NCBI RefSeq assembly: GCF_036046055.1
Contig: NZ_CP107939.1
Location: 7,254,001 to 7,318,000, forward strand
Source: Nocardia sp. NBC_00403
GTDB taxonomy: Bacteria > Actinomycetota > Actinomycetes > Mycobacteriales > Mycobacteriaceae
Direction of reading: 5' to 3'
Length of the DNA: 64,000 nt
Of this stretch, positions 1-64,000 are shown one piece after another. The notes under the pieces were generated by a model. That model was given only the letters and a program-made list of their open reading frames with translations. It made no database searches and was not told where the DNA came from. Numbering within the stretch: position 1 is the first letter of the stretch; each line of letters begins with the position of its first letter. The translations under genes were made by a program, and so were the position numbers.

Positions 1-329
1 CTTCCCCAAATTGGGAATAACGAGGCGGAGCGTGCGGTGTAAGGATTGCGTTTCCGCACGCGGGAGCGATACGACGACCTGCAGGCACGACCGCTCGTCG
101 ACCGGACGGCAAGCAGGTAACCGGCCCCGCGTCAGCACGGCGTGTTGACGGTACTACCGCAGGCTTTGGCGGCATCCTCTCAGCTATCCCCGGCCGGGCG
201 TAAACGAACCGCAAAGGCGGATGGCGGCGGCGCTAAGGAGTCGTAAGGAACCTCGGCTCGGGGCCTAACGAACGCTTGACTCGGCCTGGCGCGCTCCACG
301 GATGGAGTGCGGATGGAGGTTGTAAAGAC
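1..329 (+). promoter_or_regulatory. Long structured leader upstream of kdp operon, possible riboswitch
   Basis: About 330 bases without a convincing gene precede the kdp operon. A strong hairpin is visible (arms 30-37 and 54-61, GCGTGCGG / CCGCACGC), and CCTGC/GCAGG arms at 78-82 and 113-117 enclose another. The segment near 178-205 contains CAGCTA followed by a CCCCGGCCGGGCG run, which loosely recalls the 3' core of c-di-AMP (ydaO/yuaA) riboswitches, a class known upstream of potassium transporter genes. The 5' core of that class is not clearly present, so the class assignment is weak. The upstream edge may lie outside the window. Confidence 0.3.
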
Positions 330-413
330 ATGTCTTTCGTGGTGTTCACGGTGCTCACCGTGGCGATCTTCGCGCTGCTGGGCCTGATCCAGCGGGGGGT
401 GGAAAAACTGTGA
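330..413 (+). CDS. 27-residue single-span membrane peptide upstream of kdpF
   Basis: A 27-codon ORF starts with ATG after a good ribosome site (GGAGGT at 315-320, 9-nt spacing). The peptide begins MSFVVFTVLTVAIFALLG and ends QRGVEKL: one hydrophobic helix with a short basic, amphipathic tail. Its TGA overlaps the GTG of kdpF, so the two are translationally coupled. It could be an extra small subunit or stabiliser of the Kdp complex, or a leader peptide. I do not recognise a named family. It is too short for most gene callers. Confidence 0.65.
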   Translation: MSFVVFTVLTVAIFALLGLIQRGVEKL

Positions 414-496
414 TCGCGAATCTGATCGGTCTGATCCTGGCCGTCCTCGTCGCGGTCTATATGGTTGCGGCTCTTCTTTTCCCCGAGAGGTTCTAG
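410..496 (+). CDS. kdpF: KdpF, small subunit of K+-transporting ATPase
   Basis: A 28-residue single-helix peptide starting at GTG and ending PERF, the typical KdpF tail. KdpF is a small membrane peptide that stabilises the KdpABC potassium pump. The GTG overlaps the stop of the preceding mini-ORF, and the TAG abuts the GTG of kdpA directly (TAGGTG), which fixes both starts. The position immediately before kdpA and the length match the family. Confidence 0.9.
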   Translation: MIANLIGLILAVLVAVYMVAALLFPERF

Positions 497-2167
497 GTGA
501 ACACGACCACAGCGGGGATAGCCTTTCTGGCGGCCCTGATCATCGCGCTCGCGTTAGTGCATGTACCGCTCGGCGACTACATGTTCCGGGTCTACAACAA
601 CAAGAAGCACACTCGCGCCGAACGCGTCATCTATAAGGCCATCGGCGTCCAGCCGGAGGTCGAACAAACCTGGGGTGTGTACGCGCGCAGTGTGCTGGCG
701 TTCTCCGCAGTCAGTGTGCTGTTCCTGTTCTTCTTCCAGCTGATCCAGGGCAAGCTGCCGCTACACCTGAACGATCCCGGCACCCAGATGACGCCGGCGC
801 TGGCCTGGAACACCGCCATCAGCTTCGTGACGAACACGAACTGGCAGAATTACTCCGGCGAGTCGACCCAGGGACACCTGGTGCAGATGGCCGGTCTCGC
901 GGTCCAGAACTTCGTCTCGGCCGCCGTTGGTATGGCCGTGGCGGTCGCGCTCGTCCGTGGGTTCGCGCGCAGGCACACCGGCGATCTCGGCAACTTCTGG
1001 GTGGACTTGGTGAGGGGTACCATCCGCATCCTGCTGCCGATCGCCTTCGTCTTCGCGATCGTGCTGGTCGCGGGTGGCGTAATCCAGAACTTCCACCTGC
1101 ACGATCAGGTCGCGCACACACTCAACGGCACCGAGCAGACCATCACCGGCGGCCCGGTGGCCAGCCAAGAGGTCATCAAGGAGCTCGGCACCAACGGTGG
1201 CGGCTTCTACAACGCCAACTCTTCGCACCCGTTCGAGAACCCGACCACCTGGACGAACTGGGTGGAGATCTTCCTGATCCTGATCATCAGCTTCTCGCTG
1301 CCGCGCACCTTCGGCCGGATGGTGGGCAGCAAGAAGCAGGGCTATGCCATCGTGGCAGTGATGGGCACCATCGCGCTGATCAGCACGGTGCTGCAAAACG
1401 TCTTTCAACTGGCACACCACGGCACCGTGCCGACCGCGGTCGGCGCAGCGCTGGAGGGCGTCGAAACCCGTTTCGGCGTGGCCGATTCCGCGACCTTCGC
1501 GTCCGCGACGACGCTGACCTCCACCGGAGCCGTCGACTCGTTCCACGACTCCTACACCAGCCTCGGCGGCATGATGACCATGTTCAACATGCAGCTGGGT
1601 GAGGTCGCGCCCGGTGGTACCGGCTCCGGTCTCTACGGCATGCTCATCCTCGCGGTCATCACCGTCTTCGTCGCGGGCCTGATGGTCGGTCGCACACCGG
1701 AGTACCTCGGCAAGAAGATCACGCCGCGCGAAATCAAGCTCGCCGCTTCGTATTTCCTGATCAGCCCGCTGATCGTGCTGGTAGGGACCGCGGTGGCGAT
1801 GACAATGCCCGGTCAGCGAGCCAGTATGGCCAACACCGGGCCACACGGGCTTTCAGAGGTGCTGTACGCATTCACCTCGGCGGCCAACAACAACGGTTCG
1901 GCGTTCGCCGGTCTGAGCGGCAACACCGAGTGGTACAACACCGCACTCGGCCTCGCGATGGTGTTCGGCCGGTTCCTGCCGATCATCTTCGTCCTCGCGC
2001 TCGCCGGTTCGCTGGCCAGGCAGGGCACCACCCCCGAGTCGATCGGCACACTCCCGACACACCGGCCGCAGTTCGTCGGCATGGTCGTCGGCGTGACCGT
2101 GATCCTGGTCGCGCTGACCTTCCTGCCCGCACTCGCACTCGGGCCGCTCGCTGAAGGAATCCACTGA
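497..2167 (+). CDS. kdpA: KdpA, K+-translocating subunit of Kdp ATPase
   Basis: A 556-residue polytopic membrane protein of normal KdpA length. Of the KdpA selectivity-filter elements, two are easy to see: [12 protein letters not shown] near residues 112-123 and [18 protein letters not shown] near 232-249. KdpA binds and conducts K+ through a channel-like pore energised by KdpB. The GTG start directly follows the kdpF stop. One base separates it from kdpB, so the genes form one operon. Confidence 0.98.
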
Positions 2168-2168
2168 A

Positions 2169-4340
2169 ATGACCAGTCCCACTACTGAATCGACCGGCTC
2201 CACGGCCGTATCCGAGCACCCGAAGAAGCGGGTCGAGTCCAAGGGCGGTCGCGTCGCGCGTGGCGCGCTCGACCCGAAGATGCTGCTGACGTCCCTGCCG
2301 GACGCGGCACGCAAGCTCGACCCACGCACGATGTGGAAGAACCCGGTGATGTTCATCGTCGAGATCGGCGCCGTCTGGTCGACCGTTCTCGCGATCGCCG
2401 ACCCTACTTTCTTCGCCTGGGCGATCGTGGTGTGGCTGTGGCTCACCGTAATCTTCGCCAACCTCGCCGAAGCGGTGGCCGAGGGTCGCGGCAAGGCGCA
2501 GGCCGACACGCTGCGCAAAGCGAAGACCGACACCATTGCTCGACGCCTTGTCGACTGGTCGCCCGGCGGCCGCGTGGTCGAGGAGAAAGTCGGCGCACCC
2601 GAGCTGCAGCGCGGCGACTACGTAGTCGTCGAGGCGGGCCAGATCATCCCCGGCGACGGTGACGTCGTGGAAGGCATTGCGTCGGTGGACGAGTCGGCCA
2701 TCACCGGTGAATCCGCCCCGGTCATCCGGGAATCCGGCGGCGACCGCTCGGCGGTGACCGGTGGCACCACGGTGCTGTCGGACCGGATCGTCGTGAAGAT
2801 CACCCAGGAGCCCGGCGCGAGCTTCATCGACAAGATGATCGCCCTCGTCGAGGGCGCCAGCCGGCAGAAGACACCGAACGAAATCGCGCTGAACATCCTG
2901 CTTGCCTCGCTCACGATCATCTTCGTGTTCGCGGTGGTCACCCTGCAGCCGCTGGCGATCTTCGCCAAGGCGAACAACCCGGGCGTGCCGGATACCTCGG
3001 CACTGGACGTGCACGGCATCACCGGAATCGTCATGGTCTCGCTGCTGGTCTGCCTCATCCCGACCACCATCGGCGCACTGCTGTCGGCCATCGGCATCGC
3101 GGGCATGGACCGGCTGGTCCAGCGCAATGTGCTGGCCATGTCGGGCCGCGCGGTAGAGGCCGCGGGCGACGTCAACACGCTGCTGCTGGACAAGACCGGC
3201 ACCATCACCCTCGGCAACCGGCAGGCCTCGGAGTTCGTTCCGGTGCCCGGCATTCCGGACGACGAATTGGCCGATGCCGCCCAGCTTTCCAGCCTCGCCG
3301 ACGAGACCCCCGAGGGTCGTTCCATCGTCGTCTACGCCAAGCAGGCATTCAACAAACGCGAGCGCACCCCCGGTGAGCTGACCGGCGCGACCTGGGTGGA
3401 GTTCACCGCGCAGACCCGCATGTCGGGCGTGAACCTGTCCGATGGGCACCAGCTACGCAAGGGCGCGGCCAGCGCCGTCGTCGAATGGGTTCGCGCGCAA
3501 GGCGGGGAGATACCCCACGAGATCGGCGTGATCGTCGACGGCGTCTCCGCCTCCGGTGGCACGCCGCTGGTCGTCGGTGCGGCCACCGACGGCAAGGCCC
3601 GCCTGCTCGGCGTCATCCATCTCAAGGATGTCGTCAAGCAGGGCATGCGCGAGCGGTTCGACGAGATGCGCAGGATGGGCATTCGCACCGTGATGATCAC
3701 CGGTGACAACCCGTTGACCGCCAAGGCGATTGCCGACGAAGCGGGTGTGGACGACTTCCTCGCGGAGGCCACGCCGGAGGACAAGCTGGCGCTGATCAAG
3801 AAGGAGCAGGACGGCGGCAGGCTGGTCGCGATGACCGGTGACGGCACCAACGATGCGCCGGCACTGGCGCAGGCCGACGTGGGCGTCGCCATGAACACCG
3901 GCACATCGGCGGCCAAAGAGGCCGGAAATATGGTCGATCTGGATTCGGATCCGACCAAGCTCATCGAGATCGTGGAGATCGGCAAGCAGCTGCTGATTAC
4001 CCGCGGTGCGCTGACCACCTTTTCGATCGCCAACGACATCGCCAAGTACTTCGCGATTTTGCCCGCGCTGTTCATCGCGCTGTTCCCCGGCCTCGACGCC
4101 CTCAACATTATGCGGTTGGCCAGCCCCCAGTCGGCGATTCTGTCGGCGGTCATCTTCAACGCGCTGGTCATCATCGCGCTGATCCCGTTGGCGCTGCGCG
4201 GCGTGAACTACACGCCGACCAATGCCTCGAAACTGTTGAGCCGCAACCTGACCATCTACGGCCTCGGCGGCATCGTCGCGCCGTTTATCGGGATCAAGCT
4301 CATCGACCTCGTCGTCCAACTCCTCCCCGGGATGTCCTGA
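2169..4340 (+). CDS. kdpB: KdpB, P-type ATPase subunit of K+ uptake system
   Basis: A 723-residue P-type ATPase. It has ITGESAPVI in the actuator domain (around 178), the phosphorylation motif DKTGTIT with Asp341, and the hinge motif [11 protein letters not shown] near 555. It hydrolyses ATP to drive K+ import through KdpA. The first 35 residues form a hydrophilic Ser/Thr/Lys-rich extension before the conserved core. ATG start; the stop is one base from the kdpC start, so expression is coupled. Confidence 0.98.
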
Positions 4341-4341
4341 C

Positions 4342-5229
4342 ATGCGTATGTCAACTTGGATCCGGCAGCACGTGGCCGCGTTGCGTGCGCTGCTCGTGCT
4401 CACCGCGATCACCGGAATCGTCTATCCGCTTGCCGTTTTCGCCATCGCTCAGCTGCCCGGCCTGCGCGACACCGCGGAAGGCTCGCTGATCGAGTCCGAC
4501 GGCACAGTGGTCGGCTCCAGCCTGATCGGGCAGTCGTTCACCGGCAAGGACGGCAACGCGCTGGTGCAGTACTTCCAGAGCCGTCCTTCCGCGGCCGGTG
4601 ACGGGTACGACCCGACTGCCACCGCGGCGTCGAACCTCGGTCCCGAGAGCATCGTGGACACGCTGGACGTCGATCCGGCGAAGGTGAAGCTGAGTCTGCT
4701 CTCCACAGTGTGTTCGCGCAGCAAGGCAGTCGGCGATCGTGAGGGGATCGACGGCGGCCGTCCGTTCTGCACGAAAGACGGTGTGGGCGCGGTGCTCTCG
4801 GTGATCGGCCCGCGCGACGCCGACGGTGATGTCTCGCATCCGGTGCAGGTCGTCAGTGTCAACGAGGCGTGTCCGGTGATGCCGTTCGTGGCCACCTACA
4901 AGGGCGTCCAGGTCGAGTGCGCCAAGCCCGGCGAGGACTACTCGGTCGGCCGAATCGTCCCGATCTACGGTGACGCCACCACCGACACCCCGGTGCCCTC
5001 CGACGCGGTCACCGCTAGCGGCAGCGGCCTCGACCCGCACATCTCCCCCCGGTTCGCGGACATTCAGGTGACACGAATCGCCAACGCCCGCAACATCTCC
5101 GCGGATCAAGTGCGTGAGCTCGTCGAGGCGAACACCGACGGCCGCACCCTCGGCTTTCTCGGCGAACCCCGCGTCAACGTGGTCGAACTGAACCTCGCCC
5201 TCGACAGCCGCTACCCCTTCCGCGGCTGA
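4342..5229 (+). CDS. kdpC: KdpC with large cysteine-containing insertion
   Basis: KdpC is the single-span accessory subunit that helps KdpB bind ATP. The N-terminal helix (about 12-36) and the C-terminal signature SGSGLDPHISP (227-237) are clear. The protein has 295 residues against roughly 190-200 in enterobacteria. The excess lies between about 108 and 215 and carries four cysteines (124, 143, 177, 193), which could form disulfides outside the membrane. Similar long KdpC forms may exist in other actinomycetes; I cannot check here. Last gene of the operon; no kdpD or kdpE follows. Confidence 0.95.
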   Translation: MRMSTWIRQHVAALRALLVLTAITGIVYPLAVFAIAQLPGLRDTAEGSLIESDGTVVGSSLIGQSFTGKDGNALVQYFQSRPSAAGDGYDPTATAASNLGPESIVDTLDVDPAKVKLSLLSTVCSRSKAVGDREGIDGGRPFCTKDGVGAVLSVIGPRDADGDVSHPVQVVSVNEACPVMPFVATYKGVQVECAKPGEDYSVGRIVPIYGDATTDTPVPSDAVTASGSGLDPHISPRFADIQVTRIANARNISADQVRELVEANTDGRTLGFLGEPRVNVVELNLALDSRYPFRG

Positions 5230-5238
5230 CGACGCACA

Positions 5239-5279
5239 CCGAAGGCCACCTCCCGTGTTGGACGGCAGGTGGCCTTCGG
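5239..5279. terminator. Bidirectional hairpin between kdpC and tetR
   Basis: A perfect 13-bp stem (CCGAAGGCCACCT at 5239-5251 with its complement at 5267-5279) lies 9 bases after the kdpC stop and before the end of the convergent regulator gene. It fits a shared terminator, although no long T-run follows. Confidence 0.75.
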
Positions 5280-5289
5280 CCATGAGTGC

Positions 5290-5895
5290 TCACTGTTCAC
5301 GACCGTGCAGGAGCGCTCTCAGCACGCGCTCGGCGCCGTCGGGATCCGGCGGCGCACCGACGATCGTCGGCAGATAGTGGAATGACTCGGCGATTCGCAC
5401 ACTCGCATAGGCGAGTTCGTCCAGCGTGAGCGTTGTCGTAATGCGCTGCTCCTCCAGGTCGCGGGCGAGATAGTCCGCGACAGCACGCACGAGCCGCGGC
5501 TGAAACCCGTTGCTCGCCAAAGTGAGCAGCTTCATCGCGCGCTCGTTCTCTTCCAACGCAAACTTGCGGGCTCCCGGCTGTGCCAGGATCGACCTGAGGT
5601 AGGCGGCTAGCAGCGCCGGCACCCGTGACCCGGGCAGATCCCGCAGGCGCTCCCATTCGTCGCGCAGCGTGGCGTCGGTCAGCGACCAGATGATCTCCAC
5701 CAGCAGTTCGTCGCGGCTGCCGACCCAGCGATAGAGCGTGACCCGGTTGACCGCGAGCTCGGTCGCGAGCTGGCCGACATCGAGCCGCTCCCCGCGCAAG
5801 AACTTTCGTTTCGCCAGCCGGAAAGCATCCAGCGGCTCCGGCCGCCGCTGCACCGTGTTCGACAGTGCTCGCTGCAGTGGCGTGGTGTTTGTCAT
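5290..5895 (-). CDS. TetR-family regulator, QsdR-like
   Basis: A 201-residue regulator with an N-terminal helix-turn-helix (VGQLATELAVNRVTLYRWVGSRDELL, about residues 40-65, read as two shorter motifs) and a C-terminal ligand domain ending in FHYLPTIVG and a VLRALL helix, the pattern of the QsdR subgroup known from Rhodococcus. It diverges from the esterase operon, and the 170-base gap holds repeated TGCAACA half-sites, so it probably represses itself and the esterase genes. The ligand is unknown. In Rhodococcus qsdR sits by a lactonase gene; here an esterase and CoA-dependent enzymes take that place. Confidence 0.85.
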   Translation of the reverse strand: MTNTTPLQRALSNTVQRRPEPLDAFRLAKRKFLRGERLDVGQLATELAVNRVTLYRWVGSRDELLVEIIWSLTDATLRDEWERLRDLPGSRVPALLAAYLRSILAQPGARKFALEENERAMKLLTLASNGFQPRLVRAVADYLARDLEEQRITTTLTLDELAYASVRIAESFHYLPTIVGAPPDPDGAERVLRALLHGREQ

Positions 5896-5913
5896 GCTCG
5901 AAGGCTACCCGAA

Positions 5914-5940
5914 ATGCAACATGTGTGCACTATGTTGCAT
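5914..5940. promoter_or_regulatory. Inverted repeat operator ATGCAACAT-N9-ATGTTGCAT
   Basis: Perfect 9-bp arms (5914-5922 and 5932-5940) around a 9-base spacer lie 18 bases upstream of the QsdR-like start. Half-sites recur at 5962-5968 (TGTTGCA), 6029-6036 (TGCAACAT) and 6075-6082 (ATGTTGCA, inside the first codons of the esterase gene). This is the expected layout of an operator for the divergent TetR-family protein. Confidence 0.7.
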
Positions 5941-6065
5941 GATCGGCCATTGGAGCCACCTTGTTGCACAAATGGGACGAAACCACATTGGCACTACTCT
6001 TGACGTGGGCATTTCCATGCGGCTTGATTGCAACATGCACTGACTTCTGATCAAGGATGAAACAG

Positions 6066-7559
6066 ATGACAGATATGTTGCACACCGTTGAAACCCGGTA
6101 TGGCCCGGTGCGCGGACAGACACGCGGCCGAGTACACGCGTTCCTCGGTATCCCGTATGCAACCGCCCCAGTCGGAAAGCATCGTTTCCTTCCACCAAGC
6201 CCACCACCGCCATGGCGCGAACCGCGGGATGCGACCCGACCGGGACCCACCGCAGCGCGAGCGCCGTACGTACCCGCCTACCACGGTCTGGTTCCCGAGC
6301 TGTCGATCCCCGGCGACGAGCTGCTCAACCTCAGCATCTGGACACCGGCGACCGACGGTGCCCTGCCCGTTCTCGTCTGGATCCACGGCGGTGCGTTCAC
6401 CAACGGATCCAACGCCCTGCCGACCTATGACAGCACGGCATTCGCCACCGGCGGCGTGGTTGTCGTCGCCGTCAACTACCGTCTCGGCGGGGAGGGGTGG
6501 CTCCATTTCGGCGGCGAGACAGTCAATCTCGGCATTCTCGATGTGGTGACGGCGCTCGAGTGGGTGCGCGAGAACATCGCAGCATTCGGCGGCGACCCGG
6601 CCAGGGTGACGATCGCAGGCCAATCTGCGGGCGCCATGCTCGCCACCACACTGACCGCTGTGCCGCGCGCTCGCGGCCTGTTCCACGGCTTGATCGCGCA
6701 CTCCGGCGCCGGGGCAAACACGATCAGCCCCGACGAGGCACATCTGCTGATCGACAACCTCGCCGCACGCATCGGTGTCGAGCCGACGCTCGTGGCCTTC
6801 GAGAAGCTCTCGATCGATGAATTGTCGGTGCACGTCCGTGACGTGTTGAACGAGGTGCAGACCGCGGCGGACCCGACGAAATGGGGCAGGCTGGCCCTGA
6901 CGATCCTGCCGTTCGCCCCGGTGGTCGACGGCTCGATCGTCACCACGGAGCCGCTGGTCGCGATCGCGGCCGGTGCGGCGTCGGATGTCGCAATCCTGTC
7001 CGGCAGCAACGCCGAGGACGCGCGCCTGATCCTGGTCTCCTCGGGTGCGATCGACCAGATCGACGAGGCCGCCCTCGCCGCTGCAGGCACCGCCTATGGG
7101 CTGGATGTCGGCGCCGCCCTGCCCGAATATCGCCGATCCCGCCCCGAGGCGTCGCCAGGAGACCTGCTGTGTGCGGTGGTCACGGACTGGTTCTTCCGCA
7201 TCCCGGCAATCCGGCTCGCGGAGGCGCAGGCGGCAGCGGGCGGACCGGCATGGGCATTCCGATTCGACTGGCGCTCACCACGTCTCGGTGGCAGGCTCGG
7301 CGCGGCACACGCGGTCGATCTGCCCTTCGTCTTCAAAACGCACACCATCGCGGAGAGCCACACCTTGGTCGGCGCCCACGCGCCCGATCGAGTCGCCGAC
7401 AACCTGCACGGCGCATATCGCGCGTTCGCCGCCGAGGCAGACCCGGGCTGGGCACCCTATGACCCCCTGCGCCGAACCACCGGCCTCATCGCGGAGACCG
7501 TGACGATCGTCGAAGACCCGGACGCCACGGAACGACTGCTGTGGGACGGTGTGCGATGA
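6066..7559 (+). CDS. Type-B carboxylesterase
   Basis: An alpha/beta-hydrolase of the carboxylesterase / p-nitrobenzyl esterase family. It shows an oxyanion loop HGGAF near residue 107 and the nucleophile elbow GQSAGAM with Ser187. It probably hydrolyses a carboxylic ester in the cytoplasm; no signal peptide is seen. An ATG at 6057 is in frame, but AAGGA at 6053-6057 is spaced correctly for the ATG at 6066 (MTDMLHTVE), so I use that start (497 residues). First gene of a three-gene operon with an enoyl-CoA hydratase and an acyl-CoA ligase, suggesting that the released acid is activated to CoA and degraded. Confidence 0.9.
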   Translation: MTDMLHTVETRYGPVRGQTRGRVHAFLGIPYATAPVGKHRFLPPSPPPPWREPRDATRPGPTAARAPYVPAYHGLVPELSIPGDELLNLSIWTPATDGALPVLVWIHGGAFTNGSNALPTYDSTAFATGGVVVVAVNYRLGGEGWLHFGGETVNLGILDVVTALEWVRENIAAFGGDPARVTIAGQSAGAMLATTLTAVPRARGLFHGLIAHSGAGANTISPDEAHLLIDNLAARIGVEPTLVAFEKLSIDELSVHVRDVLNEVQTAADPTKWGRLALTILPFAPVVDGSIVTTEPLVAIAAGAASDVAILSGSNAEDARLILVSSGAIDQIDEAALAAAGTAYGLDVGAALPEYRRSRPEASPGDLLCAVVTDWFFRIPAIRLAEAQAAAGGPAWAFRFDWRSPRLGGRLGAAHAVDLPFVFKTHTIAESHTLVGAHAPDRVADNLHGAYRAFAAEADPGWAPYDPLRRTTGLIAETVTIVEDPDATERLLWDGVR

Positions 7560-8389
7560 CCGACCTGGTGCAATACGACGACAGCACCGACAAGATCGCC
7601 AGGATCGTCCTCGATCGTCCCGACGCACGCAATGCGCAGAACACGGAACTCCTCTACGCCCTCAACGATGCCTTCGACCGCGCTGCGCGCGATGACGGCA
7701 TCCACGTGATTGTGCTCGCAGCCAACGGTCCACATTTCTCGTCCGGCCACGATCTGCGCGAACACGATTGGCGCGACAACATGCGCCGCCACAAGCCGGT
7801 CGGCACGTGGGCCGGCTTCGGCAGCCCCGGCGCCGAAGGGCTCATGGGTCGCGAAGAGGAGATCTACGCCGGCTTCAGCGAGCGCTGGCGCAACATTGCG
7901 AAACCGACCATCGCGGAGGTGCACGGAAAGGTGATAGCGGGCGGTCTCATGCTGGTGTGGCCGTGCGATCTGATCGTCGCTGCCGAGGATGCCGAGTTCG
8001 TCGACAATGTCGTCGCGATGGGCGCCAATGCAGTCGAGTTCTTCAACCACCCGTGGGAGTTCGGGATACGCAAGGCGAAGGAATTGTTGTTCACCGCAGG
8101 GACATTGAGCGCGATCGATGCCGAACGGATCGGGATGGTCAACCGCGTGGTTGCGCGGGCGGAGCTCACCGAGCACACTATGGCGCTGGCCGCGACGATC
8201 GCCGCCATGCCTTTGTTCGCACTGAAGCTCGCCAAGCGGTCGGTCAATGCCGCGCAGGACGCCCAGGGGCGACTGACTGCCCAGCAGACGGCATTCGCCC
8301 TGCATCAGCTCGCGCACAGCCACAACGTCCAGGTTCACGGCGAGATCGTGGATCCAGACTTTCTCTCGAGGTTCGCTCGTCGTGGCTGA
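7556..8389 (+). CDS. Enoyl-CoA hydratase/isomerase family protein
   Basis: A 277-residue crotonase-fold protein. The N-terminal DRPDARNAQN, the FSSGHDLREHD oxyanion segment and AEVHGKVIAGGLMLV are typical of the family. The likely role is hydration or related chemistry on an acyl-CoA. The ATG at 7556 overlaps the esterase stop (ATGA), which is preferred over the in-frame GTG at 7541. The stop overlaps the GTG of the next gene, so all three genes are coupled. The exact substrate cannot be read from the sequence. Confidence 0.9.
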   Translation: MTDLVQYDDSTDKIARIVLDRPDARNAQNTELLYALNDAFDRAARDDGIHVIVLAANGPHFSSGHDLREHDWRDNMRRHKPVGTWAGFGSPGAEGLMGREEEIYAGFSERWRNIAKPTIAEVHGKVIAGGLMLVWPCDLIVAAEDAEFVDNVVAMGANAVEFFNHPWEFGIRKAKELLFTAGTLSAIDAERIGMVNRVVARAELTEHTMALAATIAAMPLFALKLAKRSVNAAQDAQGRLTAQQTAFALHQLAHSHNVQVHGEIVDPDFLSRFARRG

Positions 8390-9881
8390 ACTCGCGGGCC
8401 CCAGACCGCTCGGGCAGATTCTCACCGACCTGGCTGCCGACACTCCGGAGGCCGCTGCGATCACCATGGGCGGCGAAACCTGGACAAGGCGAGACCTCGA
8501 GTCCGCCGCGAACCGCCGGGCCAGGTACTACGCCACGCTGGGCGTCGGCCACGGGGACTATGTCACCGTTGCACTCGCCAACGGCCCCTACTTCTACGCG
8601 ACAGTCTTCGCGATCTGGAAGCTCGGCGCCACACCGCAACTCATCTCGCCACGGCTGCCCGCACCCGAACGCGCCGCGGTCATCGGGCTCGCGCGGCCGA
8701 GGCTGGTCGTCGGCGCACCGGAGCCGGGCCTGCCCACACTGCCCGGCGAGCACGAGGGCGGTGCCGAGATCTCCGACGCGCCGTTCGACAGCTACCCGAT
8801 CGCACCAGCGTGGAAGGCGCCGACCTCCGGCGGCACCACGGGTCGCCCCAAACTGATCGTGTCCGGCCAGGACGGGCAGCTCGATATCGCGTCGCTGAAC
8901 TCGATCCTGCGCCAGCATCCCGACGACGTCCAACTGGTCACCGGACCGCTGTATCACAACGCCCCCTTCAACACCTCGTTCTTCGGGCTCATGGCAGGCC
9001 AACACCTCGTCGTGCTCCCGAAATTCGAGACCCGTGCCGCGCTCGATGCCATCGTTCACCATCGCGTCAGCTGGCTCACGGTGGTGCCGACCATGATGTC
9101 GCGCATGCTCACCGAGCTACGTGCCCGGCCGACGGCCTACGACCTCGGCTCCGTCCGTGCGCTCTGGCACATGGCAGCACTCTGCCCGCCCTGGCTCAAA
9201 CGGGCGTGGATCGATCTGCTGGGGCCCGATCGGATCTTCGAAATGTACGGCGGGACGGAGAATCAGATGATGACGCTGATCGACGGCCACGAGTGGCTCG
9301 CCCATCCCGGCTCCGTCGGGCGCGCCGTCTTCGGTGAGTTTCGCGTCCTGAATTCCGAGGGTCGTCCCTGTGCCCCCGGGGAGGTCGGCGAAATCTTCCT
9401 GCGGCCGCCCGTAGGCAACGGTCCGAGCTACCGCTACATCGGCGCCGAACCACGGACCCATCCGGACTGGCCGGGGTGGGATTCACTCGGCGACCTCGGG
9501 CACGTGGACCAGGCGGGGTACCTCTACCTCAGCGACCGCCGCACCGATCTGATCATCAGCGGCGGCGCCAATGTATTCCCTGCCGAGGTGGAAGCCGTCG
9601 TCACCGAGTACCCCGGCGTCCGGGGATGCGCGGTCCTCGGTTTGCCCGACGACGACCTCGGCGCGCGCGTACACGCCGTGGTCGAAACCGATGAGCCACT
9701 GATCGAGGCCGATATCCGGGCCTATGTCGAGGCGCGGCTCACCCGCTACAAGTGCCCGCGCAGCTACCGCTTCAGTAGCGCACCGTTGCGTGACGACGCC
9801 GGAAAGCTGCGCCGAAATGAGCTCCGCGACATCGAAATACAGCTGACAACGAGTAGCGCCAACCCCCAAGGAATGAGCTGA
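8382..9881 (+). CDS. Acyl-CoA synthetase / AMP-dependent ligase
   Basis: A 499-residue ANL-superfamily adenylating enzyme. It has the phosphate-binding loop SGGTTGRPKLIV (about 146-157), the EMYGGTEN motif, the YLYLSDRRTDLIISGGANVFPAEVE hinge region (read as DRRTDLIISGG plus NVFPAEVE), and a C-terminal DDAGKLRRNE with the candidate catalytic lysine. It activates a carboxylic acid to its CoA thioester. GTG start overlapping the preceding stop. With the esterase and hydratase it makes a plausible catabolic module for an ester-linked, possibly steroid- or aryl-type acid; the substrate is inference. Confidence 0.9.
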   Translation: MAELAGPRPLGQILTDLAADTPEAAAITMGGETWTRRDLESAANRRARYYATLGVGHGDYVTVALANGPYFYATVFAIWKLGATPQLISPRLPAPERAAVIGLARPRLVVGAPEPGLPTLPGEHEGGAEISDAPFDSYPIAPAWKAPTSGGTTGRPKLIVSGQDGQLDIASLNSILRQHPDDVQLVTGPLYHNAPFNTSFFGLMAGQHLVVLPKFETRAALDAIVHHRVSWLTVVPTMMSRMLTELRARPTAYDLGSVRALWHMAALCPPWLKRAWIDLLGPDRIFEMYGGTENQMMTLIDGHEWLAHPGSVGRAVFGEFRVLNSEGRPCAPGEVGEIFLRPPVGNGPSYRYIGAEPRTHPDWPGWDSLGDLGHVDQAGYLYLSDRRTDLIISGGANVFPAEVEAVVTEYPGVRGCAVLGLPDDDLGARVHAVVETDEPLIEADIRAYVEARLTRYKCPRSYRFSSAPLRDDAGKLRRNELRDIEIQLTTSSANPQGMS

Positions 9882-9894
9882 ACCTGGGTTTGGA

Positions 9895-9984
9895 CGGAAA
9901 GTGCCCGGCGGCTGACCCACTCCAAGATCGACCGCGGGCCGCCTTCGTCCGCACCGGCGGACGAAGGCGGCCTTCCACTTTCCG
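9895..9984. terminator. Strong nested hairpin between convergent genes
   Basis: An inner perfect 16-bp stem (9937-9952 with 9957-9972, loop ACCG) is nested inside outer arms CGGAAAGTG (9895-9903) and CACTTTCCG (9976-9984). It lies between the ligase gene and the convergent exported-protein gene and would terminate both. Confidence 0.8.
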
Positions 9985-10012
9985 GCCCGAACCAGGCGTC
10001 AGCGGGCCGGGG

Positions 10013-10741
10013 CTAGTTCGCCGGGACCGGCTCGGACGGCGCCACGTCGGCGGGTAGGACCGAGAGCACCGCATCGACGTAGCGATAGAACGCCGCGGTG
10101 CGGTTGCTCGAATTCTGGATCCAGTCGAGACCGAGATTGTCCTCACGGAAGAACTGCCGGCGTTGGCCGGTGGACAGTTCCAGCTGCACGCCCTTGCCCC
10201 GGCGATTGCGATTGGCGATGTTCTGCGGGGAGTCGCCGTTGATGTTGTCCGGTGTCTCGTCGGCCACCGTGAATCCGGCACGCTCCAGTGCTGAACGCAC
10301 CTTCTGCATCAGCACGGTGTCGCGGCCACCGACATGGGTAATGGGAGATGAGCCGCTCACACCGTGCCAGGACACCGTGTAGGAGCTCTGCTCGACCACG
10401 CGCACCCCGATGGGTTCGTCGAATCGGGTGGAGGTGATGTGCAGGTCGTCGTTGTCCTTCGGCTGGATCCCTTCGAAGGTGTAGCTGGCGCATTCCGCCT
10501 TCTGTGCGGCGTATCGAGCCAGCTCCGAGGTGCCTGCTTCGATCAGGCCACCGTGGATGGCTATCTGGGCGACCGGCGTACTGACGCCGGTCGGCCCGAT
10601 CGCGGTCCTGAGGTAGTCGATGCCTTCTCGCTTGGCTGCCGCGAGCTCCGCGTAGTTGCGATATTTGTCCGCCGCGCACGCGCGGCCTGCGCCGGCCAAC
10701 AGGGCGACGGCAGCGACCAGAACGACCACGACTTTCTTCAC
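10013..10741 (-). CDS. Exported protein of unknown function
   Basis: A 242-residue protein with a clear signal peptide (MKKVVVVLVAAVALLAG, probable cleavage after ACA near residue 24). The mature part has no family I recognise. It includes a short stretch of alternating beta-type sequence and a central GVRVVEQSSYTVSW segment, and two cysteines remain after cleavage at most. It stands alone between the ligase operon terminator and a winged-helix gene. It is probably secreted or periplasmic. The function is unknown. Confidence 0.7.
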   Translation of the reverse strand: MKKVVVVLVAAVALLAGAGRACAADKYRNYAELAAAKREGIDYLRTAIGPTGVSTPVAQIAIHGGLIEAGTSELARYAAQKAECASYTFEGIQPKDNDDLHITSTRFDEPIGVRVVEQSSYTVSWHGVSGSSPITHVGGRDTVLMQKVRSALERAGFTVADETPDNINGDSPQNIANRNRRGKGVQLELSTGQRRQFFREDNLGLDWIQNSSNRTAAFYRYVDAVLSVLPADVAPSEPVPAN

Positions 10742-10889
10742 AAGAGCAGGTTAGCCACGGGTACTCCGAGGGCGCATGGCCCGGCGCCTGGCACTGGCTG
10801 CTGTGGGAGATCCCGGAGCAGGTGATTCCACGGATCCTCGATTTCGTCCAGCAGCGCGATCTGGTCGATATCTGAGGCGCTGCGACGGG

Positions 10890-11978
10890 TCAGGCGTCGA
10901 TGACGACCTTGCCCGTCGCCTCCGGAACCACGAAGGTGAGCAGGTGTTCGGCTTCGACGCGGACAGCATGCTCGTCATCGAGCGAGAGTGGGTGCCAGGG
11001 GGTGATGCGCACCGTGGCGTCCTCGAGTGCCCAGCGACCATGGACGAAACCGTCGACGAGGTACATCGGGACACCCCCGGACGCCTCCTTCGCGATCCGG
11101 CCGCGGTCTTCGTCGCTGATTATTCGGCGGCGGTCCCGGTGCCCGAGCAGTGAGTTGTCGAAGGCGGGCAGAAAGCGCACCGGGACAGGAAGATTCGGGT
11201 CGGCCAGCGGCACGTCGGGCAGGTCGAACAGCTCCCTGCCCTGTTCGTCGCGGAAGACGCGCAGGTTCGCGCGCATGCCGTCGACCACTCCGGCCAGCCG
11301 GGTGATGCCCGCCCAGGCCTGGATATCCGCGACGCTCGCCGGACCGAAGCCCGCAAGATAGCGCAGGATGAGGGTCTCCCGCTGTGGTTGCGCGGACATC
11401 GGCGCGCCCATCCATTCCTCCGCGAGGCCGATGGTGACAGAGCGGTTGCGCCATCTGCCCCATGCGCCGGTGTCCGGGCCGTGCACCAGTGGAACCATGA
11501 GCTCGACCGCCTCGGCGAGCCTGCGGGTGTGCCGGCCCGGAAAGCGTTCGGCGAGAAGCAGTCCCAGCTCGCTGCGGGTCAATGTCCGGCCGGCAAGCAG
11601 CTCTCGGCCCGCGGCGGCGAGCGCATGATGGTCGAGGCCGTCGAGCTCGTCGCGGAAGTACGCCGCCTGCAACGCCGCACTGACGACGGGTTGCACCGTC
11701 GGCCGCAGCCAACGGAAATCCTCGGCGGCGGCCAGGTGCACGGTGCGCCGAATCATGCCCGAGCGCACCAGCTTCCGCTCTCTCAGCAGTTTCTCGAGCT
11801 CATCGTGCCGGAACTCCGCCAGCCGGGCCCACAGCCCGACGTATGGCCAGTTCGGTTCCTGCCCTTGCACCGCGACCAGGTGTTGCACGAGCTCGAGCGG
11901 CGCCATCGACACCCGCTGCACCAACAGTTGGCGCATCAACAGGGTTCGATTGAGCTCACGCAGCGACAGTTCGGTCAT
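10890..11978 (-). CDS. Winged-helix DNA-binding domain protein (HTH_42-like)
   Basis: A 362-residue protein with the LVAVQGQEPNWPYVGLWAR motif near the N-terminus and a FLPAFDNSLLGHRDR segment, typical of the widespread actinobacterial winged-helix family related to YcaQ/AlkX glycosylase-like proteins. Members are associated with DNA repair or DNA binding; which applies here is not known. The ORF could extend to 12047, but the ATG at 11978 (MTELSLREL) has GGATGG upstream and avoids the neighbouring divergent gene's promoter. Confidence 0.8.
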   Translation of the reverse strand: MTELSLRELNRTLLMRQLLVQRVSMAPLELVQHLVAVQGQEPNWPYVGLWARLAEFRHDELEKLLRERKLVRSGMIRRTVHLAAAEDFRWLRPTVQPVVSAALQAAYFRDELDGLDHHALAAAGRELLAGRTLTRSELGLLLAERFPGRHTRRLAEAVELMVPLVHGPDTGAWGRWRNRSVTIGLAEEWMGAPMSAQPQRETLILRYLAGFGPASVADIQAWAGITRLAGVVDGMRANLRVFRDEQGRELFDLPDVPLADPNLPVPVRFLPAFDNSLLGHRDRRRIISDEDRGRIAKEASGGVPMYLVDGFVHGRWALEDATVRITPWHPLSLDDEHAVRVEAEHLLTFVVPEATGKVVIDA

Positions 11979-12058
11979 CCCGCCATCCTGACCGATACCA
12001 CCGACACCTCGGCACTCCGCAGGTGGACTGTCGATATACGCATACATATACTGAGGGC

Positions 12059-12343
12059 ATGTTAGATCCCATCACCTTGACCGTAGGCGTGGCGATCGCC
12101 GGAGTCGGCTGGGCAGTGGGTCGATTCAGCCGACGCGGCACACCGACCGCCTCGCCCGCCCCCTGCGGCTGCGGCCACGACCTCGCCATGCACGACCCGC
12201 AAGAGGGCATCTGTCATACGGAGGTCTCCCGCAAGAGCAGCTACGGATTGCGCGAATGGGTTCGCTGCGGCTGCCGCCGGTATACGGGGCCGACGCCCAT
12301 CGAGGACTACTTCACCCGGACGATCCTGCCGCCTGCGGAGTAG
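12059..12343 (+). CDS. Small cysteine-rich single-span protein
   Basis: A 94-residue protein starting MLDPITLTVGVAIAGVGW, with one N-terminal transmembrane helix followed by a cytoplasmic-type domain with CGCGH, a HTE segment containing one further Cys, and CGCRRY. The spaced Cys and His residues suggest a small metal-binding fold. I do not recognise a named family. It diverges from the winged-helix gene, and the AT-rich stretch at 12032-12052 (TATACG and CATATA steps) may carry its promoter, giving an almost leaderless mRNA. Confidence 0.6.
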   Translation: MLDPITLTVGVAIAGVGWAVGRFSRRGTPTASPAPCGCGHDLAMHDPQEGICHTEVSRKSSYGLREWVRCGCRRYTGPTPIEDYFTRTILPPAE

Positions 12344-12434
12344 ACCCGAAGCGTCGTTCCATCGACATCTGCCGAGCCGGGAACACCCGACCGAACAACA
12401 GGCATTGCGCCCGCGGATTGCCCGGCGGCGGAAA

Positions 12435-14591
12435 TCAGCGGGTGACCACCTGCCAACCGTCGGGCACCCGCGCCGAGATCACCTGCGTGCCCTCCGCCTC
12501 CAGATCGATGGTCACCGAACCCAGGCGCAGATCGGTCAGTGAGATCCGACCCCACTCCGGCGGCAATTGTGGGCGCAGGGTGACGGTGCGGCCGGGCACA
12601 TTCGGGTCGAGCCCGAGGAAGGAACGCACCAGCAACAATGGCGCCGCACTCGCCCACGCCTGCGGTGAACACGAGGTCGGGTACGGCACCGGCACCGCGA
12701 ACTGATCACGCGGAAATCCACAGAACAGCTCGGGCAGTCGACCACCGAAAGCTGCTGCGGCATCGAGCAATCCGCCCGCGATACGGGTTGCCAACTCCAC
12801 CGCACCGGGGACCTGCCGGTAACGCAGCAGCCCGGCGACGGCGATCGCGGTGTCGTGCGGCCACACCGATCCGCAGTGATAGCTCATCGGGTTGTAGGCG
12901 CCCATCGACGAAGAAAGCGTGCGCAACCCGAAACCGGTGTCCATATCCGGGCCGGACAACCGCCGCACCAACTCGGCGGCATGCTCGTCGGTGGCGATTC
13001 CGGCCCAGAGACAATGTGCCACATTGCTTGTCAGTGCATCGACCTGGCGCTTGCCGCCGTCCAGCGCTACTGCGTACCAACCTCTGTCGGACAGCCAGAA
13101 TTGCTCGGCGAACTTGCCGCGCAGTTCGGCGGCCCGCTCGCGCAGCCGAGTCGCGATGCGTGGCTCGCCGAATACATCGGCGAGTTCGGCCCGCGCAAGC
13201 AGGGCGGCGTGCGCATAACCCTGCACCTCGCACAGCGCGATCGGGGCCGCGGCAAGATGCCCTGCGGCGTCATTGATTCCGTCGAAGCTATCCTTCCAGC
13301 CCTGGTTGATCAAACCTCGATCGCTGGCTCTGCGGTACTCGACGAAACCGTCGCCGTCCTGATCGCCGTACTCGGTCAACCAGCCGATCGCGGCGTCGGC
13401 GGCGGGCAACAAGGCCCTTATCGCATCGGGATCCGCGCCCCACCGATGACATTCGGCGAGCAACATCACGAAAAGCGGTGTGGCGTCGGCAGTTCCATAG
13501 TAAATGTTGCCGCCGAGTGCCTGTCCGCTCGCCGGGCCACGGCGCATCTCGTGCATGATCCGCCCCGGCTCCTCCTCGGTAAGCGGATCGACCTTCTTGC
13601 CCTGCAATTCGGCCAGCTGTTGCAGTGTGCCGAGCGCCAGGTCGACCTCCAGCGGCAGTGCCATCCATGCGGTCAACAGGCTGTCGCGACCGAACAGCGT
13701 CATGAACCAGGGGGCGCCTGCGGCGACGAACGGCCTGCCCTCGCCGGTTTCGTCGTGAATCTGCAAGGCGCCGAGATCACTTTCCGAGCGCCGCAACACC
13801 TGAGTGAGCAGCAAGTCGGTGGCGGCGATCTTCGTTGCGGTATCGCGCCACGCCTCGATCTTGCGGCTCGGTGCGCTGAGCCCATGGTGCTCACCCGGAG
13901 CCAGTGGTGCCTGGACGCGCTGGTTTCCCACGGTCGGCTGGGCGATGATCTCGGTCTGCCAGCTCCCCCCCGGCGGCACCACGATCCGCCAGACCAAGGT
14001 GCCGGGCAATACCGTAGGTTCGACGGTCGCCGTGACCGACAGCCCGCGCGCCCGATCGACGTGATCGTGCAACAACAGCTCGCCCTCGGCCACCGCTATG
14101 TCGGCTCTCCCGTGCCCGGCCCTGCCCTCTTTGACCGCGAACAGATCGAGGAAATCGGCGTTGACATGCAGTTCCAACGTGACCGCCGTCGGCTCGCGGC
14201 CCATATTCTCCAGCGTCAGTATCTCGTGCATCCCGTCGGCTATGAGCCGCTCGCGCACCACGAGCAATGTGCTGTCGGCCAGCCCCGCCTGCGGTGGTCT
14301 TCGCAGCACGAACCGTGCCGCGAACGCTTCCGGGCTCAGCACCGAAAGCGGTTCGGCGGGCTTGCCGTCCACCAGCAGCTCCCAGCGCGAAATGACGCGC
14401 GCGTCCCGGAAGAACAGACCGTGCGGCCGGCCCGGCTCGACATCGCCGAGCCGGTTCGACAGACAGAACGTCGCGCCCTCGACCAGCGTCACCGAACTGT
14501 CGCAGCCGCCGAGGCCGGTAGGCTCGCCGGAGTTCAACGGTCGTGGGCTCTGCGGTTCAGGGCTCGGCGCAGCGCCGATCTCTGCTGTCAT
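12435..14591 (-). CDS. Amylo-alpha-1,6-glucosidase / glycogen debranching-type enzyme
   Basis: A 718-residue protein with an N-terminal GDE-type beta domain (VEGATFCLSNRLGD, PHGLFFRDARVISRWELLVDG) and a C-terminal (alpha/alpha)6 barrel with LFGRDSLLTAWMALP, a segment holding a likely catalytic acidic residue. Proteins of this type hydrolyse alpha-1,6 branches of glycogen-like glucans or act on related polysaccharides. The ATG overlaps the stop of the upstream glycosyltransferase (ATGA), so the two are co-translated and probably act on the same glycan. Confidence 0.85.
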   Translation of the reverse strand: MTAEIGAAPSPEPQSPRPLNSGEPTGLGGCDSSVTLVEGATFCLSNRLGDVEPGRPHGLFFRDARVISRWELLVDGKPAEPLSVLSPEAFAARFVLRRPPQAGLADSTLLVVRERLIADGMHEILTLENMGREPTAVTLELHVNADFLDLFAVKEGRAGHGRADIAVAEGELLLHDHVDRARGLSVTATVEPTVLPGTLVWRIVVPPGGSWQTEIIAQPTVGNQRVQAPLAPGEHHGLSAPSRKIEAWRDTATKIAATDLLLTQVLRRSESDLGALQIHDETGEGRPFVAAGAPWFMTLFGRDSLLTAWMALPLEVDLALGTLQQLAELQGKKVDPLTEEEPGRIMHEMRRGPASGQALGGNIYYGTADATPLFVMLLAECHRWGADPDAIRALLPAADAAIGWLTEYGDQDGDGFVEYRRASDRGLINQGWKDSFDGINDAAGHLAAAPIALCEVQGYAHAALLARAELADVFGEPRIATRLRERAAELRGKFAEQFWLSDRGWYAVALDGGKRQVDALTSNVAHCLWAGIATDEHAAELVRRLSGPDMDTGFGLRTLSSSMGAYNPMSYHCGSVWPHDTAIAVAGLLRYRQVPGAVELATRIAGGLLDAAAAFGGRLPELFCGFPRDQFAVPVPYPTSCSPQAWASAAPLLLVRSFLGLDPNVPGRTVTLRPQLPPEWGRISLTDLRLGSVTIDLEAEGTQVISARVPDGWQVVTR

Positions 14592-15781
14592 GCCAGTTCG
14601 CTCGCCACAACCCGGACCGGAACGGTCTCATCGACCCAGCGGGCGGCTCGGGCCTTGCGTCCTTGCCGCAGTAGCCGGTGATAGACCTGCTCGTAGCCGC
14701 GCCCGAGCGTGTCGGCGCCGAAGTTCGCCTCGACATGCGCCCGGCAGGCGGCCGGATCCAGCTCGCCGACCTGAGCAATCGCCGCGGGCAGCTCGGCCGG
14801 ATCGTCGCAGATCCGTCCGGTCACGCCGTCGACGATCACCTCGTCGACCGCACCGCCGCGCAGCGCGACCACCGGGGTGCCGCAGACCATAGATTCGATC
14901 ATCACCATGCCGAACGGTTCCTCCCAGCGGATGGGGAACAACAGACAACGCGCACCGGAGAGTAGCTTGCGTTTGGCCGCCGCGTCGGCGAGTCCGAAAA
15001 CATGATCGTGCTCGGTCAGCAGCGGTCGCACCACCTTCTCGAAGTACGCCTTCTCCGGCGGTTCACTGCACTTGCCGGCGAGCACTAGCGGAATACCGGC
15101 CGCGTGTGCGGCCTCGACCGCGAGGTGGGGTGCTTTGCACTCGTTGAACCGACCGAGAAACAATGCATAGTTTCCCTTGTCCGCGCGGAACGGCCATTGG
15201 TCCACGTGCAGCGCGTTGTGTACGCGCCCAACCCAATTCAAGTCCGGCGCCAGTGCGCGCTGACGGTCGCTGATCGCCACCAGCGCGACCTCGTTGCCGA
15301 GTTCGCGGTAGTACCGATAGGAATCGTCCTCGACCGGGCCGTGCACCGTCACCACTGTCGGCAGCCCGAGCTTTTGGTAGGCGGGCACGTTGAGGGGGCC
15401 CGCGAAGGTGTGGTCGTGCACCAAGTCGATGCCAGAGGTAGCGGCGATGTGCTCGATGGCCCTTCGCGACTTGAGCGCATGGACTACTTCCGGAAACGGC
15501 TCGCCGAGCCGCTCGGGCAGCGCCCGGTCCCACACCGGGACGAACTTCGCCTTGGTGCCCGGTTCACCTGCGCCGATCAGTGTCACATCGTGGCCGCGGG
15601 CGACCAGCGCATCGACCAGATCCGCGACGACTGCCTCGACACCGCCGTACGCCTTGGGCGGCACGTCGAAATACGGGGGGACAACCATCGCGATGCGGAA
15701 TCGTTCACCGACATGATCGATCGACAAGAGATCCGAAGACGCAATCGGCGCCGAACTGGGCGTGGATAACCGTTGACTCAT
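14588..15781 (-). CDS. Family 4 glycosyltransferase (GT-B)
   Basis: A 397-residue GT4-type glycosyltransferase. It begins with the donor-site-proximal PPKAYGGVEAVVADL motif and has DLVHDHTF, a LFLGRFNECKAPHLA segment at the start of the second Rossmann domain, and an EPFGMVMIESMVCGTPVVA motif with the E-x7-E signature. It transfers a sugar from a nucleotide donor to an unknown acceptor. ATG at 15781 follows GGAAGG; longer in-frame starts lie over the ribosome site. It is the first gene of a pair with the debranching-type enzyme. Confidence 0.88.
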   Translation of the reverse strand: MSQRLSTPSSAPIASSDLLSIDHVGERFRIAMVVPPYFDVPPKAYGGVEAVVADLVDALVARGHDVTLIGAGEPGTKAKFVPVWDRALPERLGEPFPEVVHALKSRRAIEHIAATSGIDLVHDHTFAGPLNVPAYQKLGLPTVVTVHGPVEDDSYRYYRELGNEVALVAISDRQRALAPDLNWVGRVHNALHVDQWPFRADKGNYALFLGRFNECKAPHLAVEAAHAAGIPLVLAGKCSEPPEKAYFEKVVRPLLTEHDHVFGLADAAAKRKLLSGARCLLFPIRWEEPFGMVMIESMVCGTPVVALRGGAVDEVIVDGVTGRICDDPAELPAAIAQVGELDPAACRAHVEANFGADTLGRGYEQVYHRLLRQGRKARAARWVDETVPVRVVASELA

Positions 15782-15911
15782 GACCATCCTTCCAAGCAAC
15801 CGTTGGCACTCGCATCCACCCAGCACTCGGAGCGCTGGGCGCCGAACGTGGTGGCCGCCGCGGCGGAGGTGGAGACAATGCCTGCACCGCCGTCCATCAG
15901 GGCTTGGTTGG

Positions 15912-15938
15912 CCTGTTCGCGCCTGGGGCGCGAACAGG
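15912..15938. terminator. 12-bp hairpin downstream of ahpD-like gene
   Basis: CCTGTTCGCGCC (15912-15923) pairs with GGCGCGAACAGG (15927-15938) around a 3-base loop. It lies between the end of the AhpD-like gene and the glycosyltransferase start, both on the minus strand. It could end the upstream transcript, but no T-run is evident on the minus strand. A second imperfect hairpin lies near 15985-16012. Confidence 0.5.
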
Positions 15939-16037
15939 GGGGCCGACAGAGACGTACCTCATGATCAACTATTCAAACCAGGCAGTCGGTCCCAATTTTG
16001 GGCCCGACCGAGCAAGCGCTCGGCCGGGTTACCGGCC

Positions 16038-16478
16038 TCAGGGCAACTCGGGCTGCATCCGCAGCGGCACGCCGATCCGATTCCACAGGTTGATCATCGC
16101 GGTGATCGCTACCAGACCGGCACGCGCACCCGTCTCGAAGTGCTTCTCGACATCCGCCCAGATCTCATCGCTCACGCCGTGCTCACCGAGCTTGGTGACC
16201 GCCTCGGCATAGGCTAGCGCCGCGCGCTCCTGCTCGGTGTACAACGCCGATTCGCGCCAGGCGTCGAGCTGGAAGATCCGCTTTTCGGTTTCGCCTGCCA
16301 GGCGAGCATCGGTGGTGTGCATATCGATGCAGTACACACAGCCGTTGATCTGCGAGCCGCGGATCTTCACCAGCTCGCGGATCGTCGGATCCAACGGGCC
16401 GCGGCGGATCGCCGATTCTGCGGCAAACCAGGCGTGGTAGATCTCGGGGGCAACCTCGGCCAAATTCATTCGTGCCAC
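16038..16478 (-). CDS. AhpD-like carboxymuconolactone decarboxylase family protein
   Basis: A 146-residue all-helical protein with the CVYCIDMHTTDAR motif (C-x-x-C plus His), the redox centre of AhpD-type alkylhydroperoxidases. It probably has peroxidase or thiol-oxidoreductase activity in the cytoplasm. GTG at 16478 has GAGAGGAC upstream at good spacing; the ATG three codons further in is too far from it. A palindrome at 16495-16516 sits just upstream and suggests specific control. Confidence 0.85.
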   Translation of the reverse strand: MARMNLAEVAPEIYHAWFAAESAIRRGPLDPTIRELVKIRGSQINGCVYCIDMHTTDARLAGETEKRIFQLDAWRESALYTEQERAALAYAEAVTKLGEHGVSDEIWADVEKHFETGARAGLVAITAMINLWNRIGVPLRMQPELP

Positions 16479-16494
16479 GGTGTTCGTCCTCTCT

Positions 16495-16516
16495 CAGGTG
16501 CATACTGCTGCACCTG
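16495..16516. promoter_or_regulatory. Palindrome CAGGTGCA-N6-TGCACCTG upstream of ahpD-like gene
   Basis: Perfect 8-bp arms (16495-16502 and 16509-16516) are centred about 27 bases upstream of the GTG start of the AhpD-like gene. The size and position suit a dimeric repressor operator; the regulator is unknown. Confidence 0.55.
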
Positions 16517-16562
16517 GGAGACGACACAGCCGCCGCTGCTGTGACATCCGGGGACCTTGCCG

Positions 16563-18089
16563 TCACACATCCGGCTGGCATCGAGGCGGATCCGGCAGGT
16601 CACCGCAGGCCACATTGCCGTGCGCGTTCAGCACATTCCGCCCCGCCTCGTCGGTCAGATAGCGCCGGAAACCGGCGGCCAGTGAGTCGCCGGGCAATTC
16701 CCCATAGCTGTAGACGAATTCGATCCCCCAGAACGGGTACGTGCGGTTGATCGCACTGTCACGGGACGCGGTGATGCCATTGACCGCCACGGTCGGCACT
16801 CCCGCTCTCGTCGCCTCGGAGAACTCGCTGTAGCCGATGGCGCCCGGCAGGTCTGCGACGGCTTGCAACATGTCCCTGGTGACCTGGACGTCGCAATGGG
16901 CGGCACTCGGCGGCGGGATGTCCTCCAGCGCCTTGCAGCTCACGTGCGATCGGATGACCTGCGGCTGGGTGAGCAGTCGCCGTTCGAAGGTATTCCTGGT
17001 CCCGGAACCGGGGATGCGATTGACGAGGACGATCGGCAGATCCGGCCCACCGACGTCGCGCCAGTTGATGATCCGATCCTGGTAGATGTCCTCGATCTGT
17101 GCGGCCGTCAGGCTGCGGACACCCACGCCAGGGTGCACGACCATAGTGAACAACGACAGACCGAGTGCCCGCTTGAGCAATGCCGCATACCCCTCGCCCT
17201 TCGGCCCGTCGGTGATCGCCAGCAGTTCGTGGTTGTCCTTGCCCTCCTCGATGAGCCGGTCGAGGCCGCGTTCGGTGCCCTCGAAGGCAAAGGTGAATTC
17301 GGCTCCGGTGCAACGCTTCCGGTACTGCACCGCGGCATCCTGGATGACGGGGGCGAACGCGGAAGACCCGACCAGCGTGAGTTTGCCCGCGGCACAGTCC
17401 AGCGGTGTCGGATCCGGCTCGACTGCGGCGACGACGAGCTGGACGACGATCACCAGCACCAGAAAAGCGGTGAGCGCCAGCATCACTCGGGACGCACCCG
17501 TGCGACTCTGGGTCTCCGTGACCGTCCCGCCTTTGATACCGCCTTGCAGCACCGGCGCGCGGTATTCCCCCGTCCCGTCGGAGCGCTGCAGGATGGCCAG
17601 GATCTTGTAGTGATCGCCGCGGTTCAACGACACCTTGGGCAGGTCGATGACGCCGATGCGCCCGATCGTGTCCTCCCGCACCGCGATTCCCGAGTCGCGG
17701 TCCAAACTGTCCGCGAGGCCGGGTTCGCTCAGCTCGGTCACCGCCATGCCGATGACCCGACGCTGCGGAAAGTGCAGGTGCAGGCCGACTCGGCCGGCAT
17801 CGGGTGCCTGATAGTCGCGGCTGTCGATGGTCGTGGCACCGCTGTTCTCGATGCGGACCAAGACGACAGACAGATCTTTCAGCTCCGGACTCGAGCCGTC
17901 CAGATCCGGGCGAAGCTGCGGCAGCACTCCGGGGAAGACCGATTCGATCTCACCGGTGACAGGCGTATCCATCTGCACGCGGTAGCCGAGCTGCCTGCGC
18001 CCCACGAAGACGAACTCCCACAGGAAAGCACCAGCCGACAACAGGATTGCGATAATCGCCAGCACGATCTCGACCGGAAAGTCGCCCAC
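16563..18089 (-). CDS. Membrane-anchored PstS-like solute-binding protein
   Basis: About 508 residues. An N-terminal helix (residues 3-27) is followed by a predicted cytoplasmic beta-rich domain of about 170 residues, a second helix near residue 215 (VMLALTAFLVLVIVVQLVVA, 20 residues), and an extracytoplasmic domain. The last domain has GSSAFAP, AITDGPKGEG, VGVRSLTAAQIEDIYQ, INWRDVGG and RIPGSGTRNTFERR, as in PstS-type phosphate-binding proteins. No pstCAB genes are nearby, so it may sense rather than transport. The TTG at 18107 is possible, but GTG at 18089 fits GGGGAG better. Confidence 0.75.
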   Translation of the reverse strand: MGDFPVEIVLAIIAILLSAGAFLWEFVFVGRRQLGYRVQMDTPVTGEIESVFPGVLPQLRPDLDGSSPELKDLSVVLVRIENSGATTIDSRDYQAPDAGRVGLHLHFPQRRVIGMAVTELSEPGLADSLDRDSGIAVREDTIGRIGVIDLPKVSLNRGDHYKILAILQRSDGTGEYRAPVLQGGIKGGTVTETQSRTGASRVMLALTAFLVLVIVVQLVVAAVEPDPTPLDCAAGKLTLVGSSAFAPVIQDAAVQYRKRCTGAEFTFAFEGTERGLDRLIEEGKDNHELLAITDGPKGEGYAALLKRALGLSLFTMVVHPGVGVRSLTAAQIEDIYQDRIINWRDVGGPDLPIVLVNRIPGSGTRNTFERRLLTQPQVIRSHVSCKALEDIPPPSAAHCDVQVTRDMLQAVADLPGAIGYSEFSEATRAGVPTVAVNGITASRDSAINRTYPFWGIEFVYSYGELPGDSLAAGFRRYLTDEAGRNVLNAHGNVACGDLPDPPRCQPDV

Positions 18090-18283
18090 CAGAAAACCAC
18101 TCCCCAAGAGATCGTCGTACCAACCATTTTCGGGTGCAATCGGCGATCAGCCCTTGGACGGCACCATTATTCGACAACAGTTAACCCGGCGGCCACCCGC
18201 GATGCATGGTCAGGGTGCCGCGATCGAGCCGATCTACCGCGCCGGGATCGCGCTGCGGGCAGCGGCGCAAACGCAGCCAGGCG

Positions 18284-19342
18284 TCACGCCGACTTGGTCC
18301 AGGCCAGCAGGTCGGCCAACGGCCACGTATTGATAACTCGTTCCGCCGCAACGCCATTCGCGACCGCTCGCTCGCAGCCGTAGCCCTGCCAGTCCAATTG
18401 GCCCGGCGCGTGTGCATCGGTGTCGATGGAAAACTCACAACCCATCTCGACCGCGAGCCGGATCAGCTGGGACGGCGGGTCGCGGCGCTCGGGGCGGCTG
18501 TTGATCTCGACGGCGGTGCCGTAGTGACGGCAGGCCTCGAACACGACTTCCGCGTCGAACCTCGACTCGGGACGGGTGCCGCGGGCCCCCTCGACGAGTC
18601 GGCCTGTGCAGTGCCCGAGCACGTCGACATTGGGGTTGGCCACGGCATAGACCATCCGCTTGGTCATCGTCTCGCTGTCGGCGCGCAGATGCGAATGCAC
18701 GCTGGCGACAACGATATCGAGCTCGGCGAGCAGATCGGCGTCCTGGTCGAGGGCGCCGTCGTCGAGGATATCCACCTCGATGCCGGTGAGGATACGAAAC
18801 GGTGCCAGCTGCTCGTTCAATTCCGCGATGACATCCAGCTGGCGACGTAACCGGCTCACCGAGAGTCCGTTGGCGACGGTCAGCCGCGGCGAATGGTCGG
18901 TGAGCGCGCAGTATTCGTGGCCGAGGGCCGCCGCGACGCCCATCATCTCTGCGATCGGGCTGCCACCGTCGGACCAGTCGGAATGGGTGTGCAGATCGCC
19001 GCGCAACCGGGCCCGCAGCGGCTTGCCCGGCACACCGATGGGCTGCGCGGCCGCACGCAGATCGAGCAGATACTGCGGTATCGCACCAGAACACGCCTGC
19101 TCGATCACGGCTGCGGTCTTCGGTCCGATACCGGCGATGTCACGCCAGCTGTGTGCTGCCCGATGCGAGGACACTTCATCGGAAGGCAGCTCCGCCACAA
19201 TGTCGGCGGCGCGCCGGTAGGCCTTCACTCGATGTGTCTCCGACCGCGAACGTTCCAGCCAGAAGCCGATCTCGCGCAGCGCCTCCACCGGACCCGGCAC
19301 ACCACTCGGGTCCGATTCAGCGATCGGATAATGGTCTGCCAC
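18284..19342 (-). CDS. PHP-domain phosphoesterase with helix-hairpin-helix N-terminus
   Basis: A 352-residue protein. The N-terminus resembles the HhH region of PolX-type polymerases (KAYRRAADIVAELP, DIAGIGPKTAAVIEQ). A PHP domain follows, with metal-ligand motifs RGDLHTHSDWSDG, HEYCALTDHSPRL, GIEVDILDDG, VVASVHSH and a final DTDAH. It looks like the exonuclease/phosphoesterase half of PolX without the polymerase palm, so it may process DNA ends. GTG start, 5 bases after the DHFR-like stop, so it is the second gene of that operon. Confidence 0.85.
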   Translation of the reverse strand: MADHYPIAESDPSGVPGPVEALREIGFWLERSRSETHRVKAYRRAADIVAELPSDEVSSHRAAHSWRDIAGIGPKTAAVIEQACSGAIPQYLLDLRAAAQPIGVPGKPLRARLRGDLHTHSDWSDGGSPIAEMMGVAAALGHEYCALTDHSPRLTVANGLSVSRLRRQLDVIAELNEQLAPFRILTGIEVDILDDGALDQDADLLAELDIVVASVHSHLRADSETMTKRMVYAVANPNVDVLGHCTGRLVEGARGTRPESRFDAEVVFEACRHYGTAVEINSRPERRDPPSQLIRLAVEMGCEFSIDTDAHAPGQLDWQGYGCERAVANGVAAERVINTWPLADLLAWTKSA

Positions 19343-19347
19343 AGCGG

Positions 19348-19929
19348 TTAGTGAATCCTGCTGTACTTCATGAAGGCCACCCCGTCCTCGAACACCCGGC
19401 TGGTGATCATCCGGAACCTGGCCGCATCGGGCAGCCGCGGACCGGAACCGAACAGCGACCGGCCCCGGCCGAGCACGATCGGATACAGCTTGAGGAAGAT
19501 CTGGTCGATCTCCGGCAGCAGCACCTGGGCGAGCTCACCACCGCCGCACAGCCAGATCCCGAGCCCGTCCTCGCGCTTGAGCTCACGCACCTTCGCCAGC
19601 GGGTCGGCGGAGATCAGCTCCACCGCGGGATCGGGACTCTCCGGCAACGTCGTCGACACCACGAACTGCCGCAGATGCGCATACGGGGTCGAGGTCCCGG
19701 TCCTGACACCGAAGTCGTGGGTCTTGCGTCCCATCAGCACCGTATCGAAGTAGTGGTTGTGCTTGTCGATGCCAAGGGCCTCCCGCACCTTCGTCGGCAG
19801 CGTTTCCGGGTACTGCGCGGTGATCGCCGGGCCGTGATCACCTCCCACCGGGAAGAAATCGACCGAGCCGTCCTCGGTGGCGATGAATCCATCGATGGTC
19901 GATGCGACGTAGTAGGTGAGCTTGCGCAT
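19348..19929 (-). CDS. Dihydrofolate reductase / RibD C-terminal family protein
   Basis: A 193-residue protein with the N-terminal YVASTIDGFIATEDGSVDF, a GRKTHDFG segment and GIWLCGGGELAQVLL, which form the NADPH-binding DHFR-like fold of the RibD C-terminal family. These proteins are usually reductases of unknown substrate. It heads a two-gene operon with the PHP protein. A second, only distantly similar member lies at 38195. Confidence 0.85.
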   Translation of the reverse strand: MRKLTYYVASTIDGFIATEDGSVDFFPVGGDHGPAITAQYPETLPTKVREALGIDKHNHYFDTVLMGRKTHDFGVRTGTSTPYAHLRQFVVSTTLPESPDPAVELISADPLAKVRELKREDGLGIWLCGGGELAQVLLPEIDQIFLKLYPIVLGRGRSLFGSGPRLPDAARFRMITSRVFEDGVAFMKYSRIH

Positions 19930-20040
19930 GAATCAGCACTCCTCGACAGGGTGTGACGATGCATGGGGTACAGGCTTGCGCATATGTCCTTCCTCCACGG
20001 TCGGCGTGACTCCCGAACCGCCTAGAAGAACGGTAGCTCG

Positions 20041-20907
20041 CTAGTGTGTCCGGGGGCGAGGCTTCGGCTGGCAGCGTGGGCAGGAATAGGACGAGCGGTT
20101 CATGAAACGCTCACGACGGATCGCCGCGCCGCAGCGGCGGCAGGGTTCGTCCTCGCGGCCATAAACGGCCAGCGAGCGCTCGAAGTAGCCGGATTGACCG
20201 TTCACGTTCACATACAACGCGTCGAACGAGGTGCCGCCCGCGGCGAGCGCCTCGCCCATCACGACGCCGACCTCGGCCAGCAGGGTGCGCAGGGCGGGTC
20301 TGGTCAGTCCGGAGGCCGACCGGTTGCCATGTATTTTGGCTCGCCACAGGGACTCGTCGGCATAGATGTTGCCGATACCGGAAACCACGGATTGGTCGAG
20401 CAGCAGGCGTTTGATCTCGCTGTCTTTGGTGCGCAGCGTGGACACCACGGACTCGGAGTCGAAGAGCGGATCCAGCGGGTCGCGAGCGATGTGCGCAACG
20501 GGCTCGGGCAGCAGCGTGCCCTCGACTGTGACCAGCGGTGCGAGGGCCCAGCCGCCGAAGGTCCGTTGATCGACGAAGCGCAACTGGGTGCCGTCGTCGA
20601 GGGTGGCGAGGATGTGGGCGTGTTTCTCCACCGGAGTATCGGCGGGCTGCACCAGCATCTGCCCGCTCATCCCCAGGTGCACGACCAATGCGGTGTCGGG
20701 ATCGTCGAAGGTGAGCCACAGGTACTTGCCGCGGCGCTCCGCCGCGGCCACGCGCAGCCCGGTCATCCTGGCAGCCAGATCGGCGGCGCCCTCGAGGTGC
20801 CTGCGCACCGATCGGGGGTGGGTCACCGTCACCGATTCGACGACATGGCCGACCACATGCTCGGCCAGTCCACGCCGGACAACCTCGACCTCGGGGAGTT
20901 CGGGCAC
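20041..20907 (-). CDS. mutM: Formamidopyrimidine-DNA glycosylase MutM (Fpg)
   Basis: A 288-residue base-excision repair enzyme that removes 8-oxoguanine and cleaves the abasic site. The mature N-terminus [13 protein letters not shown] carries the catalytic Pro and Glu. The C-terminal zinc finger CRRCG...CPRC (about 248-271) and the helix-two-turn-helix ([17 protein letters not shown]) are present. It starts at GTG, one base after the rnc stop. Rnc-mutM order matches other actinobacteria. Confidence 0.96.
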
Positions 20908-20908
20908 G

Positions 20909-21631
20909 TCAGGCTTCGGCGGTCAGTGCCTGGTAGGCGGCGCCCGCAGCCTTCTGCTCCGCTTCCTTCTTGGATCGGCCGATGCCGGAACCGTACGGGC
21001 GGCCGCCGATCACCGTGGTCGCGGTGAATTCCTTGTCGTGGTCGGGGCCCGTCGAAGTGATCTCGTAGCTGGGTACACCGAGGCCGCGTTCGGCGGTGAG
21101 CTCCTGCAGGCTGGTCTTCCAGTCGAGGCCCGCCCCCATTCGGGGACCGCGCTCGAGCAGGTCGGCGAACAGCCGCAGCACTACCTCACGCGCCACATCG
21201 ATGCCGTGCTCGAGATGCACCGCTCCGAGCAGCGACTCCATGCCGTCGGCGAGAATACTCGGCTTGTCCCGACCGCCGGTGAGCTCTTCGCCCTTACCCA
21301 GCAGCAAGTGCACGCCGAGGCCGCCTTCGCCCAGTCCACGCGCCACCTCGGCGAGTGCGTGCATGTTCACCACGCTCGCCCGCAGCTTTGCCAGTTCGCC
21401 CTCGGACTTGTCCGGGTGCTCGTGGTACAGCCGCTCGGTGATGCTCAGGCCGAGGACCGAGTCGCCGAGGAATTCCAAGCGCTCATTGGTCGGCAGCCCA
21501 CCGTTTTCATAGGCGTAGGACCGGTGGGTCAGCGCGAGGCGCAACAAATCCGGCTGCACGCCGACGCCGAGCGCGGCGAGCAGCCGGTCATGATCACCGG
21601 AGGGGCCCGGTTCGTCCTTACTGACGGTCAC
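20909..21631 (-). CDS. rnc: Ribonuclease III
   Basis: A double-strand RNA endonuclease needed for rRNA processing. The signature [14 protein letters not shown] is followed by a C-terminal dsRNA-binding domain ([37 protein letters not shown]). I use the GTG at 21631 (240 residues), because longer in-frame starts would overlap rpmF. No strong ribosome site is seen there, so it may rely on coupling with rpmF 22 bases upstream. Confidence 0.93.
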
Positions 21632-21653
21632 GTCGATACGACAGGTCGAACGA

Positions 21654-21836
21654 TCAGACAGCAGCGGTGACCTGGCGGCCCTTGTACGTGCCGCAGGAGG
21701 GGCACGCGATGTGCGGCAGCGTCTTCTCGCCGCAGGCACGGTTCGGGCACGTGATCAGGGTCGGCGCGGTGGCCTTCCACTGACTGCGCCGCGACCTGGT
21801 GTTGGAACGGGACATCCGGCGCTTGGGAACGGCCAC
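21654..21836 (-). CDS. rpmF: 50S ribosomal protein L32
   Basis: A 60-residue protein starting [19 protein letters not shown] with two CxxC pairs (CPNRACGEK has one variant spacing and CPSC the other), typical of zinc-binding L32. It lies between the DUF177 gene and rnc, as in many bacteria. A large-ribosomal-subunit component. Confidence 0.97.
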
Positions 21837-21898
21837 GACTACTTCTCCTCTTGTCTTATTGCTTGCCAGTTCACAGATCGGTCTTGCTGATCCGGGTC

Positions 21899-22528
21899 TT
21901 AATGATCGGGGTCGGCGGCACCCGAATCGGGGCTGCCACTGCCGGGCGACTCGGTGGCGAACTTCGCCAACCCGGCCCAGCGAGGGTCAAGTATCTCATG
22001 CCCATGGCCGGAACCCGCAATCGCCATCCGTACACCGCATTCCGGGCACAGTCCCGCGCAGTCCGGAGAGCACAACGGCTGCAACGGAAGCTCGAGACCG
22101 ATGGCGTCGATGATCACCGGTTCCAGGTCGATAGTGTCGTCGATCAGACGGTGGATCTCGTCGTCCTCGGTGGTCTGCTCGGTCGCGCTGTCCGGGTAGG
22201 CGAACAGCTCGGTCAGGTTGAGCTCCACCTCACCGGTGAACGGTTCCAGGCAGCGCGTGCACTCCCCCGCCGTCGACGCCGCCACCGTTCCGGTGACCAG
22301 CACACCCTCGGACACCGCTTGCAGTTGCAGGTCGAGTTCGACATCGGAACCCGCGGGTATGGCGATCAGGTCCAGCCCGATTCGATCCTTCGTGGTGACG
22401 ATGCGATGGAACTCCTGCATCGTTCCCGGGCGACGGCCCAGGCTGCGAGTGTCCAGCACAAAGAACGCGTCCGGATTGCGGCGCGCAGCCGCATGGGGAC
22501 GCGAGGCAGAACCGGAACCGGCGGACAT
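21899..22528 (-). CDS. DUF177 / YceD family protein
   Basis: About 209 residues. The core [20 protein letters not shown] and [17 protein letters not shown] give the four-cysteine pattern of the DUF177 family, which is almost always paired with rpmF and linked to 23S rRNA or large-subunit assembly. ATG at 22528 is used; a GTG at 22540 is in frame. The N-terminal Ala/Ser-rich stretch and the acidic C-terminus ([10 protein letters not shown]) are poorly conserved. Confidence 0.88.
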
Positions 22529-22630
22529 CACGAAACTCACTCACGTTCGAAGGAAATGGGCAACCACACCACAATACGCGAGGGGTCACCCGAAGCCCAA
22601 AACGCCACCGCCGTCCCAGCCGGTAGGCGG

Positions 22631-23377
22631 CTAGCGGCGATATTCCCCCGCATAGTCCGGCGCACCCGCGCCGGAGCGCAGCTGGTGGCGACCACGACCG
22701 ACGATACGCAGGGTGCTGTCGAGGGCCTCCTCGAATTCGGCGAGCTTGCTGTCGACGTAGTGGTCACACTCGTCGCGCATGCGGTCGGCCTCGGCGTGCG
22801 CCGCGTCGATCACGCGCGCCGACTCGGCGTGCGCGGCCCGCACCACCTCGGTCTGTGCGACAAGGCGATCCCGCTCGGCCTGCCCCTCCGCGACCGAGCG
22901 GTCATAGGAGGCCTGGCCCGCCTCGGCCATGCGCTCGGATTCCGTGCGGGCCCGGCCGGTGACGGCCTCGAATTCGGCATTGCCGTCGGCGACGACGCGG
23001 TCGGCCTCGGCCTGCGCGGTGTTCACCAGATGATCGGCGTGCGCGCTCGCCTCGGCCACCATGCGATCGGCATGCGCCTTGGCGTCGGCGAGGATCCGAT
23101 CGGCCTCCTCGCGCGCGGATTCGACGGTCGCACGGGCCTGCTCATCGGCGCTTGTCACCGTCGTCTCGGCGGCCGAGCGGGCATCCGAGACGATCTTGTC
23201 GCGATGGTCGAGCACGTCCTGGGCGTCGTCGAGTTCGCCGGGCAACGCGTCACGCACGTCGTCGAGCAGCTCGAGCACATCACCACGCGGCACAATGCAG
23301 CTGCGAGTCGGCGGGATGCCGCGCGCCTCCTCGACGATGGCGACCAGCTCGTCGAGTGCTTCGAATACGCGATACAT
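22631..23377 (-). CDS. sepIVA: SepIVA / DivIVA-like septation protein
   Basis: A 248-residue coiled-coil protein whose start MYRVFEALDELVAIVEEAR and end VGRGRHQLRSGAG match the mycobacterial septal protein SepIVA (Rv2927c in M. tuberculosis, from memory). The middle (about 60-215) is a continuous coiled coil with repeated AxADRxVA heptads. It takes part in septation and polar growth. ATG at 23377 matches the family N-terminus. Its neighbours DUF177, rpmF and rnc are the same as in mycobacteria. Confidence 0.9.
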   Translation of the reverse strand: MYRVFEALDELVAIVEEARGIPPTRSCIVPRGDVLELLDDVRDALPGELDDAQDVLDHRDKIVSDARSAAETTVTSADEQARATVESAREEADRILADAKAHADRMVAEASAHADHLVNTAQAEADRVVADGNAEFEAVTGRARTESERMAEAGQASYDRSVAEGQAERDRLVAQTEVVRAAHAESARVIDAAHAEADRMRDECDHYVDSKLAEFEEALDSTLRIVGRGRHQLRSGAGAPDYAGEYRR

Positions 23378-23503
23378 GCTCACTACCCCACTCTCCTGCG
23401 GACTACGGCGAACTTTCTCACCGAGGCCCAGTGTGCCCCTCGTCACCGTAAGTGCCGAGTCACCCTCCGGTGTGTCGTGCCAGTGTCTCGCACGCCACAA
23501 AAT

Positions 23504-23528
23504 CAAGTGGAGGATCTACCTCCACTTG
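23504..23528. promoter_or_regulatory. Palindrome CAAGTGGAGG-N5-CCTCCACTTG
   Basis: Perfect 10-bp arms (23504-23513 and 23519-23528) with spacer ATCTA. It lies about 127 bases upstream of sepIVA and 245 upstream of gtrA. It may be an operator, or a hairpin in a leader transcript. Confidence 0.55.
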
Positions 23529-23655
23529 GTGTTACATTTATCCAGAAGGTCGGCACAAGATCTTCATAAGCGAATCCCAGGCCCCCACCGGGACAGTGGG
23601 ACAGGAGGACGCCGAAGGGTGGACACCCAGAAGCCGACGATTGATAAGTTCCAAC

Positions 23656-23675
23656 TGTTCAGTACATACTGAACA
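23656..23675. promoter_or_regulatory. Palindrome TGTTCAGTA-CA-TACTGAACA upstream of gtrA
   Basis: Perfect 9-bp arms around a 2-base centre, 98 bases upstream of the gtrA-type start. The form is typical of TetR, MarR or PadR operators; no regulator gene of these types lies adjacent. Confidence 0.6.
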
Positions 23676-23772
23676 CGCAGTAACCAAGGAACTTGCTCGA
23701 GACCTCGGCGGGAAGGAAAGCGATGACCATCGCTGTTGTCCCCACCAAAGGCTCTGTTCGATCGGAAAGACA

Positions 23773-24285
23773 ATGACTGTTCTGGAAATCCCGCGACCGA
23801 CGGTCGCCAGCATCTACACCCCCTGGGCTGGCCCGTACCCGGTGCTGCGGTCGGCAGCGTCGGTTGCCCCCCGGTTCGAACAGCTCATGCAGTACCTGCG
23901 CGGCGACCGCCCCTTCGCCCAGCTGATCCGTTTCGCACTGGTCGGCGGATCGAGCAATATCGCCTACGTCCTGCTGTTCTTCGCGATGCACGGCATCGGT
24001 CCCCTGATCGCCAACGTGGTCGGGTCGATCGTCAGCACCATCATCGCCAACGAGCTGCACCGCCAGCTCACCTTCCACGCGTCCGGCCGGGTCGGCTGGT
24101 TCACCGCACAGTGGGAAGGTGGCGGCCTGGCGCTGATCGGCCTCGGCATCACCACGGCGGGGCTGGCCGCCCTCGATGTCTGGACACCCGGCATCGGCGG
24201 AGCCGCAGAAGCCGCCGCAATCCTCGGAATCACGGCGGTCGTCGGCGGAATGCGCTTCCTGGCCCTGCGTGGCCTGGTCTTCTGA
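23773..24285 (+). CDS. GtrA-like small membrane protein
   Basis: A 170-residue protein with four predicted transmembrane segments (around 55-75, 80-100, 115-135 and 145-165). The signature FALVGGSSNIAYVLLFF and VGSIVSTIIANELHRQLTF belong to the GtrA family, which is involved in flipping polyprenyl-linked sugars or in polysaccharide synthesis. ATG at 23773 has GGAAAG upstream. It lies alone between the sepIVA and coaD blocks. Confidence 0.88.
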   Translation: MTVLEIPRPTVASIYTPWAGPYPVLRSAASVAPRFEQLMQYLRGDRPFAQLIRFALVGGSSNIAYVLLFFAMHGIGPLIANVVGSIVSTIIANELHRQLTFHASGRVGWFTAQWEGGGLALIGLGITTAGLAALDVWTPGIGGAAEAAAILGITAVVGGMRFLALRGLVF

Positions 24286-24309
24286 GACCTTCGATATCAG
24301 CCCGAACAC

Positions 24310-24348
24310 ATCCGCCCCGGCGCCAAGATTTCTGGCGCCGGGGCGGAT
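24310..24348. terminator. Bidirectional terminator between gtrA and coaD
   Basis: A perfect 16-bp stem (24310-24325 with 24333-24348, 7-base loop) lies between two convergent genes. On the plus strand it is followed by TTGCGTTT. A very stable shared terminator. Confidence 0.88.
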
Positions 24349-24368
24349 TTGCGTTTCGGGGTAACTGT

Positions 24369-24854
24369 CTAGCTGCGCTGCTCGGCGAGGCGATCCAGGA
24401 GACGCTTGTGGACCGAAGGCGGAAGCATGTCGGTGACATCACCACCGAAGGCCGCCACCTCCTTGACCAAGGAGCTGGACAGGAAGCTGAACAACGGGTT
24501 GGTGGCGATGAAGAAGGTGTCGACTCCGGAGAGCTTCTTGTTCATCTGTGCCATCTGCAGCTCGTAGCCGAAGTCACCCGCGTCGCGCAGGCCCTTGACG
24601 ATCGCGGTGATGCCCTGCCCCCGCGCGAAATCGACAAGCAGGCCGTACCACGACTCCACCCGAATGTTGGGCAGGTGGGCAGTGGCCTCGCGCAGCATCT
24701 CCATGCGTTCCTCGACGCTGAACATGCCCTTCTTGCTCTTGTTGATCATGACGGTCACCACGACCTCGTCGAACTGGGCCGAGGCCCGGTTGAAGACGTC
24801 GATGTGTCCATTGGTCACCGGGTCGAACGAGCCCGGGCACAACGCTCCTGCCAT
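24369..24854 (-). CDS. coaD: Phosphopantetheine adenylyltransferase
   Basis: A 161-residue nucleotidyltransferase that makes dephospho-CoA, the penultimate step of CoA synthesis. The N-terminal [16 protein letters not shown] contains the T-x-G-H motif, and [16 protein letters not shown] the ISSS-type segment. Three bases separate it from the rsmD stop. Third gene of the pyc-rsmD-coaD operon, as in mycobacteria. Confidence 0.97.
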
Positions 24855-24857
24855 AGC

Positions 24858-25433
24858 TCAAACGCTAGCAGGCGGGCGGCCGACGAATTCCGCGAGCTCG
24901 ATCCTGGTCTCGCCGTACTTGCGCGCCTTCGCCGGGAAATACCCTGCGGGCCAATCGATCTCGGGCGAGCGGATGGAGCGTTCCACCACGACGAGCGCGC
25001 CGGGCGCGAGCCAGCCGCGCTCGGCGAGGGCACGGACATCATCGGTCACCGCGGCGGTGTCCACGTCATACGGCGGATCGGACAGCGCGAGGTCGTAGTC
25101 ACCGGCGCCGGCGTGCGCCAAGACGGCCGTGACCGCGCCGACGCGCAGTTCCGCGCCGGGCAAGCCGAGATCGGCAATATTGCCGCGCACGATCGCAGCA
25201 GCCTTGCGGTCGGACTCGATCAGCAGCGCGTGCCGGGCGCCACGCGACAGCGCCTCGAGGCCGAGCGCGCCCGAACCCGCGTAGAGATCGAGCACGCGCA
25301 CGCCGTCGAAGTCCATCCGCGCCTCCAGCGCGCTGAACAGCGCCTCACGCACCCGGTCCGAGGTAGGCCTTGTGCCTGCGGGCGGCACCCGTAGCCGCCG
25401 CCCGCCCGCTGTTCCCGCAACGATCCGTGTCAT
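24858..25433 (-). CDS. rsmD: 16S rRNA (guanine966-N2)-methyltransferase RsmD
   Basis: A 191-residue SAM-dependent methyltransferase with the N-terminal GGRRLRVPPAGTRPTSDRVREALFS, the glycine motif DLYAGSGALGLEALSRGA and the catalytic DPPYDV. It methylates G966 of 16S rRNA. The ATG overlaps the pyc stop (ATGA), so it is translationally coupled to pyc. Confidence 0.95.
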   Translation of the reverse strand: MTRIVAGTAGGRRLRVPPAGTRPTSDRVREALFSALEARMDFDGVRVLDLYAGSGALGLEALSRGARHALLIESDRKAAAIVRGNIADLGLPGAELRVGAVTAVLAHAGAGDYDLALSDPPYDVDTAAVTDDVRALAERGWLAPGALVVVERSIRSPEIDWPAGYFPAKARKYGETRIELAEFVGRPPASV

Positions 25434-28400
25434 TCGCCCGCTGACTCGCGCACGCCCAACTCGACCAGCAGATCGCCGCCCTCGACCTGCTGCACCCGGC
25501 CGATCGCGACCCGCCCGACCGTGCCTGCACGCGGCGCGGTGATCGCGGCCTCCATCTTCATCGCCTCGATGGTGCCGATGGTGTCACCCGCGCCGATCGA
25601 ATCACCTTCCGACACAGCCAGAGTCACCACACCCGCGAACGGAGCGGCGATATGGCCCGAATTGGTCTTGTCCGCCTTCTCCGCGGCCGGGATCTCGCTG
25701 GCGATGGACCTGTCACGGACCGCGACAGGACGCAATTGACCGTTGAGGATGCACATCACTGTGCGCATACCGCGCTCGTCGGGCTCGGAGATGGCCTCCA
25801 GACCGATGAGCAGGGTCACGCCCTTCTCCAACTGCACCCGATGCTCGTCGCCGCGGCGCAGGCCGTAGAAGAACTGGTTGGCCGACAAGCCGGAGGTGTC
25901 GCCGTACTGCTCGCGGTGCGCGAGGAATTCGGCCGTGGGGCCGGGGAACAACAGCCGGTTCAGCGTGTCCCTGCGCTCCTCCGACGAACCGGCGAGCCCG
26001 GCCTCGTCCTGGGCCGTCAGCGGGGTCTCCGGTTTCGCGGGTCCCCGACCTGCCAGCGCCCTGCTGCGGAAAGGCTCCGGCCAGCCGCCTGCCGGGGTGC
26101 CCAGTTCCCCACGCAGGAAGCCGATGACCGAATCGGGAATGTCGTAGCGGCCCGGGTCGGTCGCGAAGTCGTCGATGTCGACGTCGGTGCCGACGAGGGC
26201 GAGGGCAAGGTCGCCGACCACCTTCGACGAAGGAGTCACCTTCACCAGACGACCGAGCAGCCGATCTGCCGCCGCATACTTCGCTTCGACCTCTTCGAAC
26301 CGGTCACCGAGCCCGAGCGCGATGGCCTGCTGACGCAGGTTCGACAACTGACCGCCGGGGATCTCGTGGGTGTAGACGCGACCGGTCGGGGCGGGGAGCC
26401 CGGACTCGAAGGGCGCGTACACCTTTCGCAGTGCCTCCCAGAACGGCTCCAGATCGCAGACATTCTGCAGGTTCAGACCGGTGTCGTACTCACTGTGCGC
26501 GGCGGCGGCGACGATCGCCGACAGCGCGGGCTGGCTGGTGGTGCCCGCCATGGCGGCGCTGGCGCCGTCGACCGCGTCGGCGCCCGCCTGCCAGGCGGCG
26601 AGATAGGTGGCCAACTGCCCGCCGGGGGTGTCATGGGTGTGCACGTGCACCGGCAGATCGAAGTTACGGCGCAGCGCGGTCACCAGGGTGGCGGCAGCGG
26701 GGGCGCGCAGTAGACCTGCCATGTCCTTGATGGCGAGGACATGTGCGCCCGCGTCCACGATCTGCTCGGCGAGTTTGAGGTAATAGTCGAGGGTGTAGAT
26801 GGTCTCGTCCGGGTTGGACAGGTCACCGGTGTAGCTCATCGCGACTTCCGCGATGGCGGTACCGGTTTCGCGCACCGCATCGATGGCGGGGCGCATCTGG
26901 TCGACATTGTTTAGCGCGTCGAAGATGCGGAAGATATCGATGCCGGTCGCGGTGGCCTCGGACACGAATGCGCGAGTCACTCGCTCGGGGTAGGGCGTGT
27001 AGCCGACGGTGTTGCGGCCACGCAGCAGCATTTGCAGGCAGATATTGGGCACGGCCTCGCGTAGTGCGGCCAGCCGCTCCCATGGATCCTCGTACAGGAA
27101 GCGGAGCGCCACATCATAAGTAGCGCCGCCCCAGGCCTCGATGGAGAGCAACTCGGGTGTCATCCGCGCGACATGTCCCGCGACGGCAAGCAGGCCATTG
27201 GTCCGAACCCGGGTGGCCAGCAACGACTGGTGCGCGTCGCGGAAGGTGGTGTCGGTGACACCGACGGCCTTCTGTTCGCGCAGCGCCCGCGCGAAACCCT
27301 CGGGACCGAGGCTCAGCAGCCGCTGCCGGGAACCCGGAGGCGGCGCCGCCGTCATATCGAGCGCGGGCAGCTTGTCATGCGGATACACCGTCGTCGGTCG
27401 CTCGCCGTGCGGCTTGTTCACGGTGACATCGGCCAGATAGGTGAGGATCTTGGTGCCGCGGTCGGCCGACCCGCGCAGCGTGAGCAGCTGCGGGCGTTCC
27501 TCGATGAACGAGGTGGTGACCCGGCCCGCACGGAAATCGGGATCGTCGAGCACCGCCTGCAGGAACGGAATGTTGGTTGCCACGCCACGGATTCGGAACT
27601 CCGCCACCGCACGGCGAGCCCGCGCGATCGCGGTCTCGAAATCGCGGCCTCGACAGGTGAGCTTCACCAGCATGGAGTCGAAGTAGGCGCCGACCTCTGC
27701 GCCCAGGTTCGCGCCGCCGTCCAGGCGAATTCCTGCGCCACCGGGGGTGCGGTAGGCGGTGATGCGGCCGGTGTCCGGACGGAAACCGTTGGCCGGGTCC
27801 TCGGTGGTGATACGGCACTGCAGTGCCGCGCCGCGGATCTGCACGGTCTCCTGACTCAGACCGAGCTGCTCGAGGGTCTCCCCCGCCGCGATACGCAGCT
27901 GCGACTGCACCAGGTCCACATCGGTGATCTCCTCGGTCACCGTGTGTTCGACCTGAATACGCGGGTTCATTTCGATGAAGACGTGATGGCCGCGCTCGTC
28001 GAGCAAGAACTCGACAGTGCCCGCGCAGCTGTAGCCGATCTGCCGAGCGAAGGCGACCGCGTCGGCGCAGATCTTTTCGCGCAGTACGGGATCCAGGTTC
28101 GGCGCGGGCGCGAGCTCGATCACCTTCTGGTGCCGCCGCTGCAGCGAACAGTCCCGCTCGAACAAGTGCATCACGTTGCCGTGCTGGTCGGCGAGGATCT
28201 GCACCTCGATGTGACGCGGATTCACCACGGCCTGCTCGAGGAACACCGTCGGATCACCGAAGGCCGACTCGGCCTCCCGCGATGCCGCCTCGATCGACTC
28301 ACGCAGGTACTCGGGGGCGGCGACGCGGCGCATGCCGCGACCACCGCCACCGGCGACGGCCTTCACGAAGATCGGGTAGTCCAGCTGCTCGGAAGCCTCG

Positions 28401-28834
28401 ACCAGCGCCTCGACGTCCGCCGACGGCTCACTGGAGCGCAGCACCGGCAGCCCGGCCGCCTTCGCCGCCGCGATGGCGCGCGCCTTGTTGCCCGCCAGCT
28501 CGAGCACCTCCGCCGAAGGACCGATGAAGGTGATGCCCTCGCGCGCACAGGCAGCGGCCAGGTCGGGGTTCTCGGACAGGAAGCCGTAGCCGGGATAGAT
28601 CGCGTCGGCGCCCGCCGACTTGGCGGCCTCGATAATGGCGTCGATGGAGAGATACGCCCGGACCGGGTGGCCCTCTTCACCGATCTGGTAAGACTCGGCC
28701 GCCTTCAACCGGTGGACCGAATTGCGGTCCTCGTACGGGAAAACCGCGACGGTTCCGATGCCGAGCTCATAGGCCGCGCGGAAGGCCCGGATCGCGATTT
28801 CGCCACGGTTGGCGACCAAGACTTTCGAGAACAT
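25430..28834 (-). CDS. pyc: Pyruvate carboxylase
   Basis: A 1134-residue multidomain enzyme that carboxylates pyruvate to oxaloacetate. Order: biotin carboxylase (MFSKVLVANRGEIAIRAFRA, ATP-grasp loop GGGGRGMRRV), carboxyltransferase (DTTFRDAHQSLLATRVRT), and C-terminal biotinyl domain with EAMKMEAAI, whose Lys carries biotin. The ATG at 28834 is chosen because the sequence before it in frame is not homologous. First gene of the operon with rsmD and coaD. An inverted repeat lies about 47 bases upstream (28881-28925). Confidence 0.97.
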   Translation of the reverse strand: MFSKVLVANRGEIAIRAFRAAYELGIGTVAVFPYEDRNSVHRLKAAESYQIGEEGHPVRAYLSIDAIIEAAKSAGADAIYPGYGFLSENPDLAAACAREGITFIGPSAEVLELAGNKARAIAAAKAAGLPVLRSSEPSADVEALVEASEQLDYPIFVKAVAGGGGRGMRRVAAPEYLRESIEAASREAESAFGDPTVFLEQAVVNPRHIEVQILADQHGNVMHLFERDCSLQRRHQKVIELAPAPNLDPVLREKICADAVAFARQIGYSCAGTVEFLLDERGHHVFIEMNPRIQVEHTVTEEITDVDLVQSQLRIAAGETLEQLGLSQETVQIRGAALQCRITTEDPANGFRPDTGRITAYRTPGGAGIRLDGGANLGAEVGAYFDSMLVKLTCRGRDFETAIARARRAVAEFRIRGVATNIPFLQAVLDDPDFRAGRVTTSFIEERPQLLTLRGSADRGTKILTYLADVTVNKPHGERPTTVYPHDKLPALDMTAAPPPGSRQRLLSLGPEGFARALREQKAVGVTDTTFRDAHQSLLATRVRTNGLLAVAGHVARMTPELLSIEAWGGATYDVALRFLYEDPWERLAALREAVPNICLQMLLRGRNTVGYTPYPERVTRAFVSEATATGIDIFRIFDALNNVDQMRPAIDAVRETGTAIAEVAMSYTGDLSNPDETIYTLDYYLKLAEQIVDAGAHVLAIKDMAGLLRAPAAATLVTALRRNFDLPVHVHTHDTPGGQLATYLAAWQAGADAVDGASAAMAGTTSQPALSAIVAAAAHSEYDTGLNLQNVCDLEPFWEALRKVYAPFESGLPAPTGRVYTHEIPGGQLSNLRQQAIALGLGDRFEEVEAKYAAADRLLGRLVKVTPSSKVVGDLALALVGTDVDIDDFATDPGRYDIPDSVIGFLRGELGTPAGGWPEPFRSRALAGRGPAKPETPLTAQDEAGLAGSSEERRDTLNRLLFPGPTAEFLAHREQYGDTSGLSANQFFYGLRRGDEHRVQLEKGVTLLIGLEAISEPDERGMRTVMCILNGQLRPVAVRDRSIASEIPAAEKADKTNSGHIAAPFAGVVTLAVSEGDSIGAGDTIGTIEAMKMEAAITAPRAGTVGRVAIGRVQQVEGGDLLVELGVRESAGE

Positions 28835-29394
28835 TGACCTAAGGTACCCGGCCCCGAAGATGCTTTTGACACGGAAGGCCACTTCGCAGGAATCTTCACA
28901 ACGCCACCTAGCGACCCTGCGAAGTTGCGGTAATGCTGCGTTCATTTTGGCAGCCCGGCCGCAAAGCCCGACAACCATCCACCGCCAGTCCGCACACCGA
29001 AAGCCACCACCAGTCCTCTTCTGCAGCTCAGGCAGGCAGCGCACGGCTTCCGGTGTGAAGTCTGGCGGAGGGGACGTTCTCGAACCCATCAACCCCCGCC
29101 CTCCCACCTGCCGCCGCCCGATCTCGATGGCAGCCGCACCCCTGTCGGGAGCCGCACCCTTTGTCGCAACCGGGCTCCAGGATGGTGGGTGTCCGGCTGT
29201 CACACGGGGCGGGGCGGGTGAGAGTAGAGAAATGATGGCTACCGTGGGCCTTGGCGCCGCCTTCGCTGTGCGCTCGCTGACGGGTCGCAGTCAAGTGAGG
29301 TGCGGTTCATCGGGGACCGCTGCCCTATGCTGGTTGGTGCAGCTGGTTCGCTGGTACGCAGACGAGATGGAGCCCCGACGTCGCGTGCCGGAGT
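28835..29394. other. Divergent pyc-metE intergenic region
   Basis: About 560 bases with no supported gene. ACTTCGCAGG (28881-28890) is repeated inverted as CCTGCGAAGT (28916-28925), close to the pyc start. The only plus-strand ORF of note, from 29232, runs into the riboswitch and is probably chance. The promoter of the metE riboswitch transcript should lie in the right half. Confidence 0.6.
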
Positions 29395-29620
29395 CGAAGC
29401 TCGTGCACCCGAATGTCGGGTGCGCGGGTGAAGAGGGAACCCGGTGAGAATCCGGGACTGTCCCGCAGCGGTATGCAGGAACGACCGCCGTCACAGGCAC
29501 TGAGTTCAACGGGCGATCTGCCCCTCGACTTGGGAAGCGACGGCCAGTAGGTGAGCCCCGGCGCAGGCCGGGGTCGGCCAGAAGGCCCGTGTCTGCAAGT
29601 CCGAAGACCTGCCAGCCGTG
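29395..29620 (+). promoter_or_regulatory. Cobalamin riboswitch controlling metE
   Basis: Conserved elements are in order: GAAGAGGGAACCCGGTGAGA (29430-29449) with AATCCGGGACTGTCCCGC after it, then a variable peripheral hairpin near 29551-29573, then the B12 box AGTCCGAAGACCTGCCAGC (29598-29616). The element is followed by a hairpin (29620-29628 with 29632-29640) without a T-run. Upstream of metE, B12 binding should switch off the B12-independent methionine synthase. Confidence 0.93.
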
Positions 29621-29777
29621 CCGGATACGCCGTATCCGGCGGCCACCGCCTCGTGGATTGGGCGCGCGGACCACCAGTGCGACGTGTCGGGCTCTCCTGT
29701 CGGTTTCTCCGGCATGTCACTTGGTTTCCGTGTGCTCGTAGGGCGTCTGGCTCTCAACTCAGCACTGGAGAAACATC

Positions 29778-32045
29778 GTGACTGTTTCACATCACACACC
29801 GTTCACCGCAACGGTTCTCGGCCTGCCGCGGGTGGGGCCGCACCGTGAGCTCAAGCGCGCCACCGAGTCCTATTGGGCCGGGCGCATCGACGCCGAGCAG
29901 CTGCACACCGTCGCCCGCGACCTGCGGCGTACCCAACTCACCGAACTACAGGCCGCCGGGCTCGACTCGATTCCCGTCGGGACGTTCTCTTACTACGACC
30001 AGGTGCTCGACACCGCCGCGCTGCTCGGCGCCCTGCCGCCGCGGGTGGCAGGCATCGCCGATCCGCTGGATCGCTATTTCGCCGCCGCACGCGGCACCGA
30101 CACGGTCGAGCCGCTGGAGATGACCAAGTGGTTCGACACCAACTACCACTACCTGGTGCCGGAAATCGGTGCGGACACCGCATTCGCGCTGCATCCCGAG
30201 CAGCTGCTCGAGCAACTGCACGAGGCCCTCGCCCTGGGGACGCGCGCACGGCCGGTCGTCGTCGGCCCGATCACCTTCCTGAAGCTGGCCAAGACAGCCG
30301 GCGGCGCGGCGCTGGATCGCCTCGGCGAGCTCGTTCCGCTCTACCGTGAGCTGCTGCGGCTGCTGGCCGCGGCGGGAGCCGAGTGGGTGCAGCTCGACGA
30401 GCCCATCACGGTCACCGATCTGACCGTTGACGAAATCGAACTGGTACGCACCACTTACGCGGAGCTATCGGCGGCACAGGACCGTCCGGCGATCCTGGTG
30501 GCCACCTACTTCGGTAAGCCGGGCGTCGCGCTCGCCGCACTGGCAGGCACCGAGATCGAGGGCATCGCACTCGATTTCACGGTACCGACCGATCTCTCAG
30601 AGGTGGTCGCGGTACCGGCACTGGCGGACAAGCTGCTGGTCGCCGGTGTGGTCGACGGCCGCAATGTCTGGCGAACCGACCTTGATCGGGCGCTGGCCAC
30701 CCTCGGCACCCTGCTGGGATCCACGGCGACGGTAGCAGTGTCGAGCTCCTGCTCGCTGCTGCATGTGCCCTACACCCTCGACACCGAAACCGGCTTGGAC
30801 GAGCAGCTGCGGTCGTGGCTGGCCTTCGGTGCGGAAAAGGTCGCCGAGGTGCGGGTGCTCGCCACCGCGCTGAACGAGGGCCCGCAGGCCATCGCCGCCG
30901 AGTTGGACACGGTCCGCGCGGCACTGGAGACACGTCGAGCCGATCCCCGGCTCGCCAATCCGCAGGTGCGTGCCAGGCTGACCGCGCTCGGCCCGGACGC
31001 CGTCCGGCGCGCGGCCGCCGAGCAACGTCGAGTATTGCAAGCCGAACGGTTGCAGTTGCCGTCGCTGCCGACCACCACGATCGGCTCCTATCCGCAGACC
31101 TCCGCGATCCGGCTGGCCCGGGCGGCGCTGCGCACCGGCGAGATCGATCAGGCGGAGTATGTCCGCAGGATGCAGGCGGAGATCGCGGATGTCATTGCGC
31201 TGCAAGAGAAGCTGGGGTTGGACGTGCTCGTGCATGGCGAGCCCGAGCGCAACGACATGGTGCAGTACTTCGCCGAACAGTTGGACGGATTCGCCGCCAC
31301 CGAGGCGGGATGGGTGCAGTCCTACGGCACCCGCTGCGTGCGGCCGCCGATCCTCTACGGCGATGTGGCACGCCGCGCTCCGATGACCGTCGACTGGATC
31401 ACCTACGCCCAATCACTCACCGACAAGCCGGTCAAGGGCATGCTCACCGGCCCGGTGACGATCCTGGCCTGGTCTTTCGTGCGTGACGACCAATCGCTTG
31501 CCGACTCGGCACGTCAAGTGGCGCTGGCGATCCGGGACGAGACGGTGGACCTGCAGTCCGCAGGTATCCGCATCGTCCAGGTCGACGAACCCGCGCTGCG
31601 GGAGCTGCTGCCGCTGCGGGCCGCCGATCAGCCGGCCTACCTCGACTGGTCGGTGCAGGCTTTCCGGCTGGCGACCTCGGGCGTCTCGGATTCGACCCAG
31701 ATCCACACCCATCTCTGCTATTCGGAGTTCGGTGAAGTCATCGATGCGATCGCCGGCCTCGACGCCGACGTGACGTCGATCGAGGCGGCCCGTTCCCACA
31801 TGGAGGTGCTCGACGATCTCAACGCCGCGGGCTTCGACCTCGGTGTCGGCCCCGGCGTCTACGACATCCACTCGCCGCGGGTACCGAGCGTCGACGAGAT
31901 CACCACCGCCCTGCGTGCGGCATTGAAAGCTGTTCCAGCCGAACGACTCTGGGTTAATCCGGACTGCGGATTGAAGACCAGGGGACCGGTCGAGGTCGAA
32001 GCGTCGCTGCGCAATATGGTCGCCGCCGCGGCCGCCGTCCGCTGA
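29778..32045 (+). CDS. metE: Cobalamin-independent methionine synthase
   Basis: A 755-residue zinc enzyme that transfers the methyl group of methyltetrahydrofolate to homocysteine. The N-terminal [20 protein letters not shown] and C-terminal [31 protein letters not shown] and HTHLCYSEF motifs, and the late NPDCGLKTR with its zinc Cys, are present. GTG start with GGAG at 29767-29770. Single gene, under the cobalamin riboswitch and ended by a strong hairpin. Confidence 0.97.
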
Positions 32046-32094
32046 TCTATACGGCGTATCTGATGCGTTCGCAATAATGCGTTCGCACTGAATT

Positions 32095-32128
32095 CCTTAC
32101 TCCCTCCGGAACTCCGGAGGGAGTAAGG
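32095..32128 (+). terminator. metE terminator
   Basis: A 15-16 bp perfect stem (CCTTACTCCCTCCGGA at 32095-32110 with its complement at 32113-32128) lies 50 bases after the metE stop. Two copies of ATGCGTTCGCA (32063-32073 and 32077-32087) precede it. Confidence 0.85.
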
Positions 32129-32167
32129 ACCAGAAGAAGAAATAGCCGTACCGAATTACCCATGGCC

Positions 32168-32314
32168 TCAGCCCGATTCGGGCCCCGGCCATTGCCGCCG
32201 CCGACGCGCCGCGTAGCGCTCACACAGTTCTCCGGCTCGCAGTACCGGCCGCAACCGCGACTTTGCGCCGATCCCACGCCGCCACGCGGTATGGCATCCC
32301 GGGCAACGCTCCAT
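32168..32314 (-). CDS. Small CxxC protein, possible zinc-ribbon
   Basis: A 48-residue ORF starting MERCPGCHTAWRRG and containing LRAGELCERY; the CPGCH pair and the later Cys could bind a metal. A very strong ribosome site (AGGAGGGG at 32321-32328) lies 6 bases before the ATG, and that is the main evidence that it is real. No named family recognised. Its other neighbours are metE and the small secreted protein genes. Confidence 0.5.
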   Translation of the reverse strand: MERCPGCHTAWRRGIGAKSRLRPVLRAGELCERYAARRRRQWPGPESG

Positions 32315-32610
32315 GTGCAACCCCTCCTCGCACGATCGAAACACCTCGAATCGCCTTTGCTGTCTTCGACGCGCGCGCACCCGATCAGGTTCCCCCTCTT
32401 CGCGACAGGTTTCGGATTGCCGCGACCGGACGGCCACCGCCCCCTCCTCGACACGTCTGGGAAACCTGTTCGTAACTGCGATTTCCCGGCAGAAACCTCT
32501 AGACATCTATCGGACCGTCGATTAATGTGACGTTATATAGCGGCACGATAGACAGTGAGTCGCTAGCCGGGGAATCCCGGGCGATCCAGAGATCGTGAAG
32601 GACGCAAACG
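32315..32610. other. Intergenic region with copy A of a repeated operator
   Basis: Apart from the ribosome site of the small CxxC ORF at the left edge, this stretch of about 300 bases holds no convincing gene. It carries copy A (32524-32549) of the window's 26-bp inverted repeat, 62 bases upstream of the next start. Confidence 0.6.
32524..32549. promoter_or_regulatory. Copy A of repeated 26-bp inverted repeat
   Basis: Arms AATGTGACGTT and AGCGGCACGAT around ATAT. Relative to the family pattern (AAYRTRCCGYT / ARCGGYAYRTT) it has a mismatch in the left arm and one at the outer edge of the right. It lies upstream of the 95-residue secreted protein gene. Confidence 0.6.
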
Positions 32611-32898
32611 ATGACCAGGACCAACCCACAGCGACGGGCCACAAAAACCCTGCTCCGCCTGCTGATCGTGAGCGCGACGGTGGTGACCCCTGCGGTGCTG
32701 ATGCCCGCGCAGGTTCTAGCCCAGCCCGGCCCGGCCGTTTCGACGGTGCGGACCGAATCCCCCAGCCACCACGGACGTGACAAATCGGGACGCGATTCGC
32801 ACCGTCACCGCAGGCGCGACGAGGAGAACAAACGTCGCCAGAACTGCGGAACGCAATTCATTCCCGGCCCGCTCTCCTGCGGCATTTTCACTAACTGA
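32611..32898 (+). CDS. Small secreted basic protein
   Basis: A 95-residue protein with a signal peptide (basic start, helix LLRLLIVSATVVTPAVL, likely cleavage after VLA near residue 37). The mature part is rich in His, Arg and Lys (HHGRDKSGRDSHRHRRRDE) and ends with two Cys (CGTQFIPGPLSC), a probable disulfide loop. AAGGA is upstream of the ATG. First of three small secreted-protein genes in a row; function unknown. Confidence 0.75.
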   Translation: MTRTNPQRRATKTLLRLLIVSATVVTPAVLMPAQVLAQPGPAVSTVRTESPSHHGRDKSGRDSHRHRRRDEENKRRQNCGTQFIPGPLSCGIFTN

Positions 32899-32969
32899 CC
32901 AGCGAAACGCCAGTTAGCACCCAGACCTCACCAGCTTGATTACAGCTCGAAATCGAATGGAGAAATCCA

Positions 32970-33329
32970 ATGACCACCAATATCAACACTCGCCGCCTGC
33001 TGACCTGCGCCGCCATCGTCGGCGCGATCACCACCGCAGGTGCAGGTATGGCATCCGCAGTGCCCGGTGACCATTCCGGTGGCGGGTCGGGCCGTGCCGG
33101 TTCCTACAGCTCCGGCGATTCGACCGGCGCGCATCACATCGACCCCATGGGTTACCACCACGTCGAAAACAATCCGCTGCGGGAGATCGAGCAAGAGGAC
33201 GCCCGCACCGAATACCACCAGCGCCAGAATCAGAACCAAACCGCCAACAACGCCCGCACCTACCAGGTTCAGGGTTCGGAAAACGGTGGCTGGCAGGTCT
33301 GCAAGCCCCAGGCGCGGTACTGCAAATAA
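32970..33329 (+). CDS. Small secreted protein, Gln/Asn-rich
   Basis: A 119-residue protein with a signal peptide (LLTCAAIVGAITTAGAGMASA, read as two pieces; cleavage likely after ASA near residue 30). The mature part has a Gly/Ser-rich start, a His-containing middle, a polar YHQRQNQNQTANN segment and two Cys near the end (VCKPQARYCK). GGAG lies before the ATG. I do not recognise a family. Confidence 0.75.
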   Translation: MTTNINTRRLLTCAAIVGAITTAGAGMASAVPGDHSGGGSGRAGSYSSGDSTGAHHIDPMGYHHVENNPLREIEQEDARTEYHQRQNQNQTANNARTYQVQGSENGGWQVCKPQARYCK

Positions 33330-33417
33330 GCCGATGCCATTGACCGCCGTCACGGAGTCGAACTCCGGCGGCGGTCAATGCTGCGGCCTCGACTATCGAT
33401 ATCTCCACCCACCAGCG

Positions 33418-33443
33418 AACGTGCCGCTACTCAGCGGCACATT
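33418..33443. promoter_or_regulatory. Copy B of repeated 26-bp inverted repeat
   Basis: AACGTGCCGCT-ACTC-AGCGGCACATT, an exact match to the family pattern with perfect inner arms GTGCCGCT / AGCGGCAC (33421-33440). It lies 73 bases upstream of the 183-residue secreted protein gene. Confidence 0.75.
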
Positions 33444-33516
33444 GCATGACGCATGAACTACCCGGATAGCCCGAGCGACGTCGGCTGATGGGACAGACGA
33501 CGAAAGAGAGAAGCCG

Positions 33517-34068
33517 ATGTTCACAAAGAGCGGACATGAGAAGGCCACGCCGATGTGTACCGATCGGGGCCCTTCGAAGGCGAAGACACTAGCCGTGCTC
33601 GCCATCACCGCAGTGACGGCTGGCGGCATCGGTGTCGGCGCGGGAACCGCCGCGGCCGAGCCCGCCGTGCCGTGCCGGTGGGCGGGCGACACCTACCCCC
33701 AGGGCATGTCCGTGAATGCAGGAGGCTGGAGCTTCACCTGCCGATCGGATAACTTCGGCAGCCCCAATTGGGTTCGCGGGCATGCGGTCAACGGGCACAG
33801 CACCGTCCACAACCCCGGCGCGTACACGAACCCTGCCGGTCTGTTCAGCCCGGGCGCACGTCAGCCGGGCACCTCGTACAACGACTATTGCGTCGGCAGT
33901 CAGCTGATCGAAGGCGCCGAGGACGTGTACCAGGTCGTGGCAGACCGAAACGGCTTCGTGTACTGGAAGGCCGCTGAGTCGATCAACATGTGGACCTTCG
34001 ATGGCGGCACCGGCCCACAGCGGTCGACTCGGTCCGCGAGCCTCTGCTATGACGGCAACCTGACCTAG
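33517..34068 (+). CDS. Secreted protein of unknown function
   Basis: A 183-residue protein. A hydrophobic signal segment near residues 23-46 (TLAVLAITAVTAGGIGVGAG) ends in AAAEPAVP, so cleavage near residue 48 is likely. The mature part has four Cys, is rich in Trp/Tyr/Gly and contains YQVVADRNGFVYWK. Upstream are a ribosome site (GAAAGAGAG) and operator copy B. No family recognised. It converges with the NB-ARC gene, separated by 15 bases. Confidence 0.78.
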   Translation: MFTKSGHEKATPMCTDRGPSKAKTLAVLAITAVTAGGIGVGAGTAAAEPAVPCRWAGDTYPQGMSVNAGGWSFTCRSDNFGSPNWVRGHAVNGHSTVHNPGAYTNPAGLFSPGARQPGTSYNDYCVGSQLIEGAEDVYQVVADRNGFVYWKAAESINMWTFDGGTGPQRSTRSASLCYDGNLT

Positions 34069-34083
34069 ACCCCAGAGCCGCGT

Positions 34084-36627
34084 TCAGGGACGTGCCGGGG
34101 ACCTCGCGGGCCGCTGCTCGGATTCGAGCCGGATCCGCTCGCTGAGGTCACCCGGCACGTGCCACATGATGTCCGCGCGGGTGGCCGCCATCAGTTTGCG
34201 ACGGATGGCCACGACCTGGGCATCGACTGTTCGAATGGAACTACCGCGACGTGCGGCGATCGCGCTGTTGGCCCAGCCCGCAGCCGCGAGAACCGCGACG
34301 TCGCGTTCCGCGGGCGAGAGCTCCTGCCAGCGTGAGGCAGGCGCACGCGCCGCGGGGACATCGGTGGGCAGTTCTTCGATGGTGAACCTGCCGAGCATGA
34401 ACCGTTGCAACTCATCGTGTTCCGGCCGCATACGCGCGCCACGGCGGGCGGCCGCCGTGTAATCCGCCGTACCGAGAATCGAGGTCGCCACCGCGACCGC
34501 GTGTTCGGTCCCACGAGCCACCAGCGTCACCCGCTCGGAGGCAATGCCCATCGATCGATGCAAGGTGGCGATACCGCCTTGGAGATAGGCGATTTCGGTC
34601 GCCGCCGCTCGCAGCTCGGCGCGACTGCCGTCCCGCGCGCCGATCCTGGCGGACAAAATGTAGGTCAGCGCCATCATGCTGAAGTGGATGATCCAGCCGG
34701 CAGTCCATCGATCACCCGAGATCAGCAGACGTTCCAGTGCCCCGCGGCCGATTTCCAGCGCAGCGCGCGGATCACCGTGCCGCGAAACCGCGGTCAACCA
34801 CGCCACCTCCCCCCAGGAGATGGCCCATTGGGAATCGCTGGCGATAGCCCGATCGAGATGCTCCCGCGCGGCGCTGAGCGCTAGCTCGGCGTCACCCAGG
34901 TTTGCACAGGACAGCGCGGCGAACAGTTCGCTGCGCTGCACCCCGCCCGCATCGTCGACCTCGGCGAACTTCCTACTCGCCCGGGTCAGTACATCGATGG
35001 CCCGCGGGTCGAGGTGCATGAGCAGCAGCTCTATGCCCCAGGTGAACTCCACCGGGGCAGGCAAGCCGATATCGTCGAGCGCGGTCTCGCGCCAGTTCTG
35101 TTGCAGCGCAGGATCGGATAGGCATTCGACGGCGCACTCGTCCAGCAGTTGCGCGGTATAGGCATGTCGCCCCTGCCAGATTGCCACCCATCCGACCAGC
35201 GCGGTCGCGGTGATCCGCAACTGGGTCGGCGGCGGATCGACCTGTCTGATGGCTTCGAGGGCTTGTTCGGTGATGCCCCCGATGGCGCGGTTGGCACCGG
35301 TGATGAACGGAATGCGCAGCGACATGAGAATGGCGGCGGTCTCCAGTCCGATGACGGCCTCTGTGGGTTCGACGAGACTGGTTTCGATGCCGAGCAGGAT
35401 GTTGCACCACGCGGTACGCGCCCAGTCGAGCCAGTCCTTTTCGTGCGGGCCGTACCACGTGGCCTGGCCCGCGGCGACTTTGTCCCGGTAGTAGCGCCGA
35501 TGGCGGGCAAGCAGCCGTGCTTCGTCCATGCCGTCACCGCGTTGGGACAGTCGGTCCCGCACGAATACCCCGACGCTTTCCAGGAGGTAGTACCGGACCA
35601 TGGTCGGCTCGATGCGGACCGAGACCAACGACCGCTCCGCCAGGCGTTCGAGCAACGACTCGATCTCTTCCGTCGGTAGTGACTTGTCGGCGCAGACCGC
35701 GATGATGGCCTCGGATTCCGCTCCGCTGCCGAGCAGTTCGGCACCGTCACTGTCGCACCCCGTCACGAACACCGACATTCGGTCGAGCAAGAGTTGTTCA
35801 CCCGCGGTGCACAGGCCGTAGGACCAGGCGATCACATCCCGCACACTGCGGTGCCGTTCCTCGGCCCCGAGCCGGGCGGCGTTGGACCAATGCATGCGCC
35901 GGTCGTCGGTATCGCCGGTGAGTTCACGCAGCACAATGATGGGCGGCCGATGCAGCAGGCGAGCCGCCGCCAGCCGGATGAACAGCGGATTGTTGTCCAC
36001 GTGCCAGCAGATCTGCCTGGCGACGGCAAGTTCTTCCGGATTGTCGGAGATCGGCCGGCCGGTCAGCTCCGCACGCCGCCGGAACAGCTCGAGTGCATGA
36101 CCGGACGACATCGGGGGGACTGTCACGATGTGCTCGTCGATCCACCCCACCGGTTCCCGGCTGGTCGCGATGATGGTCAGGCTCGGCACCGCTTCCAGCA
36201 GACCGACGATCAACGGGCCGACCCCCGCGAGCACATGCTCGCAGTTGTCCAGCACCAATATCGTCCGATGGCTGCCCGCGATGTGACCACCGGTGAATGT
36301 CTCCACCAGACCGTCCCAGGCCGACCTTGCGGCAATGTCCGCCGTCACGACCGACTGCACCACTTCTTCGGCCACGACGCCCGCATCGGCGCCTGCCGCC
36401 AGCCGGGACAGCCGCGTCCAATAGACCGTGTGGTTGGGCGTCGGCCGAAATCGCCGCAGCGCTTCGGTCGCCAACGTGGTCTTACCGATTCCACCTGGTC
36501 CGGCCAGGGTGATGAGTCGCGCGGTCGCGGAAGCCAGCAGAGTGCCGATCCGCTGCAACTCGGTGTGCCTGCCGACGAACTCATGCGCCGCGGCGGGAAC
36601 TTCATCGCCGGGTCTCACTGCAGACAT
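34084..36627 (-). CDS. NB-ARC ATPase with C-terminal LuxR-type HTH
   Basis: An 847-residue STAND-type regulator. The N-terminal EFVGRHTELQRI and Walker A GPGGIGKTTLATEA are followed by Walker B ILVLDNCEHVL, a winged-helix/ARC region, a long helical TPR-like middle (about 380-750), and a C-terminal LuxR HTH (LSPAERDVAVLAAAGWANSAIA, split here by family rules, then RTVDAQVVAIRRKL). It should bind ATP and a ligand, then DNA. Two bases of direct repeat flank the gene pair (ATCGATAGG at about 36639 and 36670). Confidence 0.88.
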   Translation of the reverse strand: MSAVRPGDEVPAAAHEFVGRHTELQRIGTLLASATARLITLAGPGGIGKTTLATEALRRFRPTPNHTVYWTRLSRLAAGADAGVVAEEVVQSVVTADIAARSAWDGLVETFTGGHIAGSHRTILVLDNCEHVLAGVGPLIVGLLEAVPSLTIIATSREPVGWIDEHIVTVPPMSSGHALELFRRRAELTGRPISDNPEELAVARQICWHVDNNPLFIRLAAARLLHRPPIIVLRELTGDTDDRRMHWSNAARLGAEERHRSVRDVIAWSYGLCTAGEQLLLDRMSVFVTGCDSDGAELLGSGAESEAIIAVCADKSLPTEEIESLLERLAERSLVSVRIEPTMVRYYLLESVGVFVRDRLSQRGDGMDEARLLARHRRYYRDKVAAGQATWYGPHEKDWLDWARTAWCNILLGIETSLVEPTEAVIGLETAAILMSLRIPFITGANRAIGGITEQALEAIRQVDPPPTQLRITATALVGWVAIWQGRHAYTAQLLDECAVECLSDPALQQNWRETALDDIGLPAPVEFTWGIELLLMHLDPRAIDVLTRASRKFAEVDDAGGVQRSELFAALSCANLGDAELALSAAREHLDRAIASDSQWAISWGEVAWLTAVSRHGDPRAALEIGRGALERLLISGDRWTAGWIIHFSMMALTYILSARIGARDGSRAELRAAATEIAYLQGGIATLHRSMGIASERVTLVARGTEHAVAVATSILGTADYTAAARRGARMRPEHDELQRFMLGRFTIEELPTDVPAARAPASRWQELSPAERDVAVLAAAGWANSAIAARRGSSIRTVDAQVVAIRRKLMAATRADIMWHVPGDLSERIRLESEQRPARSPARP

Positions 36628-36669
36628 CCTTGCTCACCTATCGATTTCGAGGCCACATGTAGCAGTAGC

Positions 36670-38136
36670 CTATCGATAACGAGCAACTCTACTGGTGCGA
36701 CGTGGCCTGCGTTCGGATTCGTGCCGAACGCGCTCTGCGAGTTCCTCGGGAATATAGCGAGCGATCTCGTTGCGCGAGGCGATCATCAGCTTCTGCCTGA
36801 TGGTGGCAACCTGGGCATCGACGGTCCGGACCGAGCTGTGGCGACGGACGGCGATCGCGCTGTTGGGCCAGCCGGCCGCGGCGAACACCGCCACATCGCG
36901 TTCTGCCTGGGATAACTCGCTCCACAACGAGGGTGTTCGCGCCGGCAGCGGCACCGGCAGCGGCCGCGAAACCTCAATGGCACTTCGGATCTCCTGACCG
37001 ACCGAGTCGATCCACGATTTATCCGCTGGACTGTGCCACCCGACATGCCCGGCGGCGACCTTGTCACAGAAATAACGGCGGTGCCGCGCGGACAGCAGTT
37101 CCGCTGCCGCGCGATCGCGGTGATGTAGCCGGTCACGCGCGAAGACTTGCACGCTTTCCACCAGATACCAGCTCATCGCGGCGGGGGTGAGGTGCACCGA
37201 TAGCAGTGAACGTTCCGTCAGACGTTCGAGCAGATGCTCGATCTGGCCCGCGGGGAGGATATCGTCCGCGCACACCGCGATCACGGCATCGAGTTCGATA
37301 CCCCGGTGCGGCGATTCGCCGTCATCGGTCTCATGGCCCGCCGCGAAGACCGATAGCCGCTCGAGCAGCAATTGTTCCCGCACGCCACACAGCGCGAAGG
37401 ACCAGGCGAGGACGTCGTACACCCCGCGGTGGCGTGCTTCTGTGCCCGCCCGCGCGCCGTGCGTCCACCGTAGTCGCTTGTCGTCGGCACCGCCGCTGAG
37501 TTCGCGCAGCACCATCGCGGGCGGCTGATGGCGCAGCCGCGCCGCGGCCAACCGGATGAACAGCGGATTGTGATCGACGCGGCGGCAGATCCGCGCGGCG
37601 ACGGCGAGCTGTGGGGAATCATCCGGAGTCACCCACCCGACGAGTTCGGCCCGTTGTCTGAACAATTCGAGTGACTGCACCGGCGACAGCGGCGGCACGG
37701 TGACGATGTACTCGTCGACCCAGCCGATCGGTTCCCTGCTGGTGGCCAGGATCGTCAGCCCCGGCGCCGCGGCGAGCAGGTCCGCGATCAGCGGACCCAC
37801 CGCGCCGAGCAGATGTTCACAGTTGTCCAGCACCAAGACCGCTCGGTCCGCGGAGTAGTTGCTGCCACCGCCGAAGGTGCATACCGCCGACTGCACGACA
37901 TCCTGCGCCGTGGCTCGGCAATCGCCTTCCAATTCGGCGAGGCCGGCCCAGTACACCAGGTGGCTCTTGGCGCGGTGCACGCGGCGCACGAACTCGCCCA
38001 CCAACCGCGTCTTACCGATGCCACCAGGTCCTACCAGCGTGATCAGCCGTGCCCCCCCGGCCAGCAAGCCACCTAGTCGGTCCAATTCCACTTGGCGGCC
38101 GACGAATTCGCTGGTGGGTGCCTGTACCAGGGACAT
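36670..38136 (-). CDS. Shorter NB-ARC/LuxR paralog lacking the TPR middle
   Basis: A 488-residue protein closely parallel to the downstream 847-residue regulator at both ends: EFVGRQVELDRL, GPGGIGKTRLVGEF, VLVLDNCEHLL and YFCDKVAAGHVGW at the N side, and SELSQAERDVAVFAAAGW, NSAIAVRRHSSVRTVDAQ at the C side. The roughly 350-residue helical middle is missing after about residue 375. The reading frame is intact, so it may be an in-frame deletion that is still expressed. Tandem with its paralog on the same strand. Confidence 0.88.
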   Translation of the reverse strand: MSLVQAPTSEFVGRQVELDRLGGLLAGGARLITLVGPGGIGKTRLVGEFVRRVHRAKSHLVYWAGLAELEGDCRATAQDVVQSAVCTFGGGSNYSADRAVLVLDNCEHLLGAVGPLIADLLAAAPGLTILATSREPIGWVDEYIVTVPPLSPVQSLELFRQRAELVGWVTPDDSPQLAVAARICRRVDHNPLFIRLAAARLRHQPPAMVLRELSGGADDKRLRWTHGARAGTEARHRGVYDVLAWSFALCGVREQLLLERLSVFAAGHETDDGESPHRGIELDAVIAVCADDILPAGQIEHLLERLTERSLLSVHLTPAAMSWYLVESVQVFARDRLHHRDRAAAELLSARHRRYFCDKVAAGHVGWHSPADKSWIDSVGQEIRSAIEVSRPLPVPLPARTPSLWSELSQAERDVAVFAAAGWPNSAIAVRRHSSVRTVDAQVATIRQKLMIASRNEIARYIPEELAERVRHESERRPRRTSRVARYR

Positions 38137-38194
38137 AGGACGAAAGTTAGCCGAATCAACGCGAACGCGCTGGAAATTTCAGGTTACCGGGGTG

Positions 38195-38785
38195 CTACGC
38201 CGACCGACATATCGCTGGATGAGCAGGCTGCTGGTAGTGCATCTGCACGACGGCACTGTCGAAGGTCATCACATCGACCAGCTGCAGATCCGCCATCGCA
38301 GTAGGCGCCGGGAACAGTGGCACACCGCCACCCAGGACGAGCGGGTGGACGAACAGCCGGTACTCATCGATCAGTTCGTGCCGCATGAAGGCCGAAGCCG
38401 TCTCGGCACCGCCGAACAGAACCATGTTGCAGTCCTGCTGGTCTCGCAGTGCGCAGATCTCGTCGACCATGCCGTCGCGCACGACTCGCGTGTTCCAGCC
38501 CGCGCTGCGCAGGCTGCGCGAGATGACGAGCTTCGGCGTCTGTTTCCAGCAGCGCGCGAAGTCGACATAGAACTCGGATATCGCCGGATCTCCGTCGGCC
38601 GTCGGCCAGAACGATGCCATGATCTCGTACGTCTTGCGTCCGTAGATGAACAGATCGGCCGCGCGAAGCTCATCGAGAAACGATTCGCACAACTCCTCGT
38701 CCACCATCGGCCAGTGGATCTCCTGATCCGGCCCCTCCGCAAAGCCGTCGAGCGACATCTGCATCCACAGTGTCACGCTTCCCAT
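38195..38785 (-). CDS. Dihydrofolate reductase / RibD C-terminal family protein (second copy)
   Basis: About 196 residues with MSLDGFAEGPDQEIHW, FIYGRKTYEIMASFW, MVLFGGAETASAFM and LFVHPLVLGGGVPLF, the DHFR-like reductase pattern. The substrate is unknown. The ATG at 38785 is preferred over an in-frame TTG at 38791. A 30-bp imperfect palindrome (38861-38890) lies 75 bases upstream and suggests dedicated repression. Confidence 0.82.
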   Translation of the reverse strand: MGSVTLWMQMSLDGFAEGPDQEIHWPMVDEELCESFLDELRAADLFIYGRKTYEIMASFWPTADGDPAISEFYVDFARCWKQTPKLVISRSLRSAGWNTRVVRDGMVDEICALRDQQDCNMVLFGGAETASAFMRHELIDEYRLFVHPLVLGGGVPLFPAPTAMADLQLVDVMTFDSAVVQMHYQQPAHPAICRSA

Positions 38786-38860
38786 ACCCAACCCATCTGC
38801 TGCCCTCGTGCCGAAGTCAGATTGTGGTGGGGAATGAGGGCAGCGCGCATCGGTAGATTA

Positions 38861-38890
38861 ACTCACGACATACCTAAGTAGGTCGTGAGT
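38861..38890. promoter_or_regulatory. 30-bp imperfect palindrome upstream of dhfr-like gene
   Basis: ACTCACGAC, then a centre with TACCTAAGTA, then GTCGTGAGT; only two mismatched position pairs. A third half-site (CACGACCT) lies at about 38897-38904. The size fits a MerR-, GntR- or TetR-type operator. Confidence 0.6.
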
Positions 38891-39065
38891 GATCACACGA
38901 CCTGGCGCGCTGGATGGCCGCCGACCTGCTCGGTCGGCCCATCAGGGCGTGGCACAGAACCTCGAGGGCAATGAGGGTTCGGGGGGTTTCGCGTAGCCGA
39001 ATAGCATTCCGGCCCAGCGATTCTCGCTCCGCGGACGGCTCCGATGCCGTCGCTGCCTGCCAGCA

Positions 39066-39091
39066 AACATACCGCTGTTTAACGGCACGTT
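39066..39091. promoter_or_regulatory. Copy C of repeated 26-bp inverted repeat
   Basis: AACATACCGCT-GTTT-AACGGCACGTT, an exact match to the family pattern. The flank resembles copy B (both have CCAGC just before the AA). It lies in the gap between the dhfr-like start and the merR end. Confidence 0.7.
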
Positions 39092-39149
39092 ACGTGTCAG
39101 TATCTTCAGCCGTGGGAATAGTGGACATCGAAGGGGCATTTTCGACCGG

Positions 39150-39896
39150 TCAGGCCCGCGACAGCGCGTCAGAGATTTCGGCGTCCTGGTCGAGATGCCG
39201 TGCTACGAACAGAGTCACGAGCTCCGCCGTCGCCTCGCCGGACATGCTCTTGGTCGCGGCAAGGCGTTCAGCGAGCTCGGCCACGTCGGCCGAATCCTTT
39301 TCGGACTGCTGGAACTTCGCAAAGGTCGTGCGACGGAACAGGTCGACGAAACGTCGGGCGATACGGTCGGTATCGGCCCGCAGCTTCTCGAGTTCGTCCA
39401 GCACCTCGGCGGCGGGAACACCCGCCGCGCTGAGCTTCTCGACGATCCGAACCAGTCTGCGGTCGGCCAACCGGTAGTTTTCGGCGTCCACAGGCTCATA
39501 GAGGCCCACTGTGACCACGCGGGCGAGTCCGTTGGGCACCTCGTGGTAGCGCGCGGCGAGCTCCGTCGCGGCGATGGTTTCACCCGACTCCGGAAGCTCC
39601 TCGGCAACCTCCGCCTTCGCCGTGTCGGGTTCGATGACGCCGAGGATGTCACCCAGGTCGTCACCACGGTCCCAGGCGTCGAGCAATTCCCTGATGCCGT
39701 TGAGTTTGATCCCGCGATCCAGCAGCCGGCTGATCGTCCGGACACGATTGAGATGCTCTGGTCCATAGAACCCGGTTCGCCCTTTGACCTGGGGCGGGGG
39801 CAGGACACCACGCTCGTGGTAGACCCGCAGACTCCGCACGGTCGTGCCGGCCTCGCGCGCCAGCTCGTCGATCGTGTATTCAACAGCGGCAGCCAT
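39150..39896 (-). CDS. MerR-family transcriptional regulator
   Basis: A 248-residue regulator. The N-terminal HTH and wing (YTIDELAREAGTTVRSLRVY, then HERGVLPPPQVKGRTGFYG) are typical of MerR proteins, and a helical dimer and effector region follows. The long C-terminal domain is not a known drug-binding type I can name. A candidate promoter for it on the minus strand is TTGCTG at 39980-39985 with TATGTA at 39958-39963 (16-bp spacing). It diverges from the DUF1707 gene. Confidence 0.88.
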   Translation of the reverse strand: MAAAVEYTIDELAREAGTTVRSLRVYHERGVLPPPQVKGRTGFYGPEHLNRVRTISRLLDRGIKLNGIRELLDAWDRGDDLGDILGVIEPDTAKAEVAEELPESGETIAATELAARYHEVPNGLARVVTVGLYEPVDAENYRLADRRLVRIVEKLSAAGVPAAEVLDELEKLRADTDRIARRFVDLFRRTTFAKFQQSEKDSADVAELAERLAATKSMSGEATAELVTLFVARHLDQDAEISDALSRA

Positions 39897-40064
39897 GGTT
39901 CAAGGAAACCACACCGAGTCCGCATCGACGGCCGCCACACGGGCCGTTGTGGCCGCTTACATAGCCGCCAGCGACGAATCAGCAAACGCTAATTCGGTCA
40001 CAGTCTTCCCGTCCATGGAAAACGACGCCTGTGCAACATTTCCACCTGCGCATATCCTTCCGGA

Positions 40065-40433
40065 ATGGACGACTCTGCGGGCTCTAGGGTCAGTGTCGAG
40101 GACCGTGAACGCGCGCTCTTGGAACTGTCACACCATCTCGGCTCGGGCAGGCTGGACCTTGCCGAGTTCGACGAACGCAGCGCAGCGGTGACTGCGGCCA
40201 CCACCAAAACTCAGCTCGCCGAACTGTTCGCCGACCTCCCCGGTAACCTGCCGTCCGCCGCGCCGCTCCCGGAGCCGAACCCGATGCGCACGCTCGTCGT
40301 GACCGTCGCGGCGATCGCCGTCCTCGCCCTGGCCGCCGCCCTCGTCACCGGCACCTGGTGGCCGCTGCTCGTGACGTTCGGTGCGCCCGCGGCGCTAGCG
40401 CTCGCCGTCCGAACAGGCGCGTTGCGGCCTTAG
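40065..40433 (+). CDS. DUF1707 membrane protein
   Basis: A 122-residue protein. The N-terminal SVEDRERALLELSHHLGSGR-LDLAEFDERSAAVTAA segment is the DUF1707 signature, and two transmembrane helices follow (about 75-95 and 98-115). DUF1707 proteins are common in actinobacteria and are of unknown function. Its stop overlaps the end of pknG by four bases in convergent orientation. Confidence 0.88.
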   Translation: MDDSAGSRVSVEDRERALLELSHHLGSGRLDLAEFDERSAAVTAATTKTQLAELFADLPGNLPSAAPLPEPNPMRTLVVTVAAIAVLALAAALVTGTWWPLLVTFGAPAALALAVRTGALRP

Positions 40434-42874
40434 AAGCGGGTCTGCGGCCGGACGTGGTTGGCCAGGTCGACGAGCCGGTACCGATGCAGGCGGTGTGGTG
40501 CGATACGCGCCAATGCTCGCAGGCTCGTTTCCAGTCCGCCCTGCAGTCCCAGCTCGGTAACCGGGAAGCCGAGAATTATCGAATGAGGCCCGGCCGGTTG
40601 CCCGCCTGCACGTAGCCACTCCAGTGCCGCCCCCACGACGATCACCTGTAACTGCAGGGCCCGAGGCTCATCCGGCGCCGCGTCCAGGCGGGTTGCCGCC
40701 TCGGTGAGGTCGGCCTCGGTGATGTCGGCGACCGGCCGCGACACCAGCAGCAGACAACCGGTCATGCGCGCGACACTGTGATAGCGCGAGGCCTCCGGTA
40801 CCTGATCGAGGACCGCAACGGCTTCGAGCAGCGCGCCGTCGGCCGCAAGCCTGCGAGCCAGGCCGAATGCCGCACTGACCATTCCGTGGTTGGTCTTCCA
40901 GACCGTCGCGTAATAGTCCGACGCGAGCCGGTGCCAGCGCTTGGCCTCGGCGGGTGTATCCAGGTGTTGCAGTGCGAGTTCCGCGGTGGCGGCAAGGGCG
41001 AGGGCGGGTGCGAGCTCACCGGGCAGCATGCTGTGCACAAGGTCGAAGTACTCGAAGGCGCGCGCATGCTGGCCATCCAGCAGCGCGGCGGCCGCGGTGT
41101 ACCAGTCGAGGCGCCAGTCGGCGGCGTAGCGCGGGCGCAGGTCGGCGAGCCGATCGCCGGCCAGCCGCACATCGCCGAGGTCGAGGTGGGCGCGGATCGC
41201 GGTCAGTGTGCCCTCGAGCTCGAACGACTCCGGTTCCGGGATCGTCCCGGACACGATGCGGTCGGCCGCACGGCGCAGCGCGTCCAGCGCCTGTCTCGGA
41301 TCGCCGTGCAACAGCGTGGACAGTAGCTCGGCGCTCGGGTCCTCGTTGTCCATCAGCGGAACAGGCAGCGCGGCAACGACACTCGGCGCATCGAGGGCAG
41401 GCAGTCGGTGCCTGCCGTCGGTCATGCCGTCGGTCTGGCCGATGAGCGTTTCGATGCCGAAATCGCCACGCATGGAGCCGAATTCGATCGAGGCCTGCGG
41501 ATGTTCGAGGCCGGTCTCCGCCGCGAGCACCATCCGCAGCACGCCGGCGAGCTGACTGTACATCGAATAGGCAGAAGGAAAACGACGCTGCGGATCCAGG
41601 TCGGTGGCGCGTTGCAACACCCGGTACAGAGCCGGGTTTCGGCGCAGCAGCGGCTGATCCTCCGGGGCCGGCAGGCCGGGCAGGTAATGACCTTCTTTGT
41701 CCTTGGGCAGTTCGAGGATCAGCGCGGCCAGCGTTCGCCCGACGGTGTAGATGTCGGAGGCGACGGTGGGGCCGGTGTCGGTGATCTCGGGCGCTTGGTA
41801 TCCGGGAGTTCCGTAGATGCTCCCGTAGGACTCCATCGCGGCGACCGCGCCGAGGTCGATCAGTTTGACCTCGTCCTCGCTGACCATGATGTTGTCGGGT
41901 TTGAGGTCGTTGTAGGCCAGCCCGAACGAGTGCAGATAGTCGAGCGCGGGCAGGATCTCCATCATGAAGGCGATGGCATCCGGCACCGAAATGCGTTCCG
42001 GGGCACGCAGATCGAGCATTTTCTTCAGTGATCGGCCACCGACGTATTCCATGACGATGTAGCCGTCGGCGACGTCACGCGTCGACCGGTGCTTGACGAA
42101 GTTGTGGATCTTGACGATGCCGGGATAGGCCACCTCGGACAGGAATTGACGTTCGGCAAGGGCGACGACATGCGCCTCGAAGTCGAGCGGGTTCTGCAGG
42201 CCCTTCAGCACCACCCATCGATCGCTAACATTGCGGTCGATGGCGAGGTAGATCCAGCCGAGTCCACCGTGTGCGAGGCTGCCCTGCACTTCGTACTGGC
42301 CCGCCACCATCTCCCCCGGCTGCAGCGCCGGTCGGAAGTTGAAGGGCGATCCGCAGCGGTCGCATTCGCCCACCACGGCGCCCGGTCCGGCCTCGGTGGA
42401 TCGGCCGACCGGCTGTTGACACTTCCAGCAGAACCTTTTGTGCTCGGGCACTTCCGGACGCTCGAGCACCGAGGTCCGTGGATCGAGCGGGCTCACCTGC
42501 GGCATCGCGACCAGCCCGTCGCCGAGCCGTCGGACGCTCGGCCGTGATCGGGCGCTGCGGCCCGAAGCGGGCTCGTCGAGCGCGGCCAGCAAGGCGCGCT
42601 CGGAATCGGTTGTGCGCTCGGCACCGGTCGTGCGGAGCGAAGTCGACCCTGCCGAAACGGTGGCGGGGGCAGTGGCATTCGAGGTCGCGCCGGGCACCGG
42701 GCGGTTCGAAGGCTTCGACCAGGGGTGCGGCAAACGTGCAGGCACCTCGGTTTTGGAGGGTCGCCGAGATGCCCATGGGTGCGGCATCCGCCGTGGCACT
42801 TCAGTGCCACGCATACGCCGATTCGCCCATGGGTGCGGTATCGGACGGTCGGAGGCGTTAGGGTGCTCCGGCAT
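40430..42874 (-). CDS. pknG: PknG-type serine/threonine kinase
   Basis: An 814-residue soluble kinase. The N-terminus has three PHPW repeats (residues 14-17, 31-34, 50-53), then a candidate phospho-site TTDSE (88-92). A rubredoxin-like zinc centre follows with Cys149, Cys152, Cys171 and Cys174, then the kinase domain (Lys224 in VVLKGLQ; catalytic YNDLKPDNIM) and a TPR tail. In mycobacteria PknG senses amino acids and phosphorylates GarA, which controls glutamate dehydrogenase; here gdh and ansP lie within 8 kb. The mycobacterial glnX/glnH partners are absent. Confidence 0.93.
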   Translation of the reverse strand: MPEHPNASDRPIPHPWANRRMRGTEVPRRMPHPWASRRPSKTEVPARLPHPWSKPSNRPVPGATSNATAPATVSAGSTSLRTTGAERTTDSERALLAALDEPASGRSARSRPSVRRLGDGLVAMPQVSPLDPRTSVLERPEVPEHKRFCWKCQQPVGRSTEAGPGAVVGECDRCGSPFNFRPALQPGEMVAGQYEVQGSLAHGGLGWIYLAIDRNVSDRWVVLKGLQNPLDFEAHVVALAERQFLSEVAYPGIVKIHNFVKHRSTRDVADGYIVMEYVGGRSLKKMLDLRAPERISVPDAIAFMMEILPALDYLHSFGLAYNDLKPDNIMVSEDEVKLIDLGAVAAMESYGSIYGTPGYQAPEITDTGPTVASDIYTVGRTLAALILELPKDKEGHYLPGLPAPEDQPLLRRNPALYRVLQRATDLDPQRRFPSAYSMYSQLAGVLRMVLAAETGLEHPQASIEFGSMRGDFGIETLIGQTDGMTDGRHRLPALDAPSVVAALPVPLMDNEDPSAELLSTLLHGDPRQALDALRRAADRIVSGTIPEPESFELEGTLTAIRAHLDLGDVRLAGDRLADLRPRYAADWRLDWYTAAAALLDGQHARAFEYFDLVHSMLPGELAPALALAATAELALQHLDTPAEAKRWHRLASDYYATVWKTNHGMVSAAFGLARRLAADGALLEAVAVLDQVPEASRYHSVARMTGCLLLVSRPVADITEADLTEAATRLDAAPDEPRALQLQVIVVGAALEWLRAGGQPAGPHSIILGFPVTELGLQGGLETSLRALARIAPHRLHRYRLVDLANHVRPQTRF

Positions 42875-42967
42875 GCGAACCTCTCAAACCCACCGTGTAA
42901 ACGGGGTTTCATTCTGGTCCGCCACCTGTCGACGCGTGCAAGCATTGCTCTCAGCATTGGGAATAAG

Positions 42968-42996
42968 TCCGCCCCGGGCGTGTCGCCCGGGGCGGA
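42968..42996 (-). terminator. ansP terminator
   Basis: A 13-bp GC-rich stem (TCCGCCCCGGGCG at 42968-42980 with 42984-42996, loop TGT) lies 8 bases after the ansP stop on the minus strand. It would also separate ansP from pknG transcription. Confidence 0.8.
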
Positions 42997-43003
42997 TACT
43001 GAC

Positions 43004-44542
43004 TCACTCTTCGTCGTCTGGCTTTTCGAGAACTACCACTGCGTCGTTGGCCGAACGGGTGGCAGGCCGCTCCGCGAGCACCGGGAACTGACCGGTGTAA
43101 CCCTCCCGGATCGCTGCGATGCGCAATACCTGCTTCCGGGCGAGGAACCAGCCGCCGACCATCGCGGGCACCACGATGACGGCCATGGCGATCACCGCGC
43201 CACGCTGCAACTCGTCGTCACTGAAGGCCATCAGCACGACCACCGTCACGAGGAACACCAGCGTCGCGTAGCTGGTGTAGGGCGCACCCATCAGTCGGAA
43301 CTTGGGCCGCTCCAGCTTGCCCTCGTTCGCCCAGCGGTACAGCTTGAGCTGGCAGACGATGATCGCCGTCCATGCCACGATCGTTCCGAGCGCCGACATG
43401 TTCAACACGATCTCGAACGCCTTCTCGGGCACCACCGCGTTGAGACCGACACCGAACAGTGCGATCGCACCGGTCGCCAGGATGCCGACATAGGGCACAC
43501 CGCCACTGGACATCCGCGAGGCGATGGCAGGCGCACTACCGTTCATCGACATCGACCGCAGGATCCGGCCGGTCGAATACAAACCGGCGTTCAAGCTCGA
43601 GAACGCCGCGGTCAGCACGACCATATTCATGACCGAACCCGCGCCGTCGACACCGATCCGCGAGAAGAAGGTGACAAACGGGCTCTCACCGGACTTGAAA
43701 GCGGTGTAGGGCAGCAGCAGCCCGAGCAGCACCAGCGAACCGACGTAGAACAGCGCGATGCGTGCGATGACGGAGTTGATCGCCCGCGGCATGATCTTCT
43801 CCGGGTTCTCCGCCTCACCGGCCGCCGTGCCGACCAATTCGACCGCGGCGTAGGCGAATACGACACCCGTGGTGACGAGAACCAGCGGCAGGATGCCACT
43901 CGGGAACAGTCCACCGTTCTCGGAGATCACGCTGAAGCCGGTGGGCTGATCCTGAATCTTGAACCGGCCGCCGAGGAAGATGGTGCCGACGATCAGGAAG
44001 GTCACCAGTGCGACGACCTTGATCATCGCCGCCCAGAACTCCAGCTCACCGAACCACTTGACCGACACCATATTGATGCTGACCACCAACGCCAGCGCGA
44101 CCAGTGCGATCAGCCACTGCGGAATCGCCTCGAAAGCTCCCCAGAAGTGGACATACGTGGCGATGGCCGTGATGTCTACGATCCCGGTCATACACCAGTG
44201 GAAGAAGTACATCCACCCGACGGCGAAAGCCAGCTTCTCACCATAGAACTCACGGGCGTAGGAGACGAACGACCCCGAGGAGGGGCGATGCAGCACCAAC
44301 TCACCGAGCGCGCGCAGGATGAAGAACACGAACACGCCACAGACGGCGTACACCAGAAACAGCCCGGGCCCTGCGTGGGCCAGCCTGCCTCCCGCGCCGA
44401 GGAACAGACCGGTGCCGATGGCGCCACCGATCGCAATCATCTGCAGCTGACGTGGGCGAAGAGACTTGTGATACCCCGCGTCCTCGTCGTGGAGCGAGTC
44501 GGCCGGTGCGGCCTGCTCCGAGGGAGGTCGAACTGTGGTCAT
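43004..44542 (-). CDS. ansP: L-asparagine permease (APC family)
   Basis: A 512-residue, roughly 12-helix amino-acid permease. The N-terminal [20 protein letters not shown] and the segments [19 protein letters not shown] and [15 protein letters not shown] closely follow the AnsP proteins of mycobacteria as I recall them. It probably imports asparagine or a related amino acid by proton symport. AAAGG before ATG. Copy D of the repeated operator is centred about 54 bases upstream, so it may share control with gdh. Confidence 0.88.
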
Positions 44543-44582
44543 GGTGACGGCCTTTCAAGTGACGGCGATCATATCTGCGATC

Positions 44583-44608
44583 AATGTACCGTTAAGTAGC
44601 GGCACGTT
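44583..44608. promoter_or_regulatory. Copy D of repeated 26-bp inverted repeat (ansP side)
   Basis: AATGTACCGTT-AAGT-AGCGGCACGTT, an exact family match, 41 bases upstream of the ansP start in the ansP-SPFH divergent gap. Confidence 0.78.
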
Positions 44609-44699
44609 CAATAGCGGGCACCCGATGTAACACGATGGCAATCAGGAACATTCAGGGGTCATGGCCGTTAAGCAGGGAAAATCGCCATCGGCATGATTG

Positions 44700-44725
44700 A
44701 GCGAGCCGCTATATATCGGTACGCT
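44700..44725. promoter_or_regulatory. Copy E of repeated 26-bp inverted repeat (SPFH side)
   Basis: GAGCCGCT-ATAT-ATCGGTAC core at 44703-44722, a degenerate match with two deviations in the inner arms. It lies 28 bases upstream of the SPFH gene start and 117 bases from copy D. Confidence 0.55.
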
Positions 44726-44752
44726 CTGTAGGAAAATCGGCTAGGAGCGGAC

Positions 44753-45838
44753 ATGGCGTGGTTCGAAAGGGAGTTCATTGCGGTCCCCGAGGACCGCAAG
44801 AACCAATTGGTCTACAAGTGGCCGGATCTCAACATCCGCCGCTACAGCCGGGTGATCGTCAACGCGGATGAGATGGCTCTGTTCGTCAAGTCCGGACAGG
44901 TCGTCACCGCCATGGGGCCCGGCCGCCACCGCGTCGACGCGGATGAGCTGCCGGTACTCGGCTCTCTCATCGATAGGGCCACCGGCGGAAACTTCTATCG
45001 CGCCGAGCTGTATTTCGTGTCCACCCGGGAGGCCTCCGGCATCAAGTTCGGTGGACGGCTGGCCGACATCTTCGACCCGGTCAGCGAGCAGGTGGTGACC
45101 CTGCGCGCCTTCGGCGAGTTCGCGCTTTCGGTGCGTGATCCCCGCGAAATGCTCACCGCGCTGACCGGCACCGCCGATCTCACGGATCCGACCAGAGTGC
45201 AGAGCTGGAGTGGCGACCTGCTGCTCAAGTCCATGAAGGTTGCTGTCACCCAGGGCATTTCAGCAGGCAACTGGCAGGTGCTCGGGTTGTCGGCGCAGCT
45301 GCAGCCGATCGAGTCCGCCGTGATGAAGCAGACCAATATCGCGCTCTACGAGTACGGTCTGCGGATTCCGAGGATGGGCAATTTCGACATCTCTCTCGAT
45401 CCGGAAGACGCCGAACGCATCAAGCGACTCGCCAAAGACGTCAAGTACATTCAGCTGGCCGGCGACTTCCAGCGTTATGCCGCAGGTGAACTCGCACTCG
45501 GTGCGAGCCAAGGATTCGCGCACGGTGGACACGGCGGTCACGGCATGGACGGCGGATTCCTCGGCGCCGCACTGGGTTTAGGCGCCATCCAGCAGCAGAC
45601 GGGCGGTCACTCGAGTCCATGGCAGCGGCCGCCATCCCCCGCCGAGTTGCCTGCCGCCGACGCGCAGCCGGTGTGCGCCCACTGCCACACCACCAATCCG
45701 GTGGGTGCTCACTTCTGCACGAACTGCGGCAAACCTTTGGCGCCGCCCGCACCGCGGCATTGCGCCAACTGCGGCGCGGAAACCGCGCCCGCGGCAAAGT
45801 TCTGCGGCAGCTGCGGAACGCAAGTGTCCGGAGGCTGA
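44753..45838 (+). CDS. SPFH / virion-core-type protein with double zinc ribbon
   Basis: A 361-residue protein. The N-terminal 240 residues form an SPFH-like domain of the YdjI/virion-core group (VIVNADEMALFVKSGQVV, GNFYRAELYFVS, IKFGGRLADIF). A Gly/His linker (AHGGHGGHGMDGGFLG) follows, then two zinc ribbons, CAHC...CTNCG and CANCG...CGSCG, at about 303-357. Related proteins act at the membrane under envelope stress. GGAG before ATG; operator copy E just upstream. Function here is inference. Confidence 0.8.
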   Translation: MAWFEREFIAVPEDRKNQLVYKWPDLNIRRYSRVIVNADEMALFVKSGQVVTAMGPGRHRVDADELPVLGSLIDRATGGNFYRAELYFVSTREASGIKFGGRLADIFDPVSEQVVTLRAFGEFALSVRDPREMLTALTGTADLTDPTRVQSWSGDLLLKSMKVAVTQGISAGNWQVLGLSAQLQPIESAVMKQTNIALYEYGLRIPRMGNFDISLDPEDAERIKRLAKDVKYIQLAGDFQRYAAGELALGASQGFAHGGHGGHGMDGGFLGAALGLGAIQQQTGGHSSPWQRPPSPAELPAADAQPVCAHCHTTNPVGAHFCTNCGKPLAPPAPRHCANCGAETAPAAKFCGSCGTQVSGG

Positions 45839-45864
45839 CGCTTTCGCGTCGAACCTCCGGACAC
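45824..45864. terminator. Bidirectional terminator between SPFH gene and gdh
   Basis: GTGTCCGGAGG (45824-45834) pairs with CCTCCGGACAC (45854-45864), with a smaller GACGC/GCGTC hairpin nested inside. It covers the SPFH stop codon and lies 12 bases from the gdh stop. Confidence 0.75.
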
Positions 45865-45875
45865 CCGCGGTCGAA

Positions 45876-48800
45876 TCAGCCGATGACGGTCGGCGCGACC
45901 GCGGTGGTCTCGCCACCGCTCACCATGCTGCGCACTTGCCGCGCCGCCACCGACAGCGTCGCAAGGTCGTAGCTGCCGACGTCGAAGATCTGCCCGAGCG
46001 ACGCACTGGCCCTTGCCAGGCGAGACCGGTTGGTGGATTCCCAGTAGGCGATCTTCTCCGCGGCACTCTCATCCGGTTCGGTGGCGCTCAAGACATCCAG
46101 CGTCAGTGACCGCAGCGAATCGTACAGATCGTCGCGGACTGCGAGCCGAGCCAGTGTGCGCCACCGGTCGCCGCGTTCGAGGTTGCCGACGGCGGTCAGC
46201 AGCCGTTCGATCTCGAAGTGCTCGTTGAGCGCGGCGTGCAGCACCCCAACCTCCACCGGGTCACGCTCGGTGATGTCGGCGATGTCGATCACATCGAGCA
46301 GCGGGAACAGGTGGATGAGCCCGAACGCCTCCTCCGCCAGGTCCTGCGGTGCGCCGCGTTCGACCGTGCCGTGCGAGCGCGCGATCAGATCGTCGGCGAG
46401 GTAACCGGTCAGCCAGGCAGGCGCCTTACTGGTGAGGGCGCGGACACCGTCACAGTAGCGGGCGATATCGGCGCCGATCGCGATCGGCTGCGGCCGGTTG
46501 GCCAGCAGCCACCGGGAGGCCCGGTCCAGGGTGCGCTTGGTCTCGAGCTCGAGCTCGTTGCGCACTGCGGTGGCCATCGGAGTGGTCCGGATCCGCTGCC
46601 ACAGCGCGTGCAGATCGAAGATCTCGACCGCAGCGGTGAAGGCGCGCACCGCATCATCGGTTGTCGCACCCGCCTCCTCGGCGAGGCGGAAGGCGTAGGT
46701 GATGCCGCCGTAGTCGACCACATCGTTGATCACCACGGTCGCCACGATCTCCCGACGCAGCGGATGGCGGCGGATGGCGGCGGCGAACCGCTCGCGCAGC
46801 GGTGACGGGAAATAGTTCGGCAGCACCGAGGCGAACGCCGGACTGTCGGGCAGGTCGCCTGCGAGCAGATCGGCCTTCAGCGAAAGCTTCACGTGCGCCA
46901 TGAGATTCGCCAATTCGGGCGAGGTCAGCCCGCGACCCTCCGCAGCGCGTTGCTCCAATTCCACATCGGTCGGCAGCGCTTCGAGCCTGCGATCCAGACC
47001 GCGGCGCGCTTCGAGATCGGCGAGCAACCGCCGGTGCACACCCGACATGGCCACCGCGTCGGCGCGCGACATGCCCATGCGGAAGTTCTGCGAGATATTG
47101 TCGCGCAGAACCAGTTCGGAGACCTCGTCGGTCATGGAGGCGAGCAGCGGATTGCGCTCGGCGACGGCGAGCTCACCGCTGGAGACGACCGCGTCCAGCA
47201 GCACCTTGATGTTGACCTCGTGGTCGGAGCAGTCCACACCCGCCGAGTTGTCCATCGCGTCGGTGTTCATCCTGCCGCCGCCGCGGCTGTACTCGATGCG
47301 GCCGAGTGCGGTCGCGCCGAGGTTACCGCCCTCTCCGATCACCTTGACCCGCAGCGCATTCGCGTTGACGCGGACCGCGTCGTTGGACTTGTCACCCACC
47401 TCGGCATCGGCCTCGGAGGACGCCTTGATGTAGGTGCCGATACCGCCGTTCCACAGCAGATCGACCGGTGCGAGCAGAATGGCCTTGATGATCTCCGGCG
47501 GCGACAGCTTGGTCACTTCGGGCCCGAGGCCGAGCGCCGCGCGCACCTCCGGGGACACCGGCACCGCCTTTGCCGACCGGTCGTAGACGCCGCCGCCCTT
47601 ACTGATCAGCGACCCGTCGTAGTCGGCCCACGAGGAACGTGGCAGCGCGAACATGCGTTGCCGCTCCAGGAACGACCGGGCCGCATCGGGATTCGGGTCC
47701 AGGAAGATGTGCCGGTGGTCGAACGCCGCGACCAGGCGGATGTGCTTGGAGAGCAGCATGCCGTTGCCGAACACGTCGCCGCTCATATCGCCGACGCCGA
47801 CGACGGTGAACTCCTGGGTCTGGGTATCGACGTTCAGCTCGGCGAAGTGGCGCTTCACGCTCTCCCACGCGCCCTTGGCGGTGATGCCCATCGCCTTGTG
47901 GTCGTAACCCGCCGAGCCACCGGAGGCGAAGGCGTCGCCCAGCCAGAAACCGTATTGCTGGGCAACACCATTGGCGATGTCGGAGAACGTCGCGGTGCCC
48001 TTGTCCGCGGCGACCACCAGATAGGTGTCGTCGCCGTCGCGACGCACCACCCGGGCGGGCGGCAGCACAGCGCCGGTGGTGTGCTCGACATTGTCGGTGA
48101 CGTCGAGCAGGCCGGAGATGAAGGTGCGATAGCAGGACACGCCCTCGGTGAGCATTGCCTGCCGATCCACGCCGGGATCCCCGGTGGCAGTAGGCGGCTG
48201 CTTGACCACGAAACCGCCCTTGGCGCCGACCGGGACAATGACGGCGTTCTTCACCGCCTGCGCCTTCACCAGACCGAGGATCTCGGTGCGGAAATCTTCC
48301 AGACGGTCCGACCAGCGCAACCCACCGCGCGCCACCGCGCCGAAGCGCAAGTGCACGCCCTCGACCCGTGGCGAGTACACGAAGATCTCGAATTGTGGCC
48401 TCGGCTTGGGCAATTCGGCGATGACGTGGGGATTCAGCTTGAAGGACAGATACTCCAGCGGATTGCCCGCGCCATCACGCCGGTAGTAGTTGGTGCGCAG
48501 CGTCGCCTTGATCAGCCCCAGCACAGCGCGCAGAATCCGGTCGGTGTCCAGGCTGACGACCGCGTCGATCTCGGCCTGCACCCGTTCCGCAATACCCTCG
48601 GCGAGGACCTCGGCCTCTGGCCCGGTGCCCTCGGGATCGAAGTAGGCGCCGAACAATTCGGTGCAGGAGCGCGCGGTGGCCGGATGGGTCAGCAGCACCC
48701 GCGTGATGTTGCCGAGGGTGTAGGCGAAACCGGCCTGCTGCAGGTACTTCGCGTAGGCCCGCAGCATCGCGATCTGACGCCAGTGCAGCCCGGCGCGCAG

Positions 48801-50855
48801 CACCAGCTCGTTGAGTCCGTCGACTTCGGCCTTGCCGAACCACATGGCGGCGACGGCTTCCGGAAAGCGCTTGCGCACACTGGTTTCCGGCAGTGACTCG
48901 ATATCGGCGGTGGCGGCGAGATCAGCCTCGATGTCGGCGTCGAGCGAACCGCGCAGCAGCGCGGCGGGCACCCGCAGCCCGAAGTCGTAGATCCAGCGCT
49001 GCGCGCCGTCCCACAGGGTGATGCGGTAGGGCTGCTCGTCGACGACTTCCACGCCGAGACTGTGCACGACCGGAAGCACCCGGCTCAGGGACACGCCCTC
49101 GCCCGCGACGTAGAGCGTGAAACGCCACTCCCCCGACGGCGATTCGGGATTCCGGTAGAGATTGGTGTCGATGTCGCCGTCGCTCAGCCGCTCGAGCCGC
49201 CGCACATCCGCGAGCGCGCGGGCAGGCTGGTATTCCTGCTGGTAGCTCGCCGGGAACGCGGACGCGTAATCCTGTGCGACAGTGGGTGATATGTCTGCCA
49301 CCCCGGCAGCCTCCGCCACCAAGCGATCGGCCCAAGTCCGGGTCGTCGCGAACAACAGCTCCTGCACGCGCTCGCGATTGGTATCGGAGATGTCGGCCGG
49401 TTCCGCGTCGGGCTTGCGATGCACCGTGAAGTACACGACGGCCAGTTCCGATTCGGTGGCGCGGGCCGAGTAGGCCAGCTGCTCGGCGTCGAACTCCGCC
49501 CGCAGCAGCTCACCCATTTGCACCCGAACCTCGGTCGAGTAGCGATCGCGCGGCATGTAGACCAGGCAGTAGACCGTGCCGCTGCGGTTGTCGCGGCGCA
49601 GGAACAGCCGGACCTGCCGCCGCACGCCGAGATTCATGACGCCGGAGACCGTTTCGAACAGCCTGCGCGCGTCGGTGGAGAACAGCTCGACCCGGGGGAA
49701 GGATTGCATCATCTCGAGCATTGCCTGGCCGGAGAAGGAGTTCAGCGCGAAGCCGGACCACTCGATGACCTGGAGCACGCGCCGCGAGATGACGGGGATG
49801 TCGAGGATGTTCTCGTGCAGGCCCGTCACGGTGAACGTGCCGACGAAGACGTGCTCGCCCTTCACCATGGCGACGGTGGCTCCAGCGGGTCCGGCGCTGG
49901 TCGCGTCACCGGTGCCGTAGTCGGCGACGCTGATGTAGTAGAGGTCGCGCGAACCGGGCAGCAGGGAATCCACCGAGCCGTTGGCAAGGCGCAGCACCGG
50001 CCGCTTCGCACCCAGCACAGGGGCGCTGACGTCGGCGACCGATCCGTTGTGCAGCACGCCGAGGCCGGTTCCGGGAATCTGCCACGGCTCCATGGGCGCG
50101 TCGGGGCGCGGGGCGGAACGGCGGAATCGGTAGTAGCCGTAGCCGAGCGCGGTGAAGTGGCCGTCGGCCATCCAACGCAAAAGATCTGCGGCCTCCGGGA
50201 TTTCGGGATCGCCCGCCCATTGCGCGGCATTCTCGAGCCCGTCGGCCACCGTGTTCATCGCCCCAACGATGGTCGGCGTATCGTCCGCGACGCGACGCAG
50301 ATCGTTCAGCAGCGGCTCGAGCGCCTGCTCGATCCGGTTGACCTGTTCGTCGGTGAGGCCGTGACCGAACTGCACATGGATCCACGATTCCGCGACGGCC
50401 GCGGGCCCCGGGTCCGCCTCGCCGTCGCGAGCCACGATGGTCAGCAGCTTGCCCTCGGCATCGCGGGTCACATCGAAGACCGGATGGATGACTTCGGTGA
50501 CCGTGGCACCGAGCCGACGCAATGCGGCGGTGACCGAATCGACCAGCAGCGGCATATCGTCATTGACGATTTGGACCGCGGCACCGAGCTCACTGCTGTC
50601 GTCGGGGCGGTACACCTTGGTCGTCGCCGATCCGGGAGTTCGGACCGCCGCCAGCTCCAGATGCTGCCGGAAGATCCGCTCGGCCCGATCGGTGATCGCC
50701 GACGCCGATGCCCCCGGTTGGATCCAGCGGAAGTAGGCTGCCTCCAGATCGGTCGGATCGTTGCGGAACCGCCCCGAAGTTATCGTCTGCTGCGTGGTTG
50801 CCACCATCGAACCGCTGCCTTCCCGAGAACTGACCTCGTAACGTACGGTTTCCAT
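45876..50855 (-). CDS. gdh: NAD-dependent glutamate dehydrogenase, large (180-kDa class)
   Basis: A 1659-residue enzyme of the bacterial 180-kDa class. It oxidises glutamate to 2-oxoglutarate and ammonia. The long N-terminal regulatory part contains ACT-like and PAS-like regions (IQIVNDDMPLLVDSVTAAL); the catalytic core has AKGGFVVKQPP, GGLRWSDRLEDFRTEILGLV and GVGDMSGDVFGNGMLLS; a helical C-terminal domain follows. In mycobacteria the orthologue is inhibited by GarA, a PknG target. Copy F of the repeated operator ends 14 bases before the ATG, and a second imperfect palindrome (50838-50862) covers the start codon. Confidence 0.95.
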   Translation of the reverse strand: METVRYEVSSREGSGSMVATTQQTITSGRFRNDPTDLEAAYFRWIQPGASASAITDRAERIFRQHLELAAVRTPGSATTKVYRPDDSSELGAAVQIVNDDMPLLVDSVTAALRRLGATVTEVIHPVFDVTRDAEGKLLTIVARDGEADPGPAAVAESWIHVQFGHGLTDEQVNRIEQALEPLLNDLRRVADDTPTIVGAMNTVADGLENAAQWAGDPEIPEAADLLRWMADGHFTALGYGYYRFRRSAPRPDAPMEPWQIPGTGLGVLHNGSVADVSAPVLGAKRPVLRLANGSVDSLLPGSRDLYYISVADYGTGDATSAGPAGATVAMVKGEHVFVGTFTVTGLHENILDIPVISRRVLQVIEWSGFALNSFSGQAMLEMMQSFPRVELFSTDARRLFETVSGVMNLGVRRQVRLFLRRDNRSGTVYCLVYMPRDRYSTEVRVQMGELLRAEFDAEQLAYSARATESELAVVYFTVHRKPDAEPADISDTNRERVQELLFATTRTWADRLVAEAAGVADISPTVAQDYASAFPASYQQEYQPARALADVRRLERLSDGDIDTNLYRNPESPSGEWRFTLYVAGEGVSLSRVLPVVHSLGVEVVDEQPYRITLWDGAQRWIYDFGLRVPAALLRGSLDADIEADLAATADIESLPETSVRKRFPEAVAAMWFGKAEVDGLNELVLRAGLHWRQIAMLRAYAKYLQQAGFAYTLGNITRVLLTHPATARSCTELFGAYFDPEGTGPEAEVLAEGIAERVQAEIDAVVSLDTDRILRAVLGLIKATLRTNYYRRDGAGNPLEYLSFKLNPHVIAELPKPRPQFEIFVYSPRVEGVHLRFGAVARGGLRWSDRLEDFRTEILGLVKAQAVKNAVIVPVGAKGGFVVKQPPTATGDPGVDRQAMLTEGVSCYRTFISGLLDVTDNVEHTTGAVLPPARVVRRDGDDTYLVVAADKGTATFSDIANGVAQQYGFWLGDAFASGGSAGYDHKAMGITAKGAWESVKRHFAELNVDTQTQEFTVVGVGDMSGDVFGNGMLLSKHIRLVAAFDHRHIFLDPNPDAARSFLERQRMFALPRSSWADYDGSLISKGGGVYDRSAKAVPVSPEVRAALGLGPEVTKLSPPEIIKAILLAPVDLLWNGGIGTYIKASSEADAEVGDKSNDAVRVNANALRVKVIGEGGNLGATALGRIEYSRGGGRMNTDAMDNSAGVDCSDHEVNIKVLLDAVVSSGELAVAERNPLLASMTDEVSELVLRDNISQNFRMGMSRADAVAMSGVHRRLLADLEARRGLDRRLEALPTDVELEQRAAEGRGLTSPELANLMAHVKLSLKADLLAGDLPDSPAFASVLPNYFPSPLRERFAAAIRRHPLRREIVATVVINDVVDYGGITYAFRLAEEAGATTDDAVRAFTAAVEIFDLHALWQRIRTTPMATAVRNELELETKRTLDRASRWLLANRPQPIAIGADIARYCDGVRALTSKAPAWLTGYLADDLIARSHGTVERGAPQDLAEEAFGLIHLFPLLDVIDIADITERDPVEVGVLHAALNEHFEIERLLTAVGNLERGDRWRTLARLAVRDDLYDSLRSLTLDVLSATEPDESAAEKIAYWESTNRSRLARASASLGQIFDVGSYDLATLSVAARQVRSMVSGGETTAVAPTVIG

Positions 50856-50862
50856 ACGTTAC
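50838..50862. promoter_or_regulatory. Palindrome over the gdh start codon
   Basis: GTAACGTACGG (50838-50848) and CCATACGTTAC (50852-50862) are inverted with one mismatch. They span codons 1-3 and the ribosome site, so the element could act as an operator or an mRNA hairpin. Confidence 0.5.
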
Positions 50863-50868
50863 CTGAAT

Positions 50869-50894
50869 AACGTACCGTTGTATAGCGGTACATT
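50869..50894. promoter_or_regulatory. Copy F of repeated 26-bp inverted repeat (gdh promoter)
   Basis: AACGTACCGTT-GTAT-AGCGGTACATT, an exact family match, 14 bases upstream of the gdh ATG. At this distance binding would block RNA polymerase or the ribosome site. Confidence 0.78.
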
Positions 50895-50978
50895 CAACGA
50901 TGCGACAAGGATGTTCGTCGCGTGTACTGCAGATTTATCCGGATCAGGACCGGAATGCCGAGCCGGGGTAGTGCACCG

Positions 50979-51668
50979 TCAACGGGTTAGGCCGGCCCGC
51001 GTCAGGAAGGTCTGAGCGGCCGCCTTACCGGTGAACGTCCCGGTTTCGATGCTCAGGCCTGATCGAGTGTCGGCGTACCACACGGTTGCCGAGGGGCCGA
51101 TCGCGGCGAATACCTGACCGTCCGCCACGACGGTCCCTCCCGCTGTCCGCCATCGGCGAATGATGTCGTTCAACTGTTGCGGCGAGGACGACTGTGCGTA
51201 AAAGGCCAGCTCTTTGCTACCGGCAATTCCGCCCGCCAGCAAGGGACTACCGGCCACGATCACGCACTTGTCGACCTGCTGTGCGACATCGAAATGCTCA
51301 CACGACGAGCCGGAACGCATCGACTCCGGCAACGCGCCGGCGCCGGCCTGCGGTGGTGGCGCCAACGGCATCGAAGGCAACGAGAACGAACACGAGCGGG
51401 CCACCACGACGCCGACTCCGACAAAGACCGCGATGAGTATCCCGAGAGCTCGCCACTGCCAGCGTGGATACCCCGCGACGACCTTGGCCGCTGTCTCCGC
51501 TGTCTCCACCGCCTTATCAGCGGTCTTCTCCACCACGTGAGCAGTGGATTCGACGGCAGCGGCCACCTTGTGCGCAGCCGCGCGCAACGGGGCTCCACAG
51601 TGGGTACAGCGGGCGAGCGCACCGCCGATATTGCGGTGCGAACAGTACTGGCAGATCAGCTCGGACAT
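50979..51668 (-). CDS. Zinc-ribbon, single-span protein with extracytoplasmic domain
   Basis: A 229-residue protein. An N-terminal zinc ribbon (CQYCSHRN, CTHCGAP) is followed by an Ala-rich amphipathic helix, one transmembrane segment (around 75-92) and an exported C-terminal domain with two Cys-containing segments. ATG at 51668 (MSELICQYC) is used; a TTG slightly upstream is possible. It is 5 bases from the stop of the next upstream gene, so they form an operon. No function assigned. Confidence 0.7.
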   Translation of the reverse strand: MSELICQYCSHRNIGGALARCTHCGAPLRAAAHKVAAAVESTAHVVEKTADKAVETAETAAKVVAGYPRWQWRALGILIAVFVGVGVVVARSCSFSLPSMPLAPPPQAGAGALPESMRSGSSCEHFDVAQQVDKCVIVAGSPLLAGGIAGSKELAFYAQSSSPQQLNDIIRRWRTAGGTVVADGQVFAAIGPSATVWYADTRSGLSIETGTFTGKAAAQTFLTRAGLTR

Positions 51669-51673
51669 GGCGG

Positions 51674-52738
51674 TCAATGTCCGGTGACCACGACCGAGGA
51701 GATCGCGGTGGTATTGATGGCGGGTTCACCCTTCGATTCCAGCACCGTCAACACGATCTTGGAGGCGCTCACCGGTGGGTCGATCTTCGTGACCACCAAG
51801 GTGCGCTGATCCAGTGTCGGTTGGGTGTATGTGGTTGCCTTGCCATCGTCGAACAGGTACGAAACCCGGCTGGCAGTACGATATTTGGCCCACTGATCCG
51901 TACCGTCCGGACCGACGTAATCCCAGCCGGGGACGATGCCGATCGAGTCGATCTGATAAGTCTTGCCGAGCTCGATGGTCAGGACCTGACCGTCGACCTT
52001 GAACGCACGCACGCACGACCACGCTTTGCCCGCTTGTCCGGCGAAGGCATCCATCGCCGATGTGCTGCCGGGTGGGCACTTCGACTGCGCGGACTTCACC
52101 TGAATGGTCGCGCCCGCCGCAGGAGTCGGGGGTCCCGTCGTGGACGGCGCGGCGGACGTCGGGGGCGGGGTGATGACAAGGACGCGGTCCTCGGGTGAAT
52201 CATTCCCACCGGTGGTGACCAGCAGCAGCACGAGCAGCACGGCGACGACAGCGCCGACTGCCAAGGCCACCTTCGGCTTACGCAGCTCGGCAAGAGCCCC
52301 GCGGGCGTACCCCTCAACCGGTCCGAACCGGCCAGAGGGGGACGAACTCGAGCGCTCGCCGGACGATGATTTCGGCGGGTCGGCGGACTCCACTGGACCG
52401 CTCGATGTCGCCGCGCTCGGCTCGGAGTAGTCGGGCGCGTAGTCCATCGACGACATGGCATCCGCGGACTGACCGTTCAGCAACGCCAGGATTCGTTCGC
52501 TGGCCTTCGGGCCGTCGGCGGAGCGCGGCCGTTGGACCGGCGCCGACAATTCCGATGCGAACTCGGGCGCACCGAAATCCGGTCCGTTCGACTCGGATCG
52601 GCTCGAATCCGGCCCGTCGAAGCCGGGCATAGCGCCGAGATCGATCTCGGAGTACCCCAACTCCGGATGTGCGAGCAAGGTAGCCAGAACCGCACCTCGA
52701 TGACGGAGAAAAATATCTCCCGGATCCTGGTCGGGCAT
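51674..52738 (-). CDS. Single-span protein with C-terminal discoidin/NADase-type glycan-binding-like domain
   Basis: About 354 residues. A hydrophilic, acidic Ser/Pro-rich cytoplasmic part is followed by one transmembrane helix (VALAVGAVVAVLLVLLLVTT) near residue 175, a Pro/Thr linker, and a C-terminal beta-sandwich-like domain (TIELGKTYQIDSIGIVPGWD, then YLFDDGK and IVLTVL) of the type often seen in actinobacterial signalling proteins. ATG at 52738 is used; an in-frame ATG at 52762 also exists. It lies at the downstream end of the ESX operon. Confidence 0.68.
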   Translation of the reverse strand: MPDQDPGDIFLRHRGAVLATLLAHPELGYSEIDLGAMPGFDGPDSSRSESNGPDFGAPEFASELSAPVQRPRSADGPKASERILALLNGQSADAMSSMDYAPDYSEPSAATSSGPVESADPPKSSSGERSSSSPSGRFGPVEGYARGALAELRKPKVALAVGAVVAVLLVLLLVTTGGNDSPEDRVLVITPPPTSAAPSTTGPPTPAAGATIQVKSAQSKCPPGSTSAMDAFAGQAGKAWSCVRAFKVDGQVLTIELGKTYQIDSIGIVPGWDYVGPDGTDQWAKYRTASRVSYLFDDGKATTYTQPTLDQRTLVVTKIDPPVSASKIVLTVLESKGEPAINTTAISSVVVTGH

Positions 52739-52815
52739 GGACCGGATCGTATCCGGCCCCATGCCCGCTCAGCTCGACGCCATTCCCACTAGGGAGAACA
52801 GTTGGTCGAACAGAA

Positions 52816-53169
52816 TTAGCGCTTCTTGTCCTCGGTCACGAAATACTCGGGAGGCACGTCGAAAACCCGGGCCAACGCGATAACCAGGTCCAGCCGCGGA
52901 ATCGCGTCACCATGGATGAGCCGGTAAAGACCCGATTGCGAGACCGGCACATCCGGGTAGGCCAATTCGAGGTGCTGCGCGAGCGAATACAGCGTCAGCG
53001 AGCGCGTCGATCCATCCTCGGTCGATACCACGGATTCCGCGATCAGACCGGACAATCGACTCGAAAAGATTGATGCTGCGGCCTGTCTTGGAGAGAGTGC
53101 ATCGCCACCGTCCTGATGAGACAGGTCGCCGCCATCGGAAGGAGAATCCACTACCACGGTGATAGACAT
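52816..53169 (-). CDS. XRE-type HTH protein, EspR-like N-terminal half
   Basis: A 117-residue DNA-binding protein. After a variable N-terminus, the helix-turn-helix FSSRLSGLIAESV, TLYSLAQHLELA, VSQSGLYRLIHGDAIPRLD and ALARVFDVPPEYFV recalls the DNA-binding half of EspR, a nucleoid-associated regulator of ESX genes in mycobacteria. The EspR C-terminal dimerisation domain is absent. It is 12 bases from eccE at the end of the ESX operon, so it may regulate the locus. Confidence 0.72.
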   Translation of the reverse strand: MSITVVVDSPSDGGDLSHQDGGDALSPRQAAASIFSSRLSGLIAESVVSTEDGSTRSLTLYSLAQHLELAYPDVPVSQSGLYRLIHGDAIPRLDLVIALARVFDVPPEYFVTEDKKR

Positions 53170-53181
53170 TACCGACCCCTG

Positions 53182-54894
53182 TCAGCTAACGCGACGGCCG
53201 CCGGGTTGCTGCGGCGAAACCGCAGCGCCAGAACCTGTGGCCGTTTGGCCGTCGTCGGAATCGAAATAGCGTGTTTCGCCTCTCGGCTCGATCAAATCCA
53301 CCCGCACAGTGCGCATCGGGATACTGACGTCTACGGCGGTCGCGCTGACCTGACTGATCGTCAGGTCCACCACTCGCCGACGCGGGCCGCCCGGGTCGGA
53401 GATGGTGACCGTCGTCGGCGCGTTCGACGCCCGTGTGGGCAGGTGATCGAAGACGGCGATCGTCGCCGACGAGTCGGCATCGTGATCCGCGGCCGGTCCC
53501 CCTGGACCCTGCTGCGCGACCAGGCGCAACGAGCCGGAATCCCCGGCCGCGGACACCAATTGTTGCCAGCTCTGCGGTCGCGACGAGTGGATTTCCACAT
53601 CCGCGCCAACCACCATGGCACGCAAGACGATCTGCTGCGCGACCGGCAGCAAGGCGTGTACGTCGATGGTGCGGCGACGCGGGTTGTAGCGAGCCGGGTC
53701 GAACAGTGGAAGCGCGAGAGTGTTGCGCGGTTGCCCGCTGAGGGATCCGAGAATCTGGCCGTTGGGACCGATGGCGACGACCAGGTCGTCGGCGAGTTCC
53801 GCTGGCGCAATATCGGACCCCGACTCGTCGCCGCGGATCGTGCGTATCGATGTCGCCGTCGGCAGCGAGGCCATCAGCGCAACCGACTGGCTACCGGCAA
53901 GCAACCGCAGGTAATCGGGTGGCTCGGTGGTGACCGCAGGACCGATGAACCGAACCAGCGCACGCGGACCCGACCCGGCATCGGTCAAACTGATGACCAG
54001 CGTCGTGCGGCCGCGGTTCCACGTCCAGCAATCGTCCAGCCCGACACCGTCGAGGCGGGTCCAGTCGATCAGGAAGCTCGTCACGCAGCGGCCCGGCGCC
54101 GACGATTCCAGGTTGCTCCAGGTCTCACGAAGGTCCGAGAGCTCGACCCCTCCGTGCAATAGTCGCGTCGCGTCGCGAACCGCCGCCGCGGGCAGCACTT
54201 GGGCTTCGACGCCGCGTTCGCGCAGCCGACCCGCGATCCGGTGTGCCGCGGTTGCCAGCGCTTTCGGACCTGTCACCGCACACGGACCGCGGCGCGCGAG
54301 CGCGCCGAGATTGCGTTCCTGGTCCAGCCGGATCACCAACCAGGTCAACCTGTCGCCGACCACCGGATGGGTGCCGATCAGCTGGTCGTACAGCATGCTG
54401 TAACTACCACTGGAGCGGACGCGCTGTCCGGTCGTCACGATGTCGATGTCGACGGCGATGCCGTACTGATCGAGCATCGGCAGCAGCGCGCCTACCGCCA
54501 TCGTGTCCTCGGTATAGAGGCTGCGTTCCGAAATGACCGTCGGCAGATCGAGATTCGGGGCGATCTGAATCATCGCGACCAGCGTCGTACCCGACTCGTG
54601 GATCCCGCACAGTCCGGCCGCGACCTGGACGTCCCGAATGTTCGCTTGCTGCGCGCGTTCGCGCGCCCTTGTGGTGCGTTTGGTCCGATACTGCGCCCAG
54701 TCGAGCAGCCACCGCACCGCGGTGCGGCCGTTGATACGTACCGTCACCGTCACCAGCAGGACGCTGATGACCACAGCGCCGACCCACAACGGTGTGCGGG
54801 CATAGAGCGTGACAAGAAAGGGACTGCCGACGATCACGATCGCCGCGAATGGACCTCGTTCTACACCGGCGGCCCGAATACTCGGAAAGCTCAC
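53182..54894 (-). CDS. eccE: EccE, type VII secretion membrane component
   Basis: A 570-residue protein with two N-terminal transmembrane helices (about 16-30 and 36-52) and a large soluble domain that starts with an arginine-rich stretch. The pattern and the operon position after mycP are those of EccE, a peripheral part of the ESX membrane complex. Its presence excludes ESX-4, which lacks EccE. GTG start overlaps the mycP stop (GTGA). Confidence 0.82.
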   Translation of the reverse strand: MSFPSIRAAGVERGPFAAIVIVGSPFLVTLYARTPLWVGAVVISVLLVTVTVRINGRTAVRWLLDWAQYRTKRTTRARERAQQANIRDVQVAAGLCGIHESGTTLVAMIQIAPNLDLPTVISERSLYTEDTMAVGALLPMLDQYGIAVDIDIVTTGQRVRSSGSYSMLYDQLIGTHPVVGDRLTWLVIRLDQERNLGALARRGPCAVTGPKALATAAHRIAGRLRERGVEAQVLPAAAVRDATRLLHGGVELSDLRETWSNLESSAPGRCVTSFLIDWTRLDGVGLDDCWTWNRGRTTLVISLTDAGSGPRALVRFIGPAVTTEPPDYLRLLAGSQSVALMASLPTATSIRTIRGDESGSDIAPAELADDLVVAIGPNGQILGSLSGQPRNTLALPLFDPARYNPRRRTIDVHALLPVAQQIVLRAMVVGADVEIHSSRPQSWQQLVSAAGDSGSLRLVAQQGPGGPAADHDADSSATIAVFDHLPTRASNAPTTVTISDPGGPRRRVVDLTISQVSATAVDVSIPMRTVRVDLIEPRGETRYFDSDDGQTATGSGAAVSPQQPGGRRVS

Positions 54895-56243
54895 CGCCGC
54901 CTCCGGATCACCGAACTCGCGTAGATCCCGCCGGCACCGAGCAGCACCGCCACGAAGATGACGACCGTGGCCGCGATGGCGGGCTTGGTGTCCTTGGCTC
55001 GCGGCGGGGCCGGTATCGCCAGTGTTTGTGACACGAACAGTCCGGCGGGGATCTTCGGCGCGGTGCGGTAACTCAGTGCGACCATGGGGTCGATGACACC
55101 GGCGCCGATCAAGTTGTCGATGCCGCGGGCCGGTCCGTGGGCGCTCGCTTGCAGGCGGGCACTGATCTCACCGGGGGTCTCGTTGGGGTACCGCGATCGC
55201 AGCATGGCTGCGACGCCGCTGACATATGCCGCAGCATAGGAAGACCCGCCGACCGGCACTATCTTGTTGGGCTCACCGATGCCGTTGATCAACCCGCTGG
55301 AGCCTGGACCGAGCGACTCGATGCCGGTACCGGGTGCGCCGACCGAAACCCACGGCCCTCGCAGCGAATCAGTCATTGGCGCGCCTGTCGCGGTGGTGTA
55401 GCCGACGGTGAGTACGTCGGGCGCGTACCAGCCCGGTGTGGAGATCGTCTGCACGTACTTCCAGTTGCGCAGATCCTGGGGGCGAGTCCAGTCCATATCC
55501 GGATTTTCGCCACATCCGGTTGTCGTGCCCCCCGCACCCGCGACGATCAATGATCCGCGGATGTGGACGGCATATCCGATGGCGGTCGCCAGCGCCGTTT
55601 GGTCGGGTTGCTTCCCCACCGGGATGCAGATCGGAATCGATACCGTGATCACACCCGCGCCCTGATTCGCCGCATGCACGATGGCCCGCGCGAGCGTACG
55701 GATCTTGCCTGCCATGGCATCGTAGGGCTCTTGACTCACCTTGTCGGTGGTGAACGCCTCGGACGAGTAGCGGATGGAGAGAATACGCGCGTCGGGTGCG
55801 ACACCTGTGAATCCGTCGGCGACATCGGGTTGGGCACCGATGATTCCGGCGACCAAGGTCCCATGAGCGTCGCAGTCCGATAGGCCGTTGGCCGGCGGAT
55901 CGAGGTAGTCGCCGCCACCGACCAGATACGGCAGACGCGCGTGCGGGGTGACGCCGGTGTCGATGACCGCAACGGTGACGCCCGCACCCCGGCTCAGTGC
56001 CCTGGCCTTCGGCAGCTCCAACGCCAGTTCCGCGGGCGGCGTGCGCGTCAGATCGCTATCGCGTAGCACTCCGGTCGTTTGGCATCCTTCGTTCTGCTTC
56101 ATTGGGATCTCGGGGGCAGGCGGATCATCGGTCGGTATCGCCCCGACTATCACCTGGGGCGGTGCGAGTGCCGCTACCGGCGCTGCGGTAACGCCGAGCA
56201 CAGCTGCGGCCAGTACGACGGCAGCGGCCTTGCCGAATTTCAT
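54891..56243 (-). CDS. mycP: Mycosin, ESX-associated subtilisin-like protease
   Basis: A 450-residue exported serine protease. The signal sequence is KAAAVVLAAAVLGVTAAPV, and the catalytic residues are Asp in VAVIDTGV, His in CDAHGTLVAGI and Ser in VGGSSYAAAYVSG. A C-terminal transmembrane helix near 420-443 ends in RRRR. Mycosins stabilise the ESX complex and cleave some substrates. The ATG at 56243 overlaps the eccD stop (TGATG). Confidence 0.93.
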   Translation of the reverse strand: MKFGKAAAVVLAAAVLGVTAAPVAALAPPQVIVGAIPTDDPPAPEIPMKQNEGCQTTGVLRDSDLTRTPPAELALELPKARALSRGAGVTVAVIDTGVTPHARLPYLVGGGDYLDPPANGLSDCDAHGTLVAGIIGAQPDVADGFTGVAPDARILSIRYSSEAFTTDKVSQEPYDAMAGKIRTLARAIVHAANQGAGVITVSIPICIPVGKQPDQTALATAIGYAVHIRGSLIVAGAGGTTTGCGENPDMDWTRPQDLRNWKYVQTISTPGWYAPDVLTVGYTTATGAPMTDSLRGPWVSVGAPGTGIESLGPGSSGLINGIGEPNKIVPVGGSSYAAAYVSGVAAMLRSRYPNETPGEISARLQASAHGPARGIDNLIGAGVIDPMVALSYRTAPKIPAGLFVSQTLAIPAPPRAKDTKPAIAATVVIFVAVLLGAGGIYASSVIRRRR

Positions 56244-57769
56244 CAGATCGCTCGCATCGCGGTGTACACACCCATGATCCAGAACGCGATGACAGGGATA
56301 ACGAGGATGAGCAGGTACTCGATCAGGTCGATGACCCTGCGGGTCACCGGCGACAGCCGCTTGCCGGGCAACTTGAGCGCCGCGATACAGCCGGCACACG
56401 CGGCCAGTGTGACCACCGAACCAACGACCAGCCGGGAGCCCGGTGTCTCATAAGCGCCGATCAATACGAAACCGACACCGGCGACGGTGACAGCAGCCGC
56501 GGAGATCAACGCGATCGCCTGGATGCGGTCGGGGTACCACCGCGCCCGCATAGCGAGCACACCGGCTACGGCGGTGCCCATAACAATCTCCCGAATACCT
56601 CCCGGGCTTGCTGCGGCGGCGATGACGGTGCCGATCGCCAAGAGGGCCGAAACCGCCGAGATCAAACCGCGCAAGCTCGTCACTGCCAGGCGTGCACGAC
56701 CCTCGATGCCGACCTCGGCGTCGCGGCGCTGCTGTTCGCTGCTCTCGGCATACTCGTCGCCGTCGCGAGCGGTTTCGGCGTCAAAGAGATCGGTGAGTGT
56801 CGCAGGCGCGACTTCATTTCCGGGGTCGGGCAGGTCAGGCGGCCGAATTCTCGCTATTACCACGGCGATTCGCGGAGCCGCGGTGAGAAGTATGAGCGTG
56901 ACGAAAACCGTACCGGCCGCAATTTGGCGGATCGCGAGATCGAGGTACGTCAGTGGCAGGGTCGCGGCGGTCACGCAGATGCCGATGACCGTGACCGCCA
57001 TCAGAGTCGCGATACCCATTCCGGTGAGCCGCATCATCGTGGCGGCCGCGACCGCGACCATCACCGCTCCGGCGGCGACATTGGCCGCCGCGAACGGACC
57101 AGGCTGGCCATAGGCCGCGGGCACCAGCATGGCGGTGCCCGCGAACAGCAGCGGCATCGCCGACAACGAAAGTCCAAGCGTAATCGCCGGCGCGGCGTTG
57201 CGCCTGCGCGCAGCCATCGCCCCGACCCAGCCGATTACACCGAGCATGAGGGCAGGCAGTGCGCACCACCACACCGAACCCGTTCGGGTCCATGACAACG
57301 ACAACATTGTCGCGACAGCGGAGGATCCGACGGCCAGTACTGCCAGGCCGACGATAGCGGCCGTCTCGGCATCGAACTCGGCGAACTCGCGCTGGTTGAT
57401 CAGCGCCAGAGCATCGGTGATGTCTTCGACGACCGGAGTGAACTGCTCGGCCGATTCGACCGCCGACAACATCAAGACAGCACCATCGCTGATCTCATGA
57501 TCACCGAGGCTGCGCCACCGCGGAATCGGCGGCTCCCCCGGCCTTGCCAGACTCCATAAACCTTGTGGCGGAGTGAAATCGAGATTCTCGTCATCGATGG
57601 CCGCGGCGAGCACGCCGAGCAGATCATCGATGAACGTTTCGATCGTGAACTTAGTCGGCACGACCACGTCGACCTGATAGGTGGAGACCATGACCGCGAT
57701 CCTGGCGCGCGCGACCTCAGCGGTCGGCTGCGCCCCTGCTGCGGGCGCTGGTGCGACAGCAGTGCTCAT
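56243..57769 (-). CDS. eccD: EccD, integral membrane channel component of ESX
   Basis: A 508-residue protein with an N-terminal ubiquitin-like domain (about 20-110, beginning VARARIAVMVSTYQVDVVVP) followed by about eleven transmembrane segments, the architecture of EccD, the pore-forming subunit of the type VII membrane complex. ATG start overlapping the stop of the preceding MinD-like gene. Confidence 0.92.
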   Translation of the reverse strand: MSTAVAPAPAAGAQPTAEVARARIAVMVSTYQVDVVVPTKFTIETFIDDLLGVLAAAIDDENLDFTPPQGLWSLARPGEPPIPRWRSLGDHEISDGAVLMLSAVESAEQFTPVVEDITDALALINQREFAEFDAETAAIVGLAVLAVGSSAVATMLSLSWTRTGSVWWCALPALMLGVIGWVGAMAARRRNAAPAITLGLSLSAMPLLFAGTAMLVPAAYGQPGPFAAANVAAGAVMVAVAAATMMRLTGMGIATLMAVTVIGICVTAATLPLTYLDLAIRQIAAGTVFVTLILLTAAPRIAVVIARIRPPDLPDPGNEVAPATLTDLFDAETARDGDEYAESSEQQRRDAEVGIEGRARLAVTSLRGLISAVSALLAIGTVIAAAASPGGIREIVMGTAVAGVLAMRARWYPDRIQAIALISAAAVTVAGVGFVLIGAYETPGSRLVVGSVVTLAACAGCIAALKLPGKRLSPVTRRVIDLIEYLLILVIPVIAFWIMGVYTAMRAI

Positions 57770-59328
57770 CGACGCCCTCCACGCTCACCGGAATCACCGG
57801 TGATGTAGCCGGGGAAGCTATCCGAGAGCCAGGCAGCAAGTTCCTCGAAAGCCAGGGCCGTGTCCCGCTCCAGCAGTCGCAGGTCGATTTCCCCGCCCTC
57901 GGCCAGATGCTCGTCGTAGGGCATGACGCAGGTCGGCCGCTGCGCGGTAGCGAACAGTTTCTCGATCGCGGCGACGTCGACAGTCGGTTTCGCAGGCTGA
58001 TGGTGCACGATCGAAACGATAGATCGCGCGATCAAGTGTTGCAGCCCGTGCGAACCCAACCAGTTGAGTGTGGCCACCGCACCGGTGACCCCGCCGACGG
58101 TCGCCGGGGTCACCACAACGACGGCGTCACTGGTCTGTAGAACGGTCGCGGTCGCGGAATCGAGCACACCTGTTCCGCAGTCGACGAGCAGCAAGTTGTA
58201 GTGCTTGCGCAAAACCTCTACCGCGGTCGCGTATTCGCGCCCCGACAGGGCTTCGGTGGCCTCGGTGGTCCACGGCGATGCGATGACCGCGAGATCGTCG
58301 TTATTGATCGAGGTGAACGACTGCACCGCTGAAAACGCATCGAGATTCGCCGCCTGCGCGAGGTCACGCAAGGTCAATCCGTAGGGATGGCGGCTCGTTC
58401 TGGTGGCGAGATCGCCGAAATCGGGGTTCGCGTCGATGGCGACCACACGGTCGGGCCGCACGCTCGCGAAGGTCGAGCCGAGCGCCGCGGAAATCGTCGT
58501 CCTGCCGACTCCGCCCTTCACGCTCACGACGGCAATCTGATAAGTGGTGGTCAGCTGACGTCTGATACGCGAACGACGATCCTCCGCGCGCTGCTCGGCG
58601 GGAGAAAGACCGAGATTGAATCCGACTTTGTTCAGCGCACCACGCACGCCGCTGCTGGCCCGCAATTGTGCGCGCCGCGCGGCAGCGATATCGCCCAGCA
58701 GGTCGATCGAGCTCAGCGCGGCGGGCAACACCTCGATCCGAGCCGACGGCTCGTACACCGAGTGGTCGATGCGATCGGGGACCCACGATGCCGCGGGGGC
58801 CGCCTGCTGCCACACCTCGCTCTCGCTCGGGGTGGGAAAAGTATTGGTCGGCAACGCTTCCGAGCGCACGATCGCTTGCGACGGCGGTGGGGCGGCCGAG
58901 TACTCCGGCGGCGAGGCGATCGCCTCGGCCTGCTGATTCCGAGCTTGCGGCACCTCGGCACGAGCGACCTGAGGCTGGCTGGCCTGGGCTTGCGGTATGG
59001 GTTGCGGTATGGGTTGCGGTCGAGGCGCGGCCTGAGTCTGCGCAGGTGCATGTTGCGGCGGCGCTTGTGCAGCGCTCGTCCCGGACGGCTGGGCGCTCGA
59101 ACCCTGCACCACGGCACGATCATTGGCTGCCGCGGGCTCTCTGGGAGCTCCAGCCGCAGGGCCACCTGTACCGTGATACATCCCCGCATCGGGGTTTGCA
59201 CTCGTTGCGGGCGCGGGCGCTACGGACGTGTTCGAAGGTTCACCGGTCGGCGCGAAGAAGGCATCGTAGCCACCCCGAGCCCGGGCGGACTCGGTCGAGT
59301 GACCGTTGGTACTCGGTGCTCGGTTCAT
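57766..59328 (-). CDS. EspI-like MinD/ParA ATPase with proline-rich N-terminus
   Basis: A 520-residue protein. A long low-complexity Pro/Gln/Ala-rich N-terminal region (about 20-215, including tandem PQPIPQPIPQ units) is followed by a MinD-like P-loop ATPase with SVKGGVGRTTISAALG, VVAIDANPDFGDLA and a DSATATVLQTSDAVVVVTPA segment. This arrangement matches EspI-type proteins of ESX loci, which may tune secretion with cellular ATP. ATG at 59328 with GAGGAC. It lies between espG and eccD. Confidence 0.82.
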   Translation of the reverse strand: MNRAPSTNGHSTESARARGGYDAFFAPTGEPSNTSVAPAPATSANPDAGMYHGTGGPAAGAPREPAAANDRAVVQGSSAQPSGTSAAQAPPQHAPAQTQAAPRPQPIPQPIPQAQASQPQVARAEVPQARNQQAEAIASPPEYSAAPPPSQAIVRSEALPTNTFPTPSESEVWQQAAPAASWVPDRIDHSVYEPSARIEVLPAALSSIDLLGDIAAARRAQLRASSGVRGALNKVGFNLGLSPAEQRAEDRRSRIRRQLTTTYQIAVVSVKGGVGRTTISAALGSTFASVRPDRVVAIDANPDFGDLATRTSRHPYGLTLRDLAQAANLDAFSAVQSFTSINNDDLAVIASPWTTEATEALSGREYATAVEVLRKHYNLLLVDCGTGVLDSATATVLQTSDAVVVVTPATVGGVTGAVATLNWLGSHGLQHLIARSIVSIVHHQPAKPTVDVAAIEKLFATAQRPTCVMPYDEHLAEGGEIDLRLLERDTALAFEELAAWLSDSFPGYITGDSGERGGRR

Positions 59329-59363
59329 TTCCGTCGTCCTCTCGACAACCCACAGTGCGACGT

Positions 59364-60263
59364 TCAATCAATTCGACTGGTATCGAACCAACTTCGGCTG
59401 GGCAACAGTTCTATCAGGGCGCCGACACCCGCGTGCACCGCCGCATCGTCGCCCGGAGCGTACGTCGACCACAGCTGGCCGTCCATCGCCTTACTCGGCG
59501 TGACGATAAGTCGCCCCGAGAGTGTGTCGAGCACACTCACACACACCTCCGTGTGCACAGAACCACCATCCCGGTGTTCGTACATCACGATCTCGGCACG
59601 CCGCTGCACCTCTTCGAGAGCTCGGACGATCACCGTCGCGGTGTGCGGATTGGCACCGAGGTCCAGCAGCGCTCTACGGCGCTCATCCTCATCGGTGGGC
59701 ACTTCCTCGAAATCGGCGTTTGTCGCGGTAAGCGGCTGAAAGCTCAGCGTCTGGTTGTCGCCGAGTGCCGCCTGAAGTGCGGCGCTCACGCCCTCGAGAT
59801 CCCGACCTTCCTGGAACACCGACTGGATGACGATGTTGTCGTCGCTACGCACAGCGAGCACATGAGTTTCCCCGCAACGCACCAACGAGAAACGAAGCAT
59901 GCCCCTCGTCGTCTCGTCACCCAAACCGGTGTCCAGAATCCGTGCGACCAATTCCATATCCGGTCGGTACAGGCACTGCAACCAATGCTCGACCGTCGGG
60001 TGCACGCGATCGCCGTCGATGATGCCCACTTCCGTGAGCTCCTTCGCGACGACGGCGCGCACCCGATCCCGATCCGCGACCTGGTAGATGTTCGGCTTGA
60101 TCACCAACACCTGTGGATAGGAATCGATGCCAACCATGTCTTGCAACAATAATGCGGCATCGACGTTGAGGTCGATCGCGACCGGATCCGTATCCACACC
60201 TTCACCAAGTATCGAATGGTACAGGAGAAACCCACCGCTCCAGGATTTGGAGGCGGCGACCAA
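59364..60263 (-). CDS. espG: EspG-like ESX chaperone
   Basis: A 299-residue EspG-family protein. The N-terminal SKSWSGGFLLYHSIL, a central VIVRALEEVQRRAEI and the C-terminal STYAPGDDAAVHAGVGALIE fit the family that binds the tips of PE/PPE heterodimers and keeps them soluble. No ATG is in place: TTG at 60263 is the first in-frame start, so the exact N-terminus is uncertain. It lies 17 bases after the esx gene. Confidence 0.82.
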   Translation of the reverse strand: MVAASKSWSGGFLLYHSILGEGVDTDPVAIDLNVDAALLLQDMVGIDSYPQVLVIKPNIYQVADRDRVRAVVAKELTEVGIIDGDRVHPTVEHWLQCLYRPDMELVARILDTGLGDETTRGMLRFSLVRCGETHVLAVRSDDNIVIQSVFQEGRDLEGVSAALQAALGDNQTLSFQPLTATNADFEEVPTDEDERRRALLDLGANPHTATVIVRALEEVQRRAEIVMYEHRDGGSVHTEVCVSVLDTLSGRLIVTPSKAMDGQLWSTYAPGDDAAVHAGVGALIELLPSRSWFDTSRID

Positions 60264-60280
60264 TGGGCGCCACGTCGCCG

Positions 60281-60586
60281 TCAGGCACTCATGTTCCGGA
60301 ACCTGTTTCCCTGCTTGACATCCAGATTCTGCATGGTGCCACCAGAGGCGGCATTTGCTTGTACCTTGGCGTTCAAGTCGATGACGTTCTGCTGGTACGT
60401 TGCGATCTTTTGGTTGAAATCACTTGTGAGCGCTTCGAATCCTGTCGCACCCGAACCTCTGTACTCCTCCAAGAGCTGGTCTCCGAATTTCTTCAGATTC
60501 GCGGTGTTTTCTTCCATCTCCTTGGTGAGTTTTGTCATTTTATCGGTCTCACCACTGATCCGCGCCCAGTGAAATTCAATTGCCAT
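60281..60586 (-). CDS. WXG100-type Esx protein with YRG instead of WXG
   Basis: A 101-residue helical-hairpin protein. The turn reads EYRGSGATGFEAL (Tyr42-Arg-Gly44), so the Trp of the WXG motif is replaced by Tyr. The helices before and after are of normal length. Esx proteins are small secreted ESX substrates, usually forming a heterodimer with the product of the adjacent gene. ATG with GAAAGGC upstream. No clean C-terminal YxxxD/E signal seen. Confidence 0.82.
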   Translation of the reverse strand: MAIEFHWARISGETDKMTKLTKEMEENTANLKKFGDQLLEEYRGSGATGFEALTSDFNQKIATYQQNVIDLNAKVQANAASGGTMQNLDVKQGNRFRNMSA

Positions 60587-60624
60587 TGTCGTATAGCCTT
60601 TCTCGCAATATCGAACGCTGAGTT

Positions 60625-61026
60625 CTAGTTGCCCCAGTTGTCGAGGTGGAGCTTATGCGCCGCCGTCGCAGCGGTTCCGCTGGAGACCAAGTCCGAGGGA
60701 CCACCAGAAATCCCCAACCTTGCATACTCTGCCGCCGTGTCCTGATCTGCAGCGTCAATTTCGACACCCTGCCCACGGAGTTCCTGCATGATGCCCTGGA
60801 GTGACTGGTGGAGAGCGGTACCTGATTCGTAGGCAGTGGTGAATGCTTTGTAAATAGCATTGCCGGTTTGGCCCTTGACCGCAACGTAGAGCTCATCCTG
60901 CGATTCGTTCATCCTGTTCAGCTGAGCCTTGAGGTTAGTATTGCAGTCCTCTCCCTGATCCGACATCGTCTTCATTTTCAACGGATCGAAGTTCGAATAG
61001 TCGATACCGGAGGCTGATTCCGTCAT
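60625..61026 (-). CDS. WXG100-like Esx protein with VKG instead of WXG
   Basis: A 133-residue protein and partner of the gene 38 bases downstream. A helical hairpin is predicted with the turn VAVKGQTGNAIYKAF (Val50-Lys-Gly52), so the WXG Trp is Val. A longer C-terminal tail (about 95-133) ends KLHLDNWGN and might carry the secretion signal, though no standard YxxxD/E motif is visible. ATG with AAAGGAA upstream. Likely a secreted ESX effector or partner. Confidence 0.78.
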   Translation of the reverse strand: MTESASGIDYSNFDPLKMKTMSDQGEDCNTNLKAQLNRMNESQDELYVAVKGQTGNAIYKAFTTAYESGTALHQSLQGIMQELRGQGVEIDAADQDTAAEYARLGISGGPSDLVSSGTAATAAHKLHLDNWGN

Positions 61027-61068
61027 TTGTGGTTCCTTTCCATCTATGGAATTCGCCGCGGTGCACTA

Positions 61069-62517
61069 TCACCGGGGACGATCGACGAGCACTTGTGCCG
61101 AATCGTCTTCGGCCTGCTCGATAACACCGACCAGAACCGCCTCTGCGGCGATAGGGTCGTCTTGGTGATCGGCGTCGTCGTATTCGATGACGCCGATGAC
61201 GGGGGCTTGCTCGAGAACCGGAACGTCCTGAGGCTCACCGGGTACGAAAACCTTCGACTTTCGACGGTCCTCGTCCTTACGGCGGCGGCGCATATTCGCC
61301 TTGGGCGCGACCACACGCCGAGGCGCTGTACCCCGCGACGCGGGACCAGTGCCACCGCTGATCGGGGTGGCACCGTATGCTGTACCAGGTCCTAGCGACC
61401 AGTTGGCCGGCATTCGGAATCCGGTCGACGCGCCCGGCATGGAACCTATTCCGCCACGCATCATTCCGAGCGCGACCATACTGCCCGAACCACCGTTCAA
61501 GCCCGCCAGGGTGGACGAGTACGGCGAAGCGCCATAGAAACCGAGATCCTCCGGCGACAAGCCCTCACCCGACGAACCGCCCAATCTATCGGCCATATTC
61601 GACATTCCGTTGTTCAGGTCGGAGGCCGCTTGTTCGGGTTCCGGCAATTGCTGCGCCGGCTGTTCCGGCGTCGGTTTTCCGGGGTCGGTGCCCGGATCAC
61701 CGTCACCATTCCCGTCTCCACCGCCGCCGTTGTCGCCATTGCCGTTGCCGTTGCCGTTGTTTCCATTTCCGTGATCGCCGTTGCCGTTCCCACTACCGTC
61801 TCCGGTATTGCCCGGACCCCTATCGAGGGGCACGTACTTGTGCCCCGGAGTATGATCCCGGAGAAGAGGTGGCAGTTGGAAGTTCTCGCCCACAGGAACA
61901 ATGGTCGGTGGGACTGTCGGTGATGGAATCTCCGCAGCCAGCTCGATCGCTGTACCCGCATAGGTAGCCATCGTCACGATGGCTTGGGCCCACAAAAGAT
62001 CGTACGCCAACTCCGCAGCGAGCATCAGGCCCGAGGTCTGGCCCACGGTATTGGCGGCAGCCAACCCAACCCTGAGTCCATCAAGAGCCCTAACCATATC
62101 CAACGGCGGCATGGCCGCGAACGCGGTCGCGTACGCTCCGGCAGCCCTGGTCGCCAAGACCGCCATCGTATCGGCGACCTTGGCCTGGTCACGAAGCCAT
62201 ACCGCATGGTGACGGTAAGCCGCCTGAGCTCGGTCCGACGACGGACCCTCCCAGGCAACCGACAACGCCTTCGTCGATCCTTCCGAACTGTCCGCCGCCG
62301 CGGTCAACCCCGCCGACAGTGCTTTATAACCGTTGGCGGTGTTGAGCATCGGCGCGGTGCCAAGTCCGCAAGTGAGTCTGAACGAGAGGATCTCGAGCGG
62401 CTGTGCGGCGAAGATGGCGGTGGCCGGCAACATGGCAAGCGCACGCAGAGCGTGGTCCATTGCGGCCAGTGCTGCCCTAAGACCAGCCTCTATCAGCGCA
62501 TCGCCTGGTGAAGTCAT
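61069..62517 (-). CDS. PPE-domain protein with Gly/Asn-rich repeat tail
   Basis: A 482-residue protein. An N-terminal helical domain (about 1-185) with AWEGPSSDRAQAAY (Trp89-Glu-Gly91) resembles the PPE fold. A low-complexity Gly/Asn/Asp stretch (about 233-275) follows, then a Gly/Ser-rich and finally basic and acidic C-terminus. PPE proteins are ESX substrates chaperoned by EspG. ATG start. It lies upstream of the esx pair and downstream of a small gene that takes the usual PE position. Confidence 0.78.
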   Translation of the reverse strand: MTSPGDALIEAGLRAALAAMDHALRALAMLPATAIFAAQPLEILSFRLTCGLGTAPMLNTANGYKALSAGLTAAADSSEGSTKALSVAWEGPSSDRAQAAYRHHAVWLRDQAKVADTMAVLATRAAGAYATAFAAMPPLDMVRALDGLRVGLAAANTVGQTSGLMLAAELAYDLLWAQAIVTMATYAGTAIELAAEIPSPTVPPTIVPVGENFQLPPLLRDHTPGHKYVPLDRGPGNTGDGSGNGNGDHGNGNNGNGNGNGDNGGGGDGNGDGDPGTDPGKPTPEQPAQQLPEPEQAASDLNNGMSNMADRLGGSSGEGLSPEDLGFYGASPYSSTLAGLNGGSGSMVALGMMRGGIGSMPGASTGFRMPANWSLGPGTAYGATPISGGTGPASRGTAPRRVVAPKANMRRRRKDEDRRKSKVFVPGEPQDVPVLEQAPVIGVIEYDDADHQDDPIAAEAVLVGVIEQAEDDSAQVLVDRPR

Positions 62518-62541
62518 GATCAGCTCCCCGCCGAGACCTGT

Positions 62542-62868
62542 CTACGGAGTGAAACTCGTAGTGTGGCAGGTGATCTCGCCGCCAGCATCGATATCCGATG
62601 TGGTGTAGTCGATACTCACCGGGACATGCACTTCGCCTCCATCGAGCATGGCGAGAGCCGCGACTGCCGTGGTGCCGAAAATCCCCGGCATGACACTCCC
62701 GAAGACACCGGACAAGCAGGGACTCACATCGTCGATTGCAGCCGGAGCGGGCACACACATCGGCCCTGCGACGCCGACAATAGTGTGCAGTCCGGTTCCA
62801 CCCGCGATGTACGAAGCGCCGATACCGGGAAGACTTTCGGTGGTGCAACGGAGAATGGGACTAGTCAT
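62542..62868 (-). CDS. 108-residue unknown protein in PE position
   Basis: A 108-residue protein with a strong ribosome site (AGGAGAA). The segment PAPAAIDDVSPCLSGVF loosely recalls the P/A-rich DEVS segment of PE proteins, but the N-terminal TTESLPGIGASYIAG and the rest are not a normal PE domain. It has four Cys. It precedes the PPE gene by 24 bases, where PE genes normally lie. It could be a diverged PE-like partner or a separate ESX component. Confidence 0.6.
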   Translation of the reverse strand: MTSPILRCTTESLPGIGASYIAGGTGLHTIVGVAGPMCVPAPAAIDDVSPCLSGVFGSVMPGIFGTTAVAALAMLDGGEVHVPVSIDYTTSDIDAGGEITCHTTSFTP

Positions 62869-62929
62869 TGATTTCTCCTAACGACTGGCTCCGACTCTTA
62901 TCGAGCGGTACAGAAAGAACGCTAAGCCA

Positions 62930-62945
62930 TTCCCAATCTTGGGAA
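62930..62945. terminator. Short palindrome between eccC and the small ESX gene
   Basis: TTCCCAA (62930-62936) and TTGGGAA (62939-62945) around TC. It lies in the 107-base gap downstream of the eccC stop. It may partly attenuate transcription into the substrate genes. Confidence 0.4.
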
Positions 62946-62975
62946 CGCCGTTGGAGGCGTGACACTGACCACCGG

Positions 62976-64000
62976 TCAATCCTCGGGCGGAGACCACGCG
63001 GATTGCACGAGTTCCTTCCTCGATATCAGCGGTTCGACGAGGATGCCACGGCCGACGGGCTGCTTGGTCGCCTTCGCGTCACCGATCAGCATGCCGTCCA
63101 GTTTCGAACCGTCCATGATGAAGCCGGACGAGTTCAGGTTCTTCATCTGGCCGAGCACACTGTCGTACATGGCGGTATCCGCTTGAGCAATGTTGCGCGC
63201 CGCGATGATGTGTAGCCCGGTGTCTCTACTGTCGACGATGATGTCCTTGATGGAGTCGAGCGGGTTCGCCGAACCGCGCTGAGCAACCATGTGATAGTCG
63301 TCGATGACCACGAAGATCTCCGGGCCTGTCCACCAGGAACGCTCCTTGAGCTGCTGAGGAGTGACATCATCCGGAGCACGGCGTCCGCGCATCCGAGCAG
63401 CAAAGGCAGGCAAGCCGTCGATCAGGTCACGCTCGCTGGTCAGATACCCGACCAACTGACCGTCTGGAATCGCCTCCATATGCTGGCGGCGATAGTCGAT
63501 GAGCAACACGCGGGCTTGGCTGGGATCGAACCGCCGACGGATCGACTCCAGCAGCGCCGCAAGCGCTGACGACTTACCCGACCCGGACGAGCCCAAGATG
63601 ATCAGATGGTTCGAAATACCGAAATCGACTCTCGCAGGTTGCAAATCGGTTTCCCGGATCCCGAACGGCAGCACAAGGCGCTGGGCCAGTGTCATCGGAT
63701 CGGGAACCTGTTCGAACACCTCGTCCATAGTGATCTGAGCCGGCAACAACTTGACGATGGGGGCGATACGACCCGGGTAGGTCTGTTTCAGCTGCTCAAT
63801 CGCAGCAACGAGACCCACACCCGCGGTCTCGGCGTCGCCGACTCCATCGATACGGGGCAATGCGGTCAGCATGTGCAGTGCCTCAACAGAGATCGAGCGG
63901 CCCGGACGGTCCGGCGGAATAGCGTTGACGATATTGCGATGGGTGCCGAACACGGTGTCGGTGAGATCGCCGAGCCGCATCTCCAGCCGCGTTTGCAGCA
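62976..64000 (-). CDS. eccC: EccC-type FtsK/SpoIIIE ATPase of ESX, cut by window edge
   Basis: The C-terminal part of an ESX motor ATPase. The visible frame begins LQTRLEMRLGDLTD beyond the first in-window ATG, so the true start lies right of 64000. The last nucleotide-binding domain has the Walker A GSSGSGKSSALAALLE, the Walker B IFVVIDDY and a C-terminal RKELVQSAWSPPED. It powers substrate recognition and transport. From this position it should be the first gene of the leftward ESX operon in the window. Confidence 0.9.
   Translation of the reverse strand, partial: LQTRLEMRLGDLTDTVFGTHRNIVNAIPPDRPGRSISVEALHMLTALPRIDGVGDAETAGVGLVAAIEQLKQTYPGRIAPIVKLLPAQITMDEVFEQVPDPMTLAQRLVLPFGIRETDLQPARVDFGISNHLIILGSSGSGKSSALAALLESIRRRFDPSQARVLLIDYRRQHMEAIPDGQLVGYLTSERDLIDGLPAFAARMRGRRAPDDVTPQQLKERSWWTGPEIFVVIDDYHMVAQRGSANPLDSIKDIIVDSRDTGLHIIAARNIAQADTAMYDSVLGQMKNLNSSGFIMDGSKLDGMLIGDAKATKQPVGRGILVEPLISRKELVQSAWSPPED

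Follow-up and report, generated by a model that had tools for sequence, protein, structure and literature searches.

GlnR and TnrA of Bacillus are MerR-family repressors of nitrogen metabolism, a type of target that we also propose below for a MerR-family protein of Nocardia; their operator differs from the Nocardia palindrome. The classical regulators MerR, CueR, CadR and SoxR resemble the Nocardia system in their N-terminal winged helix and, at the best Nocardia sites, in a palindrome located between the (in Nocardia inferred) -35 and -10 elements, but their promoter spacers measure 19-20 bp, versus 17 bp at the Nocardia sites D, E and F, and they serve one operon, versus about 10 sites per genome here (at two mismatches or fewer). 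FtsR (Rv1828) is described as a MerR-family activator of ftsZ recognizing a 25-bp imperfect inverted repeat that starts with AAC, located between the -35 and -10 elements of the ftsZ promoter in M. tuberculosis and at -61 to -85 in C. glutamicum (PMC6683498). Searches of an open-access collection, from which most subscription journals are absent, gave no description of the Nocardia operator or of the MerR regulator.

The window analysed here is a stretch of 64,000 nucleotides corresponding to positions 7254001-7318000 of the 8.73-Mb, one-contig genome of Nocardia sp. NBC_00403 (G000; other genomes and examined loci carry our G and L numbers). It encodes a MerR-family protein whose N-terminal winged-helix domain scores 73.8 bits against PF13411 (cut-off 21.6; Table 1). 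The AlphaFold model of this protein associates the winged-helix part with long helices (mean pLDDT 84, pTM 0.52), and its best Foldseek matches are MerR-family structures; given this pTM and an unsure linker, only the N-terminal fold match was used. The latter includes the GlnR/TnrA structures 4r22, 4r4e and 7tea (TMt 0.75-0.80 over about 70-76 columns), the C-terminal part being longer in the Nocardia protein. A likeness to FtsR/Rv1828 is indicated by the best NCBIfam match, NF050798 (E 2.6e-10), with a score of 40.8 bits that falls far below the cut-off of 150. According to gene calls and Pfam, the gene is not located beside odhI/garA; the operator core also differs from the Nocardia sites, and the putative Nocardia targets are genes for amino-acid use and secreted proteins. 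Considering the score and the missing odhI/garA neighbour, we classify the protein as a MerR/FtsR-type regulator, not as FtsR. Its closest database proteins are from Nocardia and up to 97% identical (best 120 of 424 matches), and all five named loci that encode a related protein belong to Nocardia.

A preliminary description of the window had reported six copies (A to F) of a 26-bp inverted repeat and proposed that they form one local regulon with no obviously linked regulator gene. All six copies are present at the reported positions. The inner 20-mer RTRCCGYTNNNNARCGGYAY has exact matches starting at 33421 (B), 39069 (C), 44586 (D) and 50872 (F), whereas sites A and E, already called degenerate, differ from it by one and two mismatches and are nonetheless conserved. 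Such an accumulation is far beyond chance: the window contains four exact 20-mers, whereas 100 shuffles that preserve dinucleotides gave none (mean 0.00), and 23 matches with up to three mismatches versus a shuffle mean of 7.98. Our gene calls place 6/6 sites between genes, as had been stated. A second palindrome, GTAACGTACGGTTTCCATACGTTAC, is present at 50840-50865 between the start of the GDH-A gene and site F, and loci L053 and L068 have similar letters at this place.

Table 1. Putative operators, candidate regulator and neighbouring genes (window coordinates)
Feature	Position	Strand	Evidence and remarks
Site A, degenerate operator (putative)	32524..32549	+	1 mismatch to 20-mer; 61 bp upstream of 95-aa secreted-protein ORF
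95-aa protein, putative target of A	32611..32898	+	ORF; signal-peptide-like start (by eye)
Site B, putative operator	33418..33443	+	exact 20-mer; 73-77 bp upstream of c11 gene
c11, 183-aa secreted protein, putative target of B	33517..34068	+	no family in Pfam or NCBIfam
RibD C-terminal-domain protein, possible target of C	38195..38785	-	PF01872 E 2.8e-20; 280 bp from site C; start codon uncertain
Site C, putative operator	39066..39091	-	exact 20-mer; between MerR gene and RibD-like gene
MerR-family regulator, candidate binder of all sites	39150..39896	-	PF13411 E 1.2e-20; 3' end 58 bp from site C
PknG protein kinase gene of conserved cluster	40430..42874	-	PF16918, PF00069, PF16919
Amino-acid permease, asparagine-permease type, putative target of D	43004..44542	-	PF00324
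Site D, putative operator	44583-44608; with -35 44583..44611	-	-35 TTGAAC 44606-44611, -10 TACATT 44583-44588, facing permease; 0 mismatches to combined pattern
Site E, degenerate operator (putative)	44697..44725	+	-35 TTGAGC, -10 TACGCT; 27 bp upstream of SPFH gene
SPFH/Band-7 protein, zinc-ribbon end, putative target of E	44753..45838	+	PF13421, PF13240
GDH-A, large NAD-glutamate dehydrogenase, accessory copy (putative), putative target of F	45876..50807	-	PF05088 and related; start 50807
Site F, putative operator	50869-50894; with -35 50869..50897	-	-35 TTGAAT 50892-50897, -10 TACGTT 50869-50874; 61 bp upstream of GDH-A; 0 mismatches to combined pattern

The whole genome contains seven exact 20-mers and none of the reversed pattern used as control. 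Only four of the seven are inside the window, the others being located megabases away, and relatives have up to 13 copies of the 26-mer at two mismatches or fewer (10 in the present genome); the term local therefore holds only in part, whereas genus-wide conservation and promoter position (see below) support a single-operator regulon well. The distant sites precede a second permease gene and a gene for a 118-aa Tyr/Pro-rich secreted protein; the exact copy at 5912809, inside a called gene, is probably due to chance. With two mismatches the genome yields 166 matches versus 123 for the control, so that loose matches are mostly noise. A variant site, TTGAACGTACCGTCACATGACGGTAC, is found at G000:C1:7324662-7324687, about 6.7 kb beyond the end of the window.

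At least one exact 20-mer is present in 49 of 59 Nocardia genomes (194 in total), the reversed pattern occurring zero or one time per genome. Across species, the centre and the Y/R positions vary and the fixed positions are constant. G047 has a 26-mer identical to site A, and varied forms of it occur in G026, G039, G042 and G023. Of the 11 regions upstream of SPFH genes, 9 retain the frame of site E (TTGA-17 bp-TACGYT) and the other two have only TACGCT (hand count). Another 26-mer, AATGTGCCATTTGTCAATGGCACATT, is common to G026:C402:21364 and G043:C1:2690873, perhaps as an operator of a related MerR protein. Among 200 genomes of the order, 17 from other genera have one or two exact 20-mers each (in G090, one copy twice), which we read as chance matches since many have G+C-rich centres.

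The neighbourhoods were studied for part of the 194 exact sites, with genes called in the relatives by a codon-usage heuristic that leaves their starts uncertain. Of the 73 exact sites in the examined loci, 66 are located between genes, against a called coding share of 81% for this DNA (binomial p 1e-39, for loci picked because they contain sites). The distance and promoter counts given below concern 59 sites, after exclusion of those inside called genes or with no neighbour of suitable orientation at 350 bp or less, and orthologous sites among them are non-independent. The preliminary description had suggested scanning this and related genomes for hits upstream of orthologous genes, and the sites indeed recur there, often at a near-constant distance: 43-44 bp from the permease start in 8/12 sites (44 bp in the window, with the conserved start 44542), 68-69 bp from c11 in 6/7 loci (compare the window distance in Table 1), 80-85 bp from c12, a glycine-rich secreted protein, in 6/6, 56-67 bp from GDH-A in 6/12 and 76-78 bp from an Rv3651-like gene in 2/3.

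These positions suggest that the regulon covers amino-acid use and small secreted proteins. The best NCBIfam match of the permease is the L-asparagine permease (625 bits, below the cut-off of 773). A large GDH is present in 59/59 genomes. In G000, a second large NAD-dependent enzyme, at C1:2928768-2933633, is 65% identical to GDH-A and has no exact site, and no exact 20-mer was detected in the approximately 200 bp upstream of the assigned GDH-B copy in 58/58 loci (some of which end at contig ends). Since every genome has a large GDH and GDH-B is without exact site, GDH-A looks like an accessory copy. In many of the relatives that were mapped, the genes for MerR, PknG, permease, SPFH and GDH-A are clustered together, MerR having as neighbours PknG, a DUF1707-type gene, the RibD-like gene and the permease; a HTH_3 gene at 52816-53169 (PF01381, E 5.2e-06) belongs to the GDH-A cluster of relatives. 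Small secreted proteins rich in Gly or Tyr, which end with PGTGSAF, PTGSAY or similar, are the products of many genes that have a site (L060, L064, L071, L077, L078, L081, L082, L091, L095, L099, L108); we know of no family for them. Asparagine synthase was rejected as a target: in L050, L055 and L101 the site follows the 3' end of this gene, and the gene that it precedes encodes about 110 aa.

At the best sites the palindrome likely fills the 17-bp spacer between the -35 and -10 elements of a promoter. Read towards the gene, D corresponds to TTGAAC-17-TACATT, F to TTGAAT-17-TACGTT and E to TTGAGC-17-TACGCT; at site C, TTGA is absent at the -35 position. A TTGA-17-TANNNT frame, a putative promoter by its letters, is present on one side in 34/59 sites, TTGA being absent in 25/59. 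Among the 41 sites with a gene in one direction only, TTGA plus TANNNT at 17-bp spacing faces the gene 14 times and points away twice, and TANNNT alone at the -10 position gives 30 towards the gene versus 18 away; against such a promoter frame, 25 of these 41 sites have TTGA on neither side, including 9/12 GDH-A sites and 7/7 c11 sites (site B among them). In divergent regions, the frame occurs on exactly one side in 18/18 sites, 11 of them facing the permease.

Such palindromic, conserved sites in several copies could also be a repetitive element, a hairpin or a terminator instead of an operator. Hundreds of random or in-gene copies, the outcome that would have spoken for such an element, were looked for, and only seven exact copies were found in 8.7 Mb, at conserved distances to gene starts. 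The two arms are complementary at the two variable positions in only 17/59 sites, an asymmetry that tracks promoter direction and argues that the palindrome is not maintained as a hairpin. With the intergenic bias (66/73) and this lack of complementarity, we consider that a repeat element or hairpin is ruled out for practical purposes, its probability being close to nil.

The preliminary description had found no regulator gene linked to the sites; the MerR-family gene adjoins site C, and its presence matches that of the sites in 59 Nocardia genomes. The position of site C, between MerR and the next gene, is the same in relatives. The MerR gene was found in 45 of the 59 genomes (E up to 1e-30), and 45/45 of these contain the 26-mer at two mismatches or fewer (1-13 each, 315 in total versus 40 for the control). 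Conversely, 12 of the 14 genomes without MerR have no 26-mer at this threshold, the two hits in total (control 8) being in G028 and G053, one each (Fisher p 8e-11, kinship ignored). On a GDH-B tree, the distribution of MerR needs seven changes, five of them forced by well-supported branches; of the five independent pairs, on average 3.2 have sites that changed in the direction of MerR and 1.8 have sites that do not differ, none having changed in the opposite direction; these are too few pairs for significance. These tree counts refer to exact 20-mers, including those inside genes, with rows G013, G018 and G021 misread and G004 absent; of the first MerR alignment, two rows had been taken from the wrong strand, and the second alignment omits them. 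Other genes of the cluster follow the distribution of MerR in large part, a point against the MerR reading.

Exact 20-mers occur in four MerR-less genomes (G020, G021, G027 and G028), in each of which the one examined locus has its copy inside a called gene; G027, with two exact 20-mers, gives no 26-mer at two mismatches or fewer. In G041, G048 and G058, the sole intergenic exact site is located between the divergent MerR and permease genes (G048 has a second exact match inside a called gene). Against MerR as the binder, no site at three mismatches or fewer was detected in 14 of 48 MerR loci within the 2.7-4.9 kb examined.

From the computed conservation, position and co-occurrence of the sites, we infer, with a probability of roughly 0.7, that they are operators of the MerR-family protein, which would probably repress the genes for the permease, GDH-A, SPFH and the small secreted proteins. 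A MerR dimer would bind the 26-bp palindrome AAYRTRCCGYTNNNNARCGGYAYRTT, thereby occupying the 17-bp promoter spacer and overlapping the -35 and -10 elements, and would most likely repress transcription until a signal releases it. From the nature of the targets, this signal is perhaps an amino acid or a related nitrogen metabolite. The set of targets would comprise the permease (D), SPFH (E), GDH-A (F) and secreted proteins (A and B), together with a small number of distant genes and possibly the RibD-like protein (C).

The MerR protein could instead bind the same sites and activate, as its nearest named relative does at ftsZ: the FtsR report describes activation of ftsZ in C. glutamicum, and gives 19-20 bp for the spacer in MerR-type activation by twisting, versus the inferred 17 bp here (PMC6683498). 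Since the Nocardia spacer already has the standard length of 17 bp, we favour repression over classical MerR activation and regard an activator as rather unlikely.

A different regulator with the same distribution could also bind the sites, namely a MerR paralogue, the HTH_3 gene that is part of the GDH-A cluster in relatives, or an unlinked factor. The paralogue (G000, 7357323-7358003) is 48% identical to the MerR protein and is located beside ROK and Rv3651-like genes; a site adjoins it in several genomes, including N. transvalensis, but not at L143 of N. wallacei (threshold two mismatches), and it might bind the same sites. However, G041, G043 and G058 have a single MerR match (E up to 1e-30) and still contain sites, and in L072, L073 and L075 the only genes beside the site are those for MerR, the permease and PknG plus a WXG100-like and a familyless gene, neither of which has a DNA-binding family. 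We consider such another binder improbable.

The AAA-ATPase/LuxR pair encoded at 34084-38136 (847 and 488 aa) belongs to the same cluster, and its presence correlates with the sites (Fisher p 0.009). As the binder it is nevertheless very improbable: the 847-aa LuxR protein was not found in 11 genomes that have MerR and sites (threshold E 1e-60, with 16 candidates per genome scored) and is found in two MerR-less genomes with zero and one site hits, a genome distribution on which we rejected these LuxR/IniR-like neighbours as the regulator. The pair shows weak similarity to the IniR and AbsR2 models, and many Nocardia genomes have more than one member of this family.

Three MerR-permease regions of N. 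wallacei/N. mexicana contain only a drifted palindrome, with five mismatches at best, in which a CCATC-GATGG-like core replaces CCGYT-ARCGG, both arms being changed. Each of these regions has two drifted palindromes next to each other, with a CCAT-ATGG-like core, at about 9758-9803 in L139 and in L140, and at about 1840-1885 in L141. We counted the drifted sites against the MerR protein as the binder, yet their unchanged place and the change in both arms speak for it, and they can also be read as co-evolution of regulator and operator. It is tempting to suppose, as a tentative idea that we hold possible rather than probable, that a branch of MerR/FtsR-type regulators was recruited genus-wide in Nocardia, coupling amino-acid import and glutamate breakdown via GDH-A (in a cluster with the PknG kinase gene) to small secreted proteins, with the operator core recoded from CCGYT to CCATC in both arms. 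If this is true, the recoded core would offer a natural system for studying regulator-operator co-evolution.

Nocardia are soil bacteria and opportunistic pathogens in which, to our knowledge, little is known about transcriptional regulation. Beyond the preliminary description, the present analysis proposes a candidate regulator, a genus-wide scope and a promoter mechanism. In Mycobacterium, the PknG-GarA-GDH axis is a post-translational control; the genomic comparisons reported here suggest that in Nocardia a second GDH and a permease, encoded beside a PknG gene, are likely also under transcriptional control. The list of putative targets also gives a first functional context for small secreted proteins without known family, and the regulon, if true, would span much of the genus Nocardia.
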